Below, piece by piece: positions 1 to 64,000 of a stretch of 64,000 nucleotides of DNA. The DNA comes from Vibrio sp. DW001 (GTDB lineage: Bacteria; Pseudomonadota; Gammaproteobacteria; Enterobacterales; Vibrionaceae). Under the pieces are notes generated by a model, which worked only from the letters and a program-made list of their open reading frames with translations, did no database searches and was not told the origin of the DNA. The stretch lies in contig NZ_CP091975.1 of the NCBI RefSeq assembly GCF_029016285.1, forward strand, positions 1,922,001 to 1,986,000, in the 5' to 3' direction. Position 1 is the first letter of the stretch. Each line of letters begins with the position of its first letter. The position numbers and the translations under genes are program-made.

Positions 1-458
1 GGTTTATTCGTGTTGACGCGGATGAACTCACTTACCCTGCTCACGTCATCTTGCGTTATGAAATTGAAAGAGATCTTATGAACGGCAAGATCTCGTATAC
101 AGACATACCAGAACTTTGGGACCATAAAATGAATGCCTATCTTGGTTTGTCTACTCAAGGTCATTTCAAAGATGGTTGTATGCAGGATATTCATTGGACC
201 GATGGGGCCTTCGGGTACTTCCCTAGCTATACGCTAGGCGCTATGTACGCGGCTCAATTTATGGCTTCGATGAGGAAAACTGTAGACGTAGATTCTGTGA
301 TTCAAAGCGGCGACCTCTCCCCTATTTTCTCTTGGTTATCGGAGAACATTTGGAGCAAAGGAAGCTTGCTAACGACCGATGAATTGGTTAAGGCAGCGAC
401 TGGTGAGACGTTGAATGCTGACCATTTTCAGGCGCATTTGAGAAGTCGTTATCTTTAA
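1..458 (+). CDS. M32 (Taq-type) metallocarboxypeptidase, C-terminal part
   Basis: The gene enters from the left edge; the reading frame begins at base 3 and about 151 residues are visible. It carries two of the diagnostic M32 family motifs, IRxxAD (IRVDAD near the edge) and GxxQDxHW (GCMQDIHW), followed by the conserved GYFPSYTLGAMYAAQF stretch. The HExxH zinc site must lie upstream of the window. The family consists of cytoplasmic zinc carboxypeptidases that trim residues from peptide C-termini. The first in-window start-like codon (TTG at 51) is inside the protein and is not a real start. A hairpin terminator follows at about 474. Degenerate copies of this gene end recur at 9.0, 10.8 and 14.8 kb. 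Confidence 0.9.
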   Translation, partial: FIRVDADELTYPAHVILRYEIERDLMNGKISYTDIPELWDHKMNAYLGLSTQGHFKDGCMQDIHWTDGAFGYFPSYTLGAMYAAQFMASMRKTVDVDSVIQSGDLSPIFSWLSENIWSKGSLLTTDELVKAATGETLNADHFQAHLRSRYL

Positions 459-473
459 TGAAGTAACCTTAGA

Positions 474-508
474 AAGGCTGATCGTTTTTGACTCAGCCGT
501 TCTATTTA
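474..508 (+). terminator. Rho-independent terminator after the M32 gene
   Basis: The stem GGCTGA (477-482) pairs with TCAGCC (493-498), followed by a moderately T-rich tract. The same GGCTGA/TCAGCC-type hairpin sits after the decayed gene-end copies at 9.3 and 10.96 kb, in weaker form at 14.9 kb, and also at 2.72 kb. Confidence 0.6.
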
Positions 509-645
509 AACACTCAATCATTACAGAGAGTTCTTTACGATATAAGTACCAGTCAAGGTAATGTTTTCGATAACTATTGGACATAACCGTTGTCTTGTTA
601 TCTACATTGTTAGGGTAGCTTTAGGTAAAGATTTCGAACCCTATT

Positions 646-1302
646 TTATATACACTGCGGTTGTGGTGCTTTCTTTGCGACAACAAAATAGCTAGACGCC
701 TCTTTGTATACTTCTTCAGCGACTACTTTTTGAAAATCCCCGTTTTTTATTAGATAGTCCAAATCAGAACTTTTATATCTTCTTATCGTTATTGGGATTA
801 TTCCGAGTTTTGATAAGATTCTAACAAGATAAATTTGCATGTTAACTACAAAGGACTTTCTCCCATCCAAGCAAGGTGTGGCAGAGATAAATAGTCCACC
901 AGGTTTTATTAATTCGTATATTCTTCGAATAACATCGTTAGGATTATCTATGGTATGTAACATATTGAATGCTAGGATTACATCAAATGATTCATTCCTG
1001 AACTGTTTATCAAAAATAGTAGTCTGATCAAAGCTAATATTTTCGATCCTGCTACTAGCCGCTTTAATTTTCGCCGACTCAATCATTTCGGATAATATAT
1101 CTATCGCATGGATTTCTTTGACGTGACTAGCTAGCTCACAGGCTTTTGTACCAGTTCCACATCCGTAATCCAAAACAACATTGTTAATATCTAAGTGTTT
1201 TTTAGTATTTTCTCTTGTCTTATTATGAATATATTTAAAACGATCTTCAGATTTATCGTAGTTTTTTGAAGCTTTATCCCAAAAACTTTTTGTTTTATTC
1301 AT
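646..1302 (-). CDS. Class I SAM-dependent methyltransferase
   Basis: The protein of about 218 residues has the SAM-binding motif I VLDYGCGTG, the acidic motif II end HAIDIL, the post-motif FDVILAFNMLHTI and the late motif LIKPGGLFIS. This is the layout of a UbiE/Tam-type Rossmann methyltransferase, probably acting on a small molecule. The start at 1302 (MNKTKSFWDK) is chosen because an AAGGTG ribosome site lies just upstream; a longer frame begins at 1326. No partner gene is nearby: it stands alone between the carboxypeptidase end and a disrupted LysR gene on the opposite strand. The substrate cannot be told from sequence. Confidence 0.8.
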   Translation of the reverse strand: MNKTKSFWDKASKNYDKSEDRFKYIHNKTRENTKKHLDINNVVLDYGCGTGTKACELASHVKEIHAIDILSEMIESAKIKAASSRIENISFDQTTIFDKQFRNESFDVILAFNMLHTIDNPNDVIRRIYELIKPGGLFISATPCLDGRKSFVVNMQIYLVRILSKLGIIPITIRRYKSSDLDYLIKNGDFQKVVAEEVYKEASSYFVVAKKAPQPQCI

Positions 1303-1427
1303 AGCTTGCACCTTACCAATATCCATGAGTTATAAGCCCACGTGTTTATGTGAAATCTTGATGGTTTGTAATAAAACATTATAGATATTGTATCAATGCC
1401 ATTATGAATAGATACGAACAAAAATGC

Positions 1428-1532
1428 ATGAATGGTATTCACATGAGAATAGACTGGAAAGCTATAGACTTTGATTGGAATCACGCTAGAGCCGTTCTGG
1501 TTACTGCTGAATTAGGTGTAACCCCCCCTTAA
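1428..1532 (+). pseudogene. LysR-type regulator, N-terminal stub cut by an IS
   Basis: Reading from 1428 or 1443 gives a typical LysR N-terminus (DFDWNHARAVLVTAELG), the start of the winged-helix DNA-binding domain. The frame runs into the IS3-family end at about 1514-1517 and stops at 1532 inside it. No continuation of the regulator appears on the far side of the element (2701 onward), so more than a simple insertion happened: the rest of the gene was deleted. It is divergent from the methyltransferase gene, which may have been its target. Confidence 0.7.
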
Positions 1533-2390
1533 TTAATAGCACTCGAAATTAGGGCCTTCCTTTCGTTGTGATTTAGCCAAATACTCCCATGACGTAAGGT
1601 CTGCCAGTGAGTCATGTGGCCGCTCATGGTTATACTCTTTTACCCAGGTTTCGGTTAATTCACGAACTTCATTCAGCGTCTTAAACACGTACATATTCAG
1701 AATGGCATCACGATAGGTTCGATTAAAACGCTTAATATAAGAATTCTGAGTGGGCTTTCCTGATTTGATAAACTCCAGCTCAATCTGATTGTTTTCCGCC
1801 CATTCAGCCAGTTTTAACGAGATAAATTCAAGCCCGTTATCCATTCTTATCTTTTGTGGATACCCACGCCATGCGACAACTCGATCAAGCACGCGAAGTA
1901 TACGAACCGTTGGTAAACTCAAGTCAATTTCTACTGCTAATGCTTCACGATTAAAATCATCTAAAAGGTTAAACGTACGAAAACGTGTTCCACACTGTAA
2001 AGAGTCGCTCATAAAATCCATAGACCAACATTGATTCGCATGGTCTGGCACGCACAGTAGCATAGGGTGACAAGTAGGAAGCCGCTTCTTACCACGTCGT
2101 CGTATATTCAGGTTTAACAAACGATATACGCGATGGACTCGCTTATGGTTCTATTTGTAATCCCATCGTTTTAGAGTCTTAAATAACTTACTAAATCCGT
2201 ATGCTGGATAGCGTTCAACCGCTTTTTGAAGCGCATCAATGACCTCATCGTCTCGATGTAGATCTGGCTGGTATCGATAAACTGAATCGCTAATGCCAAC
2301 AACTCGGCACGCTCTGCGTTGGCCGACGTTATATTTGTGTTTCACATAATCAACCAACTCACGGCGAACCGATGGCTTTACAGCTTTTTT
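1533..2390 (-). pseudogene. IS3-family transposase OrfB with internal stop
   Basis: Two same-frame pieces (2151-2390 and 1533-2120) make up the DDE integrase: the HTH_21-like N-terminus (RRELVDYVKHKYNVGQRRACRVVGIS spans the frameshift entry), then WSMDFMSD with the first catalytic D, RMDNGLEF with the second, and a conserved C-terminal QNSYIKRFNRTYR region. They are separated by an amber TAG at about 2154 where a tryptophan codon would be expected (KRWDYK then NHKRVHRVYRLL). A single point mutation explains the break. The usual catalytic E position reads Y in QNSYIKRFN (typically QNAFIERFN), suggesting further decay. Confidence 0.75.
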
Positions 2391-2647
2391 TCAATAACGT
2401 CTTTAAGGATGGAGTGATCCAGACTTAAATCTGCATACATCTGTTTTAATCGACGGTTCTCTTCTTCAAGCTCTTTCAATCGCTTAATATCAGAGCTATC
2501 CATGCCGCCGTATTTAGACTTCCAGCTATAATACGTTCCATCGGAAATACCGTATTCACGACAAACATCCGATACTTTTCGACCTGCTTCAACTTCCATC
2601 AAAATCTTAACGATCTGCGATTTTGTATAGCGTGACTTTTTCATCAT
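2378..2647 (-). CDS. IS3-family transposase OrfA
   Basis: This 89-residue protein has an N-terminal helix-turn-helix (KSRYTKSQIVKILMEVEAG, then DVCREYGISDGTYYSWKSKYGG) and a leucine-zipper-like C-terminus (LKELEEENRRLKQMYADLSL), the standard OrfA layout. Near its end the minus strand reads A-AAA-AAG (2384-2390), a canonical slippery heptamer for the -1 frameshift that would fuse OrfA to OrfB. OrfA itself looks intact, but OrfB carries a nonsense codon, so the element is probably unable to move on its own. Confidence 0.85.
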   Translation of the reverse strand: MMKKSRYTKSQIVKILMEVEAGRKVSDVCREYGISDGTYYSWKSKYGGMDSSDIKRLKELEEENRRLKQMYADLSLDHSILKDVIEKKL

Positions 2648-2722
2648 CGTTCTCCGTTTTACTTAGTTTAAACGGAAGAACTCTAAATCGGAATACACCT
2701 ATTTTAGGGGAATAAATCGATA

Positions 2723-2756
2723 GAGGCTGATCAGTTTATTGATTCAGCCCTTTTAA
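2723..2756 (+). terminator. Hairpin terminator, apparently left from a deleted module
   Basis: GGCTGA (2725-2730) pairs with TCAGCC (2744-2749), followed by CTTTTAAA. It resembles the terminator that follows the carboxypeptidase gene ends, but no gene end precedes it: only the IS3 end lies upstream. It may be the last trace of a module removed together with most of the LysR gene. Confidence 0.5.
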
Positions 2757-2892
2757 ATCACATTTTCAAAACATATTTGGCTGATTTAAAGACAATCCCC
2801 CTAGTTGATCTTCACAATCGCTTTAGGATCAAACAGGTACAATCAAACTAAAATCATTCCTAGTTTGTCATTCCTAGTTGCTAGCATGAATC

Positions 2893-2932
2893 TGGACAAT
2901 TATGTGTCAGTCACCTTGCTAATTTAGCAAAA
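2893..2932 (+). repeat. Dispersed repeat of about 40 bp, copy 1
   Basis: Shares the core TGTGTCAGTC and a downstream CTAATTTAG-like stretch with copies at 48036-48070 and 51841-51880. All three are intergenic. It may be a solo terminal repeat of a lost element. Confidence 0.45.
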
Positions 2933-3055
2933 TGTAAATGGGTACAAACGGTAGTAAACAGTTAATCTTTTAAGCCTCTTGTGCTAATGGTGCTATCAAA
3001 AATAATTTTTCACCCCTCAACTACAAAAAACATTCACATTTTCACAAATAATATT

Positions 3056-3075
3056 CGATGGATCTAATCCATCGG
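3056..3075. promoter_or_regulatory. Palindromic operator, LysR-box type, upstream of the serine hydrolase
   Basis: CGATGGAT-CTA-ATCCATCG is an 8-bp perfect inverted repeat with a 3-nt centre and contains a T-N11-A core, the signature of LysR-protein sites. It ends 115 bp before the start codon at 3190. A near-identical site lies 124 bp upstream of the M20 peptidase start, and a half-site lies about 95 bp upstream of the outer-membrane protein start. Confidence 0.65.
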
Positions 3076-3189
3076 AAGAGATTAAGAGTTGTCTGGTATC
3101 CCTCGTATTATATTTGCAATTAAGAAGACCACAGCGGTGTCGTTTTCTACACGCTGTTTATTCCGCACTTATATATCAACAGGACAAAC

Positions 3190-4476
3190 ATGATGAAAAA
3201 ATTAGTCGCTTTATCAATAACAACAGCTCTATCTGCAGGAGCTGTGTTTGCTAATGAAATCGTAAATGACACAGTAACAAATAAAGACGTATACAATACT
3301 CATGAATTTTTCTTACAAAAAGGAAACCGCGTAAAATTGCAATTTCCAATTAAGCAATCGAAATTTGCTTGGCAAAACCTAAGCCGTTTTTACCCTACTG
3401 CTCAAGTTGAGCGCGATGGACCTGTTTATCAATTTCCATATAAGATCAACAATAAGATTGGTGAGATTGAAGCGACTATCCATGGAAAAACTAAAACATT
3501 AAACGGCCACTTAGATTCTTATCCCGTTGATGCATTTCTCGTAGTAAAGAATGGTGAGATTATCTTTGAACGTTACAATACGATGAGCAAAACTGACAAG
3601 CATAATTGGTTCTCAAATTCTAAAATCACAGCAGGCATCGAGCTAGCCAAATTGGTAAGTGAGGGGAAAGTTAACCCTAATGATCCTATATCCCAATACA
3701 TCCCAGAATTAAAGGGCTCCGATTGGGATAACGTATCAGTCATCGATACTGCGAACATGGCGACTGGTTTAAACGCGACTGAGCATGATGAACCAGAGGC
3801 TGATTCACGAACAAACCCCAAGCAAACTTGGTTTAAATGGGCAGTTTCCATTGGTGTATTTGAAGGTGATGTTAACCAATCTCCACTAGAAGTTTTAGCG
3901 GAGATGAGACGAAAAGCTCCGGGTGGTGAAACGTTCGAATATAACTCTATCAATACGTTCGTGATTTCTCGACTTGTTGAAAACGTACGTGGCCTACCGA
4001 TGAATCAGATAATTAGTCGAGATATGTGGCAGAAAATGGGCGCAAACAATGACGCATACACGGTTGTCTCTCCGCAGGGAGGATATCCATTGATGTTCTT
4101 TTCAATGAATACAACGATTGAAGATATGACAAAATTCGGTATGTTGTTCACTCCTTCTGCGGAAAAATTAGGTAATGGTGGCATAAGCAACAAAGTAATA
4201 AAGTTAATCCAAAATTCTGGTGACCCAGAAGCTTACGGTGGAGGTTATGTAGGTAAGATGATGGAAAACTCTTTTTACAACGACACAAACATCAAGAATG
4301 GGTATCAATTTGATGCAATCTTTGAGGATGGCGACCTATTCAAGGCAGGTGTTGGCGGGCAAGGTGTTTACATTTCGCCAGATAAAGACTTAGTAATCTC
4401 TTTCTTCTCAACAAGCAACGGTAAAAACCAAGAAGAAACTTATGCCCGTGAGATAGCAAAATATTTCAATAATTAG
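3190..4476 (+). CDS. Secreted serine hydrolase, beta-lactamase / NylB-like
   Basis: A 428-residue protein with a cleavable signal peptide (MMKKLVALSITTALSAGAVFA, cut near residue 21). It has the penicillin-binding-type SxxK motif as S142-N-S-K145, a candidate tyrosine motif Y251-N-S after GGETFE, and a late GVGGQGVYISP segment. This is the layout of class-C beta-lactamase-fold hydrolases such as 6-aminohexanoate-dimer hydrolase; the family covers esterases, amidases and peptidases, so beta-lactam resistance should not be assumed. Located in the periplasm or outside. A second ATG follows at 3193. It has its own palindromic operator upstream and a strong terminator downstream, so it is probably monocistronic and co-regulated with the outer-membrane protein and M20 peptidase genes. 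Confidence 0.8.
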   Translation: MMKKLVALSITTALSAGAVFANEIVNDTVTNKDVYNTHEFFLQKGNRVKLQFPIKQSKFAWQNLSRFYPTAQVERDGPVYQFPYKINNKIGEIEATIHGKTKTLNGHLDSYPVDAFLVVKNGEIIFERYNTMSKTDKHNWFSNSKITAGIELAKLVSEGKVNPNDPISQYIPELKGSDWDNVSVIDTANMATGLNATEHDEPEADSRTNPKQTWFKWAVSIGVFEGDVNQSPLEVLAEMRRKAPGGETFEYNSINTFVISRLVENVRGLPMNQIISRDMWQKMGANNDAYTVVSPQGGYPLMFFSMNTTIEDMTKFGMLFTPSAEKLGNGGISNKVIKLIQNSGDPEAYGGGYVGKMMENSFYNDTNIKNGYQFDAIFEDGDLFKAGVGGQGVYISPDKDLVISFFSTSNGKNQEETYAREIAKYFNN

Positions 4477-4558
4477 CGATGTAAGATAACCGTTGTCACT
4501 CAACAGCCCGAACTCTGAGTGATCCAGTGGTCGAATTTAACATGTTCTAAACTCTGGT

Positions 4559-4588
4559 AACGTCAGTCAATAGACTGGCGTTTTTTAT
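4559..4588 (+). terminator. Rho-independent terminator after the serine hydrolase
   Basis: ACGTCAGTC and GACTGGCGT form a 9-bp stem (with one G-T pair) around an AATA loop, followed by TTTTTT. Classic form. Confidence 0.85.
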
Positions 4589-5175
4589 GATTAAATAACA
4601 ACAAACTCGTCACCGCCAAACCCTGCTAAAAGATCATGTCCGCATTCACACTGAATAAATTACTTTGCGTCACCCCAGCACAACAAATTGCCTAGGTCAG
4701 GTGCTATGAAGCTATTGACACTTTTCAAAACTATGTCGAGTAATGTTTAAGCCTTTGCAAAGATTAGCTAAGAAGAAGTTGTTGCTGGTATCTGGTACCT
4801 AATTAAATCTATTAGTTGTGTTAATAGCACATATAGCTCGTCAGAGTTATCGTTCATTTCTAAGAAGGTAGCCAAACTCGAAGCTACCAAAGTCGAACTA
4901 TAATACAAAACTAAGCATGACATAAGTTGGCTTTCTCGCTGATGGTTTCGTGGCGCTCTAATTCTGGACCATCAGCGATGTGACAACAGCTATAGCAAAT
5001 GAAGTAGATTGAGATAGATACGCATAGAAGGAATGTAGAGGACATGGCAATGGGATTTAATTTACTTTAGCCGAACATTTAACGGTCAGATGAATCAAAC
5101 GTCAGCGCAGTATCAGAGCCCCATCTGACAAGAAAATGAAGTCACATAAACAATAATAGAGGACCTTGAAATAGC
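4589..5175. other. Intergenic stretch with no recognised gene
   Basis: About 590 bp without a supportable ORF. It contains the 10-bp perfect inverted repeat at 4937-4977 and a smaller one (GGTAGC / GCTACC, near 4867-4888). Confidence 0.6.
4937..4977. repeat. Perfect 10-bp inverted repeat
   Basis: CGCTGATGGT (4937-4946) and ACCATCAGCG (4968-4977) are exact reverse complements separated by 21 nt. No T-run follows, so it does not look like a normal terminator. Function unknown. Confidence 0.6.
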
Positions 5176-5208
5176 AAAAAGGTGAATGTTTCAATTCACC
5201 TTTTCAAA
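5176..5208 (-). terminator. Terminator after the outer-membrane protein gene
   Basis: AAAAGGTGAAT (5177-5187) pairs with ATTCACCTTTT (5194-5204) around a short loop. On the minus strand the stem ends in a T-run, matching the end of the gene at 5236; it could also work in the other direction. Confidence 0.8.
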
Positions 5209-5235
5209 TGTATTATTGCCATTACTTAAATACTA

Positions 5236-5988
5236 TTAGAAGAACACCTTGTATTGGAACCAAGCCACTGTATCGTCGATATCAATGCTTTGATTCGCTG
5301 ACTTCATGCTTCCATAAGTGTTTTCCACCTTAAACTGGCCCCAACGTGTTTTGTCTGCGGAAAAAGGCGTTGCCGCAAGCAGCGTTGTTTTAACTGTGCT
5401 TGTTTCAATATCTCCGTTCATATAAGTAAATTCTGGATAAGCAGCAAAATAAGTACCATCTGCACCCGGCTTCCATACCGCATAAGCCGCAGCCATACCA
5501 CCAATGATACTGTTATCTTGCACGCCAAAAGCGGATGTTGTGTTATATGAGTATTCACCTCCAAGTACAGCAGCACGCCCAAAAAAGGTCAGTGAATCAA
5601 CTGGAGTTTTAAAAATAGCCACTCCACCTGCCGCTGCCGTAGTAAAGCTAGTATTATCGATGATATCCAAAGATGCCGCTACCCGAGGTGTAACTGCATT
5701 ATTTAGGCTGAATACATGGAAATACTGAGCACGGCTATCCTTATACTTACCATCATTGTCCATAGACCCTTCCAAAGTAACCATCGACATTTGACCGTTA
5801 TCATAAGCGTATGATAATGCCCCAGATAACTTAATGTCACCTTGGTTACTGGTCGCCACGTACATGTTGGAACTAGCACGAGTCATATCGGATGGATCGA
5901 CCTCTTTTGCGCCATCGCCAGCAAAAGCGGAAAGAGAAAGAGTAGCAAGTAAAGCAGTCGATAAAGCGGTCATTTTTACGATTGTCAT
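5236..5988 (-). CDS. Exported protein, probable outer-membrane beta-barrel, function unknown
   Basis: A 250-residue protein with a clear signal peptide cut after SLSAFA (about residue 23). The mature part is rich in alternating polar/hydrophobic segments, G/S/T and aromatics, and ends in WFQYKVFF; a C-terminal phenylalanine is the usual Bam recognition signal of outer-membrane barrels. I do not recognise a named family. It is divergent from the LysR gene at 6286 and sits between two secreted hydrolase genes, so a role in uptake of their products is an inference. A palindrome half-site lies about 95 bp upstream. Confidence 0.65.
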   Translation of the reverse strand: MTIVKMTALSTALLATLSLSAFAGDGAKEVDPSDMTRASSNMYVATSNQGDIKLSGALSYAYDNGQMSMVTLEGSMDNDGKYKDSRAQYFHVFSLNNAVTPRVAASLDIIDNTSFTTAAAGGVAIFKTPVDSLTFFGRAAVLGGEYSYNTTSAFGVQDNSIIGGMAAAYAVWKPGADGTYFAAYPEFTYMNGDIETSTVKTTLLAATPFSADKTRWGQFKVENTYGSMKSANQSIDIDDTVAWFQYKVFF

Positions 5989-6077
5989 GATATTTACCTA
6001 GGTGATTTAAGTTAAGTTGCCGTAGCAATGACGTAACTTTACCTAGGGAATTGGTATTCACTAACTCTCTAGCGAAG

Positions 6078-6092
6078 GGCTTAATCCATCAT
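6078..6092. promoter_or_regulatory. Operator half-site upstream of the outer-membrane protein
   Basis: Read on the minus strand this is TGATGGATTAAG, matching one arm of the palindromes at 3056 and 8831. The other arm is degenerate. It lies about 90-105 bp upstream of the start at 5988, the same spacing as the full sites. Confidence 0.4.
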
Positions 6093-6285
6093 GAATACCA
6101 ATATGTAGTCGATCTGGGATGACTTCAGAGCTTTTCGCATGACAACAAAAAATATCTTTAAACAAAGCGATAGAAATACAGAGTTTGAATGTGGTGAGTA
6201 TATAAAAGTAATAGAGGTTGTGTTGGCTAAAAATCGACTCAGTGTTAATATTTTATCATCTTTGATAAAGAACGTTGTCGATAGC

Positions 6286-7185
6286 ATGAATTTTAGCCTA
6301 GAGCAGTTAACCACTTTCGTTGCCGTATATGAACAGCAAGCCTTCAGTAAAGCCGCTATAAAATTAAACAAGCATCGAACGACGATTGGACAAGTGATCA
6401 CTAATTTAGAAGATCAGTTAGCTATCACATTATTTGAAAGACTAAGCCGAACAGTAGAACCAACGGAAGATGCAGTCCTCCTTTATCACTATGCGAAACA
6501 AACATTAGAGCAAGCCAAAACCTTTGATAGATTTGCTTTGAGCCTTTCATATGGAGGGTTAGAGTCGGTCACTATCGCCTATGCCAGTTTTTTACCTCAT
6601 CACGTTGTCTCTAAGATACGTCGACAGTTATATGAAGACTTTCCATCCATGCGAGTTAATTTTCTAGTTAGAACGAAACCAGAAATCAAAGCGGGTATTG
6701 AAGACGGAAGCATACATTTTGGAATTGTAAATATATATGAAAGCAAAGTAATCAATAGCATCGATTTTACCTTTTTAGGAAATATGCCTTTCGTACCATT
6801 TGCTCATATAGGGAGTGACCTGTCTTCTTTGGCTCCCAATCAAACACTCTCGCTAATGAAGTCTTCACGCCAATTTGTGCTCAAGTCTTTAGTTGATGAC
6901 AAAATGACGGAAAAAGTCATTCTTTCTTCTCAACATGAGTTTGTCGATCAATTGGCTGTGATTATTAAGCTTATTCAAGAAGACTTCGGCTGGGCGCTAT
7001 TGCCAAAATCGATTACCGAGTCTGAATATGTGACTGACAATTTGGTGGCCATAAAATGTGACCAAATAAAACAAGAAATAATGGTTCCTATATCCCTTTG
7101 GTGCCCCCATTCAAAACAAATTGCCCAGGTTAAAGAATCCATCCTTAAGGTTGCAGATTATTACATAAACAAATCTGAGTACTGA
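6286..7185 (+). CDS. LysR-type transcriptional regulator
   Basis: A 299-residue protein starting MNFSLEQLTTFVAVYEQQAF. The N-terminal winged helix-turn-helix (AFSKAAIKLNKHRTTIGQVI) is followed by a type-2 periplasmic-binding-protein-like effector domain. The long open frame reaches back to 6139, but 6286 is where homology to the family begins. It is divergent from the outer-membrane protein gene and convergent with the M20 peptidase gene, with a shared terminator between. It is the obvious candidate to bind the palindromes upstream of the three secreted-protein genes. The effector is unknown, but a peptide or amide product of those enzymes would be logical. Confidence 0.85.
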   Translation: MNFSLEQLTTFVAVYEQQAFSKAAIKLNKHRTTIGQVITNLEDQLAITLFERLSRTVEPTEDAVLLYHYAKQTLEQAKTFDRFALSLSYGGLESVTIAYASFLPHHVVSKIRRQLYEDFPSMRVNFLVRTKPEIKAGIEDGSIHFGIVNIYESKVINSIDFTFLGNMPFVPFAHIGSDLSSLAPNQTLSLMKSSRQFVLKSLVDDKMTEKVILSSQHEFVDQLAVIIKLIQEDFGWALLPKSITESEYVTDNLVAIKCDQIKQEIMVPISLWCPHSKQIAQVKESILKVADYYINKSEY

Positions 7186-7195
7186 AAGTCCAGAC

Positions 7196-7222
7196 AAAAA
7201 GGACTCAAATGAGCCCTTTTTG
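7196..7222. terminator. Bidirectional terminator between LysR and M20 genes
   Basis: AAAAAGGACTC and GAGCCCTTTTT form a stem with one mismatch around AAAT. It has a T-run on one side and an A-run on the other, and serves the convergent genes ending at 7185 and 7253. Confidence 0.8.
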
Positions 7223-7252
7223 TTCAATCATATTCCTATACACAGATTAAAA

Positions 7253-8707
7253 TTACATTTCTTGCATGTTATTCAGTAAGTTATGGAAAAACTGGATTGA
7301 ATTCGCGTATTCATCAATGAGAACTCGTTCATTCACACCATGCCAGCGAGCAGCATCCGCAGCGGATTCAACTCGAACCGCGGTGAAACGATACACATTA
7401 TTGACCATGTCTGTTGCCGCAAACCATTTTGCATCAGCACCACCAATGACCAAATAAGGCACAACCGCTAGATCATCTTGTTCATTCCATGTTTGATGGA
7501 TAGTTTTTTCAATCATTTGATATTCTGCTCCAGTTCCTGCAATAGGAGATGGATTAATAGACGCTGGATTATCTGTGATGGTCACACGCTCATCATTAAT
7601 GACATTACTCACATATTCAGTCACTGACTCAATACTGTCTCCTTGAAGGATACGGAAGTTAACTAAGGCATCCGCACTTGGAGCCATAACGTTTTCCTTA
7701 ACTCCACCATCAACAACCGTGACCGCAGTAGTCGTATGGATCATTGCTCTAGTGATCGGATTAGAATATAAATATTCCAACAGTGAATCGTCATCTTTCA
7801 ATACTTTTCGTTGTTCCTCCGTCATATGTGGTGCCATCGCCTTAAATTGCTCTCGTACTGAATCCGTTAGCGAAACGGGGAATGGGTTAGATTCTAACTT
7901 AGCAATAGCGTTCGATAAAATACCTATATTTGATTCTTCCGGAGGCATAGCAGAGTGACCACCAGGTCCTTCAACTTTAAGCTCTAGAGTCAGGTAACCT
8001 TTTTCAGCAATACCAAGTAAAGCGGCAGGTTTATCAAACCCAGGGAAAATACCGGCCGTAACCGGTAACCCTTCATCAACAACCAAAGCGACTTCATTGA
8101 TACCTCGCTCTTGCAGCACTTCTACAATGTGCTTAGTTCCTTCAGGTCCCCCGACTTCTTCATCTTGACCGAAAGAGAGATAAATTGTGCGCTCTGGTCG
8201 GAAGCCTTCCGCAAGTTGCATTTCAATCGCTTCCATAATGGCATGTATCATTATTTTGTCATCTAAAGAGCCGCGCCCCCAGATATATTTATCATCTATA
8301 TGTCCGGAGTAAGCATCATACTCCCAGTCTTTTTCTGTTCCGGGAACAACAGGCACTACATCTTGATGTCCCATCAATACAATAAGGGGTAATTCTTTAT
8401 TTTGGCCTTCCCAAGTATAAAGCAGGCTATATTCTCGACCAGCACCAAGCACTTCTTTTTTGAGCGTTTTATGCAACAAAGGATAAGTCTTTTCTAAGTA
8501 GGCATGGTAACCAGTAAATGCCTCTGAATCGAAATCGGAACGATCTTGGTTAGAAATAGTTGGGTACTGGATACCTACTGATAATCTTTGCGCGGCTTCT
8601 AATGCATTAATATGACCTTCAGTTCCTTGTGCCATCGCAGATGGTGCGAACAAAGACGAACCGAGTAAAGCAATTTTACACAAAGTGGCTATTTTTTTAG
8701 GGAACAT
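7253..8707 (-). CDS. Secreted M20-family metallopeptidase (carboxypeptidase S-like)
   Basis: A 484-residue protein with a signal peptide ending PSAMA (about residue 26). It has the two-zinc M20 site: GHQDVVP (H114, D116), GRGSLDDK (bridging D149 or D150), the catalytic/metal pair DEEVGG (E183, E184), and the dimerisation-domain start GPGGHSAMPP. Length and motif spacing fit the M20A carboxypeptidase S/Gly-X group, which releases C-terminal residues from short peptides or hydrolyses N-acyl amino acids. The export signal places it in the periplasm. A palindrome lies 124 bp upstream, shared with the serine hydrolase gene. Confidence 0.85.
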   Translation of the reverse strand: MFPKKIATLCKIALLGSSLFAPSAMAQGTEGHINALEAAQRLSVGIQYPTISNQDRSDFDSEAFTGYHAYLEKTYPLLHKTLKKEVLGAGREYSLLYTWEGQNKELPLIVLMGHQDVVPVVPGTEKDWEYDAYSGHIDDKYIWGRGSLDDKIMIHAIMEAIEMQLAEGFRPERTIYLSFGQDEEVGGPEGTKHIVEVLQERGINEVALVVDEGLPVTAGIFPGFDKPAALLGIAEKGYLTLELKVEGPGGHSAMPPEESNIGILSNAIAKLESNPFPVSLTDSVREQFKAMAPHMTEEQRKVLKDDDSLLEYLYSNPITRAMIHTTTAVTVVDGGVKENVMAPSADALVNFRILQGDSIESVTEYVSNVINDERVTITDNPASINPSPIAGTGAEYQMIEKTIHQTWNEQDDLAVVPYLVIGGADAKWFAATDMVNNVYRFTAVRVESAADAARWHGVNERVLIDEYANSIQFFHNLLNNMQEM

Positions 8708-8830
8708 GATTAAATCCTATTTTTGCTAAATTAAGTGCCCCATTTATTTCAATGAAGTCACGATATGAGTATTAATGTCGTGTTGATGACAGCAAGAATA
8801 GGCGCTTTTTTTAGATCGGTGTAATACCCT

Positions 8831-8850
8831 CCGATGGATCAAATCCATCA
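8831..8850. promoter_or_regulatory. Palindromic operator upstream of the M20 peptidase
   Basis: Read on the minus strand it is TGATGGAT-TTG-ATCCATCG, matching the 3056-3075 site in both arms except one outer base. The following GGAGGG also resembles GGAAGAG at the first site. It ends 124 bp before the start codon at 8707. Confidence 0.65.
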
Positions 8851-9006
8851 ATCTCATGAATGTATATATAGTTGTAGCATTTTCGCGAAATTGACTCTCT
8901 TGGGTACTATTAAAATCATTGACGGTTTTATTCTGTCGTGGATTGTCAATATTAATTATAGACTTAGATTTTATTGTTACAACTAAGCTCTACTCACTCC
9001 ATAAGT

Positions 9007-9290
9007 ATGCAGGTTACATTATACCGTAGACGGATGGGGCCTTCGGGTACTTCCCTAGCTATACGCTAGGCGCTATGTACGCGGCTCAATTTATGGCTTC
9101 GATGAGGAAAACTGTAGACGTAGATTCTGTGATTCAAAGCGGCGACCTCTCCCCTATTTTCTCTTGGTTATCGGAGAACATTTGGAGCAAAGGAAGCTTG
9201 CTAACGACCGATGAATTGGTTAAGGCAGCGACTGGTGAGACGTTGAATGCTGACCATTTTCAGGCGCATTTGAGAAGTCGTTACCTTTAA
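9007..9290 (+). pseudogene. Partial copy of the M32 carboxypeptidase 3' end (copy 2)
   Basis: From about 9033 to 9290 the DNA repeats the gene end at 201-458 almost base for base (GGGGCCTTCGGGTACTTCCC onward), coding GYFPSYTLG through HLRSRYL. Upstream of the GATGGGG point the match is lost except for ATGCAGG at 9007, and this upstream stretch (TGCAGGTTACATTATACCGT) recurs at copy 3. No start or catalytic motif is present, so it cannot be functional. It looks like a junction left by integration. Confidence 0.9.
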
Positions 9291-9305
9291 ACATCTAAAT
9301 AACAT

Positions 9306-9337
9306 AAGGCTGAGCAGGTTTAAGTTTCAGCCTTTCT
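9306..9337 (+). terminator. Terminator after carboxypeptidase copy 2
   Basis: AAGGCTGA and TCAGCCTTT form the stem, with a T-rich tail. Same hairpin type as at 474. Confidence 0.65.
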
Positions 9338-9497
9338 AACCACCTCGATAATAACATCGCTTAAAGCCATATTCGAACATCTCTACGTTATGAAATTTAG
9401 ATTAATCTTTTCTTTAGGATAACCTCTGTTATTCAAAATCATACCAATTTTCAAAATTTTCTGACCAAGCACTTCAGAACACTACAACGGGGTTTCC

Positions 9498-9761
9498 TTA
9501 CCTTTTTAGAGTTACTAAAGACGTAATTTTCCTAGCATAACGATGTCTACCAATATCAGTAAGTGTTATTCCAATTTTTGCGACTATATTACCGATTATT
9601 TTTAACAGCGTGTAGAACTTACATATATCGTCTGAACTATATTCTTTATAAAAAGCATCTTCTTTTTTCAACATTTGAGTTTTACCACCATCAGGGAACG
9701 GAACTTTTCTTGATGTGTGCTTCATAAAATATCTGTTTTTCTCTCCTGCTTTTGTTTTCAT
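9498..9761 (-). CDS. Small protein of unknown function
   Basis: An 87-residue basic protein (MKTKAGEKNRYFMKHTSRK start) that I do not recognise. A GGAG ribosome site lies just upstream of the ATG (CACGGAGCCTAAA). It has no signal peptide or clear membrane segment; a hydrophobic stretch (IIGNIVAKIGITLTDIG) lies in the C-terminal half. It is divergent from the LysR gene at 9911. It could be the remainder of a longer gene or a chance ORF. Confidence 0.4.
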   Translation of the reverse strand: MKTKAGEKNRYFMKHTSRKVPFPDGGKTQMLKKEDAFYKEYSSDDICKFYTLLKIIGNIVAKIGITLTDIGRHRYARKITSLVTLKR

Positions 9762-9910
9762 TTTAGGCTCCGTGCTAACTGTATTTTCTCACTCCAACAA
9801 TATTGATCTATGTGATATTTACGACAAAAATCAGAATGAGACCTTTGACTGATCTACAGATTACTAGACAATGTAATTTCATCAACAAATCGACATGCAA
9901 AGGTCTTTTC

Positions 9911-10723
9911 ATGAATAAAAAGAAAGTGGATTGGAACGATCTTCAATTGTTTATTTCTGTAGCAAGAGAAGGTGGTCTTTCAGCAGCAGCAAAATCGAGT
10001 CAACGAAGCCCTGCAACACTGGGACGCAGGATGTTTGCACTTGAGCGTAGCTTAGGAAAAGAACTGTTTATCCGTCATGATCGTGGATATGAGTTACTTG
10101 CCGAGGGAAGAAAATTGTTAGAAGAACTAACTGTCATCGAATCAAAAGTTACTAGCTTCACAATGACAAGTTCGCAAAGCAAAAAGCCGTTAGTCAAAAT
10201 CTCTGCAGGAACGTGGACGACACTTTTTTTAATCCAACATATTGATCAATATTCAGGAACGTTAGATAACACGCTTATACGCTTCATCTCTACAGAGAAA
10301 ATACTGGATATATCGCACAGAGAAATAGTTATCGGCATTCGAAACAGTAGACCGACAGACGAATCTCTAGTATGTCGTAAACTTAAACGTGTCGATTTTG
10401 CACCCTATTCAACGCCAGAAGCTCCTGAATTATGGATAAAAGTTCTTGAAGATATCCCCTCAGGTCGCTGGCTTGATCGCTTTGTTATGAGTAATTCAAT
10501 ATGCGAAGTAAGTGTACCGAGAAACAGCCTTGATATCGCTCTTGAGAGTAAGGGCATAGCCCTTCTTCCTACTTTTATAGGAGATACGCAACCTAAACTT
10601 AAACGTGTAGGAAATATAATTGATGAACTTAGTCATGACCGATGGTTGGTGACACACCATGAGGATAGATATTTACCAGAAGTAAGGAACCTCATAATTA
10701 GACTCGGTAGAATTTTGGAGTAA
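9911..10723 (+). CDS. LysR-type transcriptional regulator, short
   Basis: A 270-residue protein beginning MNKKKVDWNDLQLFISVARE. The winged helix is typical (GGLSAAAKSSQRSPATLGRRMFALE). The effector domain is shorter and less canonical than usual (families are normally around 300). The open frame extends back to 9803, but the family start is 9911. Nearest neighbour is the small divergent ORF at 9498-9761; no clear target. This regulator and the truncated one at 1428 belong to similar DW-N type LysR groups. Confidence 0.8.
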   Translation: MNKKKVDWNDLQLFISVAREGGLSAAAKSSQRSPATLGRRMFALERSLGKELFIRHDRGYELLAEGRKLLEELTVIESKVTSFTMTSSQSKKPLVKISAGTWTTLFLIQHIDQYSGTLDNTLIRFISTEKILDISHREIVIGIRNSRPTDESLVCRKLKRVDFAPYSTPEAPELWIKVLEDIPSGRWLDRFVMSNSICEVSVPRNSLDIALESKGIALLPTFIGDTQPKLKRVGNIIDELSHDRWLVTHHEDRYLPEVRNLIIRLGRILE

Positions 10724-10837
10724 CTTTGATATGATTTTCTGTTGTTTACTTAGATCAACCTGAAGAGCATTGAAATGATTCATTACCAATGTCCGACTTA
10801 CAATGCGTCACAAACGCACAACGCAATTCCAGTGACA

Positions 10838-10941
10838 ATGCAGGTTACATTATACCGTCGACCAATGAGGCCTTCGGGTACTTCCCTTCCTACACTTTAG
10901 GCATAATGTATGCGGCGTATTTGAGAAGTCACTATTTGTAA
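10838..10941 (+). pseudogene. Carboxypeptidase 3' end, copy 3, internally deleted
   Basis: Starts with the same ATGCAGGTTACATTATACCG flank as copy 2, then codes AFGYFPSYTLGIMYAA and jumps directly to YLRSHYL-stop. About 170 bases between the AYAA-type segment and the C-terminal seven residues are missing. Copy 4 at 14.8 kb has the same deletion junction (GCGGCG-ATTTGAGAAGTC). Confidence 0.85.
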
Positions 10942-10956
10942 TGATTTAGATTGGTT

Positions 10957-10988
10957 AAGGCTGGGAGTTTTCTGTTACAGCCTTTTTA
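10957..10988 (+). terminator. Terminator after carboxypeptidase copy 3
   Basis: AAGGCTG and CAGCCTTTTT form a stem followed by a T-run; same position relative to the gene end as in copies 1 and 2. Confidence 0.6.
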
Positions 10989-11074
10989 ATTAACGTCAGG
11001 TAGGGATTCTAAAGCTCGCTTATGTACGAAAAGCTGAAAGAGTTACTTTACTGTTTCTCTCTACAATTGGAGAC

Positions 11075-11400
11075 GTGATGTCGTGTTTAAACCTCTCCAG
11101 TGAACTTTAGAAAAACGTATGATGCTAGGGCAAAAAACGTAACTACATTGAGTGTTTCTATAACCCCTAAAAAATTCGTGGTACAAGAAACGGGGTGTCG
11201 CCTTACCAGTCTTTGTGGACAATCTTTTGCCCAAAATAGTGGGGTTATTAAAGTGGACCTTTTTACTATGCTCGGATTGCAATCTGCAATCTGCAATCTT
11301 CAATCTGCAATGCGCGGTGCGATGAAAAAACCACAAAACTCGGCAAAAATAGCATCGAAGTTTGTACAAACGCTTATTTAGAGTTGCATTAAAATTGCGA
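11075..11400. other. Block without a convincing gene, containing a heptad repeat
   Basis: Several overlapping frames are open on both strands (for example 11087-11296 and 11061-11492, minus), but none has a ribosome site or recognisable domain. The block contains five tandem TGCAATC-like heptads. It may be a structured non-coding element; I cannot assign it. Confidence 0.4.
11278..11312 (+). repeat. Five tandem TGCAATC heptads
   Basis: Units at 11278, 11285, 11292, 11299 (TTCAATC) and 11306 (TGCAATG). Exact or one-mismatch copies in direct tandem. Confidence 0.85.
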
Positions 11401-11477
11401 CAGCGTACCGAGCAGATAAAAGAGAACCTCCATTTTACTTCTAAAAGGGATATCATAAGGAAGGTAAATGTACTTGA

Positions 11478-11503
11478 AAATAAGGGGAGCATAGGCTCCC
11501 CTC
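11478..11503 (-). terminator. Terminator of the TRAP transporter operon
   Basis: GGGGAGC (11484-11490) and GCTCCCC (11495-11501) form a strong stem with an ATAG loop. On the minus strand a TTATTTTC tail follows. It lies just after the DctM stop at 11526. Confidence 0.8.
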
Positions 11504-11525
11504 CCCCAAAAAAGAAACTGAAGTA

Positions 11526-12833
11526 TTAGTTAATCAATCCAAACATTCTCGGTAAGAATAGGCTGATCTCTGGAATAAAAGTGATAGCCAATAATGTGAC
11601 GATCAGTACAGCACAAAACGGCATTATGCTTCTTATAACATCTTCAATCTTAGAGCCACTGACACTACAACCTACAAATAATGCAGTACCAACTGGTGGT
11701 GTTGCAATACCAATACATAAGTTGAATATAATCATCATCGCAAAGTGAATCGGATGCATACCCAGATGCTCAGCAATCGGCATAAAGATAGGAGTAAAGA
11801 TCAATACGGCAGGCGTAAGGTCCATAAACATACCAACAATCAGTAAAATCAGATTCATCAGAATAAAGATGATAATAGGATTATCTGAGATAGATAGCAT
11901 CCAATCACTGATCATCGTTGGAAGACCTGTAAAAGCCATTGCCCAAGACATGATGGTTGAAGCACCAATCAAGAACAGCATAATACCGGTGACCTGAACT
12001 GTTTCTCTGCAAATTAGTGGGAAATGCGACCACTTGAGTGTTCGGTAACAGAGTGACAGTGCAAAAGAGTAAAGAACCGCTATACATGCACCTTCTGTTG
12101 CGGTGAATACGCCTCCAATAATGCCGCCAATAACAACAAAAATAAGCCCTAAGCTTGGCGTTGCTTGCCAGACAATGTTCAATACATCTTTAGTTGTGAA
12201 GCCGTCATTAGCACTTGTTTTGTAGCCTTTCTTTTTAGCAATGAAATAGGCTACGACCATACAGCTTAAACCCATTAAAATACCTGGAACATAACCTGCA
12301 ATAAACAGTGCCGCAACCGATGTTCCACCCGATACAACTGAAAATACGATTAATGAATTACTCGGCGGAATCAGTAAGCCTGCTGGGCAGGATGCGACAT
12401 TTACTGCTGTTGCTAAGTTTTTATCATAACCATCTTTTTCTAATTCAGGGCCTAAGGTTTTACCAACCGCTGCCGCTGCCGCAACGGCTGATCCAGAAAC
12501 TGCGCCAAACATCATATTGGCAAAGATATTAACGTGTAAAAGTGAACCAGGGATCCAGCCAACCAAGAGCTTTGCAAGGTTAATAAGTCGACCAGCGATA
12601 CCACCCACATTCATTATATTCCCGGCGAGGATAAAGAAAGGGATAGCTAATAAACTGAAACTATCAATACCAGTAATAATTTTTTGACCCGCAGTAATAC
12701 TTGCGACTTCAAACGGTAAAATAAAATACATGATAGTCAAAGACGACATTGCAATTGCAATTGCAATTGGCATGCTTATCGCAATCATGAATAAGAATAG
12801 GCCTAGCAGCCAAACACCAATGGACAAGTCCAT
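11526..12833 (-). CDS. dctM: TRAP transporter large permease, DctM type
   Basis: A 435-residue integral membrane protein with about twelve hydrophobic segments and the family signatures PFFILAGNIMNVGGIAGRL and the GTALFVG region near the C-terminus. It is the ion-coupled permease of a tripartite ATP-independent periplasmic (TRAP) transporter. An AAGGA ribosome site precedes the ATG at 12833. It is last in the operon after the binding protein and the small permease, in the usual P-Q-M order. The substrate class (carboxylates, sugar acids and similar) cannot be fixed from this subunit. Confidence 0.92.
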   Translation of the reverse strand: MDLSIGVWLLGLFLFMIAISMPIAIAIAMSSLTIMYFILPFEVASITAGQKIITGIDSFSLLAIPFFILAGNIMNVGGIAGRLINLAKLLVGWIPGSLLHVNIFANMMFGAVSGSAVAAAAAVGKTLGPELEKDGYDKNLATAVNVASCPAGLLIPPSNSLIVFSVVSGGTSVAALFIAGYVPGILMGLSCMVVAYFIAKKKGYKTSANDGFTTKDVLNIVWQATPSLGLIFVVIGGIIGGVFTATEGACIAVLYSFALSLCYRTLKWSHFPLICRETVQVTGIMLFLIGASTIMSWAMAFTGLPTMISDWMLSISDNPIIIFILMNLILLIVGMFMDLTPAVLIFTPIFMPIAEHLGMHPIHFAMMIIFNLCIGIATPPVGTALFVGCSVSGSKIEDVIRSIMPFCAVLIVTLLAITFIPEISLFLPRMFGLIN

Positions 12834-12854
12834 AATTTAGAGTCCTTTTTAAAC

Positions 12855-13334
12855 TTATTTTTTGTTAGGTTCACAAAAAAGGTCAATCGTATTTATTGCC
12901 AAATAAATGAGAATAACAACGGCTGAAATAGGTAATATTGAATAAACCGTAGACATCGGTAATTGCAATGCAGGTGATAATTGTTGTGTGGTTCTTCCCA
13001 TTAGAGCGATACCACCTTTAAGCATTGCTAAAGACACAAATGCGCTTGAGATTACATTGATGAGTATATGTAATGCTTTATGTGCTTTTCCCTTAAGATA
13101 ACCATCCAATAACGTTATTGCTAAATGTCCTTTTATACCGAATAAGTAGCTTGCTCCTAATAAGCCAAGCCATACCATCGCATAACGAGCGAGTTCATCA
13201 GTCCAGTTACTTGGGTCATTCAACACATAACGACTAAAAACTTGCCAAGTGACAGTAACTACAAGCAACATTAATGCAAAAGAAGAAATAAAGAGAATCA
13301 ACCTATCAAGTAGGTTTCTGAAAGTTGTTAACAT
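12855..13334 (-). CDS. dctQ: TRAP transporter small permease, DctQ type
   Basis: A 159-residue protein with four membrane segments, starting MLTTFRNLLDRLILFISSF. The DctQ hallmark SNWTDELARYAMVWLGLLG is present. The start at 13334 is preferred over the in-frame 13373 because of a GAGG ribosome site before it and because family members begin here. It pairs with DctM, whose gene starts 21 bp downstream. Confidence 0.9.
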   Translation of the reverse strand: MLTTFRNLLDRLILFISSFALMLLVVTVTWQVFSRYVLNDPSNWTDELARYAMVWLGLLGASYLFGIKGHLAITLLDGYLKGKAHKALHILINVISSAFVSLAMLKGGIALMGRTTQQLSPALQLPMSTVYSILPISAVVILIYLAINTIDLFCEPNKK

Positions 13335-13401
13335 GGAATGATACCTCAAAAAATTTTGCCCCAGCAAAGCCAAGGCAAAATTATATTTTTACTAATACTA
13401 A

Positions 13402-14361
13402 TTAAAGAGCTTCAATTTTCTCAATAAATGAAGCTAGTTTAGAATCTTTTTTAGCTTCATCAATCATAGGTTTAACAGCCGTACGGAAAGGGGCTTTATC
13501 GACTTCAACAAATGTTACGCCTTCTTTGATTCCTTTCTCTTTGTTCATGTTGTCTGTTGCGTCCCAGATATTGATCTGTTCTTCAAGAGACTCAGCGGCT
13601 GCTTCTTTTAAGATTTTTTGCTCTGCTGCTGTTAATGAATTCCATTTATTCTCTGAAATGATAATCACATCAGGTGTCATCATATGCTGATCCATAGAGT
13701 AAAATTTAGCAACTTCACTATGTTTCATTTCAACTAAGCTAGAAATATTATTTTCAGCACCGTCAATTACGCCTTGTTGTAATGCAGTGTAAACTTCATT
13801 GAATGGTACAGGTGTTGCCTTCCCACCTAATAGATTAACCATTTCCATCATGGTTGGAGAACCTGGAACACGAACTTTCATACCAGCAAGATCAGCAGGT
13901 GAGTTAATTGCTTTTTTAGCGTAGAAACTACGTGTACCAGAATCATAAAAAGTAAGACCAATGAAACCTTTACCTTCGCTTGAAACTAACATCTCTTGTG
14001 CTACTTCACTTCTCATGAATTTTCTCATGTGTGGAACATCACGGAATAAAAAAGGTAGTGCATTAACTTTAAAAGTTGGTTCAAAAGATTCTGCTAATCC
14101 ACCATTGATTTTAGCCATATCAATCGCACCAGTAACAACTTGCTCAGCTTGATCACGTTCAGAACCTAGTTGACCGTTTGGAAAAATCTTAATAGTCAGG
14201 TCGCCATTCGATTTTTCTTTAACTTTATCTGCCATGATCACCATACCTTGGTGAGCAGCGCTTTCTAATGACATTGCATGTCCAAGTGTTAACATTTTTG
14301 CAGATACATTTACGCTAGTAAAAAAAGATGTAATAAGTAAAGGTAATATTAGTTTCTTCAT
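13402..14361 (-). CDS. dctP: TRAP transporter periplasmic solute-binding protein, DctP type
   Basis: A 319-residue protein with a signal peptide (MKKLILPLLITSFFTSVNVSA). Family features include LGHAMSLES near the mature N-terminus, GQLGSERD, and the GMKVRVPGSP segment whose arginine usually grips the ligand carboxylate, followed by the ALQQGVIDGAEN signature. Start 14361 is set by AAGGA upstream; the frame stays open to 14442. The presence of the ligand arginine suggests an organic or sugar acid substrate. No catabolic gene accompanies the operon here. Confidence 0.92.
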   Translation of the reverse strand: MKKLILPLLITSFFTSVNVSAKMLTLGHAMSLESAAHQGMVIMADKVKEKSNGDLTIKIFPNGQLGSERDQAEQVVTGAIDMAKINGGLAESFEPTFKVNALPFLFRDVPHMRKFMRSEVAQEMLVSSEGKGFIGLTFYDSGTRSFYAKKAINSPADLAGMKVRVPGSPTMMEMVNLLGGKATPVPFNEVYTALQQGVIDGAENNISSLVEMKHSEVAKFYSMDQHMMTPDVIIISENKWNSLTAAEQKILKEAAAESLEEQINIWDATDNMNKEKGIKEGVTFVEVDKAPFRTAVKPMIDEAKKDSKLASFIEKIEAL

Positions 14362-14766
14362 TATGTTGTCCTTAATATATTTATGTAATAACTGATGTTT
14401 TGAACATTGGATATAAGCAATCTTTAAAACATTACTCTCCAAAAGTTGAAGATCATAATACTAATGTAGTCTTGTATTACAATAATACGACGTAAGAAGC
14501 ATGATCAAAGCACTGTGTTAGATCACATTTTTAGCCTATATTCTACATTATCGCTCTTTTTTACCGATTTTAGTTAACCTGAATTACCTTAAACGAGCCA
14601 CTTAACGTGGTCGATTAAGTTTTTAAAATCTTATAATATTAATATATCCCGAAATCAACTTATCCCTATTCCAGTAACATCAAGTACGTTTATTCAATTC
14701 TTATTAAACTTTGTTAATACTATTAATTGCGTTATCTCATAAAGGTTCTTGAAGGTACGTTTTGAA
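14362..14766. other. Upstream region of the TRAP operon, no gene seen
   Basis: AT-rich non-coding sequence that must hold the promoter of the TRAP operon near its right side of 14361. I see no clear palindrome or further gene. Confidence 0.5.
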
Positions 14767-14897
14767 GCAGGATATTCTGTGCCTATCCACTTATAATGCG
14801 GGGGACAATACATTTGACCGATGGGGCCCTCTGATACTTCCCTTCCTACACTTTAGGCACAATGTGTGCGGCGCATTTGAGAAGTCGCAACCTTTAA
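14767..14897 (+). pseudogene. Carboxypeptidase 3' end, copy 4, internally deleted
   Basis: GCAGGATATT (14768) matches the original gene, then about 35 unrelated bases intervene before CATTTGACCGATGGGGCC resumes the match. The rest follows copy 3: CCTTCCTACACTTTAGGC, then the same deletion junction GCGGCGCATTTGAGAAGTC and a stop at 14895. The frame is broken by substitutions. It is followed by a weak hairpin of the same terminator type. Confidence 0.8.
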
Positions 14898-15243
14898 TCG
14901 CATTGATAATTTAAGGTTGGTTAATTTCTGTTCCAGCCATTTAAATCTTACTAATAATCACAACTGACAAATTGTGCTTTAACACATTTGGACAAACGTT
15001 TGCCAGTGCATTTACCAATGTTGCATTTCACGGATTATCTCAGGTATCGATAAACACTAAATTATCTATATGCGGCAAGCCAAGTTCATTCAACCACTAC
15101 AGCAATAAGAATGCGAACAGGGGCTAGATGTGGGCTTTATATGAGAAATCGTTAACCCACAAAGGAATATATGTAAACGAAAAAGACTAAAATTTAACCT
15201 ATACTTTTAACCGAGACCGCTGAAAAATATAGGAAGTGATAAT
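14898..15243. other. Intergenic stretch, no gene seen
   Basis: Contains a weak AAGGTTGG/CCAGCC hairpin near 14915-14940 and the AGGAAGTG ribosome site before 15244. Nothing else recognised. Confidence 0.5.
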
Positions 15244-15696
15244 ATGGAAACTCAACATTTTGAACCATCGGCACTCGCTTACAAGCGTGTGACTGGCCCT
15301 TATGGTGAAAATTATGAATTGCCTTGTGAGCAGTTGTACCAATGGTCCGAGGAAAAGGGTGTGGCGGATAGCCAATGGATATTCGTCTACAGAGATGACC
15401 CTATGGTAACATCGCCACAAGATTGCAGAACGGATATATGTTTGTTAGTTCCAGATGACACTGAGTTTACCAGTGTTGTAAGTAAAGCGTATTTTGATGG
15501 AGGGCGGTATGCATTTATTCGGAAAGTTATTGAGGATAAATCTGAGTATCCACTGATGTGGCAACAATTACTTAAAGAAGCGGGAGAGCATTTCGAGTGG
15601 GATGATGATCGAACTTGTGTCTGTTTCGAGCTTTATCATAGTTACGATATGGAAACACACATAGCAGATGTGAGTTTTTGTATTGCGGTTAAGTAA
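15244..15696 (+). CDS. GyrI-like (SbmC-type) small-molecule-binding protein
   Basis: A 150-residue protein consistent with the GyrI-like fold: ALAYKRVTGPYGENY near the N-terminus, the IFVYRDDPMVTSPQDCRTDICLLVP central motif (cut here by description only), and a C-terminal FELYHSYD strand. Stand-alone members include SbmC/GyrI, which protects DNA gyrase from toxins, and ligand-binding relatives of AraC effector domains. There is no DNA-binding domain. It is monocistronic with an AGGAAGTG ribosome site. The biological ligand is not known. Confidence 0.8.
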   Translation: METQHFEPSALAYKRVTGPYGENYELPCEQLYQWSEEKGVADSQWIFVYRDDPMVTSPQDCRTDICLLVPDDTEFTSVVSKAYFDGGRYAFIRKVIEDKSEYPLMWQQLLKEAGEHFEWDDDRTCVCFELYHSYDMETHIADVSFCIAVK

Positions 15697-16168
15697 TTAA
15701 GGCACCAGATTGTTTGCTGGTAGGTGGAGAGACCGCTAGATAAACGCAAACAGAGAAAACAGTAACCGCAATACTGGGTTCTTATTCTCTCTTTTGGCAT
15801 GATTTCTATTTGCTGTCGATAAAACTTTCTACATTGTCGACCATAGAGGGATAGTCAACATAGAGTGGTGATCTTTAATGAAGCTTTGTAGGATCACTAT
15901 CTACTACAAAAAATTCTATCGTGACATCCGTTTCGCGAATCATTGTTAAAACCACTCATTGTTGTGTCTTATTATTCACAAAATATTGCCATTCTGGGCG
16001 CGGCTTGAGATATCATTTTCTCTTTACTACTCCCAACTGCGCTGTTGCTCCTCTGTCTCCATATGCGCGTTGGTCTTAGGGTTATAAAATTCAACCGCTT
16101 AGGCACATTAATTGAACAAAAATGACAACATTTTAAATCAAGTGCTTAATCTTTTGCTGGTTATTAGG
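15697..16168. other. Intergenic stretch, no gene seen
   Basis: About 470 bp between convergent genes; no ORF with a ribosome site and no clear terminator hairpin identified. Confidence 0.5.
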
Positions 16169-16804
16169 CTAACTTATACTTTTGACGCTAAAGAGACTAA
16201 ACCCCATGCCCACAAACAGCCCACCACTGATACGATGGAACCACTTTACGTTTTTGGAATTGGAAAGAAACCCTTGGCTTCTTTGTGCTAAGTAACCGTA
16301 AGTAGATAACGAGAAAAACGAAAAGAGCATGAATATTAGTGTCATTAATGAAAACTGAAAGAATAATGGTTGGTGAGCGTCTATAAACTGAGGAAAAAGC
16401 GCTGTAAAAAATATTATCGGCTTTGGGTTTGTAATCGCGATAAGAAAACCTTCTTTAAAATAAGAAAAAAGCGTACGTTGTTCTTTTACGTGCCTAAACG
16501 TCGTCTCTTTTTGAGTTACATTACTCGCGCGGATTTGCTTGATACCCAAATATATTAAATAACACGCTCCGACTACTTTTACGACCAAAAACAAGGTGGA
16601 CGATGCAACAAGGATCGCACTCAACCCTGTAATAGAAATAATAGATAGGATCATCAAGCCAATAATGTTACCGAACGCCGATACCATCACACATCTCACG
16701 TTATTAACGGCCCCATTATAGATAGCCAAAAATACCGCTGGGCCAGGGCTAATAATGTAAAAAAACGAGACAAAAATATAGGTTAACAACGTATCATGAT
16801 TCAT
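16169..16804 (-). CDS. LysE/RhtB-family amino-acid exporter
   Basis: A 211-residue membrane protein with five to six hydrophobic segments and the family N-terminal motif SPGPAVFLAIYNGA, followed by AFGNIIGLMILS and the conserved YLIYLGIKQIR and ITNPKPIIFFTALFPQF segments. The family exports amino acids, homoserine lactones or related small molecules across the inner membrane. It is monocistronic. The substrate cannot be deduced. Confidence 0.9.
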   Translation of the reverse strand: MNHDTLLTYIFVSFFYIISPGPAVFLAIYNGAVNNVRCVMVSAFGNIIGLMILSIISITGLSAILVASSTLFLVVKVVGACYLIYLGIKQIRASNVTQKETTFRHVKEQRTLFSYFKEGFLIAITNPKPIIFFTALFPQFIDAHQPLFFQFSLMTLIFMLFSFFSLSTYGYLAQRSQGFLSNSKNVKWFHRISGGLFVGMGFSLFSVKSIS

Positions 16805-17104
16805 TTTTTATCCTCTAACGTAATTCCATAGTACTCTCGATCATATTTAACCTTACTATATCACTTCCTAAACCTGTAGTGGTTTAGTCATTTTGGCCAC
16901 TATGTTGGATTTCTCTTGATAACAATTTGTAGGGAAAAACTTAGACCTAAACTAAAGAGCCCATTCTTACGCAATACAATGTATAGAATCCACGCCCTCC
17001 TTTGCCATACTAAACTTAGGAGAGTGTGTGTCCTCGTTGATTTTGGACCATTAATTCAACATATTCACCAGCAAGCTCTTATCTACTTAAGGCCAATTTA
17101 AATT

Positions 17105-17305
17105 TTACGCTTTATCAGACGGGTGACTATCTTTCTCAAAGTCCTTGACTCGTTGATATTGGGTCCAAACATATTCCGGTGCCGAGCAAGCACAATCGTC
17201 ACAGATGATATGGAGTTCTTTCTCTTCCCCTCCCCATATAGGTATTTGAGAGAGCAACGATAAATGACAACTCCCGCAAAAAGGACATTTTATTTTAAGA
17301 CTCAT
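17105..17305 (-). CDS. Small zinc-ribbon protein
   Basis: A 66-residue protein with two CxxC knuckles, CPFCGSC and CDDCAC, which form a zinc ribbon. The C-terminal half is charged (WTQYQRVKDFEKD). Its start overlaps the stop of the RND pump gene (17302), so it is translated as the last gene of the efflux operon. The function is unknown; such small ribbons are often mini-regulators or accessory factors. Confidence 0.7.
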   Translation of the reverse strand: MSLKIKCPFCGSCHLSLLSQIPIWGGEEKELHIICDDCACSAPEYVWTQYQRVKDFEKDSHPSDKA

Positions 17306-20300
17306 AGTTTATCCTTAACCAAGTTCACTCCAGTGTTGGTATCAGAACGTTTCGAAAAACGCACAACATGCTTTAGCAGTTGCCTAACATCGTCATTCAA
17401 CATAAATAAACAAGGCAAAAGGAATAGGGATATCAAGGTTCCGAAAACAACCCCCCACGCCATCGCCATAACCATAGGTGCAACAAAAGGGTTATAACCA
17501 CCCAGTCCGTATGCTGTTGGTAAGAGCCCCACCAACGTCGTTAATGATGTAATCAATATTGGTCTAAAGCGTTTTGAGGCCAGATCTGCAACCAGTTTTG
17601 GTTCTCCATAGCTTTCCACCTTATTCAAGGTAAATATCATGACTACAGCATCATTAACTAGCACACCAACAAGCCCTAATACACCTATAAGAGCTAGGAA
17701 ACTTAAAGGTAACCCTTGAACTGCGAATGTGGCAAGGACACCCATAATTGAAAAGGGTATAACCGCCAACACAAGCAAGGGTTGGCTGTATGAGTTGAAT
17801 AACACAACAAGAACTAAAAGTATCATCATTAAACTTCCGGCAAATGCGATGCTCAATTCTGTGTAACTTTCTTGCTGTTGCTCTAATTCTCCACCTTGAT
17901 AAAAAGCAAGATCAGGGTAATTAACGTGCCAGTTTTGGGCAGATATATAATCCCCAAGAGCTTTATTTACCTCAAGAACGTCCGTTTTGCTTCTGTCAAT
18001 TTCTCCATATACAGTTAACGTTCTCCTACCATTAAAGTGTTTTAGATCCGCTTCCCCAGGACGCAATACGAAATCTGCTATCGAGCTTAACGCAATAGTC
18101 TGTCCTTCATGGTTAACCACATAAAAATCTTGTAAAACACTTATTTTTTCTCTATCAGTTGATGGTAGTCTTAAACGGTAATAAACTCTTTCAGATGCTA
18201 ATTGCTGTTCAGATATAAGTAAACCATCGAGCGCTACTCTCACCGCATCAGCAACCTGCTTCACACTCAACCCATAAGCAGCAAGTTTGTGATCGTAAAA
18301 CTGTAGATCTAATATAGCTTTACCCGTTTTACTGCTGTCCCAAACATTTGTAATTCCAGGAACCGTTTGAAGGTAATCTATTAACTCTTTCGCGACAAAT
18401 TGCTTTTCCATTCCGTCTGACATAATTTCAAGCTCTATTGGCTTACCCATTACTGGCGTATCTTTTAAAGGCTCAACCCTTAGTAATTGATAACCTTCTA
18501 ACTCTCCAGCTAATGATTGTATCTGAGCCAACGTTATGCGCTGATCTTGTAAAACCTGATTCTGTGGTTTTAGATAAATAGTGAGTAATGCCCATGCTTG
18601 ATTTCGTCCAAATGACCCACCATAAAGATCTGTATCATGATGACCGACTTGACTCACAATGTTTAACAAATCACTTTCAGGCACATTTTTTCTGATTAAT
18701 GCCTCTAATTCTGTGACTTTATTGATTGTTTCATCGAAAGGGCTGCCACTTGGTAGTTCAATCGATACATTAATCGTATCTACCGCAGTTTCTGGATAAA
18801 GTTGAAATCGAACTGACGTAGCACTGACTATAGTTATTCCAACAAAAATTGTTACAATGCCCAATGTCGCAATTTTTCTTCTTACTAGTAACCACAGAAT
18901 AATTTGACGATAGACATCTCGAAGTTTATTTAGCCAGCGTCTTGGTGAAGGTTTGAATGAACTGTGAGCCAAATGTGCAGGGAGCAAAAACTTACTTTCC
19001 AGTAGAGAAGCCGAAAGAGTTAACATTACGACGACAGGAATCGCAGCGATAAACTTTCCCTCTAATCCACCCAAGAAAAATATTGGAAAAAAAGCCAACA
19101 TAGTGGTCAGTACACTTACAAATACAGGTGCGGTAATATCTCTTGTGCCCATTATCGCAGCCTTGATCGGATCAAGACCTTGTTCTTTACGAACCTGAAT
19201 AGCCTCTCCAGTAACAATTGCATCGTCGACCAACATACCCAACACAAGAATAATAGACATTAGTGTTAAGCTATTTACGGACAAACCAAGCCAAAGCATT
19301 GCGCAAAAGGTCAGTAATATAGAAAATGGAAGTCCAACGCTAACCCAAAAAGCCATGTGTCTACCAAGAAATAACCATAGAATGACAAACACAGAAACAA
19401 GCCCTATTACGGCATTACTGTATAACGTGTCTAGCATATCACTGGTAAACCTAGAAACATCATTAACAAATTTAAGCTCTAAACCAGGTCTAATCGGACT
19501 GTTTTCAATTAATTGGCGAATGTTTGAAATAGTTTTCAGTTCATCTGCGCTGCTTTTTTTCTTTATTAGCAATGCTATACTTAACTGACCATCAGTCCGC
19601 ACCTGAACATCCCACTTCTCGTACGACGGCAAAATTTGAGCTACATCTCTTAAACGAACTTCATTCCCTGGGCTGCTACTACGAATAATAACTTCACCCA
19701 CCTCACCGGGATTTTTAAACTGTCCTATACTTAAAACTTTTTTTTCACCCGCAAACGACGCGACAGAGCCACCACTATCTCTCACATTTCTCAACGAAAA
19801 TGCTTGTTCAATTTCTGCAAAGCCTATTCCTAATTGCCATAACTTTTTCTGATCCAATTCAATGCTTATCTCAGGGCGGCGGTATCCTACACGTTCAACT
19901 CCAACCACATCAGGTAGCGAACGAAGCTTTTGTTGCCAATGTCTAGCTTGTTGACGTAATACCGATTCAGACACATTCCCGGTTAAGTGAAGCTCAGCAA
20001 CAGCAAGGTTATCGGTGGATAACTCTTCTACAAGAGGCTTTTCGATAAGGTCTGATGGCAACCTAGATTGTGCTCTGTCTACCGCTTTCTGAATATCTAC
20101 AATCAGTTTCGATGTTTCACTCTCAGAGTCTAACGTAAGCGTCAGCAAAGAAAGATTCTCCATACTACGAGATACTATTTTCTTTACACCTCTTACTTTC
20201 AATAGCTCCTCTTCAAGGGGTGCCGAAATGGATAATTCTACTTCTTCCGGACCAGCCCCTGCTTTGGTTGTCGTGACCTTAACGATACCCATATCAATTT

Positions 20301-20442
20301 TGGGTACAACTTCATATTGCAGTCCCTGTAGGCTCAGCAACCCCATGATAACCACTAAAACCATGACCAAATTGCCTAATTTCGGTCGCTCGATAAAGAG
20401 CGACAGCAATGAACCTAAAGTTACTTTACTTTTACTGTTCAT
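17302..20442 (-). CDS. RND-family multidrug efflux pump, inner-membrane subunit
   Basis: A 1046-residue protein of normal HAE-1 length with the duplicated RND layout: an N-terminal membrane segment, a large periplasmic loop, and a six-helix block containing ILVLGMLVDDAIVTGEAI with the twin aspartates of the proton relay in TM4, then the second half with GVLGLVGVLVNDAVV. It exports toxic compounds by proton antiport together with the membrane fusion protein encoded upstream and an outer-membrane channel that is not in this window. The gene start overlaps the stop of the fusion-protein gene by 11 bp. Confidence 0.95.
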   Translation of the reverse strand: MNSKSKVTLGSLLSLFIERPKLGNLVMVLVVIMGLLSLQGLQYEVVPKIDMGIVKVTTTKAGAGPEEVELSISAPLEEELLKVRGVKKIVSRSMENLSLLTLTLDSESETSKLIVDIQKAVDRAQSRLPSDLIEKPLVEELSTDNLAVAELHLTGNVSESVLRQQARHWQQKLRSLPDVVGVERVGYRRPEISIELDQKKLWQLGIGFAEIEQAFSLRNVRDSGGSVASFAGEKKVLSIGQFKNPGEVGEVIIRSSSPGNEVRLRDVAQILPSYEKWDVQVRTDGQLSIALLIKKKSSADELKTISNIRQLIENSPIRPGLELKFVNDVSRFTSDMLDTLYSNAVIGLVSVFVILWLFLGRHMAFWVSVGLPFSILLTFCAMLWLGLSVNSLTLMSIILVLGMLVDDAIVTGEAIQVRKEQGLDPIKAAIMGTRDITAPVFVSVLTTMLAFFPIFFLGGLEGKFIAAIPVVVMLTLSASLLESKFLLPAHLAHSSFKPSPRRWLNKLRDVYRQIILWLLVRRKIATLGIVTIFVGITIVSATSVRFQLYPETAVDTINVSIELPSGSPFDETINKVTELEALIRKNVPESDLLNIVSQVGHHDTDLYGGSFGRNQAWALLTIYLKPQNQVLQDQRITLAQIQSLAGELEGYQLLRVEPLKDTPVMGKPIELEIMSDGMEKQFVAKELIDYLQTVPGITNVWDSSKTGKAILDLQFYDHKLAAYGLSVKQVADAVRVALDGLLISEQQLASERVYYRLRLPSTDREKISVLQDFYVVNHEGQTIALSSIADFVLRPGEADLKHFNGRRTLTVYGEIDRSKTDVLEVNKALGDYISAQNWHVNYPDLAFYQGGELEQQQESYTELSIAFAGSLMMILLVLVVLFNSYSQPLLVLAVIPFSIMGVLATFAVQGLPLSFLALIGVLGLVGVLVNDAVVMIFTLNKVESYGEPKLVADLASKRFRPILITSLTTLVGLLPTAYGLGGYNPFVAPMVMAMAWGVVFGTLISLFLLPCLFMLNDDVRQLLKHVVRFSKRSDTNTGVNLVKDKL

Positions 20443-21508
20443 GCCCCCCCCTTATCGTCACTAAACTACCATTTACCAAAGTACCAGCACCTGTAACTGC
20501 TACAATATCATTGCTCTTTAAACCTGAAGTAACATGGATTCTTTCATTTAAATTGTATTTCAGTTCTACTGGTTGACGAATAGCGACTGAGTCTTTAATC
20601 AAAAACACTACATACTCCCCTTTATCTACAACTAATGCAGATTCTGGAACTATAAGTTGTCTTTTCAATGGGATGGTCTTAAGTTCAACTTCTACCCCCA
20701 TCCCAGCTTTATATTCACGCTGACTATTGCTAATAAGTAACTTCACCTCATAGTTGCCAGTCTTAACATCAGAATGTGACGCTATAGATACCACTTCAGC
20801 GATAGAAGCCCCAACGATAGTCTTAATAACTGCGGAGTTTCCAAGTTTAATCAGAGGCAACATTTTTTCACCAACAAAAACAGATACCTTCATACTTTCA
20901 TCAACCTCGACCTCAAGCAACGATGTGTAAGCAATAGCATTTTCGTTTGGATCGACTTTTCGTCGGCTAATTGTTCCTTCTACCGGGCTAACTAGCTCTC
21001 GTCGAACAAGGTCTCTATCAATCAAATCACGCTCACTTTTTATAGCTGAAACGAAAAAACGACTTGAATCGAATTCAGCTTGCGCGTTATCCAATTGCTG
21101 CTGCGAAACAGAGTTATTATTTTTGAGTTCTCGCATACGGAGTAAGTTTTTTTCAGCTTTAACGAACTGACTCTTTGCTTGAGCCAATGTATGACGAAGC
21201 TGACTTTTTTTAAGTTCAATCTTAGAAAGATCAAAATGCAAAAGTGTCTGTCCAACTTTTACTCTATCACCCTCCTCTACCAGTACAGACTGAATAGGTG
21301 CAGAGAAATCAACGTTAATGGATACAGAAGAGACGGGTTCAAGCACCCCGTAAAGAGAAAGAGTTGCTTGTGTTTGAGTTGGCACTACCATTAAAGTTTC
21401 TACCGAGATCGCGCTAGTTTTAACCTCATTTGATGAAGTCGATTCAATACCTTCTTTACATGCAGTTAATAAAAGTAACGTTATTAAGCTAATATGAAGT
21501 TGCTTCAT
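20432..21508 (-). CDS. RND periplasmic adaptor (membrane fusion) lipoprotein
   Basis: A 358-residue protein with a lipoprotein signal (LLLLTAC lipobox at residues 11-17). The lipoyl/hairpin layout is visible: SVSINVDFSAPIQSVLVEEGDRVKVGQTL (biotinyl-like half motif), a coiled-coil hairpin (KSQLRHTLAQAKSQFVKAEK), then LVSPVEGTISRRKVDPNE. It links the RND pump to the outer-membrane channel. Its first bases overlap the TetR gene stop (ATGA), indicating translational coupling. Confidence 0.93.
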   Translation of the reverse strand: MKQLHISLITLLLLTACKEGIESTSSNEVKTSAISVETLMVVPTQTQATLSLYGVLEPVSSVSINVDFSAPIQSVLVEEGDRVKVGQTLLHFDLSKIELKKSQLRHTLAQAKSQFVKAEKNLLRMRELKNNNSVSQQQLDNAQAEFDSSRFFVSAIKSERDLIDRDLVRRELVSPVEGTISRRKVDPNENAIAYTSLLEVEVDESMKVSVFVGEKMLPLIKLGNSAVIKTIVGASIAEVVSIASHSDVKTGNYEVKLLISNSQREYKAGMGVEVELKTIPLKRQLIVPESALVVDKGEYVVFLIKDSVAIRQPVELKYNLNERIHVTSGLKSNDIVAVTGAGTLVNGSLVTIRGGHEQ

Positions 21509-22101
21509 AATTTTCCTTCATGGAGACTAAAGCAGATAATTTTGCATAAACTTCGCCAGTTCTCTCTACATTGGATGGGGTCATCAAGCAAATACCAATG
21601 AATCATTGAACCACCAAAATGAGCGTCTAGAATTTGGACAACTGTCGAAACTTGGCTCTTTGTAAGTGATGGGAATTGATTACTTACCACCTCTGCATAA
21701 CGATCTAAGCTACTTTTGGTTAACTGTGTCACGCCTTTCTTAAACTCAGGTTCAAACATAGCTTGCTGAATAAACACCATCAGCGCTTTTAACTCAACTG
21801 GCCGTTGTTCCATAGCATTAAAAGTCAAATCACCAATAAAAGATAAATACTCTTCCAGTGAATTAAACTGCATATGATCATTTCCCAAGTTCAAAAACCC
21901 GTCAACAAGTGTTTGAAATGCCGAAATTTTTAACGTATTTAAACTATCAAAATGATGATAAAGCCCGCCTTTACTTGTATTGGCTTTCTTGCTTAATGCA
22001 CTGGTGGTTAATTTTTCTATACCAGAAGTCCCAACGATTTCAATCGTCGCTTCTATAAGCGTTTTTTTCATTTTCTCAGCAGCTAACTGTTTTTTATTCA
22101 C
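21505..22101 (-). CDS. TetR-family regulator of the efflux operon
   Basis: About 199 residues. The N-terminal helix-turn-helix domain reads KMKKTLIEATIEIVGTSGIE then TTSALSKKANTSKGGLYHHF, the classic TetR signature ending in LYHHF. A GTG start at 22101 is chosen because GGAG sits 8 nt upstream; the frame stays open to 22140. It is the first gene of the operon and probably represses it, relieved by a pump substrate. An imperfect palindrome lies just upstream. Confidence 0.9.
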   Translation of the reverse strand: MNKKQLAAEKMKKTLIEATIEIVGTSGIEKLTTSALSKKANTSKGGLYHHFDSLNTLKISAFQTLVDGFLNLGNDHMQFNSLEEYLSFIGDLTFNAMEQRPVELKALMVFIQQAMFEPEFKKGVTQLTKSSLDRYAEVVSNQFPSLTKSQVSTVVQILDAHFGGSMIHWYLLDDPIQCRENWRSLCKIICFSLHEGKL

Positions 22102-22137
22102 ATCAAGCACTCCTATTCCTATTTCAATAGGATAACG

Positions 22138-22160
22138 CATACCGACCGTTCGTTCAACAT
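22138..22160. promoter_or_regulatory. Putative TetR operator
   Basis: ACCGACCGTTCGTTC is a partly self-complementary stretch (GACCG / CGTTC-type arms) upstream of the tetR start, in the form common to TetR-family sites. Assigned by position and shape only. Confidence 0.45.
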
Positions 22161-22227
22161 TGAAAAATGCATTGATTGTAATAAGATTTCGATATTGTTC
22201 AGGCTAAGGCTTTTAAAATGAAATTAA

Positions 22228-22420
22228 ATACCTTCACGGAACACAGTAAGCCTGTATCACTCCCTCTGGGAAGCCGATAGTGATGCAGGTATAGGAGATT
22301 GGAATAAGCGAAGGCTGCATTGTAACGATGCAGATACAAACTTGTGTCTGGCCACGAAAGTAAGCCCACTTCCGATTGGTCTCCCGTTGTAAGTGAATTC
22401 GAAGATCTTTTTTGTCTAAG
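22228..22420 (+). mobile_element. Group II intron fragment (domain I/II part)
   Basis: This stretch matches the corresponding part of the complete intron at 36569-38724 (reverse strand there), for example GTAAGCCTGTATC, GATAGTGATGCAGGTA and GGTCTCCCGTTG. The match is lost where the reverse-transcriptase reading frame would begin. The 5' end of this intron copy is missing; the continuation is at 23396. Confidence 0.8.
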
Positions 22421-22432
22421 ATTGTATTCAAA

Positions 22433-22458
22433 GTCTAGCAATCTGATGATTGCTAGAC
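22433..22458. repeat. Perfect 11-bp hairpin with TGAT loop
   Basis: GTCTAGCAATC and GATTGCTAGAC are exact complements around four bases. It is located between the intron fragment and the IS3 fragment. No T-run follows. Confidence 0.7.
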
Positions 22459-22595
22459 GGGCTCTAGGTTATGCCTAAAAATGTTTAACAAAGAATTTGA
22501 GAAATAGAAAATTGAAAAAAAAATTATTTAAAAAGGACAGACACTTTAACTTCGAGCATACGTCCTTTGCTAATCTCTGTAACTCGTAGTTGGAC

Positions 22596-22658
22596 GTGCG
22601 ACGTGAAGTCGTATGAAGCGCTGTTCACCGCTCAATGAGTGAACCATCTGTGTCACCC
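22596..22658 (+). mobile_element. Group II intron 5'-end stub
   Basis: Starts GTGCGACGTGAAGTCGTATG, matching the 5' end (GUGYG-type) of the introns at 38724 and 38949 (minus strand). About 63 bases remain before the IS sequence resumes. Located at TTGGAC/GTGCGAC inside the IS3 orfB remnant. Confidence 0.75.
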
Positions 22659-23030
22659 AATGAGTGTTGTAAGTCTCTGGGTTAAATTGACGATTTAGCA
22701 AGTTCGGAGCATATCTCTTTTCTTGTCCTGCATCTGGATAGTAGTGTTTCTTTTTCGGATAACGAACATAAATATTTTGCTCTTTCATTAACTTGGCAAC
22801 TTTATATAGACTTACTGTCACCCCTTTATCTACGAGCTCTTCCTTAATCCTACGTTTACCATAAGTGTAGTTTGATTCGCTTGATATTACTCGGATCTGG
22901 TGACGGAGCTGAATATTACATAGTTTATTGATCTTTTTGTAATAAAAATCACTCAATGTCACCTTAAGTGTTTTACATAATTCAGAGACAGTATAGTTCG
23001 GATACGCTTTCTTCATCTGCCTGACGACAT
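22659..23030 (-). pseudogene. IS3-family OrfB, N-terminal part only
   Basis: The visible part has the HTH-21-like region (KTLKVTLSDFYYKK, YGKRRIKEELVDKG) and ends at FNPETYNTHWVT, where the first catalytic aspartate segment (normally THWVTDITY) should begin. At 22658 the reading frame runs into a group II intron 5' end, so the coding frame down to 22570 ends with a non-transposase tail. The catalytic domain is gone. Confidence 0.75.
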
Positions 23031-23039
23031 CCAGTTTTA

Positions 23040-23338
23040 GTGGTCTCGTATAAACAAAGCGCTGGCTTTTTTTAATATATCGATGTCTCGGTTCGCCCTA
23101 TCTAACTGTTTTTCCAGCTCCTGTATTCGTTGCTGCTCAGGTGTTATTGCTTTTTGATTATGGGGTGTAATACCAAGCTTTTCTGCTTAGTATTGTCTTT
23201 TCCATCGAACCACGGCGGAAGAACATGCTCCTGATATTTCCTGTATCTGCTGATTAGAGTATCCATTTTCCACCATCATTTTTGCGTATTCGAGTTTTTG
23301 CTGCTCTGAGATAATTACTCGTTCTTTTCGTTTCATAA
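23040..23338 (-). pseudogene. IS3-family OrfA with internal stop
   Basis: Translation from 23338 gives MKRKERVIISEQQKLEYAKM, a helix-turn-helix (NGYSNQQIQEISGACSSAVV), then RWKRQY followed by an in-frame TAA where the family has a sense codon. The frame continues as AEKLGITP and ends LKKASALFIRDH, the usual OrfA leucine-rich tail. One point mutation inactivated it. Confidence 0.7.
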
Positions 23339-23395
23339 TTTAGCTTCATTTATAATGTGATTATAAGGCTTAATTAGTCTCCAAGATCATCGTAC

Positions 23396-24278
23396 CATTA
23401 CAAACAAGCGCTGCACCCATTAGCGTTAGAGCCCGTATCGGAAAGCCTTGCAGACCCTAACAGTTATTGTTTTCGACCAAAACGTAGTACGGCTGATGCT
23501 ATCGGGCAGTGTTTTATCTGCCTGAGTCAAAAGCGTTCCGCACAATGGGTTCTTGAAGGGGACATCAAAGCCTGTTTCGACAAAATCGGGCATCAATGGC
23601 TGATGGACAATGTTGCCGTTGATAAGCGTATGTTGGGACAATGGCTAAAGTCTGGCTTTGTAGACAAAGGGCTGTTCTATGACACCAATGAAGGCACGCC
23701 TCAAGGTGGGATTATATCCCCAGCCTTGATGTTAATGACGCTCTCTGGTCTCGAACAACAAATTAAGTCTACCGCTCTCAAAAAGGAAGCAAGAGCCAAC
23801 TTTATTAGATACACCGACGATTTCGTCGTCACTTGCGCTTCAAAGGAAGTGCTTGAGAACGATATCAAACCGTTGATTGTTGACTTCTTAGCGGAAAGAG
23901 GCTTAACACTCTCCGAAGAGAAAACGCACATCACTCACATCAACGATGGCTTTGATTTCCTAGGTTTTAATCATAGGAAGTACAAAGGGAAATTGCTCAT
24001 TAAGCCGAGTAAATCCAACAAAGCCTAAAACTTGGATCGCCCTAAAATACTTCTTCAACCGCAAAGGCCAATGGCAGTTTCACGGTTGGCAGAAGATCAT
24101 GGATATGGATTGCCAATTTAATCTGTTCCAAATAGCTAAAGTGCCAATAGAAAGACATGTAAAAATCCGAAGTGCAGTGACACCATTTGACCCTCAATAC
24201 CAAGAATACTTGGCAAAGAGAAAGTCCAAAAGGCTAACCCGTAACTCTTGGAAAGAGCCTGTCCCGACTGCGTTATAA
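23396..24278 (+). pseudogene. Group II intron reverse transcriptase, broken
   Basis: From ALHPLALEPVSESLADP onward it follows the intact RT at 36680-38152 through FRPKRSTADAIGQCF, GTPQGGIISPALML and the active-site region. Three defects are visible: about 190 N-terminal residues are absent, the catalytic YADD box reads YTDD, and about 65 residues of the maturase/thumb region are deleted after KPSKSN with a stop at about 24026, after which the C-terminus (FNRKGQWQFHGWQKIM) continues to 24278. Confidence 0.85.
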
Positions 24279-24314
24279 GTTGCTGGGTATCATTTGATGC
24301 CTTTGTGGAGGCTT

Positions 24315-24389
24315 GAGCCTAGTGCAGTGAACGTTGCACGCTGGGTTCTTAGGGAGACGGCACTTAGTAACAAGTGTCGTCCACCCGAT
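24315..24389 (+). ncRNA. Group II intron domains V-VI (decayed copy)
   Basis: GAGCCTAGTG-CAGTGAACGTTG-CACGCTGGGTTC is a domain V hairpin with the catalytic AGC present but substitutions relative to the intact copy. Domain VI follows, and the intron ends near CCACCCGAT (24389). Confidence 0.75.
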
Positions 24390-24583
24390 ATAAGCTCGTT
24401 AGAGTAAACCACCCAGAACTCGTTCTTCGGATAACTTTTCGTATCCAAAAATGTGAAAGACCATCGTTATCGGCGGTGGTCGATTTGCGTGGAATTGGAC
24501 AATTTTTTTCACTATGCGATCATTTTAACGAAATTAACTACGCAAATATAATGAATGGAATACGCTTAACAATAGTTGCTAAC

Positions 24584-25540
24584 TCAAAACATAGAGGTTT
24601 TGTTGCAGCTTAAACGAACAAAACATTGTTCCGTTACTTCAGTTCCCCATCGTGATCCTAAGTGTTCCTCTTCCAATAAAAAACCTCGGGTCTCATATAG
24701 GTATCTCGCTGTATTTAAACCTGAAAATGTCCACAGGTGAGTCTCTGCGAAGTTTAGAGTATCAACGAAAGCAAGTGCGATATCTAAAAGAACCTTACCA
24801 ACTCCAGTCCCTCTTGCTTTATCACTGACTATAAACCAACGGAGATGAGCCTTACTGTCTCCAAGATCTTCACCGTCAATAGCAATTGAACCGATTATTT
24901 CCCCACCTAAAATGGCAGTCCAAATTTGATTGACAGGATTATCTAATCGGCAGCAGAAGTCAGCTAAACCATTCGCTACCACTGCTTCAAATTTTGCTCC
25001 AAAACCCGATTCTCTAGAGTAGTAGCTAGCGTGAAGTTGGGTTATTTGTCCCACAACTGAAGGAACGTATCCTTCGATTATTTCAACTCGTGTTTTCTTT
25101 GGCAGAACATCGTCGCCCGAAAGGGCACCACTATAAAGCTCAAGACCTCTTTGGATGGTATATTGTTGACTTAATTCAAGTTTATTTAACGCGCTAACTA
25201 CTTGATGTCTCGCGAACTGATGAATCTCTTCAACGTGCTTGCTCCCCTTCATTGTCAACGATAATCTCTTTACTCTACAATCGGTTTTGCATGGTTCTTC
25301 ATATACCATACCTTGTCCTTTCAACTTACGTAGCATCCTGCTTACACTCGATTTTTCAAGTAAAAGCAAGTGGGTAAGTTCGCTTGCAGTAATGCTCTCT
25401 CGACCTATTTCAATCAACGCATGAACAGTTGAAGGAGACAGTTTTGTACCAGCGAACCTCCCGCCCATGAAACCAAGTTGTCTAACTAAGTTACGAGAAG
25501 TAAATCGTATACCTTCTACCAAATCTTGTTCCGTCCCCAT
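24584..25540 (-). CDS. MarR-type regulator fused to a GNAT acetyltransferase
   Basis: A 318-residue two-domain protein. Residues about 1-145 form a MarR winged helix (HALIEIGRESITASELTHLLLLEKSSVSRMLRKLK, quoted here in two parts: the recognition segment is EKSSVSRMLRKLK, then DCRVKRLSLTMKG). Residues about 150-318 form a GNAT N-acetyltransferase with FIVSDKARGTGVGKVLLD, whose R-G-x-G-x-G/A loop binds acetyl-CoA, and a late LYETRGFLLEEE strand. Such fusions are known; the acetyl-transfer substrate and the effector are unknown. A palindrome at 25573 probably mediates autoregulation. Confidence 0.88.
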   Translation of the reverse strand: MGTEQDLVEGIRFTSRNLVRQLGFMGGRFAGTKLSPSTVHALIEIGRESITASELTHLLLLEKSSVSRMLRKLKGQGMVYEEPCKTDCRVKRLSLTMKGSKHVEEIHQFARHQVVSALNKLELSQQYTIQRGLELYSGALSGDDVLPKKTRVEIIEGYVPSVVGQITQLHASYYSRESGFGAKFEAVVANGLADFCCRLDNPVNQIWTAILGGEIIGSIAIDGEDLGDSKAHLRWFIVSDKARGTGVGKVLLDIALAFVDTLNFAETHLWTFSGLNTARYLYETRGFLLEEEHLGSRWGTEVTEQCFVRLSCNKTSMF

Positions 25541-25572
25541 ACATTATCTCTTTGGCCCGAATAGAATATATA

Positions 25573-25587
25573 GTTGTATAGTACAAC
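25573..25587. promoter_or_regulatory. Palindromic operator between MarR-GNAT and a divergent ORF
   Basis: GTTGTA-TAG-TACAAC is an exact inverted repeat 33 bp upstream of the MarR-GNAT start, in the form and spacing of MarR operators. Confidence 0.6.
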
Positions 25588-25617
25588 CATTAGTCAATTA
25601 CAAGGAAAGCCGTTAAC

Positions 25618-25752
25618 GTGTTTACTAAATATAAATTGCGTATACATGCAGAAGAAATAGGCCATTGGATAATGCTTGAAAATGTGAGTTTCCGATACCC
25701 CCTCAGCCATGAGCTAAAGTACTGTGATTCCAGTAGCGTGTTCTGCCACTGA
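25618..25752 (+). CDS. Short ORF (44 residues), possibly a truncated gene
   Basis: GTG start preceded by AAGGAAA. The peptide begins MFTKYKLRIHAEEIGHWIML and contains ENVSFRYP, a phrase seen near the N-terminus of ABC ATPases, then ends after FCH. It is divergent from MarR-GNAT across the shared palindrome, the normal position for the regulated gene. It may be the start of a gene cut off by the nearby ISL3 insertion, or a chance ORF. Confidence 0.35.
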   Translation: MFTKYKLRIHAEEIGHWIMLENVSFRYPLSHELKYCDSSSVFCH

Positions 25753-25865
25753 GTAAGTGCGTTTACAAAGAATTAAGCAGAGACGAGTTACAACACTCGC
25801 AGAAACATCTCCGCAAAAATTTGTAATTAATATTGATAAATTAGGATATAACGGATTAAGTGACG

Positions 25866-27213
25866 GGCTCTTCTCCACTTACGTGAGCTTGATCTTTGGG
25901 TAAAAGGTTGAATGAGTGTCAGGAACAGATGTTTGTCTTATCTTCAATTTAAAGTAATCCGTATCTCTCACCCCTCGGGCTCTACGTCTGAGTAAACCAA
26001 CAGATACATTCCCTGCTTCAACTCGAGCGTTAGTCAGTTTGTATTTTGCGTAGTTGCAGATACCCACTTTTCTTTCTAGCAGTGCGTTTGCATAGTTACA
26101 TAAGGAAAGAATCCGGGTTGATCTGGCAAGGCGGCTCCATGCTTCAAGAGCTTTAACCATTGCCTCGTAATAGGGCTCATCCCATATCGCTTGTAGCTGT
26201 GCTTTCAGCATATAAATGATGCACAGCGTCTTATTGCTTTCGAGCAAGTCATCGAGTCTGTCTGACTGCCTATCATCCGACTTAATGGCGTTTTTCAACA
26301 AGAGGAAAAGTGTACCTTTGAGCATTTTCTTTTCTTCATGAAACCCGTTTTTAAAAGCTTTTGGTCTCTCTTTTTTGATTAATATGCAGTAGTTCTGCAT
26401 CACGTGAAATCGGTCAAAGACAATATCGGCATTGGGTAGCATTTTTCTCACGGCCGATTGATAAGCCTGGCCCATATCCATTGAGACGGCTTTAATCCTT
26501 CTTCCGTTTCGACTGACAGTTGCTCGAAAAAAGAGATCAGAACTTCCGCTTTTCGACCATGTTCAACCCAAATTAAATGACCAGAAATCAGCTCATATAC
26601 CACAGTCATATAATCATGCCTTTTAGCTCTGGCAACTTCATCGACACCGATGTGGATTAAGTTACTCAGTTTCTTGGGGTCTAACGCTGGCAGGCTTGAA
26701 CGCAGGTATTCTCGATCAATATTCTTTACGGTTTCCCAACGAATACCTAAGTGTTGAGAGACAGCATGGATACTCATATGACGACATAATCCACTTATAA
26801 ACTTGCAGAAACGAGCGGTATATCTACCTCCTTTAGCAACATATTCCGTTACTTCAATCAGCCTTCTTCCTGCCTTGTTTCTCGCCTGAGCTAGCTCAAT
26901 TTCAATCGTACACGGTCGACCGTTAACAGGAAGATCCTGAACACGCCTTCGAATGTAATGATCGACAGTGCAAGGTGCTCCTGCTGTAGGCTCTTTGACC
27001 TTAAACCGCCTATCTCGACGGCACCGAACAAATACAGATTGAGCGTCTTCTTCTACAGAAAAAGACTCGACACATTGACCTTTAAAGTCGAATAGCGCTG
27101 AAGATAATGATGGCAAGGTATGTCACTGACTTACAGAATAAAGAAGTATTGTAAATCATGACCTTAGTAGAGGTTGCCTTATATATACTGACTCACGTAA
27201 GCGGAGAAGAGCC
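25866..27213 (-). mobile_element. ISL3-family insertion sequence
   Basis: The ends GGCTCTTCTCCACTTACGTG (left) and, reversed, GGCTCTTCTCCGCTTACGTG (right) are near-identical terminal repeats of the ISL3 type. GTGAC flanks both ends and may be part of the usual 8-bp target duplication. The single transposase gene inside is frameshifted. Confidence 0.85.
25879..27116 (-). pseudogene. ISL3-family transposase with a frameshift
   Basis: The N-terminal part (26448-27116) has the family zinc-finger/HTH region and HIGVDEVARAKRHDYMTVVY with the first catalytic D, then LIWVEHGRKAEVLISFFEQL. The C-terminal part (25879-26481) continues in another frame with SMDMGQAYQSAVRKMLPNAD (second D), VFDRFHVMQN and the C-terminal helical region. 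A one-base indel near 26470-26490 (GGAAGAAGG) separates them. All motifs are otherwise intact, so the inactivation seems recent. Confidence 0.85.
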
Positions 27214-27507
27214 GGTGACGTATGGAAAAATAACGCTTACGTAACTGGCGCGACGTCAGGAACGTCCTAGTTGACGCCCTTTTTATAAGTTTATTGATTT
27301 TCCCAGACTCTCATTCAAAAAAAACCAACAAGACCAATAGTTTTTATCCGATATTTATCGAAGTTATTTTGATAATAACAAATCAAATCTTGTGAGATAC
27401 AAACAATTTTTTGGCACAAATTACCTCTACATTTTAAATTACCTGATTTTATTGGAAGTGCTCAAGCTAAGTTGTCTTTCGACAACCACAGGCACGTATA
27501 AGCGTAT

Positions 27508-28317
27508 TCATAATTTCAGCATCAATTCTGTCAAGGTCCATAAATCTGTTTGTAGCTGGAGATTTTGAACTTGTTTACTTGGTTTTGTTAGAGTGAGCCT
27601 ATCGTAATAAGCTCCTTTTTCCCAGGAAACTCCGGGCGAACCCTCCGCAAAATGAATCAATGGCTTTGCACCTACTTGGGCTGAGATTGAAGGGAACATA
27701 CTCATCATACTTCTAAAACTGGGGGACTTTGATGCAAAATTCGAATGAACCACACCGGGACAAAAAGACATCGATGGCAATCCATTCTCGCCATATCGTT
27801 TTTGCAATTCTGAACTAAATAAAATCAACGCTATCTTTGAGTCACCATAAGACTTCTCTGGAGTATGTGTAACACCGTTATACAAGTCAATAAGATCGAG
27901 CTGCCCGAATAAACGATGTCCTTCACTAGCTGTATTGATTATAGATGCTTGGTCATTCTGTAGCATCGGTAGTAAGAGTTGTGTTAACAAAAATGGGGCT
28001 AAATAATTGACTTGTATCACTTCATCAAACCCGTCCTCTGTTTTGGAAGCTATATCTGATACACCACCCGCATTATTGATTAATACATCAATGTTTGATA
28101 GCTTTGAAAGTAAATTATTTGCTAGTGTGTATACATTTGAGAGCTTGGAATAATCAGAAACAAAAAAATCAGCGCTTAAACTCTTCGCTACTTCTTCAGT
28201 TTTACGAACGTTGCGACCAACAAGTATTACGTTGTGACCGTGCTTTTTAAGAATTTTAGCGGCTTCTTTACCTATTCCATCACTAGCGCCTGTAATAACT
28301 ATTGTTTTCGCTTCCAT
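27508..28317 (-). CDS. Short-chain dehydrogenase/reductase
   Basis: A 269-residue SDR: the cofactor motif GASDGIGKEA near residue 10, the structural NNAGG, and the catalytic YGDSK (YxxxK) with a preceding serine (NTASEGH). The NAD(P)H binding residue region VGRNVRK (arginines after beta-2) favours NADP. The extended C-terminus resembles the retinol-dehydrogenase/WWOX-like SDR group. Monocistronic; substrate unknown. It is bordered by ISL3 on one side and an IS3 derivative on the other. Confidence 0.88.
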   Translation of the reverse strand: MEAKTIVITGASDGIGKEAAKILKKHGHNVILVGRNVRKTEEVAKSLSADFFVSDYSKLSNVYTLANNLLSKLSNIDVLINNAGGVSDIASKTEDGFDEVIQVNYLAPFLLTQLLLPMLQNDQASIINTASEGHRLFGQLDLIDLYNGVTHTPEKSYGDSKIALILFSSELQKRYGENGLPSMSFCPGVVHSNFASKSPSFRSMMSMFPSISAQVGAKPLIHFAEGSPGVSWEKGAYYDRLTLTKPSKQVQNLQLQTDLWTLTELMLKL

Positions 28318-28477
28318 AAATAGCTAATTCCTCTTCACAGTCAATGTTTAAAATATAGCTTAAAAGTATGCCCATTTTTATTTCTTGGTTCACAAATTTT
28401 ATATCGAACTACTGTCTATTTCGGTCTTAGCCGAACCATTGTTATAACAAACCTTTGAACAAAGGTGTGTCAGTGAG

Positions 28478-29052
28478 TGATCTGCTCCAGCCAGACTAGA
28501 CACTTTGTTAAGCGACACACCTTGCACCATCGCGTTCTTTTTTATCATCAATGACTGCTCGATTTTTACTATCGAGCTGCTTACGCTGCTCTTTGCGTTG
28601 AGTAACTTTATGCCGATTTTCAATCCAATAGTAAAACCCACTTCGAGAAACCCCAAACACTTTAGCCATAAGGACAATCCTATATCGCATCAGGGGTTCG
28701 AACATAAACTCATAGCAATCTACTTGAGATTTTTCGCGAAATAGATGGCGGCCTTTTTTACGATGTCTAACTCTTCGGCTTGCTAGGCTAATAATCGTTT
28801 GAGCTTGGCATTTTCAATCGCTAACTCTTTCTCCCTGTCGCTAGTTTTCGTGTCTTTTTTACCATAGAATTGAGATTCATATAACGATAGTTGTCTTGCC
28901 GCAGCAGCGACACCCACTTTCTCGGCTAACTTGAGTACTTCTGCTTTAAATTCAGGAGCATGTTTAATTCGTGTTTTCTTAGTTATCATTTACTCACCTC
29001 GTTAGCGATTGTACTCACTTAACTCAGTGTCCAAAACTAATGGTGCGGATCA
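28478..29052 (-). mobile_element. Internally deleted IS3-family derivative (575 bp)
   Basis: Both ends read TGATC(T/C)-GC-(T/A)CC... inward and share GACAC and GTTAAG further in (about 35 bp of imperfect terminal repeat). Inside are an OrfA-like frame (28783-28989) and the first part of OrfB (28508-28705) but no catalytic core. The left tip closely matches the tip at 36023, so both come from the same kind of element. Its right tip provides the last codons of the adjoining histidine kinase gene. Confidence 0.75.
28783..28989 (-). pseudogene. IS3-family OrfA remnant
   Basis: 68 residues, MITKKTRIKHAPEFKAEVLK then VGVAAAARQLSLYESQFYG (helix-turn-helix), ending ELAIENAKLKRLLA, where the normal leucine-zipper tail is cut short by a stop. 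Followed by an OrfB N-terminal piece (RIVLMAKVFGVSRSGFYYWI) at 28508-28705 that stops early. Confidence 0.7.
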
Positions 29053-30557
29053 TAAGCAGATACCTCATTTAAATTACAGGCTCTGGAACCCTCGTTTTGA
29101 CCACATTCTCCTAAGTCTAACGTTAATAAAAACGTTGTTAATTGATTTCCAGAACTTACAGAAACATCACCACCATGAGCTTTAGCGATTGATCGAGTAA
29201 TAGCTAATCCTAATCCAACCCGTTCGTGGGTCCTCTCTGAGCCAATTCGATAAAACCGGTCAAACAGATAAGGTAAATCTTCTTTAGCAATAGTTGGTCC
29301 ATCATTACAAACATAAACATATAGTTTTGATTTTCTTCGCGATATATAAATATTGACGATGCTACCTTCAAAGCAATGACGTATGGCGTTTGAAATTAAA
29401 TTACCAATAGCACGATTTAGCATATTTCTATCTCCACGTAATTTAGCTTTACCACTTACACTTAAAGTAACATTTCTCTCCTGTGCAAGTATTTCATAAA
29501 ACTCGAAAAGATTAAAAACCTCCTCATCTAAAGAAATTTCTTCAATGAATAACACATTGGATTTATCATCTGTTTTCGCCAAAAATAACATGTCATAAAT
29601 CATTTTTGATAATCGTTCGAATTCTTCTGCATTAGAAACTAGAGTGGTTAAATATTCTTCTTTAGTTCGAGGTTGTGAAATAGATACTTGAGTTTGCATC
29701 ATTAAATTATTAATTGGAGTGCGAAGTTCATGAGCGATATCAGAGGAAAAGTTCTCTAAGCGTCGAAAAGAATAGTCTAATCGACTAAGCATATTATTTA
29801 ATGTTTCTGACAAAACTGAAATCTCACTTGGAATATTTTCTACAGGCATGCGTTGTTGAATATCTTTCCCTGAAACCAAAGTTGCCTTCTTAATTAATAT
29901 TTGTAGAGGTTGCAATCCTTGATTAGTCAGGAACCAATGCAACAAAGCACTAATTACTGTAGCAATGAGAATAAATTTGGTCGTAAATATGGAAAGTGTG
30001 CCCGTGAAATCATGCAAGAAGTATCGATGATGATCAATATTAATACCAATGGTAACAAGTATTGGCAGTGAATCTAGATGATCCACCGTTAAAAAAATTC
30101 GCATCCCTCGGTAATAGCTAGATTTATCTCGCCATTCGAACAGGTTATTGTCCATGTATGGTGTTTTTTTAACCCCTTTGATATTGTAGTATGTGATATT
30201 TTTTTCTAAGTCATAATTAGTATAATATTTTATCTCATCATTAATGAGATTTTCTGGGAAGTATATTTTATCTGAAGTATAAATCACAGTTTTATCATCG
30301 GGCTTATTTATTCTAATTGTTACACCTTCTAATGTTTTTTCGAATTTTTTAAGCGTGTCAAAATCTTTGTTGAAATGAGTATTGGAAAAAATTTCTTTTA
30401 TTTTGTCAGCTCTGCTGTTTAGAATAATAACTTCTTCTTTTAAGAAGCATGTTACCAATTCATACCATAAAAAGGTAGATAAGGTGATAAGACTTAAGGT
30501 TACTGCGACAATATAAAACAAATTTAGACGCCAGGTCAGAGAGTTCTTAAATATCAT
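29037..30557 (-). CDS. Sensor histidine kinase, C-terminus altered by an IS
   Basis: A 506-residue membrane sensor: an N-terminal TM helix (about 10-32), a periplasmic domain, a second TM (near 185-205), a HAMP domain, the phospho-acceptor FSSDIAHELRTPINNLMM (H in the H-box), then NAIGNLISNAIRHC (N-box), VCNDGPTI and GLGLAITRSIAKAHGG (G-boxes). The layout fits the CusS/heavy-metal-sensor class. The frame runs into the IS3 derivative whose tip supplies the last codons (about YDPHH) and the stop, so the natural end may be lost. It pairs with the response regulator encoded 173 bp upstream. Confidence 0.9.
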   Translation of the reverse strand: MIFKNSLTWRLNLFYIVAVTLSLITLSTFLWYELVTCFLKEEVIILNSRADKIKEIFSNTHFNKDFDTLKKFEKTLEGVTIRINKPDDKTVIYTSDKIYFPENLINDEIKYYTNYDLEKNITYYNIKGVKKTPYMDNNLFEWRDKSSYYRGMRIFLTVDHLDSLPILVTIGINIDHHRYFLHDFTGTLSIFTTKFILIATVISALLHWFLTNQGLQPLQILIKKATLVSGKDIQQRMPVENIPSEISVLSETLNNMLSRLDYSFRRLENFSSDIAHELRTPINNLMMQTQVSISQPRTKEEYLTTLVSNAEEFERLSKMIYDMLFLAKTDDKSNVLFIEEISLDEEVFNLFEFYEILAQERNVTLSVSGKAKLRGDRNMLNRAIGNLISNAIRHCFEGSIVNIYISRRKSKLYVYVCNDGPTIAKEDLPYLFDRFYRIGSERTHERVGLGLAITRSIAKAHGGDVSVSSGNQLTTFLLTLDLGECGQNEGSRACNLNEVSAYDPHH

Positions 30558-30730
30558 GGTACTACCTATATAGTAAAAATATACAACCTATAAACCGATT
30601 AGTCATCATACTGCTCGATGTTAATGAGTCTTTCCGAACAGTCCATCACCACTGTACAAATGGTGATGAAAAGTTATGTTATCAGCAAACCGAATACAGA
30701 CAATGAAATTATACAACGCTCATACCTATC

Positions 30731-31447
30731 TTATTGATTTAGCGAGGCTACTGCGTTGTATGCATTGTCATCTATAATATCTAATACATAACCTACTCCT
30801 CTGATAGTATGAATTAGTTTTGGTTCAAACTGTTTATCCACTTTGTTACGCAATCGTCGAATTGCAACATCAATAACATTTGTATCACTATCAAAATTCA
30901 TATCCCATACTTCGGATGCAATCGAAGAACGACTTAACACAATGCCTTTACGACGCATTAACAACTCTAAGAGTAAGAACTCTTTTCTTGTTAAAGATAT
31001 TAAAACATTATCTCTATATACTCGTCGATTTAATAAGTTTAATTGTAAGTTCTCTACTCTAAGAATGGTATCATTATAATTTTGTTCGTTATTTCTTCTT
31101 AGTACACACCGGATTCTGGCGACTAATTCAATAAAAGCGAAAGGTTTAACTAGATAATCATCAGCACCAAGTTCTAAACCTTTAACGCGATCTTCTAGTT
31201 GATCTCGCGCTGTCAATATTAATACCGGAACAATAATTTGGCTGCTACGTAGTGTTTGTAAAATTTGCCAACCATTTAGTTTGGGCAGCATCACATCTAG
31301 AATAATCAAATCATATTTTTCGGTCATAGCTTGATGCAACCCATCAAGTCCATTATTTACTAAATCTACAACAAAATTGGATTCAATTAAGCCTTTTTTA
31401 AGATATTCTCCACTTTTCTTCTCATCTTCAACAATTAGTAGTTTCAT
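30731..31447 (-). CDS. OmpR-family response regulator
   Basis: A 238-residue regulator with a receiver domain ([15 protein letters not shown], phospho-acceptor in [13 protein letters not shown], conserved lysine in [10 protein letters not shown]) and a C-terminal winged helix ([32 protein letters not shown]). It is closest in layout to CusR/CopR-like metal regulators. It is transcribed ahead of the kinase gene. The gap of 173 bp between them is larger than usual for such pairs. No metal-resistance genes are near, so the target regulon is elsewhere or lost. Confidence 0.92.
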
Positions 31448-31614
31448 GTTTCTCTCGTCATAGTGTCGGTGGTATGTGGCTTACTTTTTATATCGATGTA
31501 TCATTCAACTATCATTTTGGATCTTTTTATAGGGAGATATCTACCCTTAACAGTGATTTTGATTAATAAAATGACTAATATTGCGTTATTTATCATATTC
31601 TGAGAGGTTTAACT
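31448..31614. other. Probable promoter region of the two-component system
   Basis: AT-rich divergent spacer between the regulator gene and a short plus-strand ORF. No distinct palindrome recognised. Confidence 0.4.
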
Positions 31615-31782
31615 TTGTTAGCAATTTTGAAATTGATTAAATTATCTGAACTCGGGATAGAAAACCGAAGGGAACTAAAATCTGCTTCTGTACTCAGATT
31701 ATTTGGCTATAAAGGCCTAATAACAAAGAATACAGCTATGCATCAATTAGTGTTCTTAATGCCATGCCGATGGCTTTTATAA
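31615..31782 (+). CDS. Short ORF of 55 residues, unknown
   Basis: TTG start with AGAGG upstream; MLAILKLIKLSELGIENRRE start, basic and leucine-rich, ending just before the IS5 element at 31790. It is divergent from the response-regulator gene. It could be a target gene broken by the insertion or a chance frame. No recognised domain. Confidence 0.25.
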   Translation: MLAILKLIKLSELGIENRRELKSASVLRLFGYKGLITKNTAMHQLVFLMPCRWLL

Positions 31783-31789
31783 TGTCTTT

Positions 31790-32818
31790 GGTTTTGTTGT
31801 TTATTTCAGAGAGAATACATGCTTGCGCTATTGTTGCTTAATTCTTAAACGATATACTGAATTTCAGGCATACCTAGCCCCGTAAGCTTGTTCAACGCTT
31901 TGATCATTGCAACCTGAGCGTTGTAATTTCTTAGGCTTAATCTCCCACCTAACAACTGTTTCACTCGATACATTGCTGTCTCTGATAGAGAGCGCTTATG
32001 AGAACCATATCGCTTTTTCAACTTCTTGTTAGAGCCGTAGAGCTTCTGACAACCGACCGCTAAATTGCGAGGGTGTCCTTGCTCCCAGAAGGCTGCCCCT
32101 TCGCGTGGCGAGATGAGCGGAACTGCTCGCTTGAATAGTATCATGACAATTCCTTGTGTCATAAGCCCCATCACCTGATATCTCAATGATTTTACGACGT
32201 GTCTGCTTGAGTAAGTTGGGGAGCACTTCGGCATCTGTTACGTTAGATAAATTCAACTCTGTTGCGACTATTTTCGTGGGTACTGGTATCCACTGCGATG
32301 TGCAGCTTAAGCCAGACTCTTCGCTTCCCGTCAGTACCATGCTTCTTGACCTTCTAATCAGCTTCGCCATAAACCTTGAGACCAATGGCATCAATGACCA
32401 GATGCTGTATTGCCCCTCTGGTTTAGGTTTTAAATGAAACCTAAACTTCCTTAGCTCGACGGCTTATACAGGTGTAATGCGAACTACCAAGCGGGATATT
32501 AGCCAGCTTAAATTCTGAATCTAGAAAACCTTATAGCGATCTCAAAGGCGTAGAGAAAACTCGTTTAACCATCAGTGTGGTAGTAATGGCTAAGTCGCTG
32601 AATCTGCGCGGTCTATCGCGCTTGTTTTGCTTCCACTCGGCTATCGCTTCCTCATCAATTCAGAGGTGAGAGAACAACGGTTTATTAAGGCTTTATTGTA
32701 CAGCTTCCAGTTAGTTGTTTTGCAACGAAGTTTAGGCATGAGGCTACGACGATTAATGAGCGTAATGGATCAGAACATAACTTCTTAAATTCGTTCCATC
32801 AATTTAGGCAACAAAGCC
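31790..32818 (-). mobile_element. IS5-family (IS903-like) element, decayed
   Basis: The left end GGTTTTGTTGTTTATTTCAG and the right end (reversed) GGCTTTGTTGCCTAAATTGA are matching terminal repeats of the IS903 type. The transposase inside is split by frameshifts. A second copy of the left 84 bp is at 35937. Confidence 0.8.
31845..32760 (-). pseudogene. IS5-family transposase, frameshifted
   Basis: The C-terminal part is clear: SHKRSLSETAMYRVKQLLGG and NAQVAMIKALNKLTGLGMPE are IS903-group signatures with the catalytic E region. A central piece (32029-32394, for example HTTEVISIDGAYDTR-like RRKIIEISGDGAYDTRNCHD) holds the second D in another frame. The N-terminal third (to about 32760) is recognisable only in scattered frames. 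At least two frameshifts. Confidence 0.7.
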
Positions 32819-32964
32819 TTAAACGACAAGTGAATATGACAGACATGTCATTATTGTGTTCGTCTTTTGTCACTAAAAGTCCTGTATCCTTATTTTAGGG
32901 TAAGTCTTTAGATATTAATAATTATATAGAAAATAACACAAGATGAATTGGATGGTGACAAGAT

Positions 32965-34389
32965 ATGATTTCAGCAGAATTAAAACTTAAAGTACAAAGT
33001 TTTGGTAGATTTTTATCTGGTATGGTTATGCCAAATATAGGAGCCTTTATCGCATGGGGCATTATTACGGCATTTTTTATTCCAACAGGTTGGTTCCCAA
33101 ATGACGAATTAGTCAAATTTGTTGATCCAATGATCAAGTATATGCTTCCCTTATTAATTGGTTATACGGGTGGTAAATTAATTGGTGGTGACCGAGGCGC
33201 GGTTGTTGGTACGATTTCGACTATGGGTGTAGTCGTTGGGGCAAGTATACCAATGTTTATGGGGGCTATGATAGTTGGTCCTCTAGGTGGTTGGGCAATT
33301 AGCAAATTTGACAAAGCTGTCGAGGGTAAAGTTAAGAGCGGTTTTGAAATGTTAGTTAATAACTTTTCAGCCGGCATTATCGGTATGATTTTGGCTATTC
33401 TTTCATTCTATTTGATAGGTCCTTTTGTTACTTCAATGTCTGACATTCTTGCCGCAGGTGTTAAAGCATTAGTTAACGCCGGTTTATTACCACTGACATC
33501 AATCTTTGTTGAACCCGCTAAAATTCTATTCTTAAATAATGCAATTAACCACGGTATTTTCTCTCCTTTAGGTATTCAACAGTCTACTGAGTTTGGTCAA
33601 TCGATTTTTTTCTTAATTGAAGCAAATCCAGGACCAGGCCTAGGTTTATTGCTTGCGTACATGGTCTTTGGTAAAGGCTCTGCAAAAGCATCTGCTGGCG
33701 GCGCGACAGTTATCCATTTCTTTGGTGGTATCCATGAAATTTACTTCCCATATATATTAATGAACCCGCGCTTAATACTTGCGGTAATTGCAGGAGGTGC
33801 AACGGGTGTATTCACTCTTACCATGTTTAATGCGGGTCTTGTTTCTCCCGCTGCTCCTGGTTCTATCTTTGCTATATTATTGATGACTCCAAAAGCATCC
33901 TTAACTGGAGTCTTACTATCCGTTGCGACTTCTACTACAGTTTCGTTTCTTGTTGCTTCTTTCTTGTTGAAAACTCAAAAAGATGTCAGTGAAGATGAAG
34001 GTGACCAATTAGGTGTTGCCGCTAACAAAATAAAAGAGCTTAAATATGCACCTGAAGCAGAGACGACAGTTAACGTAAATATGGCCGCTGTGACTAAAAT
34101 CATTGTTGCTTGTGATGCTGGTATGGGTTCAAGTGCAATGGGGGCAAGCTTACTTGCTAAGAAAGTAAAAAAGGCCGGTTTGAATATCAGTGTTTCCAAC
34201 TGCGCAATTGATAACCTGCCAGGTAATGTAGATATTGTGGTTACTCACAAAGATTTAACGCCACGCGCATTTAAGTACGCTTCACAAGCCAGACATCTAT
34301 CATTAACAAACTTCTTAGATAACGCTCTTTATGATGGGCTTGTTGCTGAACTCGTGACTGCTCAATTGGATAGTGATGTTAGCAAGTAG
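32965..34389 (+). CDS. Mannitol-type PTS permease, IICB protein
   Basis: A 474-residue protein. The N-terminal EIIC domain starts VQSFGRFLSGMVMPNIGAFI and contains the GGIHEIYFPYILMNPRLI substrate-binding signature of mannitol permeases. The C-terminal EIIB domain has KIIVACDAGMGSSAMGASLL with the phosphorylated cysteine. No IIA domain follows, unlike the full-length MtlA, so a separate IIA is required; the layout is like CmtA. No IIA gene or mannitol-phosphate dehydrogenase gene is in this window. The ribosome site is weak. Likely sugar alcohol uptake with phosphorylation. Confidence 0.88.
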   Translation: MISAELKLKVQSFGRFLSGMVMPNIGAFIAWGIITAFFIPTGWFPNDELVKFVDPMIKYMLPLLIGYTGGKLIGGDRGAVVGTISTMGVVVGASIPMFMGAMIVGPLGGWAISKFDKAVEGKVKSGFEMLVNNFSAGIIGMILAILSFYLIGPFVTSMSDILAAGVKALVNAGLLPLTSIFVEPAKILFLNNAINHGIFSPLGIQQSTEFGQSIFFLIEANPGPGLGLLLAYMVFGKGSAKASAGGATVIHFFGGIHEIYFPYILMNPRLILAVIAGGATGVFTLTMFNAGLVSPAAPGSIFAILLMTPKASLTGVLLSVATSTTVSFLVASFLLKTQKDVSEDEGDQLGVAANKIKELKYAPEAETTVNVNMAAVTKIIVACDAGMGSSAMGASLLAKKVKKAGLNISVSNCAIDNLPGNVDIVVTHKDLTPRAFKYASQARHLSLTNFLDNALYDGLVAELVTAQLDSDVSK

Positions 34390-34415
34390 ACACTAATGTA
34401 AACCATAGATCGGGT

Positions 34416-34461
34416 CCGCCTTCGAATTATGCTTAAAATATCTTCTTGGGCTTGAAGGCGG
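34416..34461. repeat. Inverted repeat after the PTS gene
   Basis: CCGCCTTC (34416-34423) and GAAGGCGG (34454-34461) are perfect 8-bp arms around 30 nt, just downstream of the PTS stop. It could be an attenuating terminator; the tail is A-rich rather than T-rich. Confidence 0.5.
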
Positions 34462-34618
34462 AAAATAAGCATCATGAAACTAACTCGCTAGTGATCAGTT
34501 TGGTGATTTTGGCTATGTTGTGGAGCCCGCTAAGTTAAAGGAAATGCATTCTTTGGAAACAACTGCTATCTAGAGAAATTTGTCAAGTCAATTTACAATA
34601 ACGAGGAGCGAAGAACTA

Positions 34619-35818
34619 ATGGGAAATGAAATTTCGGCTGACATAAAAAAGCTAATCGAAACTAAGGAAATTGACCAAAAAGAGTTGGCTTTCTTTAACA
34701 ATATTCGCTGGGTTCTCACTATCTTTGTGGTACTTATCCATTTGAATGTTACTTATAGCACATTTGGTAAATGGTACTACACAGAGCCTTGGGCTATTGA
34801 TTTTACTGGTCTATTTTTCGCAATGTATGGAATGCTAAGTCAGGCGTATGTATTAGGTTTATTCTTTTTCATCGCGGGGTATTTCACACCAAGTTCTGTT
34901 GACAAAAGAGGCATTAAAGAATTTATTAGGAGTCGAACTATTCGTCTCGGTATTCCTACACTTGTTTATATGTTGTGTATTCATCCGATAACAATATACA
35001 TCTTGCAAAAATTTAGCCTTACATCCCATACTGATTTCGTTGCTTGGTATAGTGATTACATACTATCTCTTTCTTTTCTAAGCAATTCAGGTCCTCTTTG
35101 GTTTACTATCGTATTATTGGCTTTTTCAATATCTTATGCATTATCTAAAAGCTTATATACAACTAAGGCTGAAATTAAGAAAAAATTTGAAATGAAAAAT
35201 GTACATTTATTTTCTTTAATACTCATTACTGCTTTGTTGGCATTTCTGATTAGATTGTTCCAACCTGCGGGTACAACACTTTTTAATAATGAGTTAGGGA
35301 ATTTTATGCAGATTGGCTTTTTTTCTTCCTATATCACTTTATATTATTCTGGCATTTTGTTTTACCGCTATAAACTGTTAGAAAAGTTGAATTTCAAATT
35401 TGGAATGAAGTGGTTAGTTCTGACTATTCTTGTTGGCGTGCCTCTGTGGTTTATTGTTATCATTTCAGGTGATTTATTATCTGGATCGGTAGTATTATTT
35501 GGTGGTTTCGGCTGGCAGTCGGGTATGTATTCACTATGGGAATCTTTTTTAGCAGTAGGTATGACTATTGGATTAATTGCATTGTTTAAAGAAAAGTTTA
35601 ACTCTCAGGGACAAATAACTCGCTTTTTAGGGCAAAATTCTTTTGCGGTTTTTGTGTTTCATCCACCGATATTAGTTCTTATATCAATACTAATGAGTGA
35701 GGTTTCGTTGCCTCCATTAGGGAAAATGTATGTAGTCGCGACACTCGTTATTCCGACATGTTATATTTTTAGTCATTTTTTTAGGAAGATAACGTGGATT
35801 AAAAAATATTTTTCTTAA
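34619..35818 (+). CDS. Acyltransferase-3 family membrane protein
   Basis: A 399-residue protein with about ten membrane segments, starting MGNEISADIKKLIETKEIDQ, then FFNNIRWVLTIFVVLIHLNV, whose R and IH match the conserved catalytic-histidine region of family 3 acyltransferases. The family transfers acetyl or succinyl groups to sugars or glycans (as in OpgC, OatA). The start at 34619 is supported by GAGGAG upstream; an earlier TTG at 34580 is open but unsupported. It follows the PTS gene by 230 bp with a hairpin between, so co-transcription is uncertain. Confidence 0.85.
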   Translation: MGNEISADIKKLIETKEIDQKELAFFNNIRWVLTIFVVLIHLNVTYSTFGKWYYTEPWAIDFTGLFFAMYGMLSQAYVLGLFFFIAGYFTPSSVDKRGIKEFIRSRTIRLGIPTLVYMLCIHPITIYILQKFSLTSHTDFVAWYSDYILSLSFLSNSGPLWFTIVLLAFSISYALSKSLYTTKAEIKKKFEMKNVHLFSLILITALLAFLIRLFQPAGTTLFNNELGNFMQIGFFSSYITLYYSGILFYRYKLLEKLNFKFGMKWLVLTILVGVPLWFIVIISGDLLSGSVVLFGGFGWQSGMYSLWESFLAVGMTIGLIALFKEKFNSQGQITRFLGQNSFAVFVFHPPILVLISILMSEVSLPPLGKMYVVATLVIPTCYIFSHFFRKITWIKKYFS

Positions 35819-35936
35819 TAAGGCTACATGGATATTGCTATAAACTGCTTCTATCAAATTAAAGACAATATCTTAGATCCTTGTTCGATTGTTATATGGT
35901 TGAGCCATGTAGACCGATTAAGTTTCCAAATGGTTC

Positions 35937-36020
35937 GGCTTTGTTGCTTAATTCAGAGAGAATACATACCTGCGCTATTGTTCCTTAATTCTTAAACGAT
36001 ATATTGAGTTTCAGGCATAC
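35937..36020 (-). mobile_element. IS5-family left-end fragment
   Basis: 84 bp nearly identical to the left end of the element at 31790 (GGCTTTGTTGCTTAATTCAG, then AGAGAATACAT). It stops where an IS3 tip begins, so the IS5 copy was truncated by that neighbour. Confidence 0.85.
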
Positions 36021-36022
36021 TT

Positions 36023-36448
36023 TGATCTGCTCCAGCAGGACTGGACACGGAATTAAGCGACATTTTGTTGTTCAAAGTTAAAAGGGCTTAAATATGCAAG
36101 AGCACTGCGCCTTCTAGTCCGATTATAATCAACCGCAATATTTTCGAAGATCGTTTGACGCATAGCATCTCTTGCCATGATAGGCTCATATTGAATTGCT
36201 TCAACTTTCATCGAGTGGAAGAAACTTTCCACACAAGCATTGTCTCAACAGTTTCCTTTTCTACTCATACTTTGCTTTAAATTATAAGCAGTTATGAGTT
36301 CACGATAATCTTTAAAGCAGTACTGGCTTCCTCTATCACTGTGAATAATTACATCCTCTTAGAAGCCGCGTCGGAACAAGGCCATCGACAATGCGTCACA
36401 AACTAGAGTCGGTATCTTTCGTTGCTGCTGACAACGGGGAGTCCACAT
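36023..36448 (-). mobile_element. IS3-family remnant, C-terminal half of orfB
   Basis: The tip TGATCTGCTCCAGCAGGACT matches the left tip of the derivative at 28478. Reading leftward, the frame codes VIIHSDRGSQYCFKDYRELI (second catalytic D), MSRKGNC-DNACVESFFHSMK (catalytic E) and YNRTRRRSALAYLSPFNFEQ, ending at 36053. Stops interrupt it at the positions before EDVIIH and after KGNC. The right side abuts group II intron sequence at 36449, without the IS's other end. Confidence 0.8.
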
Positions 36449-36568
36449 AAGATGCCCACTCTAGTGCGGAGAGCATAACGACCACGAAAAGGGATCGCCC
36501 AATCCCTTTTCAGCTCTCATTGCCATTTTGGCCATAGCGTATTAGCTGCTTCATCGCATAACGCATTT
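36449..36568 (-). mobile_element. Outer group II intron, fragment downstream of the nested intron
   Basis: Read on the minus strand from 36568, AAATGCGTTATGCGATGAAG through GTGGGCATCT matches domain I of the inner intron from its base about 225 onward (compare CAGATGCGTAATTTCAC, then GTGGGCATCT). It continues the fragment 38725-38949 exactly across the inserted intron. It is cut by the IS3 remnant at 36449. Confidence 0.75.
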
Positions 36569-36609
36569 GTCGGGTGGACGACACTTGTTACCAAGTGCCG
36601 TCTCCCTAA

Positions 36610-36643
36610 GAACCGTACGTGCAACTTTCACTGCATACGGCTC
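36610..36643 (-). ncRNA. Group II intron domain V
   Basis: On the minus strand GAGCCGTATG-CAGTGAAAGTTG-CACGTACGGTTC: a fully paired 34-nt hairpin with the GAAA tetraloop and the catalytic AGC triad. This is the intact ribozyme core, in contrast to the copy at 24315. Confidence 0.9.
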
Positions 36644-36679
36644 AAGCCTCCACAAAGGCATCGTTTGATACCCAGCAAC

Positions 36680-38152
36680 TTATAAAGCAGTTAAAACAGG
36701 ATCGTTCCAAGAGTTGCGAGCTTTCCTTTTGAATTTTCTCTTCGCCAAGTATTCTTGGTGCTGAGGGTCAAATGGCGTTGCGGCACTTCGGATTTTCACA
36801 TGTCTTTCTATTGGTACTTTGGCTATTTGAAATAGATTGAACTGACAATCCATATCCATGATCTTCTGCCAACCGTGAAACTGCCACTGGCCTTTTCGGT
36901 TGATGAAGTACTTATGGGTGACCCAATTTTTTGATTTAGTTGGGTGACGCCTAACAGCCCAGAGCCATAATGCTTGGAATAGTTGGTGCCCGACATATCC
37001 GAAAACTCGTTTGGCAACACAGTGGCGATAGTAATTCGCCCATCCCCGTATTTTGGGATTTATCATTTTGATAAGGTTATTTACTGGGATCGTTGCGTGA
37101 GCTTTGATGAGTTTACGTAAGTTACTTAAGAATGACAGTACGTTGGTTTTACTCGGTTTTATGAGTAGCTTCCCTTTGTATTTTCTGTGGTTGAACCCTA
37201 GAAAATCAAATCCATCATTAATATGAACTATGCGTGTTTTTTCATCGGAGAGTGTTAGACCTCTTTCTATTAAGAATTCAGCAATCAATGGTTTTATATC
37301 GTTCTCTAATACATCCTTTGATGTACAAGTGACAACGAAGTCATCAGCGTATCCAATAAAGTTAGCTCTTGCTTTCTTTTTAAGAGCCAAGGACTTTATT
37401 TGTTGTTCAAGCCCTACGAGAGTCATTAGCATCAAGGTTGGAGAAATTATTCCACCTTGTGGCGTACCTTCGTCAGTACGATAAAACAACCCCTTGTCAA
37501 TAAAACCAGACTTCAGCCATTGTTCCAACATACGCTTATCTACAGCGATGTTATCAAGAAGCCACTGATGCTCGATTTTATCAAAACAAGATTTAATATC
37601 TCCTTCAAGAATCCATTTAGCCGCCTTCTTTTGAGCCAAACATAAGAAACACTGCGCTATTGCATCAGTGGTGCTGCGATTTGGTCTAAATCCGTAACTA
37701 TTTGGGTCTGAGATTGTTTCTGAGATAGGCTCCAATGCAAGGAGGTAGAGCGCTTGTTGCGCTCTATCAGTCATGCAAGGAATACCAAGTGGTCGAAGCT
37801 TACCGTTCTTTTTAGGGATGTAGATTCGCTTGAGTGGTTTAGCTTGATAAGCTTTCCGACTCAATTGATTCACTGCTTTCATGCGACGCGCATCTGTATT
37901 CCAGATGACGCCATCTATTCCAGGCGTTTTACTACCTTTGTTTTGAGATACTCGCTTAACAGCAAGAAGTTTTGCTGAACGCGAGTGAGTCAGTATCCAT
38001 TGCAACGTTTTCACTTTACCGTGTTTACCTTCTCTAGTTGCCTTTGCGATACGCATTTGAAGCTTTAAGACACGCGCCTCCACAGCCTTCCAGTTAATGG
38101 ATTGCCATTGTGCACTGTCAGAAGATGCACTAATCTCGTTCGAAATCATCAT
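36680..38152 (-). CDS. ltrA: Group II intron-encoded reverse transcriptase/maturase
   Basis: A 490-residue protein starting MMISNEISASSDSAQWQSIN, with AAGGA upstream; the longer frame to 38311 is intron domain sequence. It has RT0 to RT7: GSKTPGIDGV, KPLKRIYIPKKNGKLRPLGI, YGFRPNRSTTDAIAQCF, GTPQGGIISPTLML and the catalytic GYADDF. The maturase (X) domain follows (NVLSFLSNLRKLI, IRGWANYYRHCV), then a DNA-binding-like tail. I see no CxxC/HNH endonuclease motifs, so it probably lacks the endonuclease domain. It helps splicing and retrohoming of its intron. Confidence 0.92.
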   Translation of the reverse strand: MMISNEISASSDSAQWQSINWKAVEARVLKLQMRIAKATREGKHGKVKTLQWILTHSRSAKLLAVKRVSQNKGSKTPGIDGVIWNTDARRMKAVNQLSRKAYQAKPLKRIYIPKKNGKLRPLGIPCMTDRAQQALYLLALEPISETISDPNSYGFRPNRSTTDAIAQCFLCLAQKKAAKWILEGDIKSCFDKIEHQWLLDNIAVDKRMLEQWLKSGFIDKGLFYRTDEGTPQGGIISPTLMLMTLVGLEQQIKSLALKKKARANFIGYADDFVVTCTSKDVLENDIKPLIAEFLIERGLTLSDEKTRIVHINDGFDFLGFNHRKYKGKLLIKPSKTNVLSFLSNLRKLIKAHATIPVNNLIKMINPKIRGWANYYRHCVAKRVFGYVGHQLFQALWLWAVRRHPTKSKNWVTHKYFINRKGQWQFHGWQKIMDMDCQFNLFQIAKVPIERHVKIRSAATPFDPQHQEYLAKRKFKRKARNSWNDPVLTAL

Positions 38153-38724
38153 TTGCTTTTCTTCCTTAATAAAGTTCTTCAAACTTTCTCGCAACGGGAG
38201 ACCAGTTGGAAGTAGGCTCACTTTCGTGATCAGGTATATTCCTGTATCTGCGTCATTACAATGCAGCTTTCGCTTTCTCCAACCTCCTTTACCTGCATCA
38301 CTATCGGCCACAGAGGCTTTCCCAGAGGGAGCGATACAGGCTTACCATGTTCCGTATGTCTCGTAATGTCAGGGGAGATGCCCACTATAATGCGAAGAGT
38401 ATTTCGATCACGAAAGAATACATTCAAATTTCTTTCCTACTCTCGTTGCTTATTTAGCTACAGCGTCTAAACCACTTCCGCTGCTTGTGAAATTACGCAT
38501 CTGACGTGGATTCACTTCTGTTCATCATACTGACTCCCTAGCACTTACCCGATTTATGTGGTTATCAGGAGGAGCGTCCTCTCACGATTCAGTTCCCGCC
38601 TATTAGATAGACTTTGTTACATTGTCAGGCTCGCTTCTTTATTCAGAGCCATAGGGTCATTTGGTGATACAAATGGTTCGCTCTTTTCGTGGCGAACAAC
38701 GATTCATACGACTTCATGTCGCAC

Positions 38725-38949
38725 TAAATGGATTCACATACGTCCATCATACTGACACCCTAGCACTCACCCGATTTGTGATTATCAGGAGGAACGTCCT
38801 CTTACGATTTCATTCCTACTCAGCCTGACGGCCAAGTTTCGTTACATTGTCGGATCCGCTGCTTTGTTCAAAATCCTAGGGTCATCTGGTGATACGGACG
38901 GTTCATTCATTAAGCGGTGAACAACGTTTCATACTACTTCAGGTCGCAC
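38725..38949 (-). mobile_element. Outer group II intron, 5' part
   Basis: Starting GTGCGACCTGAAGTAGTATG at 38949 (minus strand) it repeats the first 225 bases of the inner intron at roughly 75-80% identity by eye, including TGTAACGAAAC and GTGCTAGGGTGTCAGTATGATG. It is interrupted at CCATTTA/GTGCGAC by the inner intron and resumes at 36568. The flank beyond the 5' end is a hairpin GCACT-AACTTGAA-AGTGC. Confidence 0.8.
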
Positions 38950-39319
38950 GGGCACTTTCAAGTTAGTGCGAGCGATTCGAATCTACTCTAAATCAAAGTA
39001 AACTTGCGACATTCAGCCTATAGCTTTAAACTACGCATGAAATCCTCGGGTATCTCTGCTTTGTCTTTGAGTTACTATTTACTGTCTAGCCAGAAGTAAT
39101 GGTATCAATTTGAACTTGGTGTAATTGCAAAGCAGCCCACCGAGGACATACGATAAGTCTAGGTCTTTTCCCTCCCATATTTGGTGATAAAATACCCGTC
39201 ACTGCACACAAAATATGTTCCCTCTTCAAATTGAATCGCAAACATTCTGTAGCTGTTATACAAAGGCATAGCCTGTGGCTTTGTTGTATCTGATAGTAAG
39301 AACAATTGGGCAGTGGAGT

Positions 39320-39342
39320 TTGTCCAACAGCTTGTTGGACAA
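39320..39342. promoter_or_regulatory. Palindrome 1 upstream of the pst operon
   Basis: TTGTCCAACA-GCT-TGTTGGACAA, perfect 10-bp arms with a 3-nt centre. Centre about 407 bp before the pstS start. Shares the core CAACA-N3-TGTTG with the next palindrome. Confidence 0.6.
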
Positions 39343-39384
39343 TTGGTAGACTGCTTGTTTTACGTATGAGTGGTCCTGAATATA

Positions 39385-39401
39385 GTCAACAACCTGTTGA
39401 C
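39385..39401. promoter_or_regulatory. Palindrome 2 upstream of the pst operon
   Basis: GTCAACA-ACC-TGTTGAC, perfect 7-bp arms with a 3-nt centre; 62 bp centre-to-centre from palindrome 1, close to six helical turns. The pair suggests cooperative binding by one regulator. Confidence 0.6.
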
Positions 39402-39737
39402 CAAATTATTCTAATGAAGGTTTACTGCTATCTAAACACGTTTCAGGGCAAAAGCACGTTAGGCCTTCAGCTCTAACCATACAAATTATCATAAGGTAAA
39501 GTATTACGATAATTGCCTCTGTATTTTTAAATTTGTTTCAGTAATAGTGGAACAATGCATCGCCATCAATCACTCATCTACCAAAATTATGATTTAAATC
39601 AATTAGTAATATCACGTTTCATTTGTGGTACATATTGTTTTGTCAGGCCGGTAGGGGTAGTCTTTAGGTTCAAATCTGCACCGGATACATCCTTGATGCT
39701 TCCCTTGTATTTTAGTTTCAACAAAAAAGGAGATTTT

Positions 39738-40571
39738 ATGCAACTCAAATCTGGTTTTGTTAGGCTGCTTGTTTGTGGTCTGTGCTTTATTCCGGCTATC
39801 ACTCAGGCTTCTGATCTCGACAGGTTCAAAGGACTTTCCGGAACGATTAATATCGCCGGGGGAACAGCGCATATCCCGGTCATGAAACAAGCCGCCAAGG
39901 CTGTTATGAAGACCAATGGCGAGATCCGAATCACAATCGCAGGTGGTGGTTCTGGTGTAGGTGCCCAGCAAGTGGCCAAAGGGCTGGTTGAGATTGGAAA
40001 CACCGGCCGTCCGCTGAAGCCGAGTGAAGCGGAACAAGGGCTGATCTCGTTCCCCTTCGCTATCGACGGCGTAGCGGTCATAATCAATCCAGCGAACCCA
40101 ATTCAAGCATTAACTCAGCAACAAGTGGCCGATATATATGCGGGCAAAATCACCAACTGGCAGTCTCTTGGCGGAGATGACCGCACTATCAACATATTTA
40201 CTCGAGACGAGGCTAGTGGCACCCGTGCTGTTTTCGTAAAGAAATTGCTTCACAACTCGCCGATGGTCAATCATGCCAATGTGGTGCCGTCTAATGGCGC
40301 AATGAAAACAGCCATCGCACGCGATCCTGGTGCCCTTGGCTACAGTAGCGTCGGCTATATCGACAATACGGTTAAGGCACCGGCTCTGGACAATGTTCAG
40401 CCCACCAACGACGCCTGCGCATCCGGCGAATACCCAATTGTGCGCAAGCTTTACATGAATACCAAAGGCGAGCCTCAAGAGTTGGTGAAAGAGTTTATTG
40501 ATTTTATCTACAGCCCACAGGGTGCTGAATATATCCGCGCATCTGGTTATATTCCAGTCAGCAATCAATAA
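39738..40571 (+). CDS. pstS: Phosphate-type ABC transporter substrate-binding protein
   Basis: A 277-residue protein with a signal peptide (FVRLLVCGLCFIPAITQA). The PstS family pattern is present: LSGTINIAGGTAHIPVMKQA, then AGGGSGVGAQQVAKGLVEIG, DGVAVIINPANPI, ADIYAGKITNWQSLGGDD, and FTRDEASGTRAVF, where the S-G-T-R loop contacts phosphate. AAGGAG sits before the ATG at 39738 although the frame is open from 39555. It is shorter than E. coli PstS and resembles the compact type. First gene of a five-gene operon with clearly higher GC than its surroundings. Confidence 0.9.
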   Translation: MQLKSGFVRLLVCGLCFIPAITQASDLDRFKGLSGTINIAGGTAHIPVMKQAAKAVMKTNGEIRITIAGGGSGVGAQQVAKGLVEIGNTGRPLKPSEAEQGLISFPFAIDGVAVIINPANPIQALTQQQVADIYAGKITNWQSLGGDDRTINIFTRDEASGTRAVFVKKLLHNSPMVNHANVVPSNGAMKTAIARDPGALGYSSVGYIDNTVKAPALDNVQPTNDACASGEYPIVRKLYMNTKGEPQELVKEFIDFIYSPQGAEYIRASGYIPVSNQ

Positions 40572-40574
40572 CTC

Positions 40575-41441
40575 ATGACATCCCCTATCACGACAGAGCG
40601 GGTACTGCTGGCACTTGTTACCACAGTATTTGCTCTAATGATATTGTTGTTTGGCTTTTTGTTCTGGTTTGCCTTGCCCGTTTTTTTTAACACTGAAACA
40701 CCTGTTTTATCGCTGATCTGGCAACCAGAACATGGGCAATATGGTATTTTATCTATGATCGCTGGTTCCGGGCTGATCGGTTTGATGGCACTCACACTGG
40801 CTTTTCCTGTTGCTGTTGGCATCACTGGTTTTTGCCTATTCAGCCGCTATCAAAACATCGCGTTATGGATCCGGCGAATGATCAGATTGATGGCTGGGAT
40901 CCCGACAGTAGTTTATGGTCTTGCTGCTGTTTTTTTGCTTGTTCCACTATTACGGGAAACCTTTCGGAGTGGTTCAGGTTTTTGCCTGCTCGCCGCTGCT
41001 GTAATGATAGTATTATTGATTTTGCCCGTCATGGTAATGATGTTAGACACCCACTGTCGTCCGCTGGCAAATCAGATCCGTCTGGCTTCTGCGTCCTTGG
41101 GTTTTACCGACACGCAGACAGTTTTGTATCTAGTCCTGCCCAACGCCACCAAAGCGATGGCCACTGCAGCGTTATTGGGCTTTAGCCGTGCGATTGGTGA
41201 TACCCTTCTCCCACTGATGTTGGCCGGAAACGCCCCGCAGCTGACTGACAGCGTATTTGACTCAGTCCGCACCTTAACCGCCCATATTGGCTTGGTTCTC
41301 GCTACGGAAAATGGTAGTGCAGCTTATAACTCACTGTTCGCTGCGGGCCTGTTGTTACTTGCAATGAGTGTCACGGTTACGCTGCTGATCAGAAAAATGG
41401 AACACACACAGCTTAATGCGCGCAGAGGGGACGCGGAGTGA
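40575..41441 (+). CDS. pstC: Phosphate-type ABC transporter permease PstC
   Basis: A 288-residue permease with six membrane segments. The EAA loop is SASLGFTDTQTVLYLVLPNA followed by GFSRAIGDTLLPLMLAGNAP, as in PstC. It starts 3 bp after the pstS stop. It forms the inner-membrane channel with PstA. The length is near the family norm. Confidence 0.9.
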   Translation: MTSPITTERVLLALVTTVFALMILLFGFLFWFALPVFFNTETPVLSLIWQPEHGQYGILSMIAGSGLIGLMALTLAFPVAVGITGFCLFSRYQNIALWIRRMIRLMAGIPTVVYGLAAVFLLVPLLRETFRSGSGFCLLAAAVMIVLLILPVMVMMLDTHCRPLANQIRLASASLGFTDTQTVLYLVLPNATKAMATAALLGFSRAIGDTLLPLMLAGNAPQLTDSVFDSVRTLTAHIGLVLATENGSAAYNSLFAAGLLLLAMSVTVTLLIRKMEHTQLNARRGDAE

Positions 41442-42298
41442 AGGCACGATTATTTCACCTCTGGTGCCTGAGTTGCACGACCGGGCTGTTGGTATGCCTG
41501 ACCTTTTTCATTGGTTTCATTATAAGCCGCGGCGCACCCGCTCTCAGTCTTTCGCTATTTTTCGGCGATACCGACCCCATCAAAGGGCTGCTTGGGCTCG
41601 AACCTATATGGGACGGGATCTGGCCTGCCTGCGTCGGCACAATGACGGTTGTTGCCTGCGCCTTATCACTGGCCCTTTTACCCGGCTTGGCAACAGGAAT
41701 TTGGCTGGCAACCAGTGCGGCTTCACGGTTCAAAACCATCCTTGCTCTTGGCATTGATATCCTCGCGGGTGTCCCTTCGATCCTGATGGGGCTCTTCGGT
41801 TTTACCTTGATCTTATTTCTGCGCAACTGGTTACTCCCATCAGCCAATACGTGCTTACTGTTATCGGCGTTAAGCCTCGCAATGTTAATTATTCCCTATT
41901 TAGCCGTCGCAACCCGAACGGCCCTTCAGGCCTTGCCTTCTTCGCTTGAGATAACGGCCCTCTCACTCGGTATGACACGCTGGCAGACTTTACGTGTTGT
42001 ACTGTTGCCGCAAGCAGCGAAAGGAATTATCGGAGGCATCATGTTGGCCATGGGCAGAGCAGCAGAAGACACCGCGGTGATTATGCTGACGGGCGCTGTT
42101 GCCAACGCGGGATTGCCCGGGGGGGTATTTGATCGTTATGAAGCACTACCATTTACCATTTTCTATTACAGCGCCCAGTACCAAAATGATTCAGAGCTCC
42201 AAATGGCCTTTGGTGCTGCGCTCACCCTTTTGTGCCTCACTGCCGCAATTTTTTCTGTGGCAGGCCTTTTGCAACGAACACCGTCATGGAGAAGCTAG
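41438..42298 (+). CDS. pstA: Phosphate-type ABC transporter permease PstA
   Basis: A 286-residue permease beginning at a GTG that overlaps the pstC stop by 4 bp (translational coupling). Signatures: DILAGVPSILMGLFGFTLIL, LEITALSLGMTRWQTLRVVL (EAA loop) and GIIGGIMLAMGRAAEDTAVI. Partner of PstC in the membrane channel. Confidence 0.9.
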   Translation: MKARLFHLWCLSCTTGLLVCLTFFIGFIISRGAPALSLSLFFGDTDPIKGLLGLEPIWDGIWPACVGTMTVVACALSLALLPGLATGIWLATSAASRFKTILALGIDILAGVPSILMGLFGFTLILFLRNWLLPSANTCLLLSALSLAMLIIPYLAVATRTALQALPSSLEITALSLGMTRWQTLRVVLLPQAAKGIIGGIMLAMGRAAEDTAVIMLTGAVANAGLPGGVFDRYEALPFTIFYYSAQYQNDSELQMAFGAALTLLCLTAAIFSVAGLLQRTPSWRS

Positions 42299-42299
42299 T

Positions 42300-43010
42300 A
42301 TGACGTTAAAACCGCCACCAAAATTGGTTGGTAAGGTTTCCAGCCTCACAATTACTTTTGGCTCCCAACCGGTTATCTCAGACGTGAGTGTGGACTTATA
42401 TAAAAATCAAATCCATGTACTTACCGGTCCATCGGGCTCAGGTAAGACAACGTTTCTGCGGGCACTCAATCGCCTCAATGACTGTTTAGAAGACTGCCGA
42501 ACACAAGGAAAAATAGAACTGTCACTTGACGAAACAATGCAGTCTATTCATACCCTTAAGCACCAACGGCTACCAGAGTTGCGCCGGAAAGTAGGCATGG
42601 TCTTTCAACACCCACAATTGTTGCCCGGCACGATTAAAGAGAACTTGCTATTACCACTTAAAGTCGTCTGTGGCTTGAAGGGAGAAGCTGCACAACAAAA
42701 ACTCTTTTCCGCGTTCAACCAAGCCGCACTCTGGGATGAAGTCAAAGACCGCCTCGAAACGCCGGCTCATTCTCTTTCCGGCGGCCAACAACAGCGCCTT
42801 TGTTTGGCCCGTACACTTGCGCTTGAGCCCGAAATTTTGCTGCTCGATGAACCTACAGCTTCACTAGATAACGAAACGGCCGCTCAAATCGAGGCTCTCA
42901 TTATTCAATTGGCTACGCGGTATACCATAGTAATGGTTTCCCACTCAGCACAGCAAACAAAAAAGCTGGCTGATCACATTATCCGTTTTGAACATGGAAG
43001 AATTGTATGA
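42300..43010 (+). CDS. pstB: Phosphate-type ABC transporter ATPase PstB
   Basis: A 236-residue ATPase with Walker A GPSGSGKTTFLRALNRLND (the NRLND continuation is a PstB signature), Q-loop VGMVFQHPQLLPG, ABC signature LSGGQQQRLCLARTLA, Walker B EILLLDEPTASLD and H-loop MVSHS. It starts 1 bp after the pstA stop. It energises the transporter in the cytoplasm. In the usual PstB the sequence after NRLND differs, so a related oxyanion instead of phosphate remains possible. Confidence 0.9.
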   Translation: MTLKPPPKLVGKVSSLTITFGSQPVISDVSVDLYKNQIHVLTGPSGSGKTTFLRALNRLNDCLEDCRTQGKIELSLDETMQSIHTLKHQRLPELRRKVGMVFQHPQLLPGTIKENLLLPLKVVCGLKGEAAQQKLFSAFNQAALWDEVKDRLETPAHSLSGGQQQRLCLARTLALEPEILLLDEPTASLDNETAAQIEALIIQLATRYTIVMVSHSAQQTKKLADHIIRFEHGRIV

Positions 43011-43477
43011 TCAATATAAACATTCCCGGCAAAGGTGATTGTCAGGTCAAATCTCTAGTACTGGATTTCAATGGCACTCTGGCACGCGATGGAGAACTGC
43101 TGGCCGGCATCGAATCACGCCTAACCGTGCTTTCAGCCTTACTTGATGTCTATGTTGTCACTGCGGACACTTTTGGCTCTGTCAGAGAGATGGTAAACCA
43201 CCTAGATGTGACCGTACATATCCTTGAAAAAGGCGATGAAACACAAGGTAAGTTGGATTTTATCAACCACTTACAGCCAGAAAATGTCTGTGCTATCGGT
43301 AATGGCCAGAACGATGCGGCAATGTTAAAAGCGGCCAATATATCCATAGCGGTGATTGGCAGTGAAGGCGTTTCGACTCAGGCGTTGCTGTCGGCAAACG
43401 TTATTACGCACTCGATTGATGAAGCACTTGACTTGTTGATCAAACCGTTGCGGCTTAAGGCCACGTTGAGGTGTTAG
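43007..43477 (+). CDS. HAD-superfamily hydrolase, soluble P-type ATPase-like
   Basis: A 156-residue protein overlapping pstB by 4 bp. It has the HAD motif I DFNGTLARDG (nucleophile D with the acid at +2 replaced by N-G pattern of the P-type ATPase-like group), a lysine in KLDFINHL and motif III IGNGQNDAAMLKAA. This is the small stand-alone family resembling the P-domain of P-type ATPases. Its repeated pairing with transporter operons suggests a regulatory or phosphatase role; the substrate is unknown. Last gene of the operon. Confidence 0.82.
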   Translation: MININIPGKGDCQVKSLVLDFNGTLARDGELLAGIESRLTVLSALLDVYVVTADTFGSVREMVNHLDVTVHILEKGDETQGKLDFINHLQPENVCAIGNGQNDAAMLKAANISIAVIGSEGVSTQALLSANVITHSIDEALDLLIKPLRLKATLRC

Positions 43478-44001
43478 TCATACTTGTATCCTCTATCTTT
43501 TCACAGTGAATCGTCCCACTAAATAAACATTCAACGTGGATAGGTATATGAGACCGACCATTCTGGATTCTTAATATCAAGTGTGTAGTTCGATACTACC
43601 CTATAGACCCCATCATTACATTATTATAGGAGTGGTAAATCGATACAAGCAGCGCTTAAATGAACAATTTCACGAAGAGAGTTTGGGGCATTTCCGAGTT
43701 GCACCGACAGCCAATTTAGTTGTACACGCGCTTTGAGTAGATCCCCTTTGTTAAAGGAATGACGCAATTATTGGCTTTGGCGTAACGCTACACTTAATAC
43801 ATTTCGAAGAGAAAACCTCTCCTCCTCCACACACTTCATATTTCCAAAAAGAAAAGAGGTTTCGTTTCTGAAATATAAAGTTTGTATCCTCGTTGATTCT
43901 TTCGTTAACTACCAATAACTCTTAGAGCAGAATTATCGAGATTTAGTACAAAAAATATACCCTTATAGCTACAGTGAATTGTTCAGTATTTTACTATCAG
44001 A
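43478..44001. other. Intergenic stretch, no gene seen
   Basis: About 520 bp between convergent genes. Composition returns to AT-rich immediately after the HAD gene. No ORF of note. Confidence 0.5.
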
Positions 44002-44895
44002 TTAATTCTGAAAATCAACAAACTGCTCACTTAGCCAATCTATAAAGACTCTCACTCTAGCTGAAACTTGTCGGTTTTGTGGATAAAGCACCGAGACAGG
44101 CATATTAGGTGGTGGAAATTCGGTAAGCACTTGTTGCAATCGGCCTTCTTCAAGAGCTTTTTGAATACGGTAGCGCGGCACTTGAATCAATCCCAGACCT
44201 GATAATGCCGCATCTGTGTAAAGCTCCGATCCAGTAACCGACACAGCAGAAGACATGACAACTTCTTTCACTTCCCCTTCAACAACAAAGTCCAAACTGG
44301 TATCTAGGCCAATCGCGGTGGATAAATAAGCCACGGCCATGTGGTCTTTTAGAGATCCCAGTGATTTTGGCACACCATATTTTTTAAAGTATGCAGGGGC
44401 AGCAACAGTGATCTGTTCCATATTGGCAAGCGGTTTAGCGATCAAGGAGGAATCTTGTAAATTGCCCGCTCTTAATACGCAATCAACGCCCTCTCTAACC
44501 AAATCAACCAAGCGGTCATCTTCTCCAATATGCAAGGAGATATCAGGGTAACGAGTGACAAAACTTTGGATATTTGGCATAACAAAATACTTCGCCAAAG
44601 TCCCTTGAAGATTAACCCTAAGCTGACCTTTAGGAGGTTTGTTCTGAAATTCACTGTCGGCTTCTTCAAGGTCTGCAAGAATGCGCAAACATCGACGATA
44701 ATAACTTTCCCCTTCTTGCGTCATTCTGACCTGACGAGTAGTACGCTCCAATAAACGAGTACCTAGCCGCTTTTCAAGTCGTTTCACTAAATTAGAAACT
44801 GTGGCTCTGGGGATTTGTAAATCTTCAGCCGCCTGAGAAAAACTTCCACACTGAGCGATACGCACAAACACCTGCATTTCTTGAAAGCGATCCAT
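44002..44895 (-). CDS. LysR-type regulator, divergent from an SDR gene
   Basis: A 297-residue LysR protein of normal length. N-terminal domain: MDRFQEMQVFVRIAQCGSFS, QAAEDLQIPRATVSNLVKRL, then ERTTRQVRMTQEGESYYRRC, which is the CrgA/DmlR-like subgroup. It is divergent from the SDR gene at 45012 with 116 bp between, the typical position for a LysR regulating its neighbour. The intergenic AT-rich segment (TATGTTGTTAAATATA) probably contains its site. Confidence 0.9.
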   Translation of the reverse strand: MDRFQEMQVFVRIAQCGSFSQAAEDLQIPRATVSNLVKRLEKRLGTRLLERTTRQVRMTQEGESYYRRCLRILADLEEADSEFQNKPPKGQLRVNLQGTLAKYFVMPNIQSFVTRYPDISLHIGEDDRLVDLVREGVDCVLRAGNLQDSSLIAKPLANMEQITVAAPAYFKKYGVPKSLGSLKDHMAVAYLSTAIGLDTSLDFVVEGEVKEVVMSSAVSVTGSELYTDAALSGLGLIQVPRYRIQKALEEGRLQQVLTEFPPPNMPVSVLYPQNRQVSARVRVFIDWLSEQFVDFQN

Positions 44896-45011
44896 CCGCC
44901 CTCCATTGTTAACGTAAATGAAATTATGTTGTTAAATATACGGAGATTATTTTTGTATTTAAACAGTCTACTCTGTCTCTCGTGAGTTTATTTAAATATA
45001 AGGAAAACATT

Positions 45012-45752
45012 ATGTCGATACAAAATCAAAAAATCGCACTCATCACTGGAGCTTCTCGTGGCATTGGCGCCAGCATCGCTCGTCACCTTGCTGAAGATGG
45101 CTTCACTGTGGTCATCAATTATGCAGCCAGTTCCGCTGCCGCTAAAGACTTGGTAAAAGAACTCGTTGAAAAAGGAAAAGTCGCTATAGCTATACAAGCG
45201 GACGTGTCCCAATCGAACGACGTAAAGGCTATGTTTGATGAAGTAGAGAGCAAACTTGGACGCATTGATGTCTTGGTCAACAATGCAGGAATCTTGAAGA
45301 CACGGCTTCTAACTGAAACATCAGACGAATTGTTTCAAAAGAACTTTGCCATCAATACACAAGGCGTATTCAACACGTTACGTGAAGCAGGATCTCGTCT
45401 AAATGACGGCGGGCGCATTGTCAATCTATCCAGTACAACACTCGCACTCAACTTACCGGGATACGCTGTTTATAACGGGACAAAAGCGGCAGTAGAAGCC
45501 TTCACAAAGGTCTTTTCGAAAGAACTTAGAGGTCGCAGAATTACAGTAAATACCGTCGCGCCTGGTCCAGTAGCAACCGACTTGTTCCTTAATGATAAAA
45601 GTGAAGAGATGATTGAAAGCTTTGCAAAAATGTCTCCTCTAGAACGCTTAGCTCAACCAGAAGACATTGCTCAAGTCGTGTCTTTTCTCGTTAGTTCACA
45701 AAGCGGATGGGTGAATGGGCAAACTTTACGAGCAAACGGTGGCTTGGCTTAA
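45012..45752 (+). CDS. Short-chain dehydrogenase/reductase
   Basis: A 246-residue classical SDR: TGASRGIGASIARHL (cofactor), NYAASSAAAKDL (NADP-favouring), NNAGILKT, catalytic S in NLSSTTLALN, YNGTKAAVEAFTK (YxxxK) and the C-terminal PEDIAQVVSFLVSSQSGWVNGQ. It resembles FabG-like 3-oxoacyl reductases and quinone/ketone reductases of LysR-SDR pairs. AAGGAAAAC precedes the ATG. The downstream gene at 45755 follows after 2 bp. Confidence 0.9.
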   Translation: MSIQNQKIALITGASRGIGASIARHLAEDGFTVVINYAASSAAAKDLVKELVEKGKVAIAIQADVSQSNDVKAMFDEVESKLGRIDVLVNNAGILKTRLLTETSDELFQKNFAINTQGVFNTLREAGSRLNDGGRIVNLSSTTLALNLPGYAVYNGTKAAVEAFTKVFSKELRGRRITVNTVAPGPVATDLFLNDKSEEMIESFAKMSPLERLAQPEDIAQVVSFLVSSQSGWVNGQTLRANGGLA

Positions 45753-45754
45753 CC

Positions 45755-46116
45755 GTGATAAGCATCCGCTTACTGCTGAAAAAGCTTTCTCTTTTAGGGC
45801 TTGGGCTTGGGCTTAACGCATGTTCCATGCAAGTTGTAGCGGATGCAATGGGAAATTTAACCATGACTCCTTCTGTTACCTATTTGCGTCTATTACAACA
45901 TACACCTTTTTTTACCTCACTCAATACAAAGCAGTTGGGCTGGATGATTGACCATCCTATGGAATGGAAAGTTGTAACGGCGGGCATCATCGCAACCAAT
46001 GAAAGTGAACCTGATTATTGAATCTTACTAGATGGAGGTTGGCAGCTTAGCTGCGAACAAAAAAACATCCGAGTAAACATGATGAAGCAGGTAAATGGTT
46101 TAACCGAGTGTTATGA
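45755..46116 (+). pseudogene. Broken lipoprotein gene resembling cyclic-nucleotide-binding proteins
   Basis: From a GTG at 45755 the frame gives a lipoprotein signal (KLSLLGLGLGLNAC lipobox) and then VTYLRLLQHTPFFTSLNTKQ, a phrase typical of the start of a cNMP-binding domain. The frame stops at 46019 (TGA where tryptophan is expected), resumes with ILLDGGWQLSCEQKNIRVN and then needs a frameshift to finish as HDEAGKWFNRVL ending 46116. Two lesions, so it is likely non-functional. It overlaps in organisation with the SDR gene as a second gene of the operon. Confidence 0.6.
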
Positions 46117-46261
46117 ATAGAAAATGTGAACTCATTGCCACAACAACTAGCTATGTAATGCTAATTATCGGCGTATCATCAGGTTATATAATCAGGCTTT
46201 AGGCTTGTTCAGCACCGAGTATAGATGCCGACCACACGACATCTATACTTATTAATTATGA

Positions 46262-46669
46262 TTATTTTGGGAAACCGTCTAACTTCACCGCAGTTAAACC
46301 AATTTTATGCCATTCAGCCTGTTCTTCACAGTAGATTTGAGCGTCTAGTGACTTTGTTGGCTCTTCGTTCAAAGAACCCGCGGGAACAATTAGAAACTTG
46401 CCACTTTGGGACAGGAATGGCAAACCAGAACCACAGTCTGTACAGAATGATTTAGAAAAGGAACGAGTTGGATGGTCATAGCGTTTTATCTTGTCCTTGC
46501 CTAGAGTCCACTCGATGTTAGATATTGAAGTAAATAAATTAGAGGCATGAGCAGAGCCCGTTAACTTTCTACACTGTTCACAGTGACAAAAGAAGAACTT
46601 CCCAAAGTCATCTTCTAGCTTGAAAGTTACATTTCCACAACAACAACCACCTGTGATTTCTTTGTTCAT
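46262..46669 (-). CDS. GFA-family (glutathione-dependent formaldehyde-activating type) protein 1
   Basis: A 135-residue zinc protein with the GFA fold: GGCCCGNVTFKL, FFCHCEQCRKLTGSAHASNL and RSFCTDCGSGLPF-like FCTDCGSGLPFLS, giving the eight-cysteine zinc pattern. GGAGG precedes the ATG at 46669. Family members are mostly of unproven substrate; the name comes from one glutathione-formaldehyde enzyme. A second GFA gene is 1.5 kb away. The first extra residues (MSTWRFK) of the long frame are not used. Confidence 0.88.
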   Translation of the reverse strand: MNKEITGGCCCGNVTFKLEDDFGKFFFCHCEQCRKLTGSAHASNLFTSISNIEWTLGKDKIKRYDHPTRSFSKSFCTDCGSGLPFLSQSGKFLIVPAGSLNEEPTKSLDAQIYCEEQAEWHKIGLTAVKLDGFPK

Positions 46670-46896
46670 TTTAAACCTCCATGTTGACAATTAACTAAGA
46701 CACACACCTTAAGTGTACATCGACATTTTGTGCTACTAACTTAGATTTGGACATTCCTGTTTTAGCGGTTTTATTAATCGAGTAATCAATGGATTAGATT
46801 TAACAACCTTTTAGTTAGTTGACAAAGTTCACTTAAACACCACAATTGACCATAATGTAGCGCGAAGCGAAACCAAGCGAACTATTGTAATTTCGT

Positions 46897-47667
46897 CTAA
46901 TTTGATTTGTTAGGTTTCTTCGCTACGACGAATCTGACATTTCCATCTCTTTCATGATTACGAGAACAAAGATTAGATAATAATTCATGACAGAAGTCAG
47001 GATACTCCCCCTTAAGAAAATCACTTAACGTATTCATTCGATTGAGCCGTGCTGACCAAACTTCAATAATTTCAGACGTTGCAGATCCAGAAAAATTCAA
47101 CTCAGGATCAATAACATCATTATCGAAATATACGATGTCAAACCCTGCCTCTTTCAATAAATCTTGCATTTTTGCCCCAAAATTAAAATCATATACACCA
47201 GATTTATATGACTCCAACTCAAATTCATTTACTCTATCGAAATACTTACTATCTCTATCAAGGTTACCAGAGATGAAGCAGGAAACATCTACTAATGCTA
47301 TCCAACCTTCATCCTGTATTACTAAATTTAACAACTTTAAGTAATCTAGTGGATTACTAAGATAGGACAACGAAAAGCTTGCCCAAATACCATTTATGCC
47401 ACCAAATGACAGATAATCAGCACTCAGAAAATCACTCGAAATAAAGGCCTCATTACTGCGTTTCTTTGAATCACAGAATTCAATGAAATCTTTATTAATA
47501 TCTATGCCTATAACATTTTTTACTTGTGACGAGAAAGTTCGAGATACTTCACCTACTGAACAACCAAGATCAATTACAGTGTCCTTATCATTTAGCGGTA
47601 TAAATTTGAGATAGTTCTCCCAACCTCTCCATTTTTGTTGCTTTTTATACTCAGCTAAAATATCCAA
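46897..47667 (-). CDS. SAM-dependent methyltransferase
   Basis: A 256-residue class I methyltransferase with motif I DTVIDLGCSVGEVSRTF, motif II IGIDINKDFIEFCD and post-motif INGIWASFSLSYLSNP. An extended C-terminal part (about 100 residues) is not recognised. It is unrelated in detail to the one at 646. Minus strand like both flanking GFA genes but separated from them by more than 200 bp, so it is probably a separate transcript. Confidence 0.8.
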   Translation of the reverse strand: MDILAEYKKQQKWRGWENYLKFIPLNDKDTVIDLGCSVGEVSRTFSSQVKNVIGIDINKDFIEFCDSKKRSNEAFISSDFLSADYLSFGGINGIWASFSLSYLSNPLDYLKLLNLVIQDEGWIALVDVSCFISGNLDRDSKYFDRVNEFELESYKSGVYDFNFGAKMQDLLKEAGFDIVYFDNDVIDPELNFSGSATSEIIEVWSARLNRMNTLSDFLKGEYPDFCHELLSNLCSRNHERDGNVRFVVAKKPNKSN

Positions 47668-48147
47668 TTGATACTCCTGATCTTTTTAGAAAAATAACAG
47701 CTTATTAGTGCGTCTGCATACTAATTCAATTGTAAGCTAACACCAGTCATAAATGTATTAACTGATATTGATAATAAAAATAAATATTTTCTAGGTTTTG
47801 GCCGATGAAACAGGAAGTTACATATGCACAGATAGCGAGTTTCTTATTGTCTTGAATTCTGAAATAACGATCACATTTAATTTATCTGTAATATTTTGGT
47901 TTTGACACCATTAAAATCGGGAATGTATTGCCAGCTAAACTAAATTTAATCTGGCAATGCCATTTTGGTTATTAATTCTGATAAGCCAAAGTTTACTCAC
48001 TGCAAGTAGGCAAATTTGTTCCTGCAACACATAACGGGCATTTGTGTGTCAGTCCCTTTTCTAAACTAGTAATGTAAACGATTTAGGTGTAGTGCACTGA
48101 ACCGTCTATATCCGACTAATAGAAATATCTTAAAGTCTTATATGTTG
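47668..48147. other. Intergenic stretch with a dispersed repeat
   Basis: No gene. Holds a copy of the 40-bp dispersed repeat at 48036-48070 (CATTTGTGTGTCAGTCCC). Confidence 0.5.
48036..48070 (+). repeat. Dispersed repeat of about 40 bp, copy 2
   Basis: GGGCATTTGTGTGTCAGTCC then CTAAACTAG; aligns with copies at 2893 and 51841. Confidence 0.45.
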
Positions 48148-48564
48148 CTAACTCGGTTGCTTGGGGAAAACTTTTACATTATCTGGTATTTGATACCAAT
48201 CTAGCTTTTCACTTACCCAAACATGAGCCTGCGGCTCGAATATATTACTTTGAGACAAATTAACTGGTTTCAGCTTCAACTTTACGGTATGCGGCTCATC
48301 AGGATTGAAGTGATAGATTCGGTTTCCACAACTTGGACAGAAAATGGCACAATTACGGTTACCACTATCAGCCAAACGCTCCCAACTTTTTAGCTCGCCA
48401 AAAAACTCAATTTTCTCTGAATCTACAATCGCGGTGATACTAAATGGACTTGTTGACAGTTTTTGGCACTCTGTGCAATGGCAAGCAAAGACCATTATGG
48501 GCGCGTTATACAAATAGTACGTAACTTGCCCACACTGGCAAGCCCCTTTAAGCGGATATTGCAT
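48148..48564 (-). CDS. GFA-family zinc protein 2
   Basis: A 138-residue GFA-fold protein: GACQCGQVTYYLYN, ACHCTECQKLSTSPFSIT and FCPSCGNRIYHFN with the conserved cysteines. GGAGGAAGG precedes the ATG. It is diverged from the protein at 46262, so these are paralogs and not a recent duplication. The family needs a partner thiol; substrate unknown. Confidence 0.88.
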   Translation of the reverse strand: MQYPLKGACQCGQVTYYLYNAPIMVFACHCTECQKLSTSPFSITAIVDSEKIEFFGELKSWERLADSGNRNCAIFCPSCGNRIYHFNPDEPHTVKLKLKPVNLSQSNIFEPQAHVWVSEKLDWYQIPDNVKVFPKQPS

Positions 48565-48815
48565 TGAGCCTTCCTCCTATAAACATCGCTGACAACTCAC
48601 ACTTATTATATGGAAAAGTTCATAATATTGTTCAAGAAAGCTTCCATTTAATATCGACTTAAATAGATTGGTAAAAAATAGCTTTAATATCAATCAGTCT
48701 CTTATGTTATTTTGCAAACTTTTTTATACAAGTGCAACATAGCACTAAACAGTTTTGGACAAAAGCTTGTTAGTCGACTGACTTAACTCATATTGACTCA
48801 TATTGACTCATCATG

Positions 48816-49112
48816 TTATGACAAAAATTTCGTCAATTTGTGGTGTTCAGTTTCGGTAAATATAACGTAACCTATAGGTACGTTCGTATCCAGTTTTGAT
48901 ATTATAGACTCACTACTTTCTTTACCGAATCCTCTGCACAATTCAATTACTTCTACACCGCGGTTAATCATTTCTTTAGCAGCATTAATAGCATCATCGT
49001 CATTACTTACACCGATAATTTCTGTTTTAAACAAGTCTGTATCTAACAACTTCCTGTCTACCTTGTAGTCATAATTTAGAGCTTTGACGATAAATCCATA
49101 GTACTTAATCAT
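48816..49112 (-). CDS. DUF6506-like small protein
   Basis: A 98-residue protein: MIKYYGFIVKALNYDYKVDR, then TEIIGVSNDDDAINAAKEMI and VEVIELCRGFGKESSESIIS. The ELCxGFG stretch is what I recall from DUF6506; the assignment is tentative. No signal or membrane segment. A ribosome site is not strong. Function unknown. Confidence 0.6.
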   Translation of the reverse strand: MIKYYGFIVKALNYDYKVDRKLLDTDLFKTEIIGVSNDDDAINAAKEMINRGVEVIELCRGFGKESSESIISKLDTNVPIGYVIFTETEHHKLTKFLS

Positions 49113-49408
49113 GAATCAATCCTTATAGAATGGTTAACTAATACATATTGATATCCTGAATATTCATTCTAGCTTGCGCAGTACTACGTTGACACTCCTT
49201 TGGACAGAACTTTCTTACAAACTTCAGCCGATTTTTATCCTTCAGATAACTTCTATTATCCCAAAACGCCAAGGATTACCGTAGTCAGCGGTCGCTTCAA
49301 TTCAATGAACTGGATAATTACGTTCATTGCGTAATACCTTTCACCATGACAAGTAGCGTATAAAAATGCACAGTAAACACATTTTACAATATTGTTCTAT
49401 TGGGAGGG

Positions 49409-50353
49409 TTACGATGTACAGCGAGATATAATTAGTTCTCTAAGCCATTTGTGACTCGGATCTTTCTCATGATTACGGCTCCAAAAAAGAGTGTAAGCCA
49501 TTTTAGGTAGTTCTACAGGAAGTGAAAGCTTTGTAAGTCCAAGCTGTTCAGATACATGCGTTGCAAACTGTTTGGGTGCGGTTAATACTAAATCCGTACA
49601 GGTAGCTAGAGACGCAGCATTGTTAAAATCGTCGACTGTTGTTGATATAACCCTAGATAAACCTCTCTCCGCAAGCTTAAAATCAAGAAGCCATCTATTT
49701 CTATCATCGACGCCACATCGCACTTGCATATGCTGGGCTTCTAAATAGGCTTCCAAATTCCACTCCTTTCTTAGTGCAGGATGTCCCTTTCTTACCAAGC
49801 AGCACTGACTTTCTCTATACAGTTCTATAGCCTCTATGTCTTGAGGAATTCTTAAAGTACGATCTATATCGTCGGCCTCTAGTTCTTTCCCTGCGATTCC
49901 AAAGTCAACGTCTCCAGAACTAAGTTTCTCAAAACAGTTGTTGTTCCATGGAAGCGTATCGATTGTTAAATGTGGGCCAAAACTAAAGACCTTACCAAGA
50001 AATTTAGGAACTAGTAGCGGGTAAATGCTTTCAATTAAAGCTAACTTGAAGTGCCTTGGGGTCGAATCAGGATCAAAGGTTGTTGGCTTGGATAGCTCAG
50101 TGCTCAATTCTAATATCTGACTTACAATCGGGCGCAGTGCCTTTGCCTTTTGAGTAGGGGAAAGGCCTTTTGAAAGCCGAACAAAGAGTGGGTCGTCAAA
50201 CCACTCCCTTAGTCTAGCTAAGTTTTTGCTAACTGCCGACTGAGTTAGAAGAAGCCTTTGTGCTGTCCTACTGACATTTTTCTCTTCTAATAGCACATAC
50301 AAACAAATCAATAAGTTTAAATCACATTTCGTTAGTTTCTGTATATTAATCAT
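49409..50353 (-). CDS. LysR-type regulator, divergent from an MFS exporter
   Basis: A 314-residue LysR of the NodD/NahR-like group (LTKCDLNLLICLYVLLEEKN, RTAQRLLLTQSAVSKNLARL, FDDPLFVRL). It lies 101 bp from the divergent drug exporter gene, which it probably controls. It is clearly related to the frameshifted LysR at 60750: both share DLNLL-CL-VLL, the DVDFGIAGKE-like effector region and the YTLFW-xx-H/N-xxD C-terminus. Confidence 0.9.
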   Translation of the reverse strand: MINIQKLTKCDLNLLICLYVLLEEKNVSRTAQRLLLTQSAVSKNLARLREWFDDPLFVRLSKGLSPTQKAKALRPIVSQILELSTELSKPTTFDPDSTPRHFKLALIESIYPLLVPKFLGKVFSFGPHLTIDTLPWNNNCFEKLSSGDVDFGIAGKELEADDIDRTLRIPQDIEAIELYRESQCCLVRKGHPALRKEWNLEAYLEAQHMQVRCGVDDRNRWLLDFKLAERGLSRVISTTVDDFNNAASLATCTDLVLTAPKQFATHVSEQLGLTKLSLPVELPKMAYTLFWSRNHEKDPSHKWLRELIISRCTS

Positions 50354-50454
50354 GATATTCCCATGAGTCCCTATAACGTGGAAAATATATCATTTCAAAT
50401 CATATCATGAGGCGACTAAAGTGCAGATAAATAATTGATGCAGAATGTGAAGAT

Positions 50455-51630
50455 ATGTTTGAGAAAAAGAGTAAGCTTTTGTTCCACCTTTTCCTTTTGG
50501 TTATTCTTTGGCCGCTTGCAATTGATGTTTACTTGCCAGCATTTTCTGATATGGGTAAGGAAATGATGGCGACACCTGTAGAACTTAAGAAAACAGTGAC
50601 ATATTTCATGATTGGATTTGGTGTCGGCCAGTTGTTCCTTGGTGTATTGGCCGACAAATGTGGACGAAAAACGATTGTAATTTGGGGAGTAGTTTTCTAT
50701 TTGACTTGCTCCATACTACAGTCTGTCGTTGAGAGTGTGGATGATTTGATATTGCTTCGCTTGGTACAAGGAGTAGCCTCGGCAGCAACATCCATTGCTG
50801 TTATGGCAATGGTTAGAGATAGCTATAAAGGCAAAGATATGCCCAAATTACTTAGTTACCTAAATGGAGCAGTTTGTTGTGTGCCAGCAATAGCCCCCGT
50901 GCTAGGCGCGTACTTAACCCAAACATTTGGGTGGCGTTCTAATTTCGGATTTATGGCTTTGTATGCATTTTTAGTATTGCTAATCATATCGATTGGAATG
51001 CCTGAAACTCGCAACAAGCGACAATCTAACGCTATTAATACTCCCTATTCAAGCATGCTATTTAATCCGCAATTCATGCTTCATTCGATAATCTGTATGC
51101 TAGCAATGTCAGTCATACTGGCGTATGTATCTAATGCTCCTGTTTGGCTTATGGGGCATCTAAATCTAAACATTTCTCAGTTTTCTTTTTGGTTTACTGC
51201 TAATGCATTAATTAATGCGCTAGCGAGTTTTATTATCGCGCCCTTATTAATTAACAAGCTGAATGTCCGACGAGCATTAAAAGTAGGGTTATGCGTAGTT
51301 GTTTGCGGTGGCATTGTGATGCTAGTCTCAACTGATTCCCCTTTGGGGTTCATGTTACCTATTTTCATCAATTCTATTGGCTTCTCAGTAATTCTTGGCA
51401 CTGCGTCAAGCAAAGCTTTGAGTAGTTTTGATGCCGATGCAGGTGCTGCTTCTGCGTTGCTTGGCTTCATTCAAATGGGGGGAGCGGGCCTTGTAGTATT
51501 AATGGTTCAACAACTTAATATGGAAGTACCAGACCTACTTGCGCTACATATGCTTTTACTCACACCCACGATTATCATCCTAATGGGAAAGTTGGGAAGA
51601 AAATTACACCCTCAGGCAAATCTTAGTTAA
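50455..51630 (+). CDS. MFS drug efflux transporter, Bcr/CflA type
   Basis: A 391-residue protein with twelve membrane segments. The N-terminus PLAIDVYLPAF (where the aspartate of TM1 is typical of Bcr/CflA) and the loop LGVLADKCGRKTIVIWGVVF (motif A) are present, along with LLRLVQGVASAATSIAVMAM (motif B) and AVCCVPAIAPVLGAYLTQTF (motif C, antiporter). The family exports bicyclomycin, chloramphenicol or other small molecules by proton antiport. Gene starts with ATG at 50455. Confidence 0.9.
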   Translation: MFEKKSKLLFHLFLLVILWPLAIDVYLPAFSDMGKEMMATPVELKKTVTYFMIGFGVGQLFLGVLADKCGRKTIVIWGVVFYLTCSILQSVVESVDDLILLRLVQGVASAATSIAVMAMVRDSYKGKDMPKLLSYLNGAVCCVPAIAPVLGAYLTQTFGWRSNFGFMALYAFLVLLIISIGMPETRNKRQSNAINTPYSSMLFNPQFMLHSIICMLAMSVILAYVSNAPVWLMGHLNLNISQFSFWFTANALINALASFIIAPLLINKLNVRRALKVGLCVVVCGGIVMLVSTDSPLGFMLPIFINSIGFSVILGTASSKALSSFDADAGAASALLGFIQMGGAGLVVLMVQQLNMEVPDLLALHMLLLTPTIIILMGKLGRKLHPQANLS

Positions 51631-51840
51631 TCTTGCGTTGACTGTTTTAGGCGTCAGAAATCATCAACCTATAATCTTCATCAATATATAAATATGCAGA
51701 TAACGATAATTGTTAGACTGTTGCGCGGTGATAGGAGTTGGGAGAAAACGTTCACAGCCTTTTCTGGTATCGACCATGAGAAAAAGTACGTCGATTCCAG
51801 AAGCACGATCTGCCATTAAGTAGTTGCGTTAAATCGGAAA

Positions 51841-51880
51841 GGGACATTTGTGTGTCAGTCAACCCACTAATTTAGAAGAC
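51841..51880 (+). repeat. Dispersed repeat of about 40 bp, copy 3
   Basis: GGGACATTTGTGTGTCAGTC then CCCACTAATTTAG; aligns with copies at 2893 and 48036. Confidence 0.45.
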
Positions 51881-51989
51881 TATAGATGAGTGGCAACATG
51901 GCAAAGCCACTTAACGTTATGCCTGTCCATTCCTTCATTTAATAATATGTAATGTCGGTTGGTTTTTTGTCGGGACACCAGTATCAAAC

Positions 51990-52072
51990 TGATAGGAATT
52001 ATTTAAAAACGCGGATACTTTAGCTTCAAGCATATTGGCCTTTACTGATATCTTTAACTCATAGTTGGACAA
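51990..52072 (-). mobile_element. IS3-family orfB 3'-end remnant
   Basis: AATTATTTAAAAA, then CTTTAGCTTCAAGCAT and ACTCATAGTTGGAC align with 22517-22595 at roughly 75% identity by eye. No intron stub follows here: the sequence after TTGGAC diverges. Confidence 0.65.
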
Positions 52073-52312
52073 ACAAAAGTCAGCTCACCAACTAAATTAA
52101 CAAATGATTAATTAATAGGTATCGTAAAACACAGCAAGAACCGTTATCTAACGATGGGTGATCTGCGCAGAATAGACATGTTCTTTCCTCAAACAAGCCA
52201 TTAGCCTAATTGTCGGTCTGCGTAATTAACCCTATTTATAAAATTGTTATGTTGTCGCCGCGCGTCTTGACACAAACAATAATTACTGTTTTTATATACA
52301 GTCTTTGACAGT

Positions 52313-52336
52313 ATTTTGTCATTTTGTCATTTTGTC
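52313..52336 (+). repeat. Three tandem ATTTTGTC units
   Basis: Exact 8-bp units at 52313, 52321 and 52329, ending 12 bp before the hydrolase start codon, so they span the ribosome-site region. Confidence 0.85.
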
Positions 52337-52348
52337 ATTGGATTTATT

Positions 52349-53131
52349 ATGAAGCATTATTATATTGATAGCATTGGGGTTCGTCTTTGTTACCAAGACC
52401 TTTCAGGAGAAGATACTCCAATTGTGTTCATTCATGGATTAGGATGTGCTTCTTCATTTGATTATCCCGCAGTTGTGACGATCGGTAAGTTGAACAACCA
52501 TAGAAGGGTATTGGTTGATCTTTTAGGATCAGGGTTTAGCGATAAACCAAATTCGTTTAGCTACGAAATAAGTGCACATGCAGAATATCTAAAGGAGTTC
52601 CTTACTAGCCTCGGGTTTGAAGAGTTTTATCTCTATGCCCATAGCATGGGAGGGGCTATCGCTTTAGAACTTGTAAACCTAATGCAATCAGCTATTAAAG
52701 GGATAATCTTATCTGAATCAAACCTCGATAATGGCGGCGGGATGTTTAGTCAAAAAGTTGCTGCTATAACTGAAGCTGATTATGTGCGTTTTGGACATGA
52801 GAACCTCGTATCCAAAAACAGCGCAGAAAGTGAAACTTCGGCAATTTGTTGGTCATTGAGTATGAATATTAGTTCTCCTCAAGCCATTTATCGAGAGTCT
52901 ATTTCTTTGATCAATGGACGTATTCCAAGTTGGCGAGAAATTTTATATTCACTCGATATTCCCAAAACTTACCTTTTTGGTAGTGACTCACTACCGGATA
53001 GTGATTTCGAAATACTGCCTTACCATGGAGTTAAAGTCGATGTGGTTCCTGATGCTGGACATTCAATGGCGTGGGAAAACCCTACTGGGTTAGCATCGGC
53101 TATAGCTAACGCTTTAGGCGATAACAAATAG
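52349..53131 (+). CDS. Alpha/beta-fold hydrolase
   Basis: A 260-residue hydrolase: oxyanion motif IVFIHGLGCASSFD, strand RRVLVDLLGSGFSDKP, nucleophile elbow AHSMGGAIALEL (serine), and the catalytic histidine late in PDAGHSMAWENP. The catalytic acid is probably the aspartate in FGSDSLPDSD. The start at 52349 (MKHYYIDSIG) fits better than 52316, which lies in the ATTTTGTC repeat. Substrate unknown. Monocistronic. Confidence 0.88.
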   Translation: MKHYYIDSIGVRLCYQDLSGEDTPIVFIHGLGCASSFDYPAVVTIGKLNNHRRVLVDLLGSGFSDKPNSFSYEISAHAEYLKEFLTSLGFEEFYLYAHSMGGAIALELVNLMQSAIKGIILSESNLDNGGGMFSQKVAAITEADYVRFGHENLVSKNSAESETSAICWSLSMNISSPQAIYRESISLINGRIPSWREILYSLDIPKTYLFGSDSLPDSDFEILPYHGVKVDVVPDAGHSMAWENPTGLASAIANALGDNK

Positions 53132-53239
53132 TTATACATATAAGCTAAATGTTCAATTGAACCATGAGTGGTCACTTATGGAAGAAATCGAACATACTTA
53201 ATGTTTCAAAATTTCTGAAGCTGACCTTGAATCAATGGT

Positions 53240-53400
53240 GTACGAATGGTGGAGTGCGGACGCATCAAACGATATTTGAATACGTAGAAGTTGATTATAA
53301 CCCCACAAGAAGGCACAGTGTTCTTGCACAGCTAAGTCCAATCAACTACGAGCGCCAGAGTATCATTTAACGCGTGTCCGGTTTTAATTATACCGCCACT
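53240..53400 (+). mobile_element. IS3-family orfB C-terminal remnant
   Basis: Reading GGVRTHQTIFEYVEVDYNPT and RRHSVLAQLSPINYERQSII up to 53370 matches the C-terminus of IS3-family transposases (YN-x-R-x-HS-x-LG/AQLSP). Only this piece survives; the following GCGTGTCCGG is probably near the element tip. Confidence 0.65.
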
Positions 53401-53438
53401 TATATCCTTATCATGAAAGTAATAAAGGAAATAGATAT

Positions 53439-54362
53439 TTGAATTTGGATACAAAATGGCTGCAGGATTTTTTAAAACTTGCGGAGCTACAACACTTTAC
53501 TCGTGCCGCTGAGGCTCGACATATTACCCAGCCCGCATTTGGTCGACATATTCGAGCACTAGAAAAAGCCGTCGGCCAAACATTGATTGATCGTGCCACC
53601 ACACCCATCAGCCTAACACCCGCTGGGCGTCAGTTTAAAAGTGTTGCTCGTAATATGATTTCGCAAATGGAAGAAGGTTTAAACTTATTAAATAGTATTG
53701 AGCAACCATTTATCAATCCAATACGCATCGCGAGCCCTCACTCTTTATCGTCCCCCACCTTATTGGATCTTATCGAACATAACAAAGCGGATAACACTCA
53801 GAGCTTCTCTATTGATATCTTGCGCGTGGACTTTGCGATAGAGTCGATAATCGAAGGGAATTGTGATTTTTTCCTTGGGTTTGAAACGTTATCCTTATTG
53901 CAACCTCCTTTTCAGAACCTAAAAATTGGTCACGGTAACTTTCTTTTGGCCTCTGCAGTTAATACTAATGGGCAAGCGCTATTTAACCCGCAAATCCACA
54001 GCACACCGATTATTGGCTATAGTGCAGAGTCTTACAGTGCGCGCTTAATTGAACAATATCAGCCCGAAACTACTAAACTCAATACTCACCAAGCATTTGA
54101 ATCATCAATGTGTCATTTGCATAAGGAATTGGTCCTTCGAGGAACAGGTATTGCGTGGCTACCTGACGCACTTATCCAACAAGAACTAAAAGATAGAACC
54201 TTGATCGCGATTGAACCGAGTACTTACCGATTGCCCTACCAAATTCGTCTATATCGCAATTCAACACCGCTAAGAAATGAAGCTGAGTCATTTTGGAAAG
54301 TTATCAATGAACAAGTCCAATCAGGCTGGCAGATTAACTACCCGTGGGAACCTCAAGATTAG
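53439..54362 (+). CDS. LysR-type regulator of the purine module
   Basis: A 307-residue LysR protein: NLDTKWLQDFLKLAELQHFT, RAAEARHITQPAFGRHIRAL, TPAGRQFKSVAR, then the effector domain. It starts at TTG (53439) with AAGGAAA upstream. The downstream genes on the same strand are a deaminase and a purine permease, so it likely controls purine use. It is one of the HYPOX/CbbR-like short N-terminal groups (an inference). Confidence 0.85.
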   Translation: MNLDTKWLQDFLKLAELQHFTRAAEARHITQPAFGRHIRALEKAVGQTLIDRATTPISLTPAGRQFKSVARNMISQMEEGLNLLNSIEQPFINPIRIASPHSLSSPTLLDLIEHNKADNTQSFSIDILRVDFAIESIIEGNCDFFLGFETLSLLQPPFQNLKIGHGNFLLASAVNTNGQALFNPQIHSTPIIGYSAESYSARLIEQYQPETTKLNTHQAFESSMCHLHKELVLRGTGIAWLPDALIQQELKDRTLIAIEPSTYRLPYQIRLYRNSTPLRNEAESFWKVINEQVQSGWQINYPWEPQD

Positions 54363-54368
54363 GTAAAT

Positions 54369-54406
54369 TCGGCACTAACTCCCGCCCTCAGTGCCGATTC
54401 GGCACT
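54369..54406. promoter_or_regulatory. Operator cluster (three CGGCACT sites) upstream of the deaminase
   Basis: TCGGCACT (54369-54376), AGTGCCGA (54390-54397) and TCGGCACT (54399-54406). The second and third form an exact 17-bp palindrome, AGTGCCGA-T-TCGGCACT. It lies about 83-120 bp before the deaminase start and just after the LysR stop. No T-run follows, favouring an operator over a terminator. Confidence 0.6.
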
Positions 54407-54488
54407 ATCATGTCAAAATTTGCATTTAACTTTAGCCAATAACAAGTGGATACTGCTCCTCAGTTAATCGATTGCATATTGGCATCAA

Positions 54489-55604
54489 ATGCAAGGGGAA
54501 GCAGTGAATTCAACGTCTATTACACTTCATCAGTTTTATCATCTATTTCCAAAAGCCGACCTCCATTATCATCTTCTTGGTGGTGTAAGGTTAGAAACGA
54601 TGCTTTTTTTAGCAAATAAGTATGATTTCGAGTTAACTGAGCAAGAAGCTAAATGTTATTACCGAGTTCACCAGAATGACACCGGCATTGTGAAAGGTGG
54701 TATTGAGGCGCTTACGCTGTTGTACCACCTTATGCGCGAACCAGAAGATTATTTCCGTGTATTAGTTGAAGTCTCTGAAGATGCTCACGCTTGTGGCGTA
54801 CGCTATATCGAGACATTCTGGAACCCAAGCGACACCAACATTTCTTATCAATGTGTAACAGAAGCCTTAGCAGCGGCCATTGAACATGTTGAAAGTAAGA
54901 TGGGGTTAGTCGTCCGGTTAATACCATCGATTAACCGAGAGAAAACAGCTGAAGTCGCCGTTGAAATGGTCCAGGACATGGTCGCCTTTCCACATCCTTA
55001 CGTTTTGGGTCTTGGAATCGACTATAAAGAACATAATGCCCCAGTAGAACACTTCTGGAAGGCCTACTTTCTTGCAAAAAAACATGGTTATAAACTTACC
55101 GCCCATTGTTCAGAGTTTGGTCTGCATTGGCGAAATGTTGAAACTGGCATTGAACTGCTTAATATTGATCGTATCGATCATGGTTATACGATTATAGATA
55201 ATCCGGAACTAACCGCCAAATATGCAGATCAAGGTATCCCTTTTACCGTCGTCCCATCAAATACCTATTACCTTAAAAAATGGCCTGAACATAATAAATG
55301 GGCACAAAACCATCCAATAAGAACAATGGCGAAAGCCGGTCTCAACATTATTCCATGTACTGACGATTGGCATATTCACAATACAACCAGTGCCAACTGC
55401 TACCGCGTGATGGTTGAAGAATTCGGTTTCGATTTAACAAGCTTGAGACAAATGATGATTAATAGCATTCAAGCAAGTTGGGCTCCAGAAGATATTAAAC
55501 AACAATGGAAACACGAGTGGAGCTTAGAATTTGATCACCTTAGAGCGGGTTTAATTGAACAGCCAAAAATTTCAGTGGAACAATTAATTAAGTACCGCCG
55601 CTAA
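54489..55604 (+). CDS. Adenosine/adenine deaminase-family metal-dependent hydrolase
   Basis: A 371-residue amidohydrolase with the zinc site of the adenosine deaminase family: DLHYHLLGG (HxH), TAHCSE (H), and DRIDHGYTI (H) and CTDDWHIHN (aspartates). These fit adenosine and adenine deaminases, which release ammonia from the purine. An alternative GTG start at 54504 has the better ribosome site (AAGGGGAAGC). With the following AzgA-type permease it looks like a purine salvage or use operon. Which purine is preferred is not decided by sequence. Confidence 0.85.
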   Translation: MQGEAVNSTSITLHQFYHLFPKADLHYHLLGGVRLETMLFLANKYDFELTEQEAKCYYRVHQNDTGIVKGGIEALTLLYHLMREPEDYFRVLVEVSEDAHACGVRYIETFWNPSDTNISYQCVTEALAAAIEHVESKMGLVVRLIPSINREKTAEVAVEMVQDMVAFPHPYVLGLGIDYKEHNAPVEHFWKAYFLAKKHGYKLTAHCSEFGLHWRNVETGIELLNIDRIDHGYTIIDNPELTAKYADQGIPFTVVPSNTYYLKKWPEHNKWAQNHPIRTMAKAGLNIIPCTDDWHIHNTTSANCYRVMVEEFGFDLTSLRQMMINSIQASWAPEDIKQQWKHEWSLEFDHLRAGLIEQPKISVEQLIKYRR

Positions 55605-55756
55605 ATCAAACCAAATTGGCTAAGAATTTGATTCCGGTCAAGTGATAAAAGTGGGTGCTGATATCGAGTTGCGATTATTTCCATAGGAAAAAGGAAACAA
55701 AACAACTCGAATCACGTACATAAGTATGTCATTAAAATAGGCAGAGAGGGAATTCC

Positions 55757-57088
55757 ATGGAAGATATTAAAAAAGAACCGGGCGTTAATATCGCAAGACG
55801 ATTTGACTTTAAAGGAAATAAAACAGATTTAAAAACTGAAATAATTGCAGGTGTGACAACATTTGCGACAATGGCTTATATGGTAGCCGTTGTACCCGGA
55901 ATGTTAAGTAAGGCCGGCTTATCATTTGACAGTGCATTTACCGTCACTGTATTAATGACAATTCTCGCCACAGTAGCGATGGCATTATATACCAATCGAC
56001 CATTTGCATTAGGTCCTGGTTTAGGGAGTGTTGCGATATTTTCGTTTACATTATTGGGCAATGGCATACCGCTTAGTATCGCCTCAGGGATAATTTTTAT
56101 CAGCGGTCTGTTGTTTATGCTGGTGTCCTTTCTCGGTGTACGTGATTTCGTTGTTCGAATCATTCCACAGAGTGTCAAAGTGTCTGTAGGCGTAGGTATT
56201 GGATTATTTATAGCGCTTCTTGGTTTTAAGCAAGCAGGAATTATTGTCGCTAATGCACGTAAAAATGTATTAATTTTTGGAGACTTAGCCTCGGCGGAAG
56301 TCCTGGTCGCGGTTGTCGGTTTCTTTATGGTGCTATTTTTCACATCGCGTAACATCAAAGGGGGGATTATTATATCTATTTTGCTAACCACTTTAATAAG
56401 TATCCCACTAGGCATCACGTCAGTACCTGAACACTTCTTCAGCATGCCGAGTAGTATGGATGGAATGGCATTCGAACTCGACGTAGTAGGAGCGCTTAGC
56501 CCTATATACCTACCCTTTTTGCTCGCTTTCTTTATACCCGACTTTTTCTCTACCTTAGGTGCGTTGCTCGGCATCGGTGCCCAAGCTGGTTATCTTGATA
56601 AAGATGGAAACTTACCGGGTATCGAGAAGAACTTTCATGTTGACTCAACAGCAACAACCATCGGTGCTCTATTTTCGTGTCCAGTATTAACAACATACCT
56701 AGAGAGTGCTGCTGGTGTAGAGGCTGGTGGCCGAACCGGGTTTACAGCCCTTGTTACCGCCGCTTGTTTTTGTCTTACACTATTCTTAGCACCACTTGTA
56801 GGGATGATCCCGACGGTCGCAACCGCCCCTGTGCTAATGTACATCGGTATTACGATGATGAGTTCGATGAAAAAGGTGAACTACGATGATATCACTGAAT
56901 ACTTACCTGCCTTCGTCTGTGTTGTTGTGAGTATATTCAGTTTTAACGCAGGTAATGGTATTGCGGCGGCGATGCTAGTGTATGCATTCTTGAAGTTATC
57001 GACAGGCCGATATAAAGAAGATCATTGGTCAGTTTATCTTATAGCGGCCTCTATGATTTACTATTTTTACATCATTTCAGCGCACTAA
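55757..57088 (+). CDS. AzgA-type purine permease (NCS2 family)
   Basis: A 443-residue membrane protein with about 12-14 segments. AzgA signature elements: KTEIIAGVTTFATMAYMVAV, GPGLGSVAIFSFTLLGNGI, GVGIGLFIALLGFKQAGI and FFSTLGALLGIGAQAGYLDK. The family imports adenine, guanine or hypoxanthine with protons. An AGAGGGAA ribosome site lies before the ATG. It follows the deaminase by 152 bp and is probably in the same operon or under the same regulator. Confidence 0.9.
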   Translation: MEDIKKEPGVNIARRFDFKGNKTDLKTEIIAGVTTFATMAYMVAVVPGMLSKAGLSFDSAFTVTVLMTILATVAMALYTNRPFALGPGLGSVAIFSFTLLGNGIPLSIASGIIFISGLLFMLVSFLGVRDFVVRIIPQSVKVSVGVGIGLFIALLGFKQAGIIVANARKNVLIFGDLASAEVLVAVVGFFMVLFFTSRNIKGGIIISILLTTLISIPLGITSVPEHFFSMPSSMDGMAFELDVVGALSPIYLPFLLAFFIPDFFSTLGALLGIGAQAGYLDKDGNLPGIEKNFHVDSTATTIGALFSCPVLTTYLESAAGVEAGGRTGFTALVTAACFCLTLFLAPLVGMIPTVATAPVLMYIGITMMSSMKKVNYDDITEYLPAFVCVVVSIFSFNAGNGIAAAMLVYAFLKLSTGRYKEDHWSVYLIAASMIYYFYIISAH

Positions 57089-57113
57089 TTTTAGATTATA
57101 TTATTTTGACTCA

Positions 57114-57156
57114 GGGACATATTTTTATAGTTAAGCACTTTAAAATATGTCCTTTC
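57114..57156 (+). terminator. Terminator after the purine permease
   Basis: GGGACATATTTT and AAAATATGTCC form an 11-bp stem around a 16-nt loop, followed by TTTCC. It ends the purine module. Confidence 0.7.
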
Positions 57157-57210
57157 CTATAAGAAACCTAAAGAAAAGATTCCCTTAAGCGTCGACGGAT
57201 CATAAACGAA

Positions 57211-57900
57211 CTACAACTCGTCCATCATGTGATTGACCTTGTTTACTTCCGCTATTTTCTCACCGTCCCATATCATTTCGAGTAAATGAGATTGGACGAC
57301 ATCGCATACCAGTTTAGGAGTGAACAACGCCCAACAAATACCATGATCTGAACGTACCGACGGGTATTCAACAGCGAGGTAACCATCTTTCTTTAGATTG
57401 CGAGCGAGTTGCTGCGAATCCGAGTAGCTGTCGGGGTTTAAAATTGAAGCGTCAGTTGAATCGACAACATACACTGGTGACGATTTGTGAGTAATCAATA
57501 GCCCTCGGAACAAGAAACGGTCATAAGCTAATCCTTCAATGTTCTGCCAATATTTCTGTTGATGGTGTTTTACTTCTAGTGCGGCAGTTTTCTCAGTAGA
57601 AGCTAAATACAACGCACCAAATAATCCGTCATTGAATCGGCCTCCATTTGGATTGATGTGAGTGAATGGCGCAACCGCATAGCTTCTCCCTCGCTCACAG
57701 GCAAAGGGAATTTCAGAACGTTCGAGCAAGGAGATATCACCTACTTCATCAAGCAATCTCGGGTTAGTCATAGATTGAATGGCGTAAAGAATTTCAAACT
57801 CTTCTGGACTGGCCACGTCATCGAACAAGGCAATTGACGGGTATTTGGTGCTCATGAGGCGATGACCTACCAAGACTTTCAGTTTATCACTTACCCCCAC
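57211..57900 (-). CDS. RES-domain toxin (NAD+ phosphorylase type)
   Basis: A 229-residue protein with the RES fold: HINPNGGRFNDGLFGALYLA (conserved R in GRFN), TEKTAALEVKHHQ (E) and, later, VEYPSVRSDHGICWALFT (S). In the family the R-E-S residues catalyse NAD+ breakdown, stopping growth. It is translated after the antitoxin gene with overlap (57891-57900). Confidence 0.88.
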   Translation of the reverse strand: MGVSDKLKVLVGHRLMSTKYPSIALFDDVASPEEFEILYAIQSMTNPRLLDEVGDISLLERSEIPFACERGRSYAVAPFTHINPNGGRFNDGLFGALYLASTEKTAALEVKHHQQKYWQNIEGLAYDRFLFRGLLITHKSSPVYVVDSTDASILNPDSYSDSQQLARNLKKDGYLAVEYPSVRSDHGICWALFTPKLVCDVVQSHLLEMIWDGEKIAEVNKVNHMMDEL

Positions 57901-58292
57901 AAACCACCTCTTAACGCATCAATACGTTTCGCTACCTCATACAAATCACCAAATTTACCTGAGTTAATAATTTCAAGCGGTGCGCGCCCTGCAAAGTAGT
58001 CGTTATTGTTTTGCATGGACATAAAGCCACATACATTGTCATTGTTGCTAAAAACAATACGTAGTGCTTGATGCATGTTCAGTAGGTAACTAACACGTTC
58101 TAACTGGTCATCACTCAAATTCGTTTTTTCCGGGCTAGTCTTAAACTTATGGTAAGACGTAGAAGAAACCTTAAGGATGTTCTGGCTTTGTTGAACGGTA
58201 CATCCCCAAGAAGAAAGAATGCTGTCAGCGGCTTTAAACCCTGCCATTGATAACGCTTTTTGATCGTATCCAGTATTTTTAGCTAGGCTCAT
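57891..58292 (-). CDS. Xre-type antitoxin with MbcA/ParS (DUF2384) C-terminus
   Basis: A 133-residue protein. The N-terminal half is a helix-turn-helix (AADSILSSWGCTVQQSQNIL, KVSSTSYHKFKTSP). The C-terminal half is the toxin-binding domain (YLLNMHQALRIVF, RAPLEIINSGKFGDLYEVAK, DALRGGLWG with the terminal residues that usually block the toxin active site). It pairs with the RES toxin downstream. A palindrome overlapping the likely -10/-35 probably mediates autorepression. Confidence 0.88.
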   Translation of the reverse strand: MSLAKNTGYDQKALSMAGFKAADSILSSWGCTVQQSQNILKVSSTSYHKFKTSPEKTNLSDDQLERVSYLLNMHQALRIVFSNNDNVCGFMSMQNNNDYFAGRAPLEIINSGKFGDLYEVAKRIDALRGGLWG

Positions 58293-58328
58293 TTCGATTC
58301 GACCTGAATGGGATTTAATTTAAAATAT

Positions 58329-58344
58329 AGTACCATACGGGACT
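58329..58344. promoter_or_regulatory. Palindrome at the toxin-antitoxin promoter
   Basis: AGTACC-ATAC-GGGACT: 12 of 16 positions are self-complementary (AGT-CC / GG-ACT). It is 37 bp upstream of the antitoxin start, next to a TATATTTTA stretch that could be the -10. Confidence 0.4.
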
Positions 58345-58488
58345 TTTGTAAATGTTTATTTGAAAGATGGCAATACAGGAGCCGTTTGAGATTAATTTAC
58401 GGTTTTTTAGCTAAAAAGCATTTGAGAACTTTATTATGACAAATATATTGAGCATCTTACTTATAGATAATCTCAATGCACGTGAGCA

Positions 58489-59321
58489 TTATTGGAATAT
58501 TAGCGTCATCTTTTTCCGTATCTTATTATGACTACTCACTAAAACGATACCAAATATGACGAACAACGAGCCAACGACAAAACCCATTTCTAAAGGCTCA
58601 TTTAATATCAGTACACCAAGAACTATACCAAAAATAGGTGTCCTAAAGGTGAAACCCCCTAGTTCAGATGTCGAGTATTGCCGCAGCAGCCAAAACCACA
58701 ATAAGAGGCTGCCAAGAGAAACGATTGTTCCCTGAAAAACCAAGTTGCAAATTACTGCTGTGGTCACCGTAAATGAAGTCTGCTCCGTTGCACTTGCCGC
58801 CACCAAGATAACAATGAATCCAATAATAAGCTGATACAATAAGGTTTGTGTAGCGGGAGCTTTCGCCAAAGCGCTACTACGGACTACTACCGTTGTCAGC
58901 GCCCAAGTAAATGCCGCCATAATGGCCAAACCGTCGCCCATGATCATGTTTCTCGCGGTAACTGTTTCAGACCCTCTCCACATAAAAGAGAGTGTAATGC
59001 CTAAAAACGCGACAATAATTCCACACCATTGCATGGTTCTCAAACGCTCTGAAGCCAGTCTAAATGAAGGATTAGAGCGGCAAAAAGGACACCTGCAATC
59101 AATCCAGATTTCCAAGTATGATGACTGAACAACCTTTCCTTTCTCCAGAGCATTAATACCATTAGTAATACGGCCGCAATACCAAATCTATATGCCATCT
59201 GTAAAACAGCAGGCATATCCGTTGATACCGCTTTGATGAATACTTGTTATAACGCCTAAATAAAGCAGACAAGAGTGATGGGTACCATCGCTGTCCGGTC
59301 TATATTTTTATGTGAACTCAT
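58489..59321 (-). pseudogene. EamA/DMT-family transporter gene, decayed
   Basis: The C-terminal half (58489-59115) is an open frame with IMAAFTWALTTVVVRSSALA, SLGSLLLWFWLLRQYSTSEL and FGIVLGVLILNEPLEM, typical of DMT transporters. Upstream, the frame starting at 59321 (MSSHKNIDRT) reads through STDMPAVLQMAYRFGIAAVL with several in-frame stops (near LVCFI, ALx) and a deletion after the HLDWLQS segment. Several lesions make a functional protein unlikely. Confidence 0.75.
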
Positions 59322-59412
59322 TGTGAATACTACCAGTTATGTTTAGCAAGTATTATATCGACAGATAATAGTCCTTTCTTTGCTGGGTAGACACTATGTT
59401 TGTTTAGAAAGC

Positions 59413-59760
59413 TTAAACTACCATCTGAACTTGTTGTCGTGACTTCCTTGGGGAGTGTCCAAAGTAAGCAGAAAAACGATGACTGAATGCCGCAGTATCC
59501 TGATAGCCTACCATATTTGCGATTATGCTTACGGGGTAGTCTGTATGAGTTAATAGTGCACGAGCTTTATCCATACGAAGAGCCAGAAGATACTGAGTTA
59601 TATTTTCCCCCACTTCTTTTTTAAAGAGGTTTTTCAATTGACTGATACTAAGACAAGCGATTTCTGCTAATTCAAAAAAGTGATGGCGTGTGAACGATAT
59701 TACTTTCTAGAAAATCTAGAACACGCATTGTTGGCAATAGAGCCGAATAAGTTTTGTGAA
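59413..59760 (-). pseudogene. AraC-type regulator, C-terminal remnant
   Basis: The frame 59413-59637 gives the second helix-turn-helix of AraC proteins: ALRMDKARALLTHTDYPVSI, IANMVGYQDTAAFSHRFSAY, GHSPRKSRQQ. The preceding FELAEIACLSISQLKNLFKK (first helix-turn-helix) is readable up to about 59670 and then breaks by frameshift. The N-terminal effector part is missing. It sits behind the decayed EamA gene, a usual AraC-transporter pairing. Confidence 0.7.
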
Positions 59761-60185
59761 AAGCTTATTGATTATGCATTAATGCAATAGTAGACGAACG
59801 AGGCAACGTAGTATCCTAGAGACAGACTCCACAATGAGTGGACTTTGTCCGCTTAGTTGAGCCTAAACCTAAGCGAACAAAGCCCCAATTAGTCCCATTA
59901 CTCGTCATTTAGACACAGGAAAGACTTCAGCAATACTATGATCCAATAGAGTTAACGCTTCTTTTTTGCCCAGAATAGAAACCCAATTCAGCTTAAAGTA
60001 CCGATTTAACTCAATCTGCATCTTTAATGCCACCACGTAGTCGACGGTTCAACATGGCGTACTGTCCAAAACTAATACCTGATGACTACGCATTAAATGA
60101 ATATAGATATTGCAGTCAAGACAGTCAGTAGATCCAATAACTAGAATTTTTATATACTATTCACTCTAGATTTGAACACATTGAT
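59761..60185. other. Intergenic stretch, no gene seen
   Basis: About 425 bp between the AraC remnant and the YdcZ gene. No supported ORF. Confidence 0.5.
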
Positions 60186-60623
60186 TCATTTAACTATCAA
60201 GTAAGCGCCAACAAACAATAGTACGAGACCTGCAATTCTGTTTAATTCTAACCCTCTCGGAACTGAACCAAAAGCCCCCAGATAGTCAATGATAACTCCG
60301 GCAAGAAGCTGACCCACAATGATTAATGTGATCGCTGATACTGCTCCTAATTTAGGGATTGTATAGCTAACAGAAAGGAACAAAATCAATCCAAATGCCC
60401 CACTGCAGAGCATGTACCACGGGAGTTCTCGCCATTGGTCGATATTTTCACCACGTCTAGACAGTAATAAACCCAATGACGCAATCAATCCTCCGAAATG
60501 CACAATTGCGCTACTGGCTGCACCTCCTATCCGCTGCGACATTGCTCCAGCTATTGGGCTTTGTGTGCCAACGGCGACCCCGCCGAAGATACCAAAAGCT
60601 ATAGTAACGAGCAGCTCAACCAT
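60186..60623 (-). CDS. YdcZ/DUF606-family small membrane transporter
   Basis: A 145-residue protein with about five membrane segments starting VELLVTIAFGIFGGVAVGTQ, then SPIAGAMSQRIGGAASSAIV and WYMLCSGAFGLILFLSVSYT, the pattern of the DUF606 half-sized DMT family. Three ATGs occur in a row; the third (60623) has GGAG at the right distance. It is divergent from a LysR gene that once could have regulated it but is now frameshifted. Confidence 0.85.
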   Translation of the reverse strand: MVELLVTIAFGIFGGVAVGTQSPIAGAMSQRIGGAASSAIVHFGGLIASLGLLLSRRGENIDQWRELPWYMLCSGAFGLILFLSVSYTIPKLGAVSAITLIIVGQLLAGVIIDYLGAFGSVPRGLELNRIAGLVLLFVGAYLIVK

Positions 60624-60749
60624 CATCATTCTCCAACTAAAACATGAATCTATCTGTTAAGTAGAAGATTAAGTTAATCGACTCATGAATAAAAATGGTT
60701 TAAATTCATTGCAACTATTCCTATACAGAATATATGATTGGAATTCACG

Positions 60750-61708
60750 ATGCCTTTTGAAAAATTATCAAAACTCGATTTAAACCTGCTGGTTTGTTTA
60801 CATGTGTTATTGAAACATAACAGTGTCACCAAAACAGCGGTACAACTGAATTTGAGTCAATCAGCAATAAGTAAAAGTCTAACTAGATTAAGAGATCTTT
60901 TCGATGATCCGCTACTCGAACGCTCTGGTTATGGTATGGAACCAACACCAAGAGCAAAACAGATTAAACCAGCGCTCAATGTCTTGTTACTAGACATTGA
61001 AAAACTCACAGCACCACATAAATTCGAACCACTTAATAGCTCGAGAACATTTCGAATTGCGGCAGTAGAGAGTACATATCCACTCTTATATCCTAGTTTT
61101 ATTGGTGAAGCTCTTTCTCAAGCTCCGAAAATAACTATTGATAGCTGTAACTGGGGTTCTGATACATTCGAACAACTTCATAGAGGTGAACTAGATTTCG
61201 CAATCACAGGGAAAGATATTCATCCAGACGATGCCAAACGAACATTACGACCACCAAAAGGTGTTGTTTCTCACGAACTTTTTCAGGATAAGCTTTGCTG
61301 CATTGTAAAAGAGACACACCCTGCTCTAATGCGGAAATGGGATTTAGATAATTACTTATCACACAGACACGTAGTGACCAAGTTTTACAAAAATGAGCGC
61401 TGGCTTTTAGACGTCAAGTTAGCCGAAAAAGGAGTAAATCGAGACGTTGCCTTGTACGTACCTGATTTTAACAGCGCAGCGGAGCTGTGCTGTGCTACCA
61501 TGCTGGAGTAATATTGACGGTTCCTAGTCTTTTTGCCAACTATATTGCGCCTAAATTCAATTTAAAAATCATACCACTGCCCTTTAGACTCCCACCTCTG
61601 TCATACACTTTGTTTTGGCATGAAAATAGAGAGAATGATATAGCCCATGTATGGTTAAAAAATCTGATCATGTCTCGCTGCGAGAGTTTATCAAAACTCA
61701 CTAAATAG
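60750..61708 (+). pseudogene. LysR-type regulator with a late frameshift
   Basis: From MPFEKLSKLDLNLLVCLHVL the sequence is a normal LysR protein up to PDFNSAAELCCA (about residue 247). A one-base change in reading (near 61487-61505, in a GTGCTGTGC stretch) sends the frame to an early stop at 61511. In the other frame it continues HAGVILTVPSLFANYIAPKF through YTLFWHENRENDIAHVWLKN to 61708. Repairing one base restores a full-length protein closely related to the LysR at 49409. A recent lesion or a sequencing error are both possible. Confidence 0.8.
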
Positions 61709-61869
61709 CCGTAGTGTATTACACTCTACGTATCATACGTAACGTATATCTATGGTTATTTATTGTTATAAAATGTAAAACCATACATTGAAGCTATTAA
61801 ACTAACTATTGACGTCATAGTGCCTTGTTAGGTGCATATTTATTGGAATACATAGCGTTTACAACTATT

Positions 61870-62055
61870 TTATGCCTGCTTCGCAATCATTTTTTTACAC
61901 CTAATAACGATACTTATTTTTTCATCTTCAGATTTGTTTACCCAATCAGTAATTTCTGATGATGACCTGTAGCAACCTTTGCAAATAGCATTATCATCCA
62001 GTTCGCATTTGCCTGTACAAGGGGTAATTATAATTGTACTGTTTCCTATGAACAT
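61870..62055 (-). CDS. DUF1289-family small protein
   Basis: A 61-residue protein: TPCTGKCELDDNAICKGCYR contains the CxxxC...CxxC motif of DUF1289, followed by SSEITDWVNKSEDEKISIVI. The cysteines likely bind a metal or iron-sulfur site. Function unknown. Confidence 0.85.
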   Translation of the reverse strand: MFIGNSTIIITPCTGKCELDDNAICKGCYRSSSEITDWVNKSEDEKISIVIRCKKMIAKQA

Positions 62056-62379
62056 ATCGGTTTAATCATACTCTATGGTTATTTAATTTAAATTTTATAA
62101 AGCCAGTTCCTTTTACCACTACACACTCAAATATCAGTACTGCAATATCCATATTTCTGTTCCTTTTGCTAAGGCTGATTTGACGATTTCCTGTCGTCTC
62201 CTATTCGATATATCATGCTTGACCTATATGAACTATGCAAACAAATCGTTAGGTGTTTTTTACACGTATCGATTCGAGCAATTACAGAATTAAAACGTTG
62301 AACAATTGGTTATCTCTGGCTACTTTTTTACTATAAAAATAATTGAGAATATTTACGCTAAGAGTTTCAGGAAAATTCG
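62056..62379. other. Intergenic stretch, no gene seen
   Basis: About 320 bp of AT-rich sequence between co-directional genes. Confidence 0.5.
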
Positions 62380-62778
62380 TTACAGTGAAAAATAACGACT
62401 GACTCTTTGATATTCTGACAAAGCGAGCTTGTCTGCTTCAATACCAACGGGTGCTAATGACAACTCATACCAGTTAACTTCATCCGCTTCTTGTGGGAAA
62501 ATGTCACCCTCCCAACGACTCACTACATAATAATGAATCAACTGTAATTCACTTGTTGGATGGTAAAGCGAACACAGATACTTGTAACAAGTTGGTACTA
62601 CTTTTAACTCTTCAATTACTTCACGAATTAACGCTTCGGATTGACTCTCATCTTGTTCAATATGACCACCAGGAATATTAATTAACCCAGCGTCTGTTTC
62701 TCTGTATTCACTACGTTTTTCAAGTAATACTTTATTTCCATTAATCAACAAGAAGGATACGCATTCATGCACTTTCAT
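62380..62778 (-). CDS. Nudix hydrolase
   Basis: A 132-residue protein. The Nudix box GGHIEQDESQSEALIREVIE-EL fits Gx5Ex7REUxEExGU except that the last glycine position reads L. The N-terminus CVSFLLINGNKVLLEKRSEY and INIPGGHIE are typical of MutT-like enzymes that hydrolyse nucleoside diphosphate derivatives (N-x-PP). Substrate unknown. Monocistronic. Confidence 0.88.
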   Translation of the reverse strand: MKVHECVSFLLINGNKVLLEKRSEYRETDAGLINIPGGHIEQDESQSEALIREVIEELKVVPTCYKYLCSLYHPTSELQLIHYYVVSRWEGDIFPQEADEVNWYELSLAPVGIEADKLALSEYQRVSRYFSL

Positions 62779-63104
62779 CGAGTTTCCTTACGAATAACAT
62801 TATTTTTATAGTACACATACGCACCATAAGTTTACGATATAAACTGTTTTATTTTGCATATCATGCATTAGTTTTACTTTGTAGGAAACGAGTATTCTTT
62901 ATCTCGAATTCGTGTCTGGGCATTTCAGTGTTAGCGATTATGCAGTTGGTGCTATAGTCATTTGTTAAATAATAATTTATTATCGATTTTCTCCGCTAAT
63001 TCAGTGAAATTCTCTAAATTAAAAGGCACGTAAACTTTTTTTTGTACCGTTAGTCTGAATTACCATGCATTCGATTATCAGTAACTCCCCCATACTTATA
63101 CCTA
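62779..63104. other. Intergenic stretch, no gene seen
   Basis: About 325 bp, AT-rich; no convincing ORF or repeat. Confidence 0.5.
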
Positions 63105-63407
63105 TTATTTCCGAGTATTGGATGGTTTTTTTTGGAAAAGTCGGTTTCTACCTGCTATTGCACTATCCTGCAATACTACTGAAAACAGTCTAGATATCTG
63201 TGCCAATACGAACAACAGGAAGAACACTGAAAAAAGTATTTTTAAATATTGTTTAAAGTACCAAGCGCTCAATTCCACAGTTATCGAATTATGGTATACA
63301 TACAAAGCAACAAAGCAACAAAGCCAACGAGTGTTCCTGTAATAATATAAAAAAAGAGTTTGTTCATTAAAAAACCAAGAGCGTTGCCAGTTTAGTGGAT
63401 ATTTCAT
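63105..63407 (-). CDS. Small membrane-type protein, doubtful
   Basis: About 100 residues from MKYPLNWQRSWFF with a hydrophobic centre (LKILFSVFFLLFVLAQISRL). In the same region a shorter frame reads MNKLFFYIITGTLVGFVALL, a better-looking membrane start, so the true gene may be a frameshifted mixture of both. I do not recognise it. Confidence 0.35.
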   Translation of the reverse strand: MKYPLNWQRSWFFNEQTLFLYYYRNTRWLCCFVALYVYHNSITVELSAWYFKQYLKILFSVFFLLFVLAQISRLFSVVLQDSAIAGRNRLFQKKPSNTRK

Positions 63408-63495
63408 TGAATCTTCCATGTCCTGTTGATGCTTAAGCATCTATCCATTCGTTGTTTTCCATAACATCATTAGCTAAAGCCTGAATTCAGAACTT

Positions 63496-64000
63496 TTATT
63501 CCAGATTGAAAAGACGTAAAGCCTCACTATTTCTCGGTTTTAATTCACATTTGGATAAAAACTGTTTCTCAAATTGGGCTATTGATATTGCTGGAGACCA
63601 GTAATAACCTTGTCCTACACGACCACCTAAGTTTTTGATCATATCGAGTTCATTTGATGTTTCAATACCTTCAATCACAGCTTGAGCACCAAGCGCATCC
63701 GCCATGTTTAATAACGTTTTAACGATCGTTTGGTTAGTCATATTGTTTTGAATGTCCTTAACGAACATCATATCTATCTTCACTTCATCAATGTTTAACT
63801 GACTTAGGTAAGCCATTGACGAGTAACCCGTACCAAAATCATCGATTGAAATTGCAAAACCTAGATTTTTTATGGCACTAATTTTCTGAACCAACTCATG
63901 GGAGTTATCCAGTTCCTGAGACTCTGTTATTTCGAGAGTAATTTGACTGGTGTCTACAAAATATTTCTCGCTTGTAGATTGCAAAAACTCAATGAAATCC
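63496..64000 (-). CDS. EAL-domain protein (c-di-GMP phosphodiesterase), C-terminal part
   Basis: The gene continues beyond the right edge. The visible 168 residues are the back half of an EAL domain: LEITES (metal-binding E), SIDDFGTGYSSMAYLSQL (DDFGTGYSS, loop 6 aspartates), VKIDMMFV (K), and AVIEGIETSNE (catalytic E), then QGYYWSPAISI. All residues required for phosphodiesterase activity in this half are present, so it is probably active in lowering cyclic di-GMP. The N-terminal domains are outside the window. Confidence 0.93.
   Translation of the reverse strand, partial: DFIEFLQSTSEKYFVDTSQITLEITESQELDNSHELVQKISAIKNLGFAISIDDFGTGYSSMAYLSQLNIDEVKIDMMFVKDIQNNMTNQTIVKTLLNMADALGAQAVIEGIETSNELDMIKNLGGRVGQGYYWSPAISIAQFEKQFLSKCELKPRNSEALRLFNLE

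Follow-up and report, generated by a model that had tools for sequence, protein, structure and literature searches.

The window, a 64,000-nt stretch of the genome of Vibrio sp. DW001 (G000), begins within the 3' part of an M32 carboxypeptidase gene (positions 1-458, + strand; full ORF G000:C1:1920965-1922458, 497 aa), the target gene of the arrangement described here. The current 3' end of this gene (copy 1; 201-458, +) forms the opening part of cassette A and recurs three times downstream. Copy 2 (9033-9290, +) is a displaced 3' end, 257/258 identical to copy 1; identity is complete over the first 251 nt from the junction, with divergence past the gene end. Copy 3 (10864-10941, +) retains 78 nt after an in-frame internal deletion of 180 nt. 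The same deletion is present in copy 4 (14820-14897, +; 78 nt), a displaced end with an in-frame TGA that is the last of the array. Thus, all four copies reported in the initial annotation exist, but copy 3 starts at 10864 rather than 10838 (10838-10863 is flank) and copy 4 at 14820 rather than 14815. Searched against all 5.46 Mb of the genome, the 258-nt end gave good matches only to these four copies; the other matches listed were stretches of 15-42 nt (E 0.35-4.3). The similar terminator proposed to follow each copy was recovered as a common terminator-like sequence, both by eye and in repeat family D2.

Three sets of cargo genes lie between the copies. Cassette A (cargo 459-9006) carries six features, assigned partly by Pfam: a methyltransferase (646-1326, -), a LysR N-terminus cut off by an IS3-family insertion (about 1518-2710), a PF00144 serine hydrolase (3190-4476, +), a 250-aa ORF without Pfam match (5236-5988, -), a LysR gene (6139-7185, +) and an M20 peptidase (7253-8707, -). 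The first 937 nt of its methyltransferase/LysR part are 91.7% identical to the sister genome G022. Cassette B (cargo 9291-10837) contains an 87-aa ORF (9498-9761, -) and a LysR regulator (9803-10723, +), and is 90.4% identical to G022 across 1,295 nt. Note that in G022 this module is located at 13.0-14.3 kb with no detectable M32 3' end nearby; modules free of gene-end copies, which the initial annotation had named as evidence against its reading, were thus encountered in part, for cassette B only. Cassette C (cargo 10942-14793) carries TRAP transporter genes, with DctM (11526-12833, -) and DctP (13402-14442, -) flanking a middle ORF (12855-13373, -) that by its position is a putative small permease.

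Among repeats of at least 30 nt in window positions 1-16000, only the gene ends, with their flank and terminator region, recurred in direct orientation. The cargo was unrepeated, consistent with the separate modules described initially. This contradicts tandem duplication of a larger block, comprising gene end and cargo, as the origin of the array as a whole. The deletion common to copies 3 and 4 is compatible with a local duplication, but in G018, G072 and G169 (see below) the displaced ends match the native ends of relatives and the current end is foreign. We consider block duplication highly improbable. Because of the shared deletion, simple displacement of an intact gene end does not account for the TRAP cassette: cassette C must have been inserted next to a displaced end that was already shortened, or else it is the product of a duplication. 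As read from its sequence, the window is a three-cassette array without a recombinase.

Arrays with 2-4 gene ends were found among Vibrio genomes, and a translated search returned at least two M32 matches in 23 of 148 genomes. Among the matches listed, the second match was left unplaced and uncounted in G003, G046, G055, G068, G097, G108, G115, G120, G129 and G145. The cargo at M32 in other Vibrio genomes includes type II toxin-antitoxin, BREX, Septu and Dpd genes, and some cassettes of ~1 kb consist of a toxin-antitoxin pair plus gene end and nothing more. Beside a displaced end, G022 and G073 have in common a 621-nt two-ORF segment (88.4% identity); their M32 5' parts share 68.5% identity. 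This segment, which resembles a toxin-antitoxin pair, was not counted as one, because Pfam recognized no toxin in it and returned just a weak match to a deaminase, in the second ORF. Likewise, a four-gene operon in G018 and G072 was rejected as Wadjet, since PADLOC matched only its WYL neighbour; with Pfam matches to DUF3584, MksE (below cut-off) and DUF7281, we name it MksB-like only.

The initial annotation had placed the start of every copy near one point. Displaced M32 ends were found in 12 further Vibrio genomes read, and in 20 of the 21 displaced ends compared, gene similarity stops just upstream of one GA dinucleotide in codon 413. For these 20, 8-19 of 39 positions match upstream of the GA and 29-45 of 45 downstream. 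The exception, G082, keeps similarity upstream (31/39). In the window, the predicted crossover dinucleotide lies at 201-202 (+), within a putative attB-type target site, ATGCAGGATATTCATTGGACC|GATGGGGCC, whose extent (180-222, +) is estimated from the junction table and dyad centres. Several unrelated arm sequences join at this same GA junction.

The initial annotation had suggested looking for an integrase specific to M32 genes; in relatives of the window, the likely integrase is a large serine recombinase (LSR). Profile A1 was built from three of the six LSRs that score highest with it in 227 Vibrio genomes (426-917 bits, with the next match at 231 bits), and all six adjoin M32 or a displaced end. 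Two of them (G018 and G127) were first seen within arrays; the other four (G128, G056, G169 and G164) came to light solely through similarity, and 4/4 are at M32. Pfam analysis of three LSRs identified the Resolvase and Recombinase domains in all three; a zinc ribbon was recognized in two of them, in one case with a score below the cut-off. In NCBIfam, one of the three scored 41.2 bits to CcrA (cut-off 700), and the other two had no match. No LSR of the M32-associated family was found in the genome of the window (E<=1e-8 and, separately, E<=1e-30), extending to the whole genome the original remark that no integrase is visible here. In other genera of the order, LSRs were detected in 6 of 197 genomes (E<=1e-60), two of them Vibrio already seen; the four new loci have no M32 within 1.5 kb. 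The more distant Vibrio LSR loci listed (26, L084-L109, and 21, L127-L147, the sets overlapping) have no M32 3' end in their ~1.5 kb flanks. Separately, both distant LSR loci of G008 show a weak 24-residue match elsewhere in M32 (E 0.005-0.006).

Tyrosine integrases are usual agents at gene ends in Vibrio islands, and one inserting at the M32 end would fit that precedent. However, among the PF00589 matches listed in 13 genomes (a set that left out G164, G169, G128 and G056), none lies inside an M32 array; the nearest is in G072 at 2,042,684, ~15 kb upstream of its M32 end. We assign this explanation a negligible probability.

The junction arms of the window were compared with those of the LSR elements. 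With 3 mismatches allowed, the window contains the flank ATGCAGGTTACATTATACCGTAGACC two times, at junctions 2 (9007-9032, +) and 3 (10838-10863, +), against 0 occurrences expected from shuffles. Five occurrences of its 18-nt core (1 mismatch allowed) were found in 227 Vibrio genomes, each directly before a displaced M32 end, and these family-A junctions fall in three genomes (G000, G022 and G138). Both family-A arms of the window match the LSR arm of G127 at 18/27 positions (0/2000 shuffles each). This fits the initial reading of the flank of copies 2 and 3 as the element-borne side of a junction, here a putative P arm. The arm at junction 4, ATGCGGGGGACAATACATTTGACC (14794-14819, +), is not of family A and matches the LSR arm of G018 at 15/27 positions (4/2000 shuffles). 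On sequence comparison, then, all three junction arms of the window match LSR attP arms.

The zinc-domain motif of LSRs is described in the consulted part of a published study as lying 5 bp further outward in attP than in attB (PMC3783163). An attB-like motif shifted by +5 was the best fit in 6 of 19 arms, namely the five family-A arms and that of G127. The number of shuffles (of 1000) reaching the fit was 0 for G127, 4 for G000 copy 2, 40 for G000 copy 3 and 58-241 for the other three. The remaining 13 arms showed no +5 shift, with G082 matching unshifted, and the junction 4 arm gave no shift match to attB.

In all six LSR genomes, M32 contains an in-frame scar peptide followed by a repeated, rebuilt QDIHW target. 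Two stacked scars are present in M32 of G087, and scars also occur in at least one other Vibrionaceae genus. When attP was reconstructed, the dyad centre fell best or tied-best on the GA in 6/6 cases (one tied). Note that for G127, G128 and G056 the element ends lie on different contigs and were assumed to come from one element. The dyad score was reached by 2-35 of 1000 shuffles for five sites; that of G164 was not significant (382/1000). No scar was seen in the LSR-less arrays of G000, G022, G138, G073 and G072. The window cassettes lack a P' half or scar and so offer no direct view of a canonical attP x attB event.

The cassettes of the window may be decayed LSR elements whose own recombinase was later deleted along with the scar. 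The window arms match LSR arms, G087 and G221 carry scars without an LSR (E<=1e-30), and G221, which retains a scar and no element, shows that clean element loss is possible. On the other hand, no LSR was detected in G000, G022 and G138, the genomes with family-A junctions, though short remnants would be missed, and some of the ~1 kb cassettes hold only a toxin-antitoxin pair and a gene end. Within the LSR model, we regard such decay as a substantial possibility, short of an even chance.

To what extent insertion restores or duplicates the gene end, as originally proposed, can be seen in relatives. Comparing G018 with G017, G120, G115 and G146, identity was 85-95% in the M32 5' part, 72-73% in the current end and 88-95% in the displaced ends. 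The corresponding values for G072 (against G115, G146, G108 and G017) were 87-93%, 65-68% and 87-92%, and those for G169 were 92-94%, 67-68% and 93.7%. Between G128 and G056, the M32 5' parts are 66.5% and the 3' ends 98.4% identical. Thus, judged by sequence identity, the current gene end of G018, G072 and G169 is foreign and their displaced ends match the native ends of relatives. In the window, whose closest genomes carry arrays too, such a replacement of the gene end is only predicted.

Empty sites are present in G017, G120, G115 and G146, and the chromosome past the last displaced end in G018 and G072 is the sequence directly following M32 in G017/G120 and G115/G146. The predicted pattern of occupied and empty sites is therefore found in these relatives, but no empty site was found for the clade of the window. 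In three genomes (G006, G076 and G108), M32 is separated from the conserved flank by 1.9-3.4 kb in which no displaced end was found. The chromosome after copy 4 gave no blastn match to any fetched locus, and the 36 kb after M32 in G022 contain no comparable stretch. Homologues of the GyrI-like gene after copy 4 (50-53% identity) are on contigs other than that of M32 in the relatives.

Homologous recombination alone would explain the arrays if RecA or natural transformation had spread the 258-nt ends, with the junction inherited from one ancestral duplication. The scarless LSR-less arrays are consistent with this, as are homogenised ends (the copies 1 and 2 of G000 over 251 nt, and those of G022, identical for the first 76 nt) and the segment shared by G022 and G073 despite their divergent 5' parts. 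Yet the several unrelated arms at one GA junction make a single ancestral duplication insufficient, and the six LSRs found at M32, together with the scars and the dyad symmetry of attP, also argue against it. We judge this explanation unlikely.

Taken together, we consider it very probable that M32 is the attB of a Vibrio integrative-element family moved by LSRs, and that the window is an array of such cassettes without a recombinase. The LSR would cut at the GA dinucleotide in the Asp413 codon of M32. On its right side, the attP of the incoming circle would run in frame into a copy of the M32 3' end that the element carries, so that integration would restore the gene and displace the old end. 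In recombinase-bearing elements this copy would also hold a whole new attB. The predicted product is the host 5' part joined to the element's 3' end, with gene and target rebuilt, followed by cargo, the P arm and the displaced old end. Repeated integration at the rebuilt target would give a tandem array with the newest cassettes beside the gene. Later homologous recombination between ends would delete cassettes, homogenise ends and possibly pass cassettes between strains. The sequences directly display the array, its junction, the association with LSRs, the replaced gene ends, the scars, and both empty and occupied sites; we infer the catalysis by this LSR, the event order in the window and the route of the LSR-less cassettes.

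As to vehicles, the gene end had no match in the phage collection, and no mobile form was confirmed in viral contigs. LSR relatives in viral contigs (the best 80 of 203) and four genomic loci gave 0/84 matches to M32. Five records of the plasmid collection match the M32 query, four of them to its upstream parts. In the fifth, Vibrio diabolicus plasmid pSLV18-213K, the match covers the M32 3' end from the junction onward. This plasmid also carries a 20-aa M32 N-terminal fragment and hence may have picked up a piece of chromosome instead of being a vehicle.

Among the open-access papers listed, no title or abstract opening describes cassette arrays or LSR elements located at M32 in Vibrio; the consulted portion of PMC12824646 mentions neither 'carboxypeptidase' nor 'serine recombinase'. 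The analysis names a likely agent and an exact base for an integration hotspot in many Vibrio species, one whose cargo includes BREX, Septu, Dpd and toxin-antitoxin genes. Two features are uncommon: the target site would be rebuilt by the element at each insertion, and the putative attL scar would be translated within the host enzyme, where it can stack. Displaced ends and scars form a readable record of past insertions. The six LSRs, with their reconstructed attP and a conserved attB, lend themselves to direct testing, including for use in genome engineering.

More speculatively, M32 might host a counterpart of the integron that works with serine recombinases: non-autonomous cassettes would be taken up, accumulated and exchanged in trans by LSRs that the host usually lacks; we advance this only tentatively. 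If so, a minimal cassette would need little beyond a gene-end/P-arm site and a toxin-antitoxin or regulator gene, and a host coding sequence would act as a self-renewing attachment site gathering translated recombination scars.

Among known systems, the M32 arrays work like SCCmec at rlmH, but with an LSR that is not CcrAB, and provide a Gram-negative counterpart of SCC logic. Tandem composites and elements without a recombinase are known for SCC; the M32 arrays similarly combine serial insertion at a regenerated gene-end site with some elements lacking a recombinase. SCCmec, moved by Ccr at rlmH/orfX, is likewise an LSR-inserted element that targets the 3' region of a conserved gene, has attL/attR at its ends and carries variable cargo, as far as the consulted part of PMC6222049 describes it. 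The M32 elements differ from SCC in their target (a peptidase gene instead of rlmH), recombinase (an LSR other than CcrA, CcrB or CcrC) and Gram-negative host, and in the ~85 codons replaced per event, the in-frame scar peptide and the rebuilt attB. The Enterococcus cassette chromosome differs in the same ways, and for it the consulted part of that source describes direct repeats of ~50 nt and no displaced 258-nt gene ends (PMC6222049). The PLE satellites of V. cholerae, as covered in the part consulted of PMC6002521, are likewise LSR-moved (Int) Vibrio elements with anti-phage function, but they target the V. cholerae repeat (VCR), not an M32 array, and a phage protein triggers their excision. 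The Vibrio trmE and dusA genomic islands, in the portions of their descriptions consulted, are also inserted at the end of a protein-coding gene, and the target genes differ. In chromosomal integrons, small cassettes, toxin-antitoxin pairs among them, accumulate behind one insertion point. Chromosomal integrons and superintegrons resemble the M32 arrays in this stacking. No tyrosine integron integrase was seen at the M32 arrays: none of the PF00589 matches listed for the 13 genomes falls inside one. In contrast to integrons, the M32 arrays are associated with a serine rather than a tyrosine recombinase, and with the end of a protein-coding gene rather than attI/attC.

The M32 carboxypeptidase gene of Vibrio sp. 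DW001 (G000; genome 5.46 Mb, two contigs) encodes 497 amino acids at G000:C1:1920965-1922458 and ends at position 458 of the window (G000:C1:1922001-1986000). As the initial annotation claimed, its end recurs three more times. The recurring unit is the final 258 nt, with GAT (Asp413) as first codon. Copy 2 (9033-9290), whose coordinates stood, is 257/258 identical to the gene's own end. Copies 3 and 4 (78 nt each) had to be re-placed, at 10864-10941 and 14820-14897; they have one in-frame 180-nt deletion in common. No further copies were found in the whole G000 genome, the remaining matches listed being short and at chance level.

The cargo between these gene ends forms separate modules, as annotated, without repeats among them. 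Cassette A (copies 1-2) carries a methyltransferase and a LysR gene disrupted by an IS3-family insertion (1518-2710; OrfA 2378-2647, OrfB part as two ORFs, 1533-2120 and 2151-2357), as well as a PF00144 serine hydrolase, another LysR gene and an M20 peptidase. The broken LysR gene is whole in the sister genome G022. Cassette B (copies 2-3) consists of an 87-aa ORF and a LysR gene, and cassette C (copies 3-4) of a TRAP transporter; GyrI-like, LysE and RND genes follow copy 4. Note that the GyrI-like protein (15244-15696), immediately after the last displaced end (an M32 3' end pushed away from its gene), has Cass2 (integron-associated effector binding) as a second, weak match.

We screened 148 genomes of the genus, one per species, with the 258-nt end. 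It was matched by DNA search in 125/148 and by translated search in 142/148, with at least two DNA matches in 13/148. Reading of loci placed displaced ends in 13 genomes (G000, G018, G022, G053, G056, G072, G073, G082, G127, G128, G138, G164 and G169), G164 and G169 being drawn from a later set of 227 genomes in which displaced ends were looked at locus by locus. In G056, G127 and G128 the gene's end and the displaced end lie on separate contigs, and the displaced end of G053 is truncated. G065 and G087 had short fragments only, and G084 a weak match.

To define the junction, we took 21 displaced ends whose left side was preserved, 20 on chromosomes and 1 on a plasmid, and compared each with M32 from its own genome (for the plasmid end, from G006). 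The comparison spanned 39 nt upstream (-7 to -45) of GA, the predicted crossover dinucleotide in codon 413, and 45 nt on its downstream side. Downstream, 29-45 of 45 positions matched M32; upstream, just 8-19 of 39 did so in 20/21 ends, the exception being G082 (31/39). The junction is base-precise, at the GA of codon 413, in agreement with the annotated common start of the gene-end copies. Upstream of GA several sequence families occur. Family A (TGCAGGTTACATTATACC, 1 mismatch allowed) was present at five sites in the 227 genomes, each directly before a displaced end: two in G000, two in G022 and one in G138. The two G000 sites account for the flank that copies 2 and 3 had been noted to share. 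A 64-nt stretch of G022 (L040:9667-9730) matches the end of cassette A at 90.6%, including the P arm (the element side before the displaced end) and the first M32-end bases, with the rest of the gene end missing; it is perhaps another decayed junction. The V. diabolicus plasmid pSLV18-213K carries a displaced-type M32 3' end (L110:14971-15257) with the GA junction as on chromosomes. A 20-aa piece of the M32 N-terminus (L110:23625-23684) lies inverted on this plasmid at a distance of 8 kb.

In G018 and G127, large serine recombinase (LSR) genes begin next to displaced ends, and the G018 protein as query retrieved the LSRs of G128 and G056. A profile from three sequences (G018, G127, G128), run on the 227 genomes, gave six matches at 426-917 bits (next 231), adding G169 and G164. 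All six adjoin M32 or a displaced end; the unbiased count, for LSRs found by similarity alone, is 4/4. At the more distant LSR loci checked, no M32 3' end was present. Pfam scans identified Resolvase and Recombinase domains in 3/3 LSRs and a zinc ribbon in two of the three, one below cut-off. The six LSRs in related genomes are the likely form of the integrase that the initial annotation proposed seeking. Neither the G018-protein search nor the profile found this family in G000.

M32 of every one of the six genomes with an LSR carries a scar, a short peptide encoded by the element, between ..GCMQDIHWTD and NY(K/R)(N/D)GC(M/L)QDIHW, after which the normal sequence resumes. Since the target motif is repeated after the scar, the element's gene-end copy brings an entire new target. 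A scar pattern search of the 227 genomes gave six matches, five of the six LSR-bearing genomes and G221. The scars of G164 and G087 are longer and do not fit the pattern; M32 of G087 (L058:2714-4390; 558 aa) contains two stacked in-frame scars. G221 has a scar, no element and a native-like 3' end (5' part 98.6%, 3' end 96.9% identical to G120), and this scar would be the footprint of element loss. A similar scar occurs in G436 and G440, from another genus of the family.

We reconstructed attP (n=6) by joining the P arm to the P' arm (the element side within the gene) and scanned 45 candidate centres. GA was the best dyad centre in 5/6 and tied best in the sixth, G164; in G128 and G056 a perfect 9-10 bp inverted repeat lies equidistant from GA. 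The sequences upstream of copies 2 and 3 (arms 2 and 3) matched the G127 LSR arm at 18/27 positions (0/2000 shuffles) and the G018 and G169 arms at 15-16/27 (at most 4/2000). Arm 4 matched the G018 arm alone well (15/27, 4/2000). Against the G164, G128 and G056 arms, arms 2-4 scored 8-12/27, matched by at least 79/2000 shuffles. The family A and G127 arms have an attB-like motif that is shifted 5 bp outwards relative to attB, a shift not seen in the other 13 arms tested. Rutherford et al. 2013 (PMC3783163) report a zinc-domain motif shifted by 5 bp.

Compared with four relatives, M32 of G018 is 85-95% identical in its 5' part and 72-73% in its current 3' end, and its displaced ends are 88-95% identical. 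The corresponding values are 87-93%, 65-68% and 87-92% for G072, and 92-94%, 67-68% and 93.7% for G169. G128 and G056 share 66.5% in the 5' part and 98.4% in the 3' end. These patterns show that M32 gene ends are exchanged. No foreign end was evident in G000 or G022 (5' 91.4%, 3' 87.8% between them). The chromosome past the last displaced end in G018/G072 is the sequence right after M32 in G017, G120, G115 and G146, giving the occupied/empty pattern envisaged initially. However, no empty site was found within the window's own clade, which counts against insertion, as does the extra DNA after M32 in G006, G076 and G108, where no displaced end was found. Modules without gene-end copies had also been expected to speak against it, and cassette B cargo does occur in G022 with no gene end beside it.

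Some cassettes are small. The methyltransferase cassette directly follows M32 in G000, whereas in G022 a 1,049-nt YefM-YoeB unit separates them. G138 cassettes hold a Phd/ParE and a ParD-like/ParE-like unit, and the G073 cassette PrlF-YhaV. Two small ORFs beside a displaced end, 88.4% identical between G022 (L040:7336-7956) and the G073 cassette, look like a toxin-antitoxin pair, with no Pfam support. Septu genes lie within the G018 LSR element, and G164 has a PD-T7-5 homologue. In G127, where the LSR is on a different contig, Dpd genes follow M32. G169 has the BREX genes PglX, BrxA, BrxB and BrxC; its ~50 kb LSR element at M32 (G169:C1:1961376-2012435; L158-L160) carries BREX genes, a dynamin-family protein and, by eye only, a putative patatin-like protein. 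G018 and G072 have in common an MksB-like operon between displaced ends (L047:4317-10771 in G018), comprising MksB-like DUF3584, MksE, DUF7281 and a WYL regulator. PADLOC matched the regulator alone; the operon is possibly a Wadjet-like system.

In conclusion, the evidence supports a course in which an LSR would integrate the element at GA, rebuilding gene and target, serial insertion at the rebuilt target would stack cassettes, and homologous recombination among the ends would follow. The last step is proposed because of the identity tracts among ends and the element loss in G221. The window has neither recombinase nor scar, and the cassette C ends share their deletion, so its own history is one that we infer. 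Canonical LSRs, as described in PMC3783163, pair attP with attB and require an extra factor for the reverse reaction. Family A sites are P-B' hybrids, and therefore LSR-less cassettes might be mobilised in trans. Among the papers listed in literature searches, none was seen to report an M32 LSR/cassette-array system. The SCC/ECC elements at rlmH, as outlined in PMC6222049, work alike; however, the M32 system is not a member of that group, because its target gene and recombinase are different.
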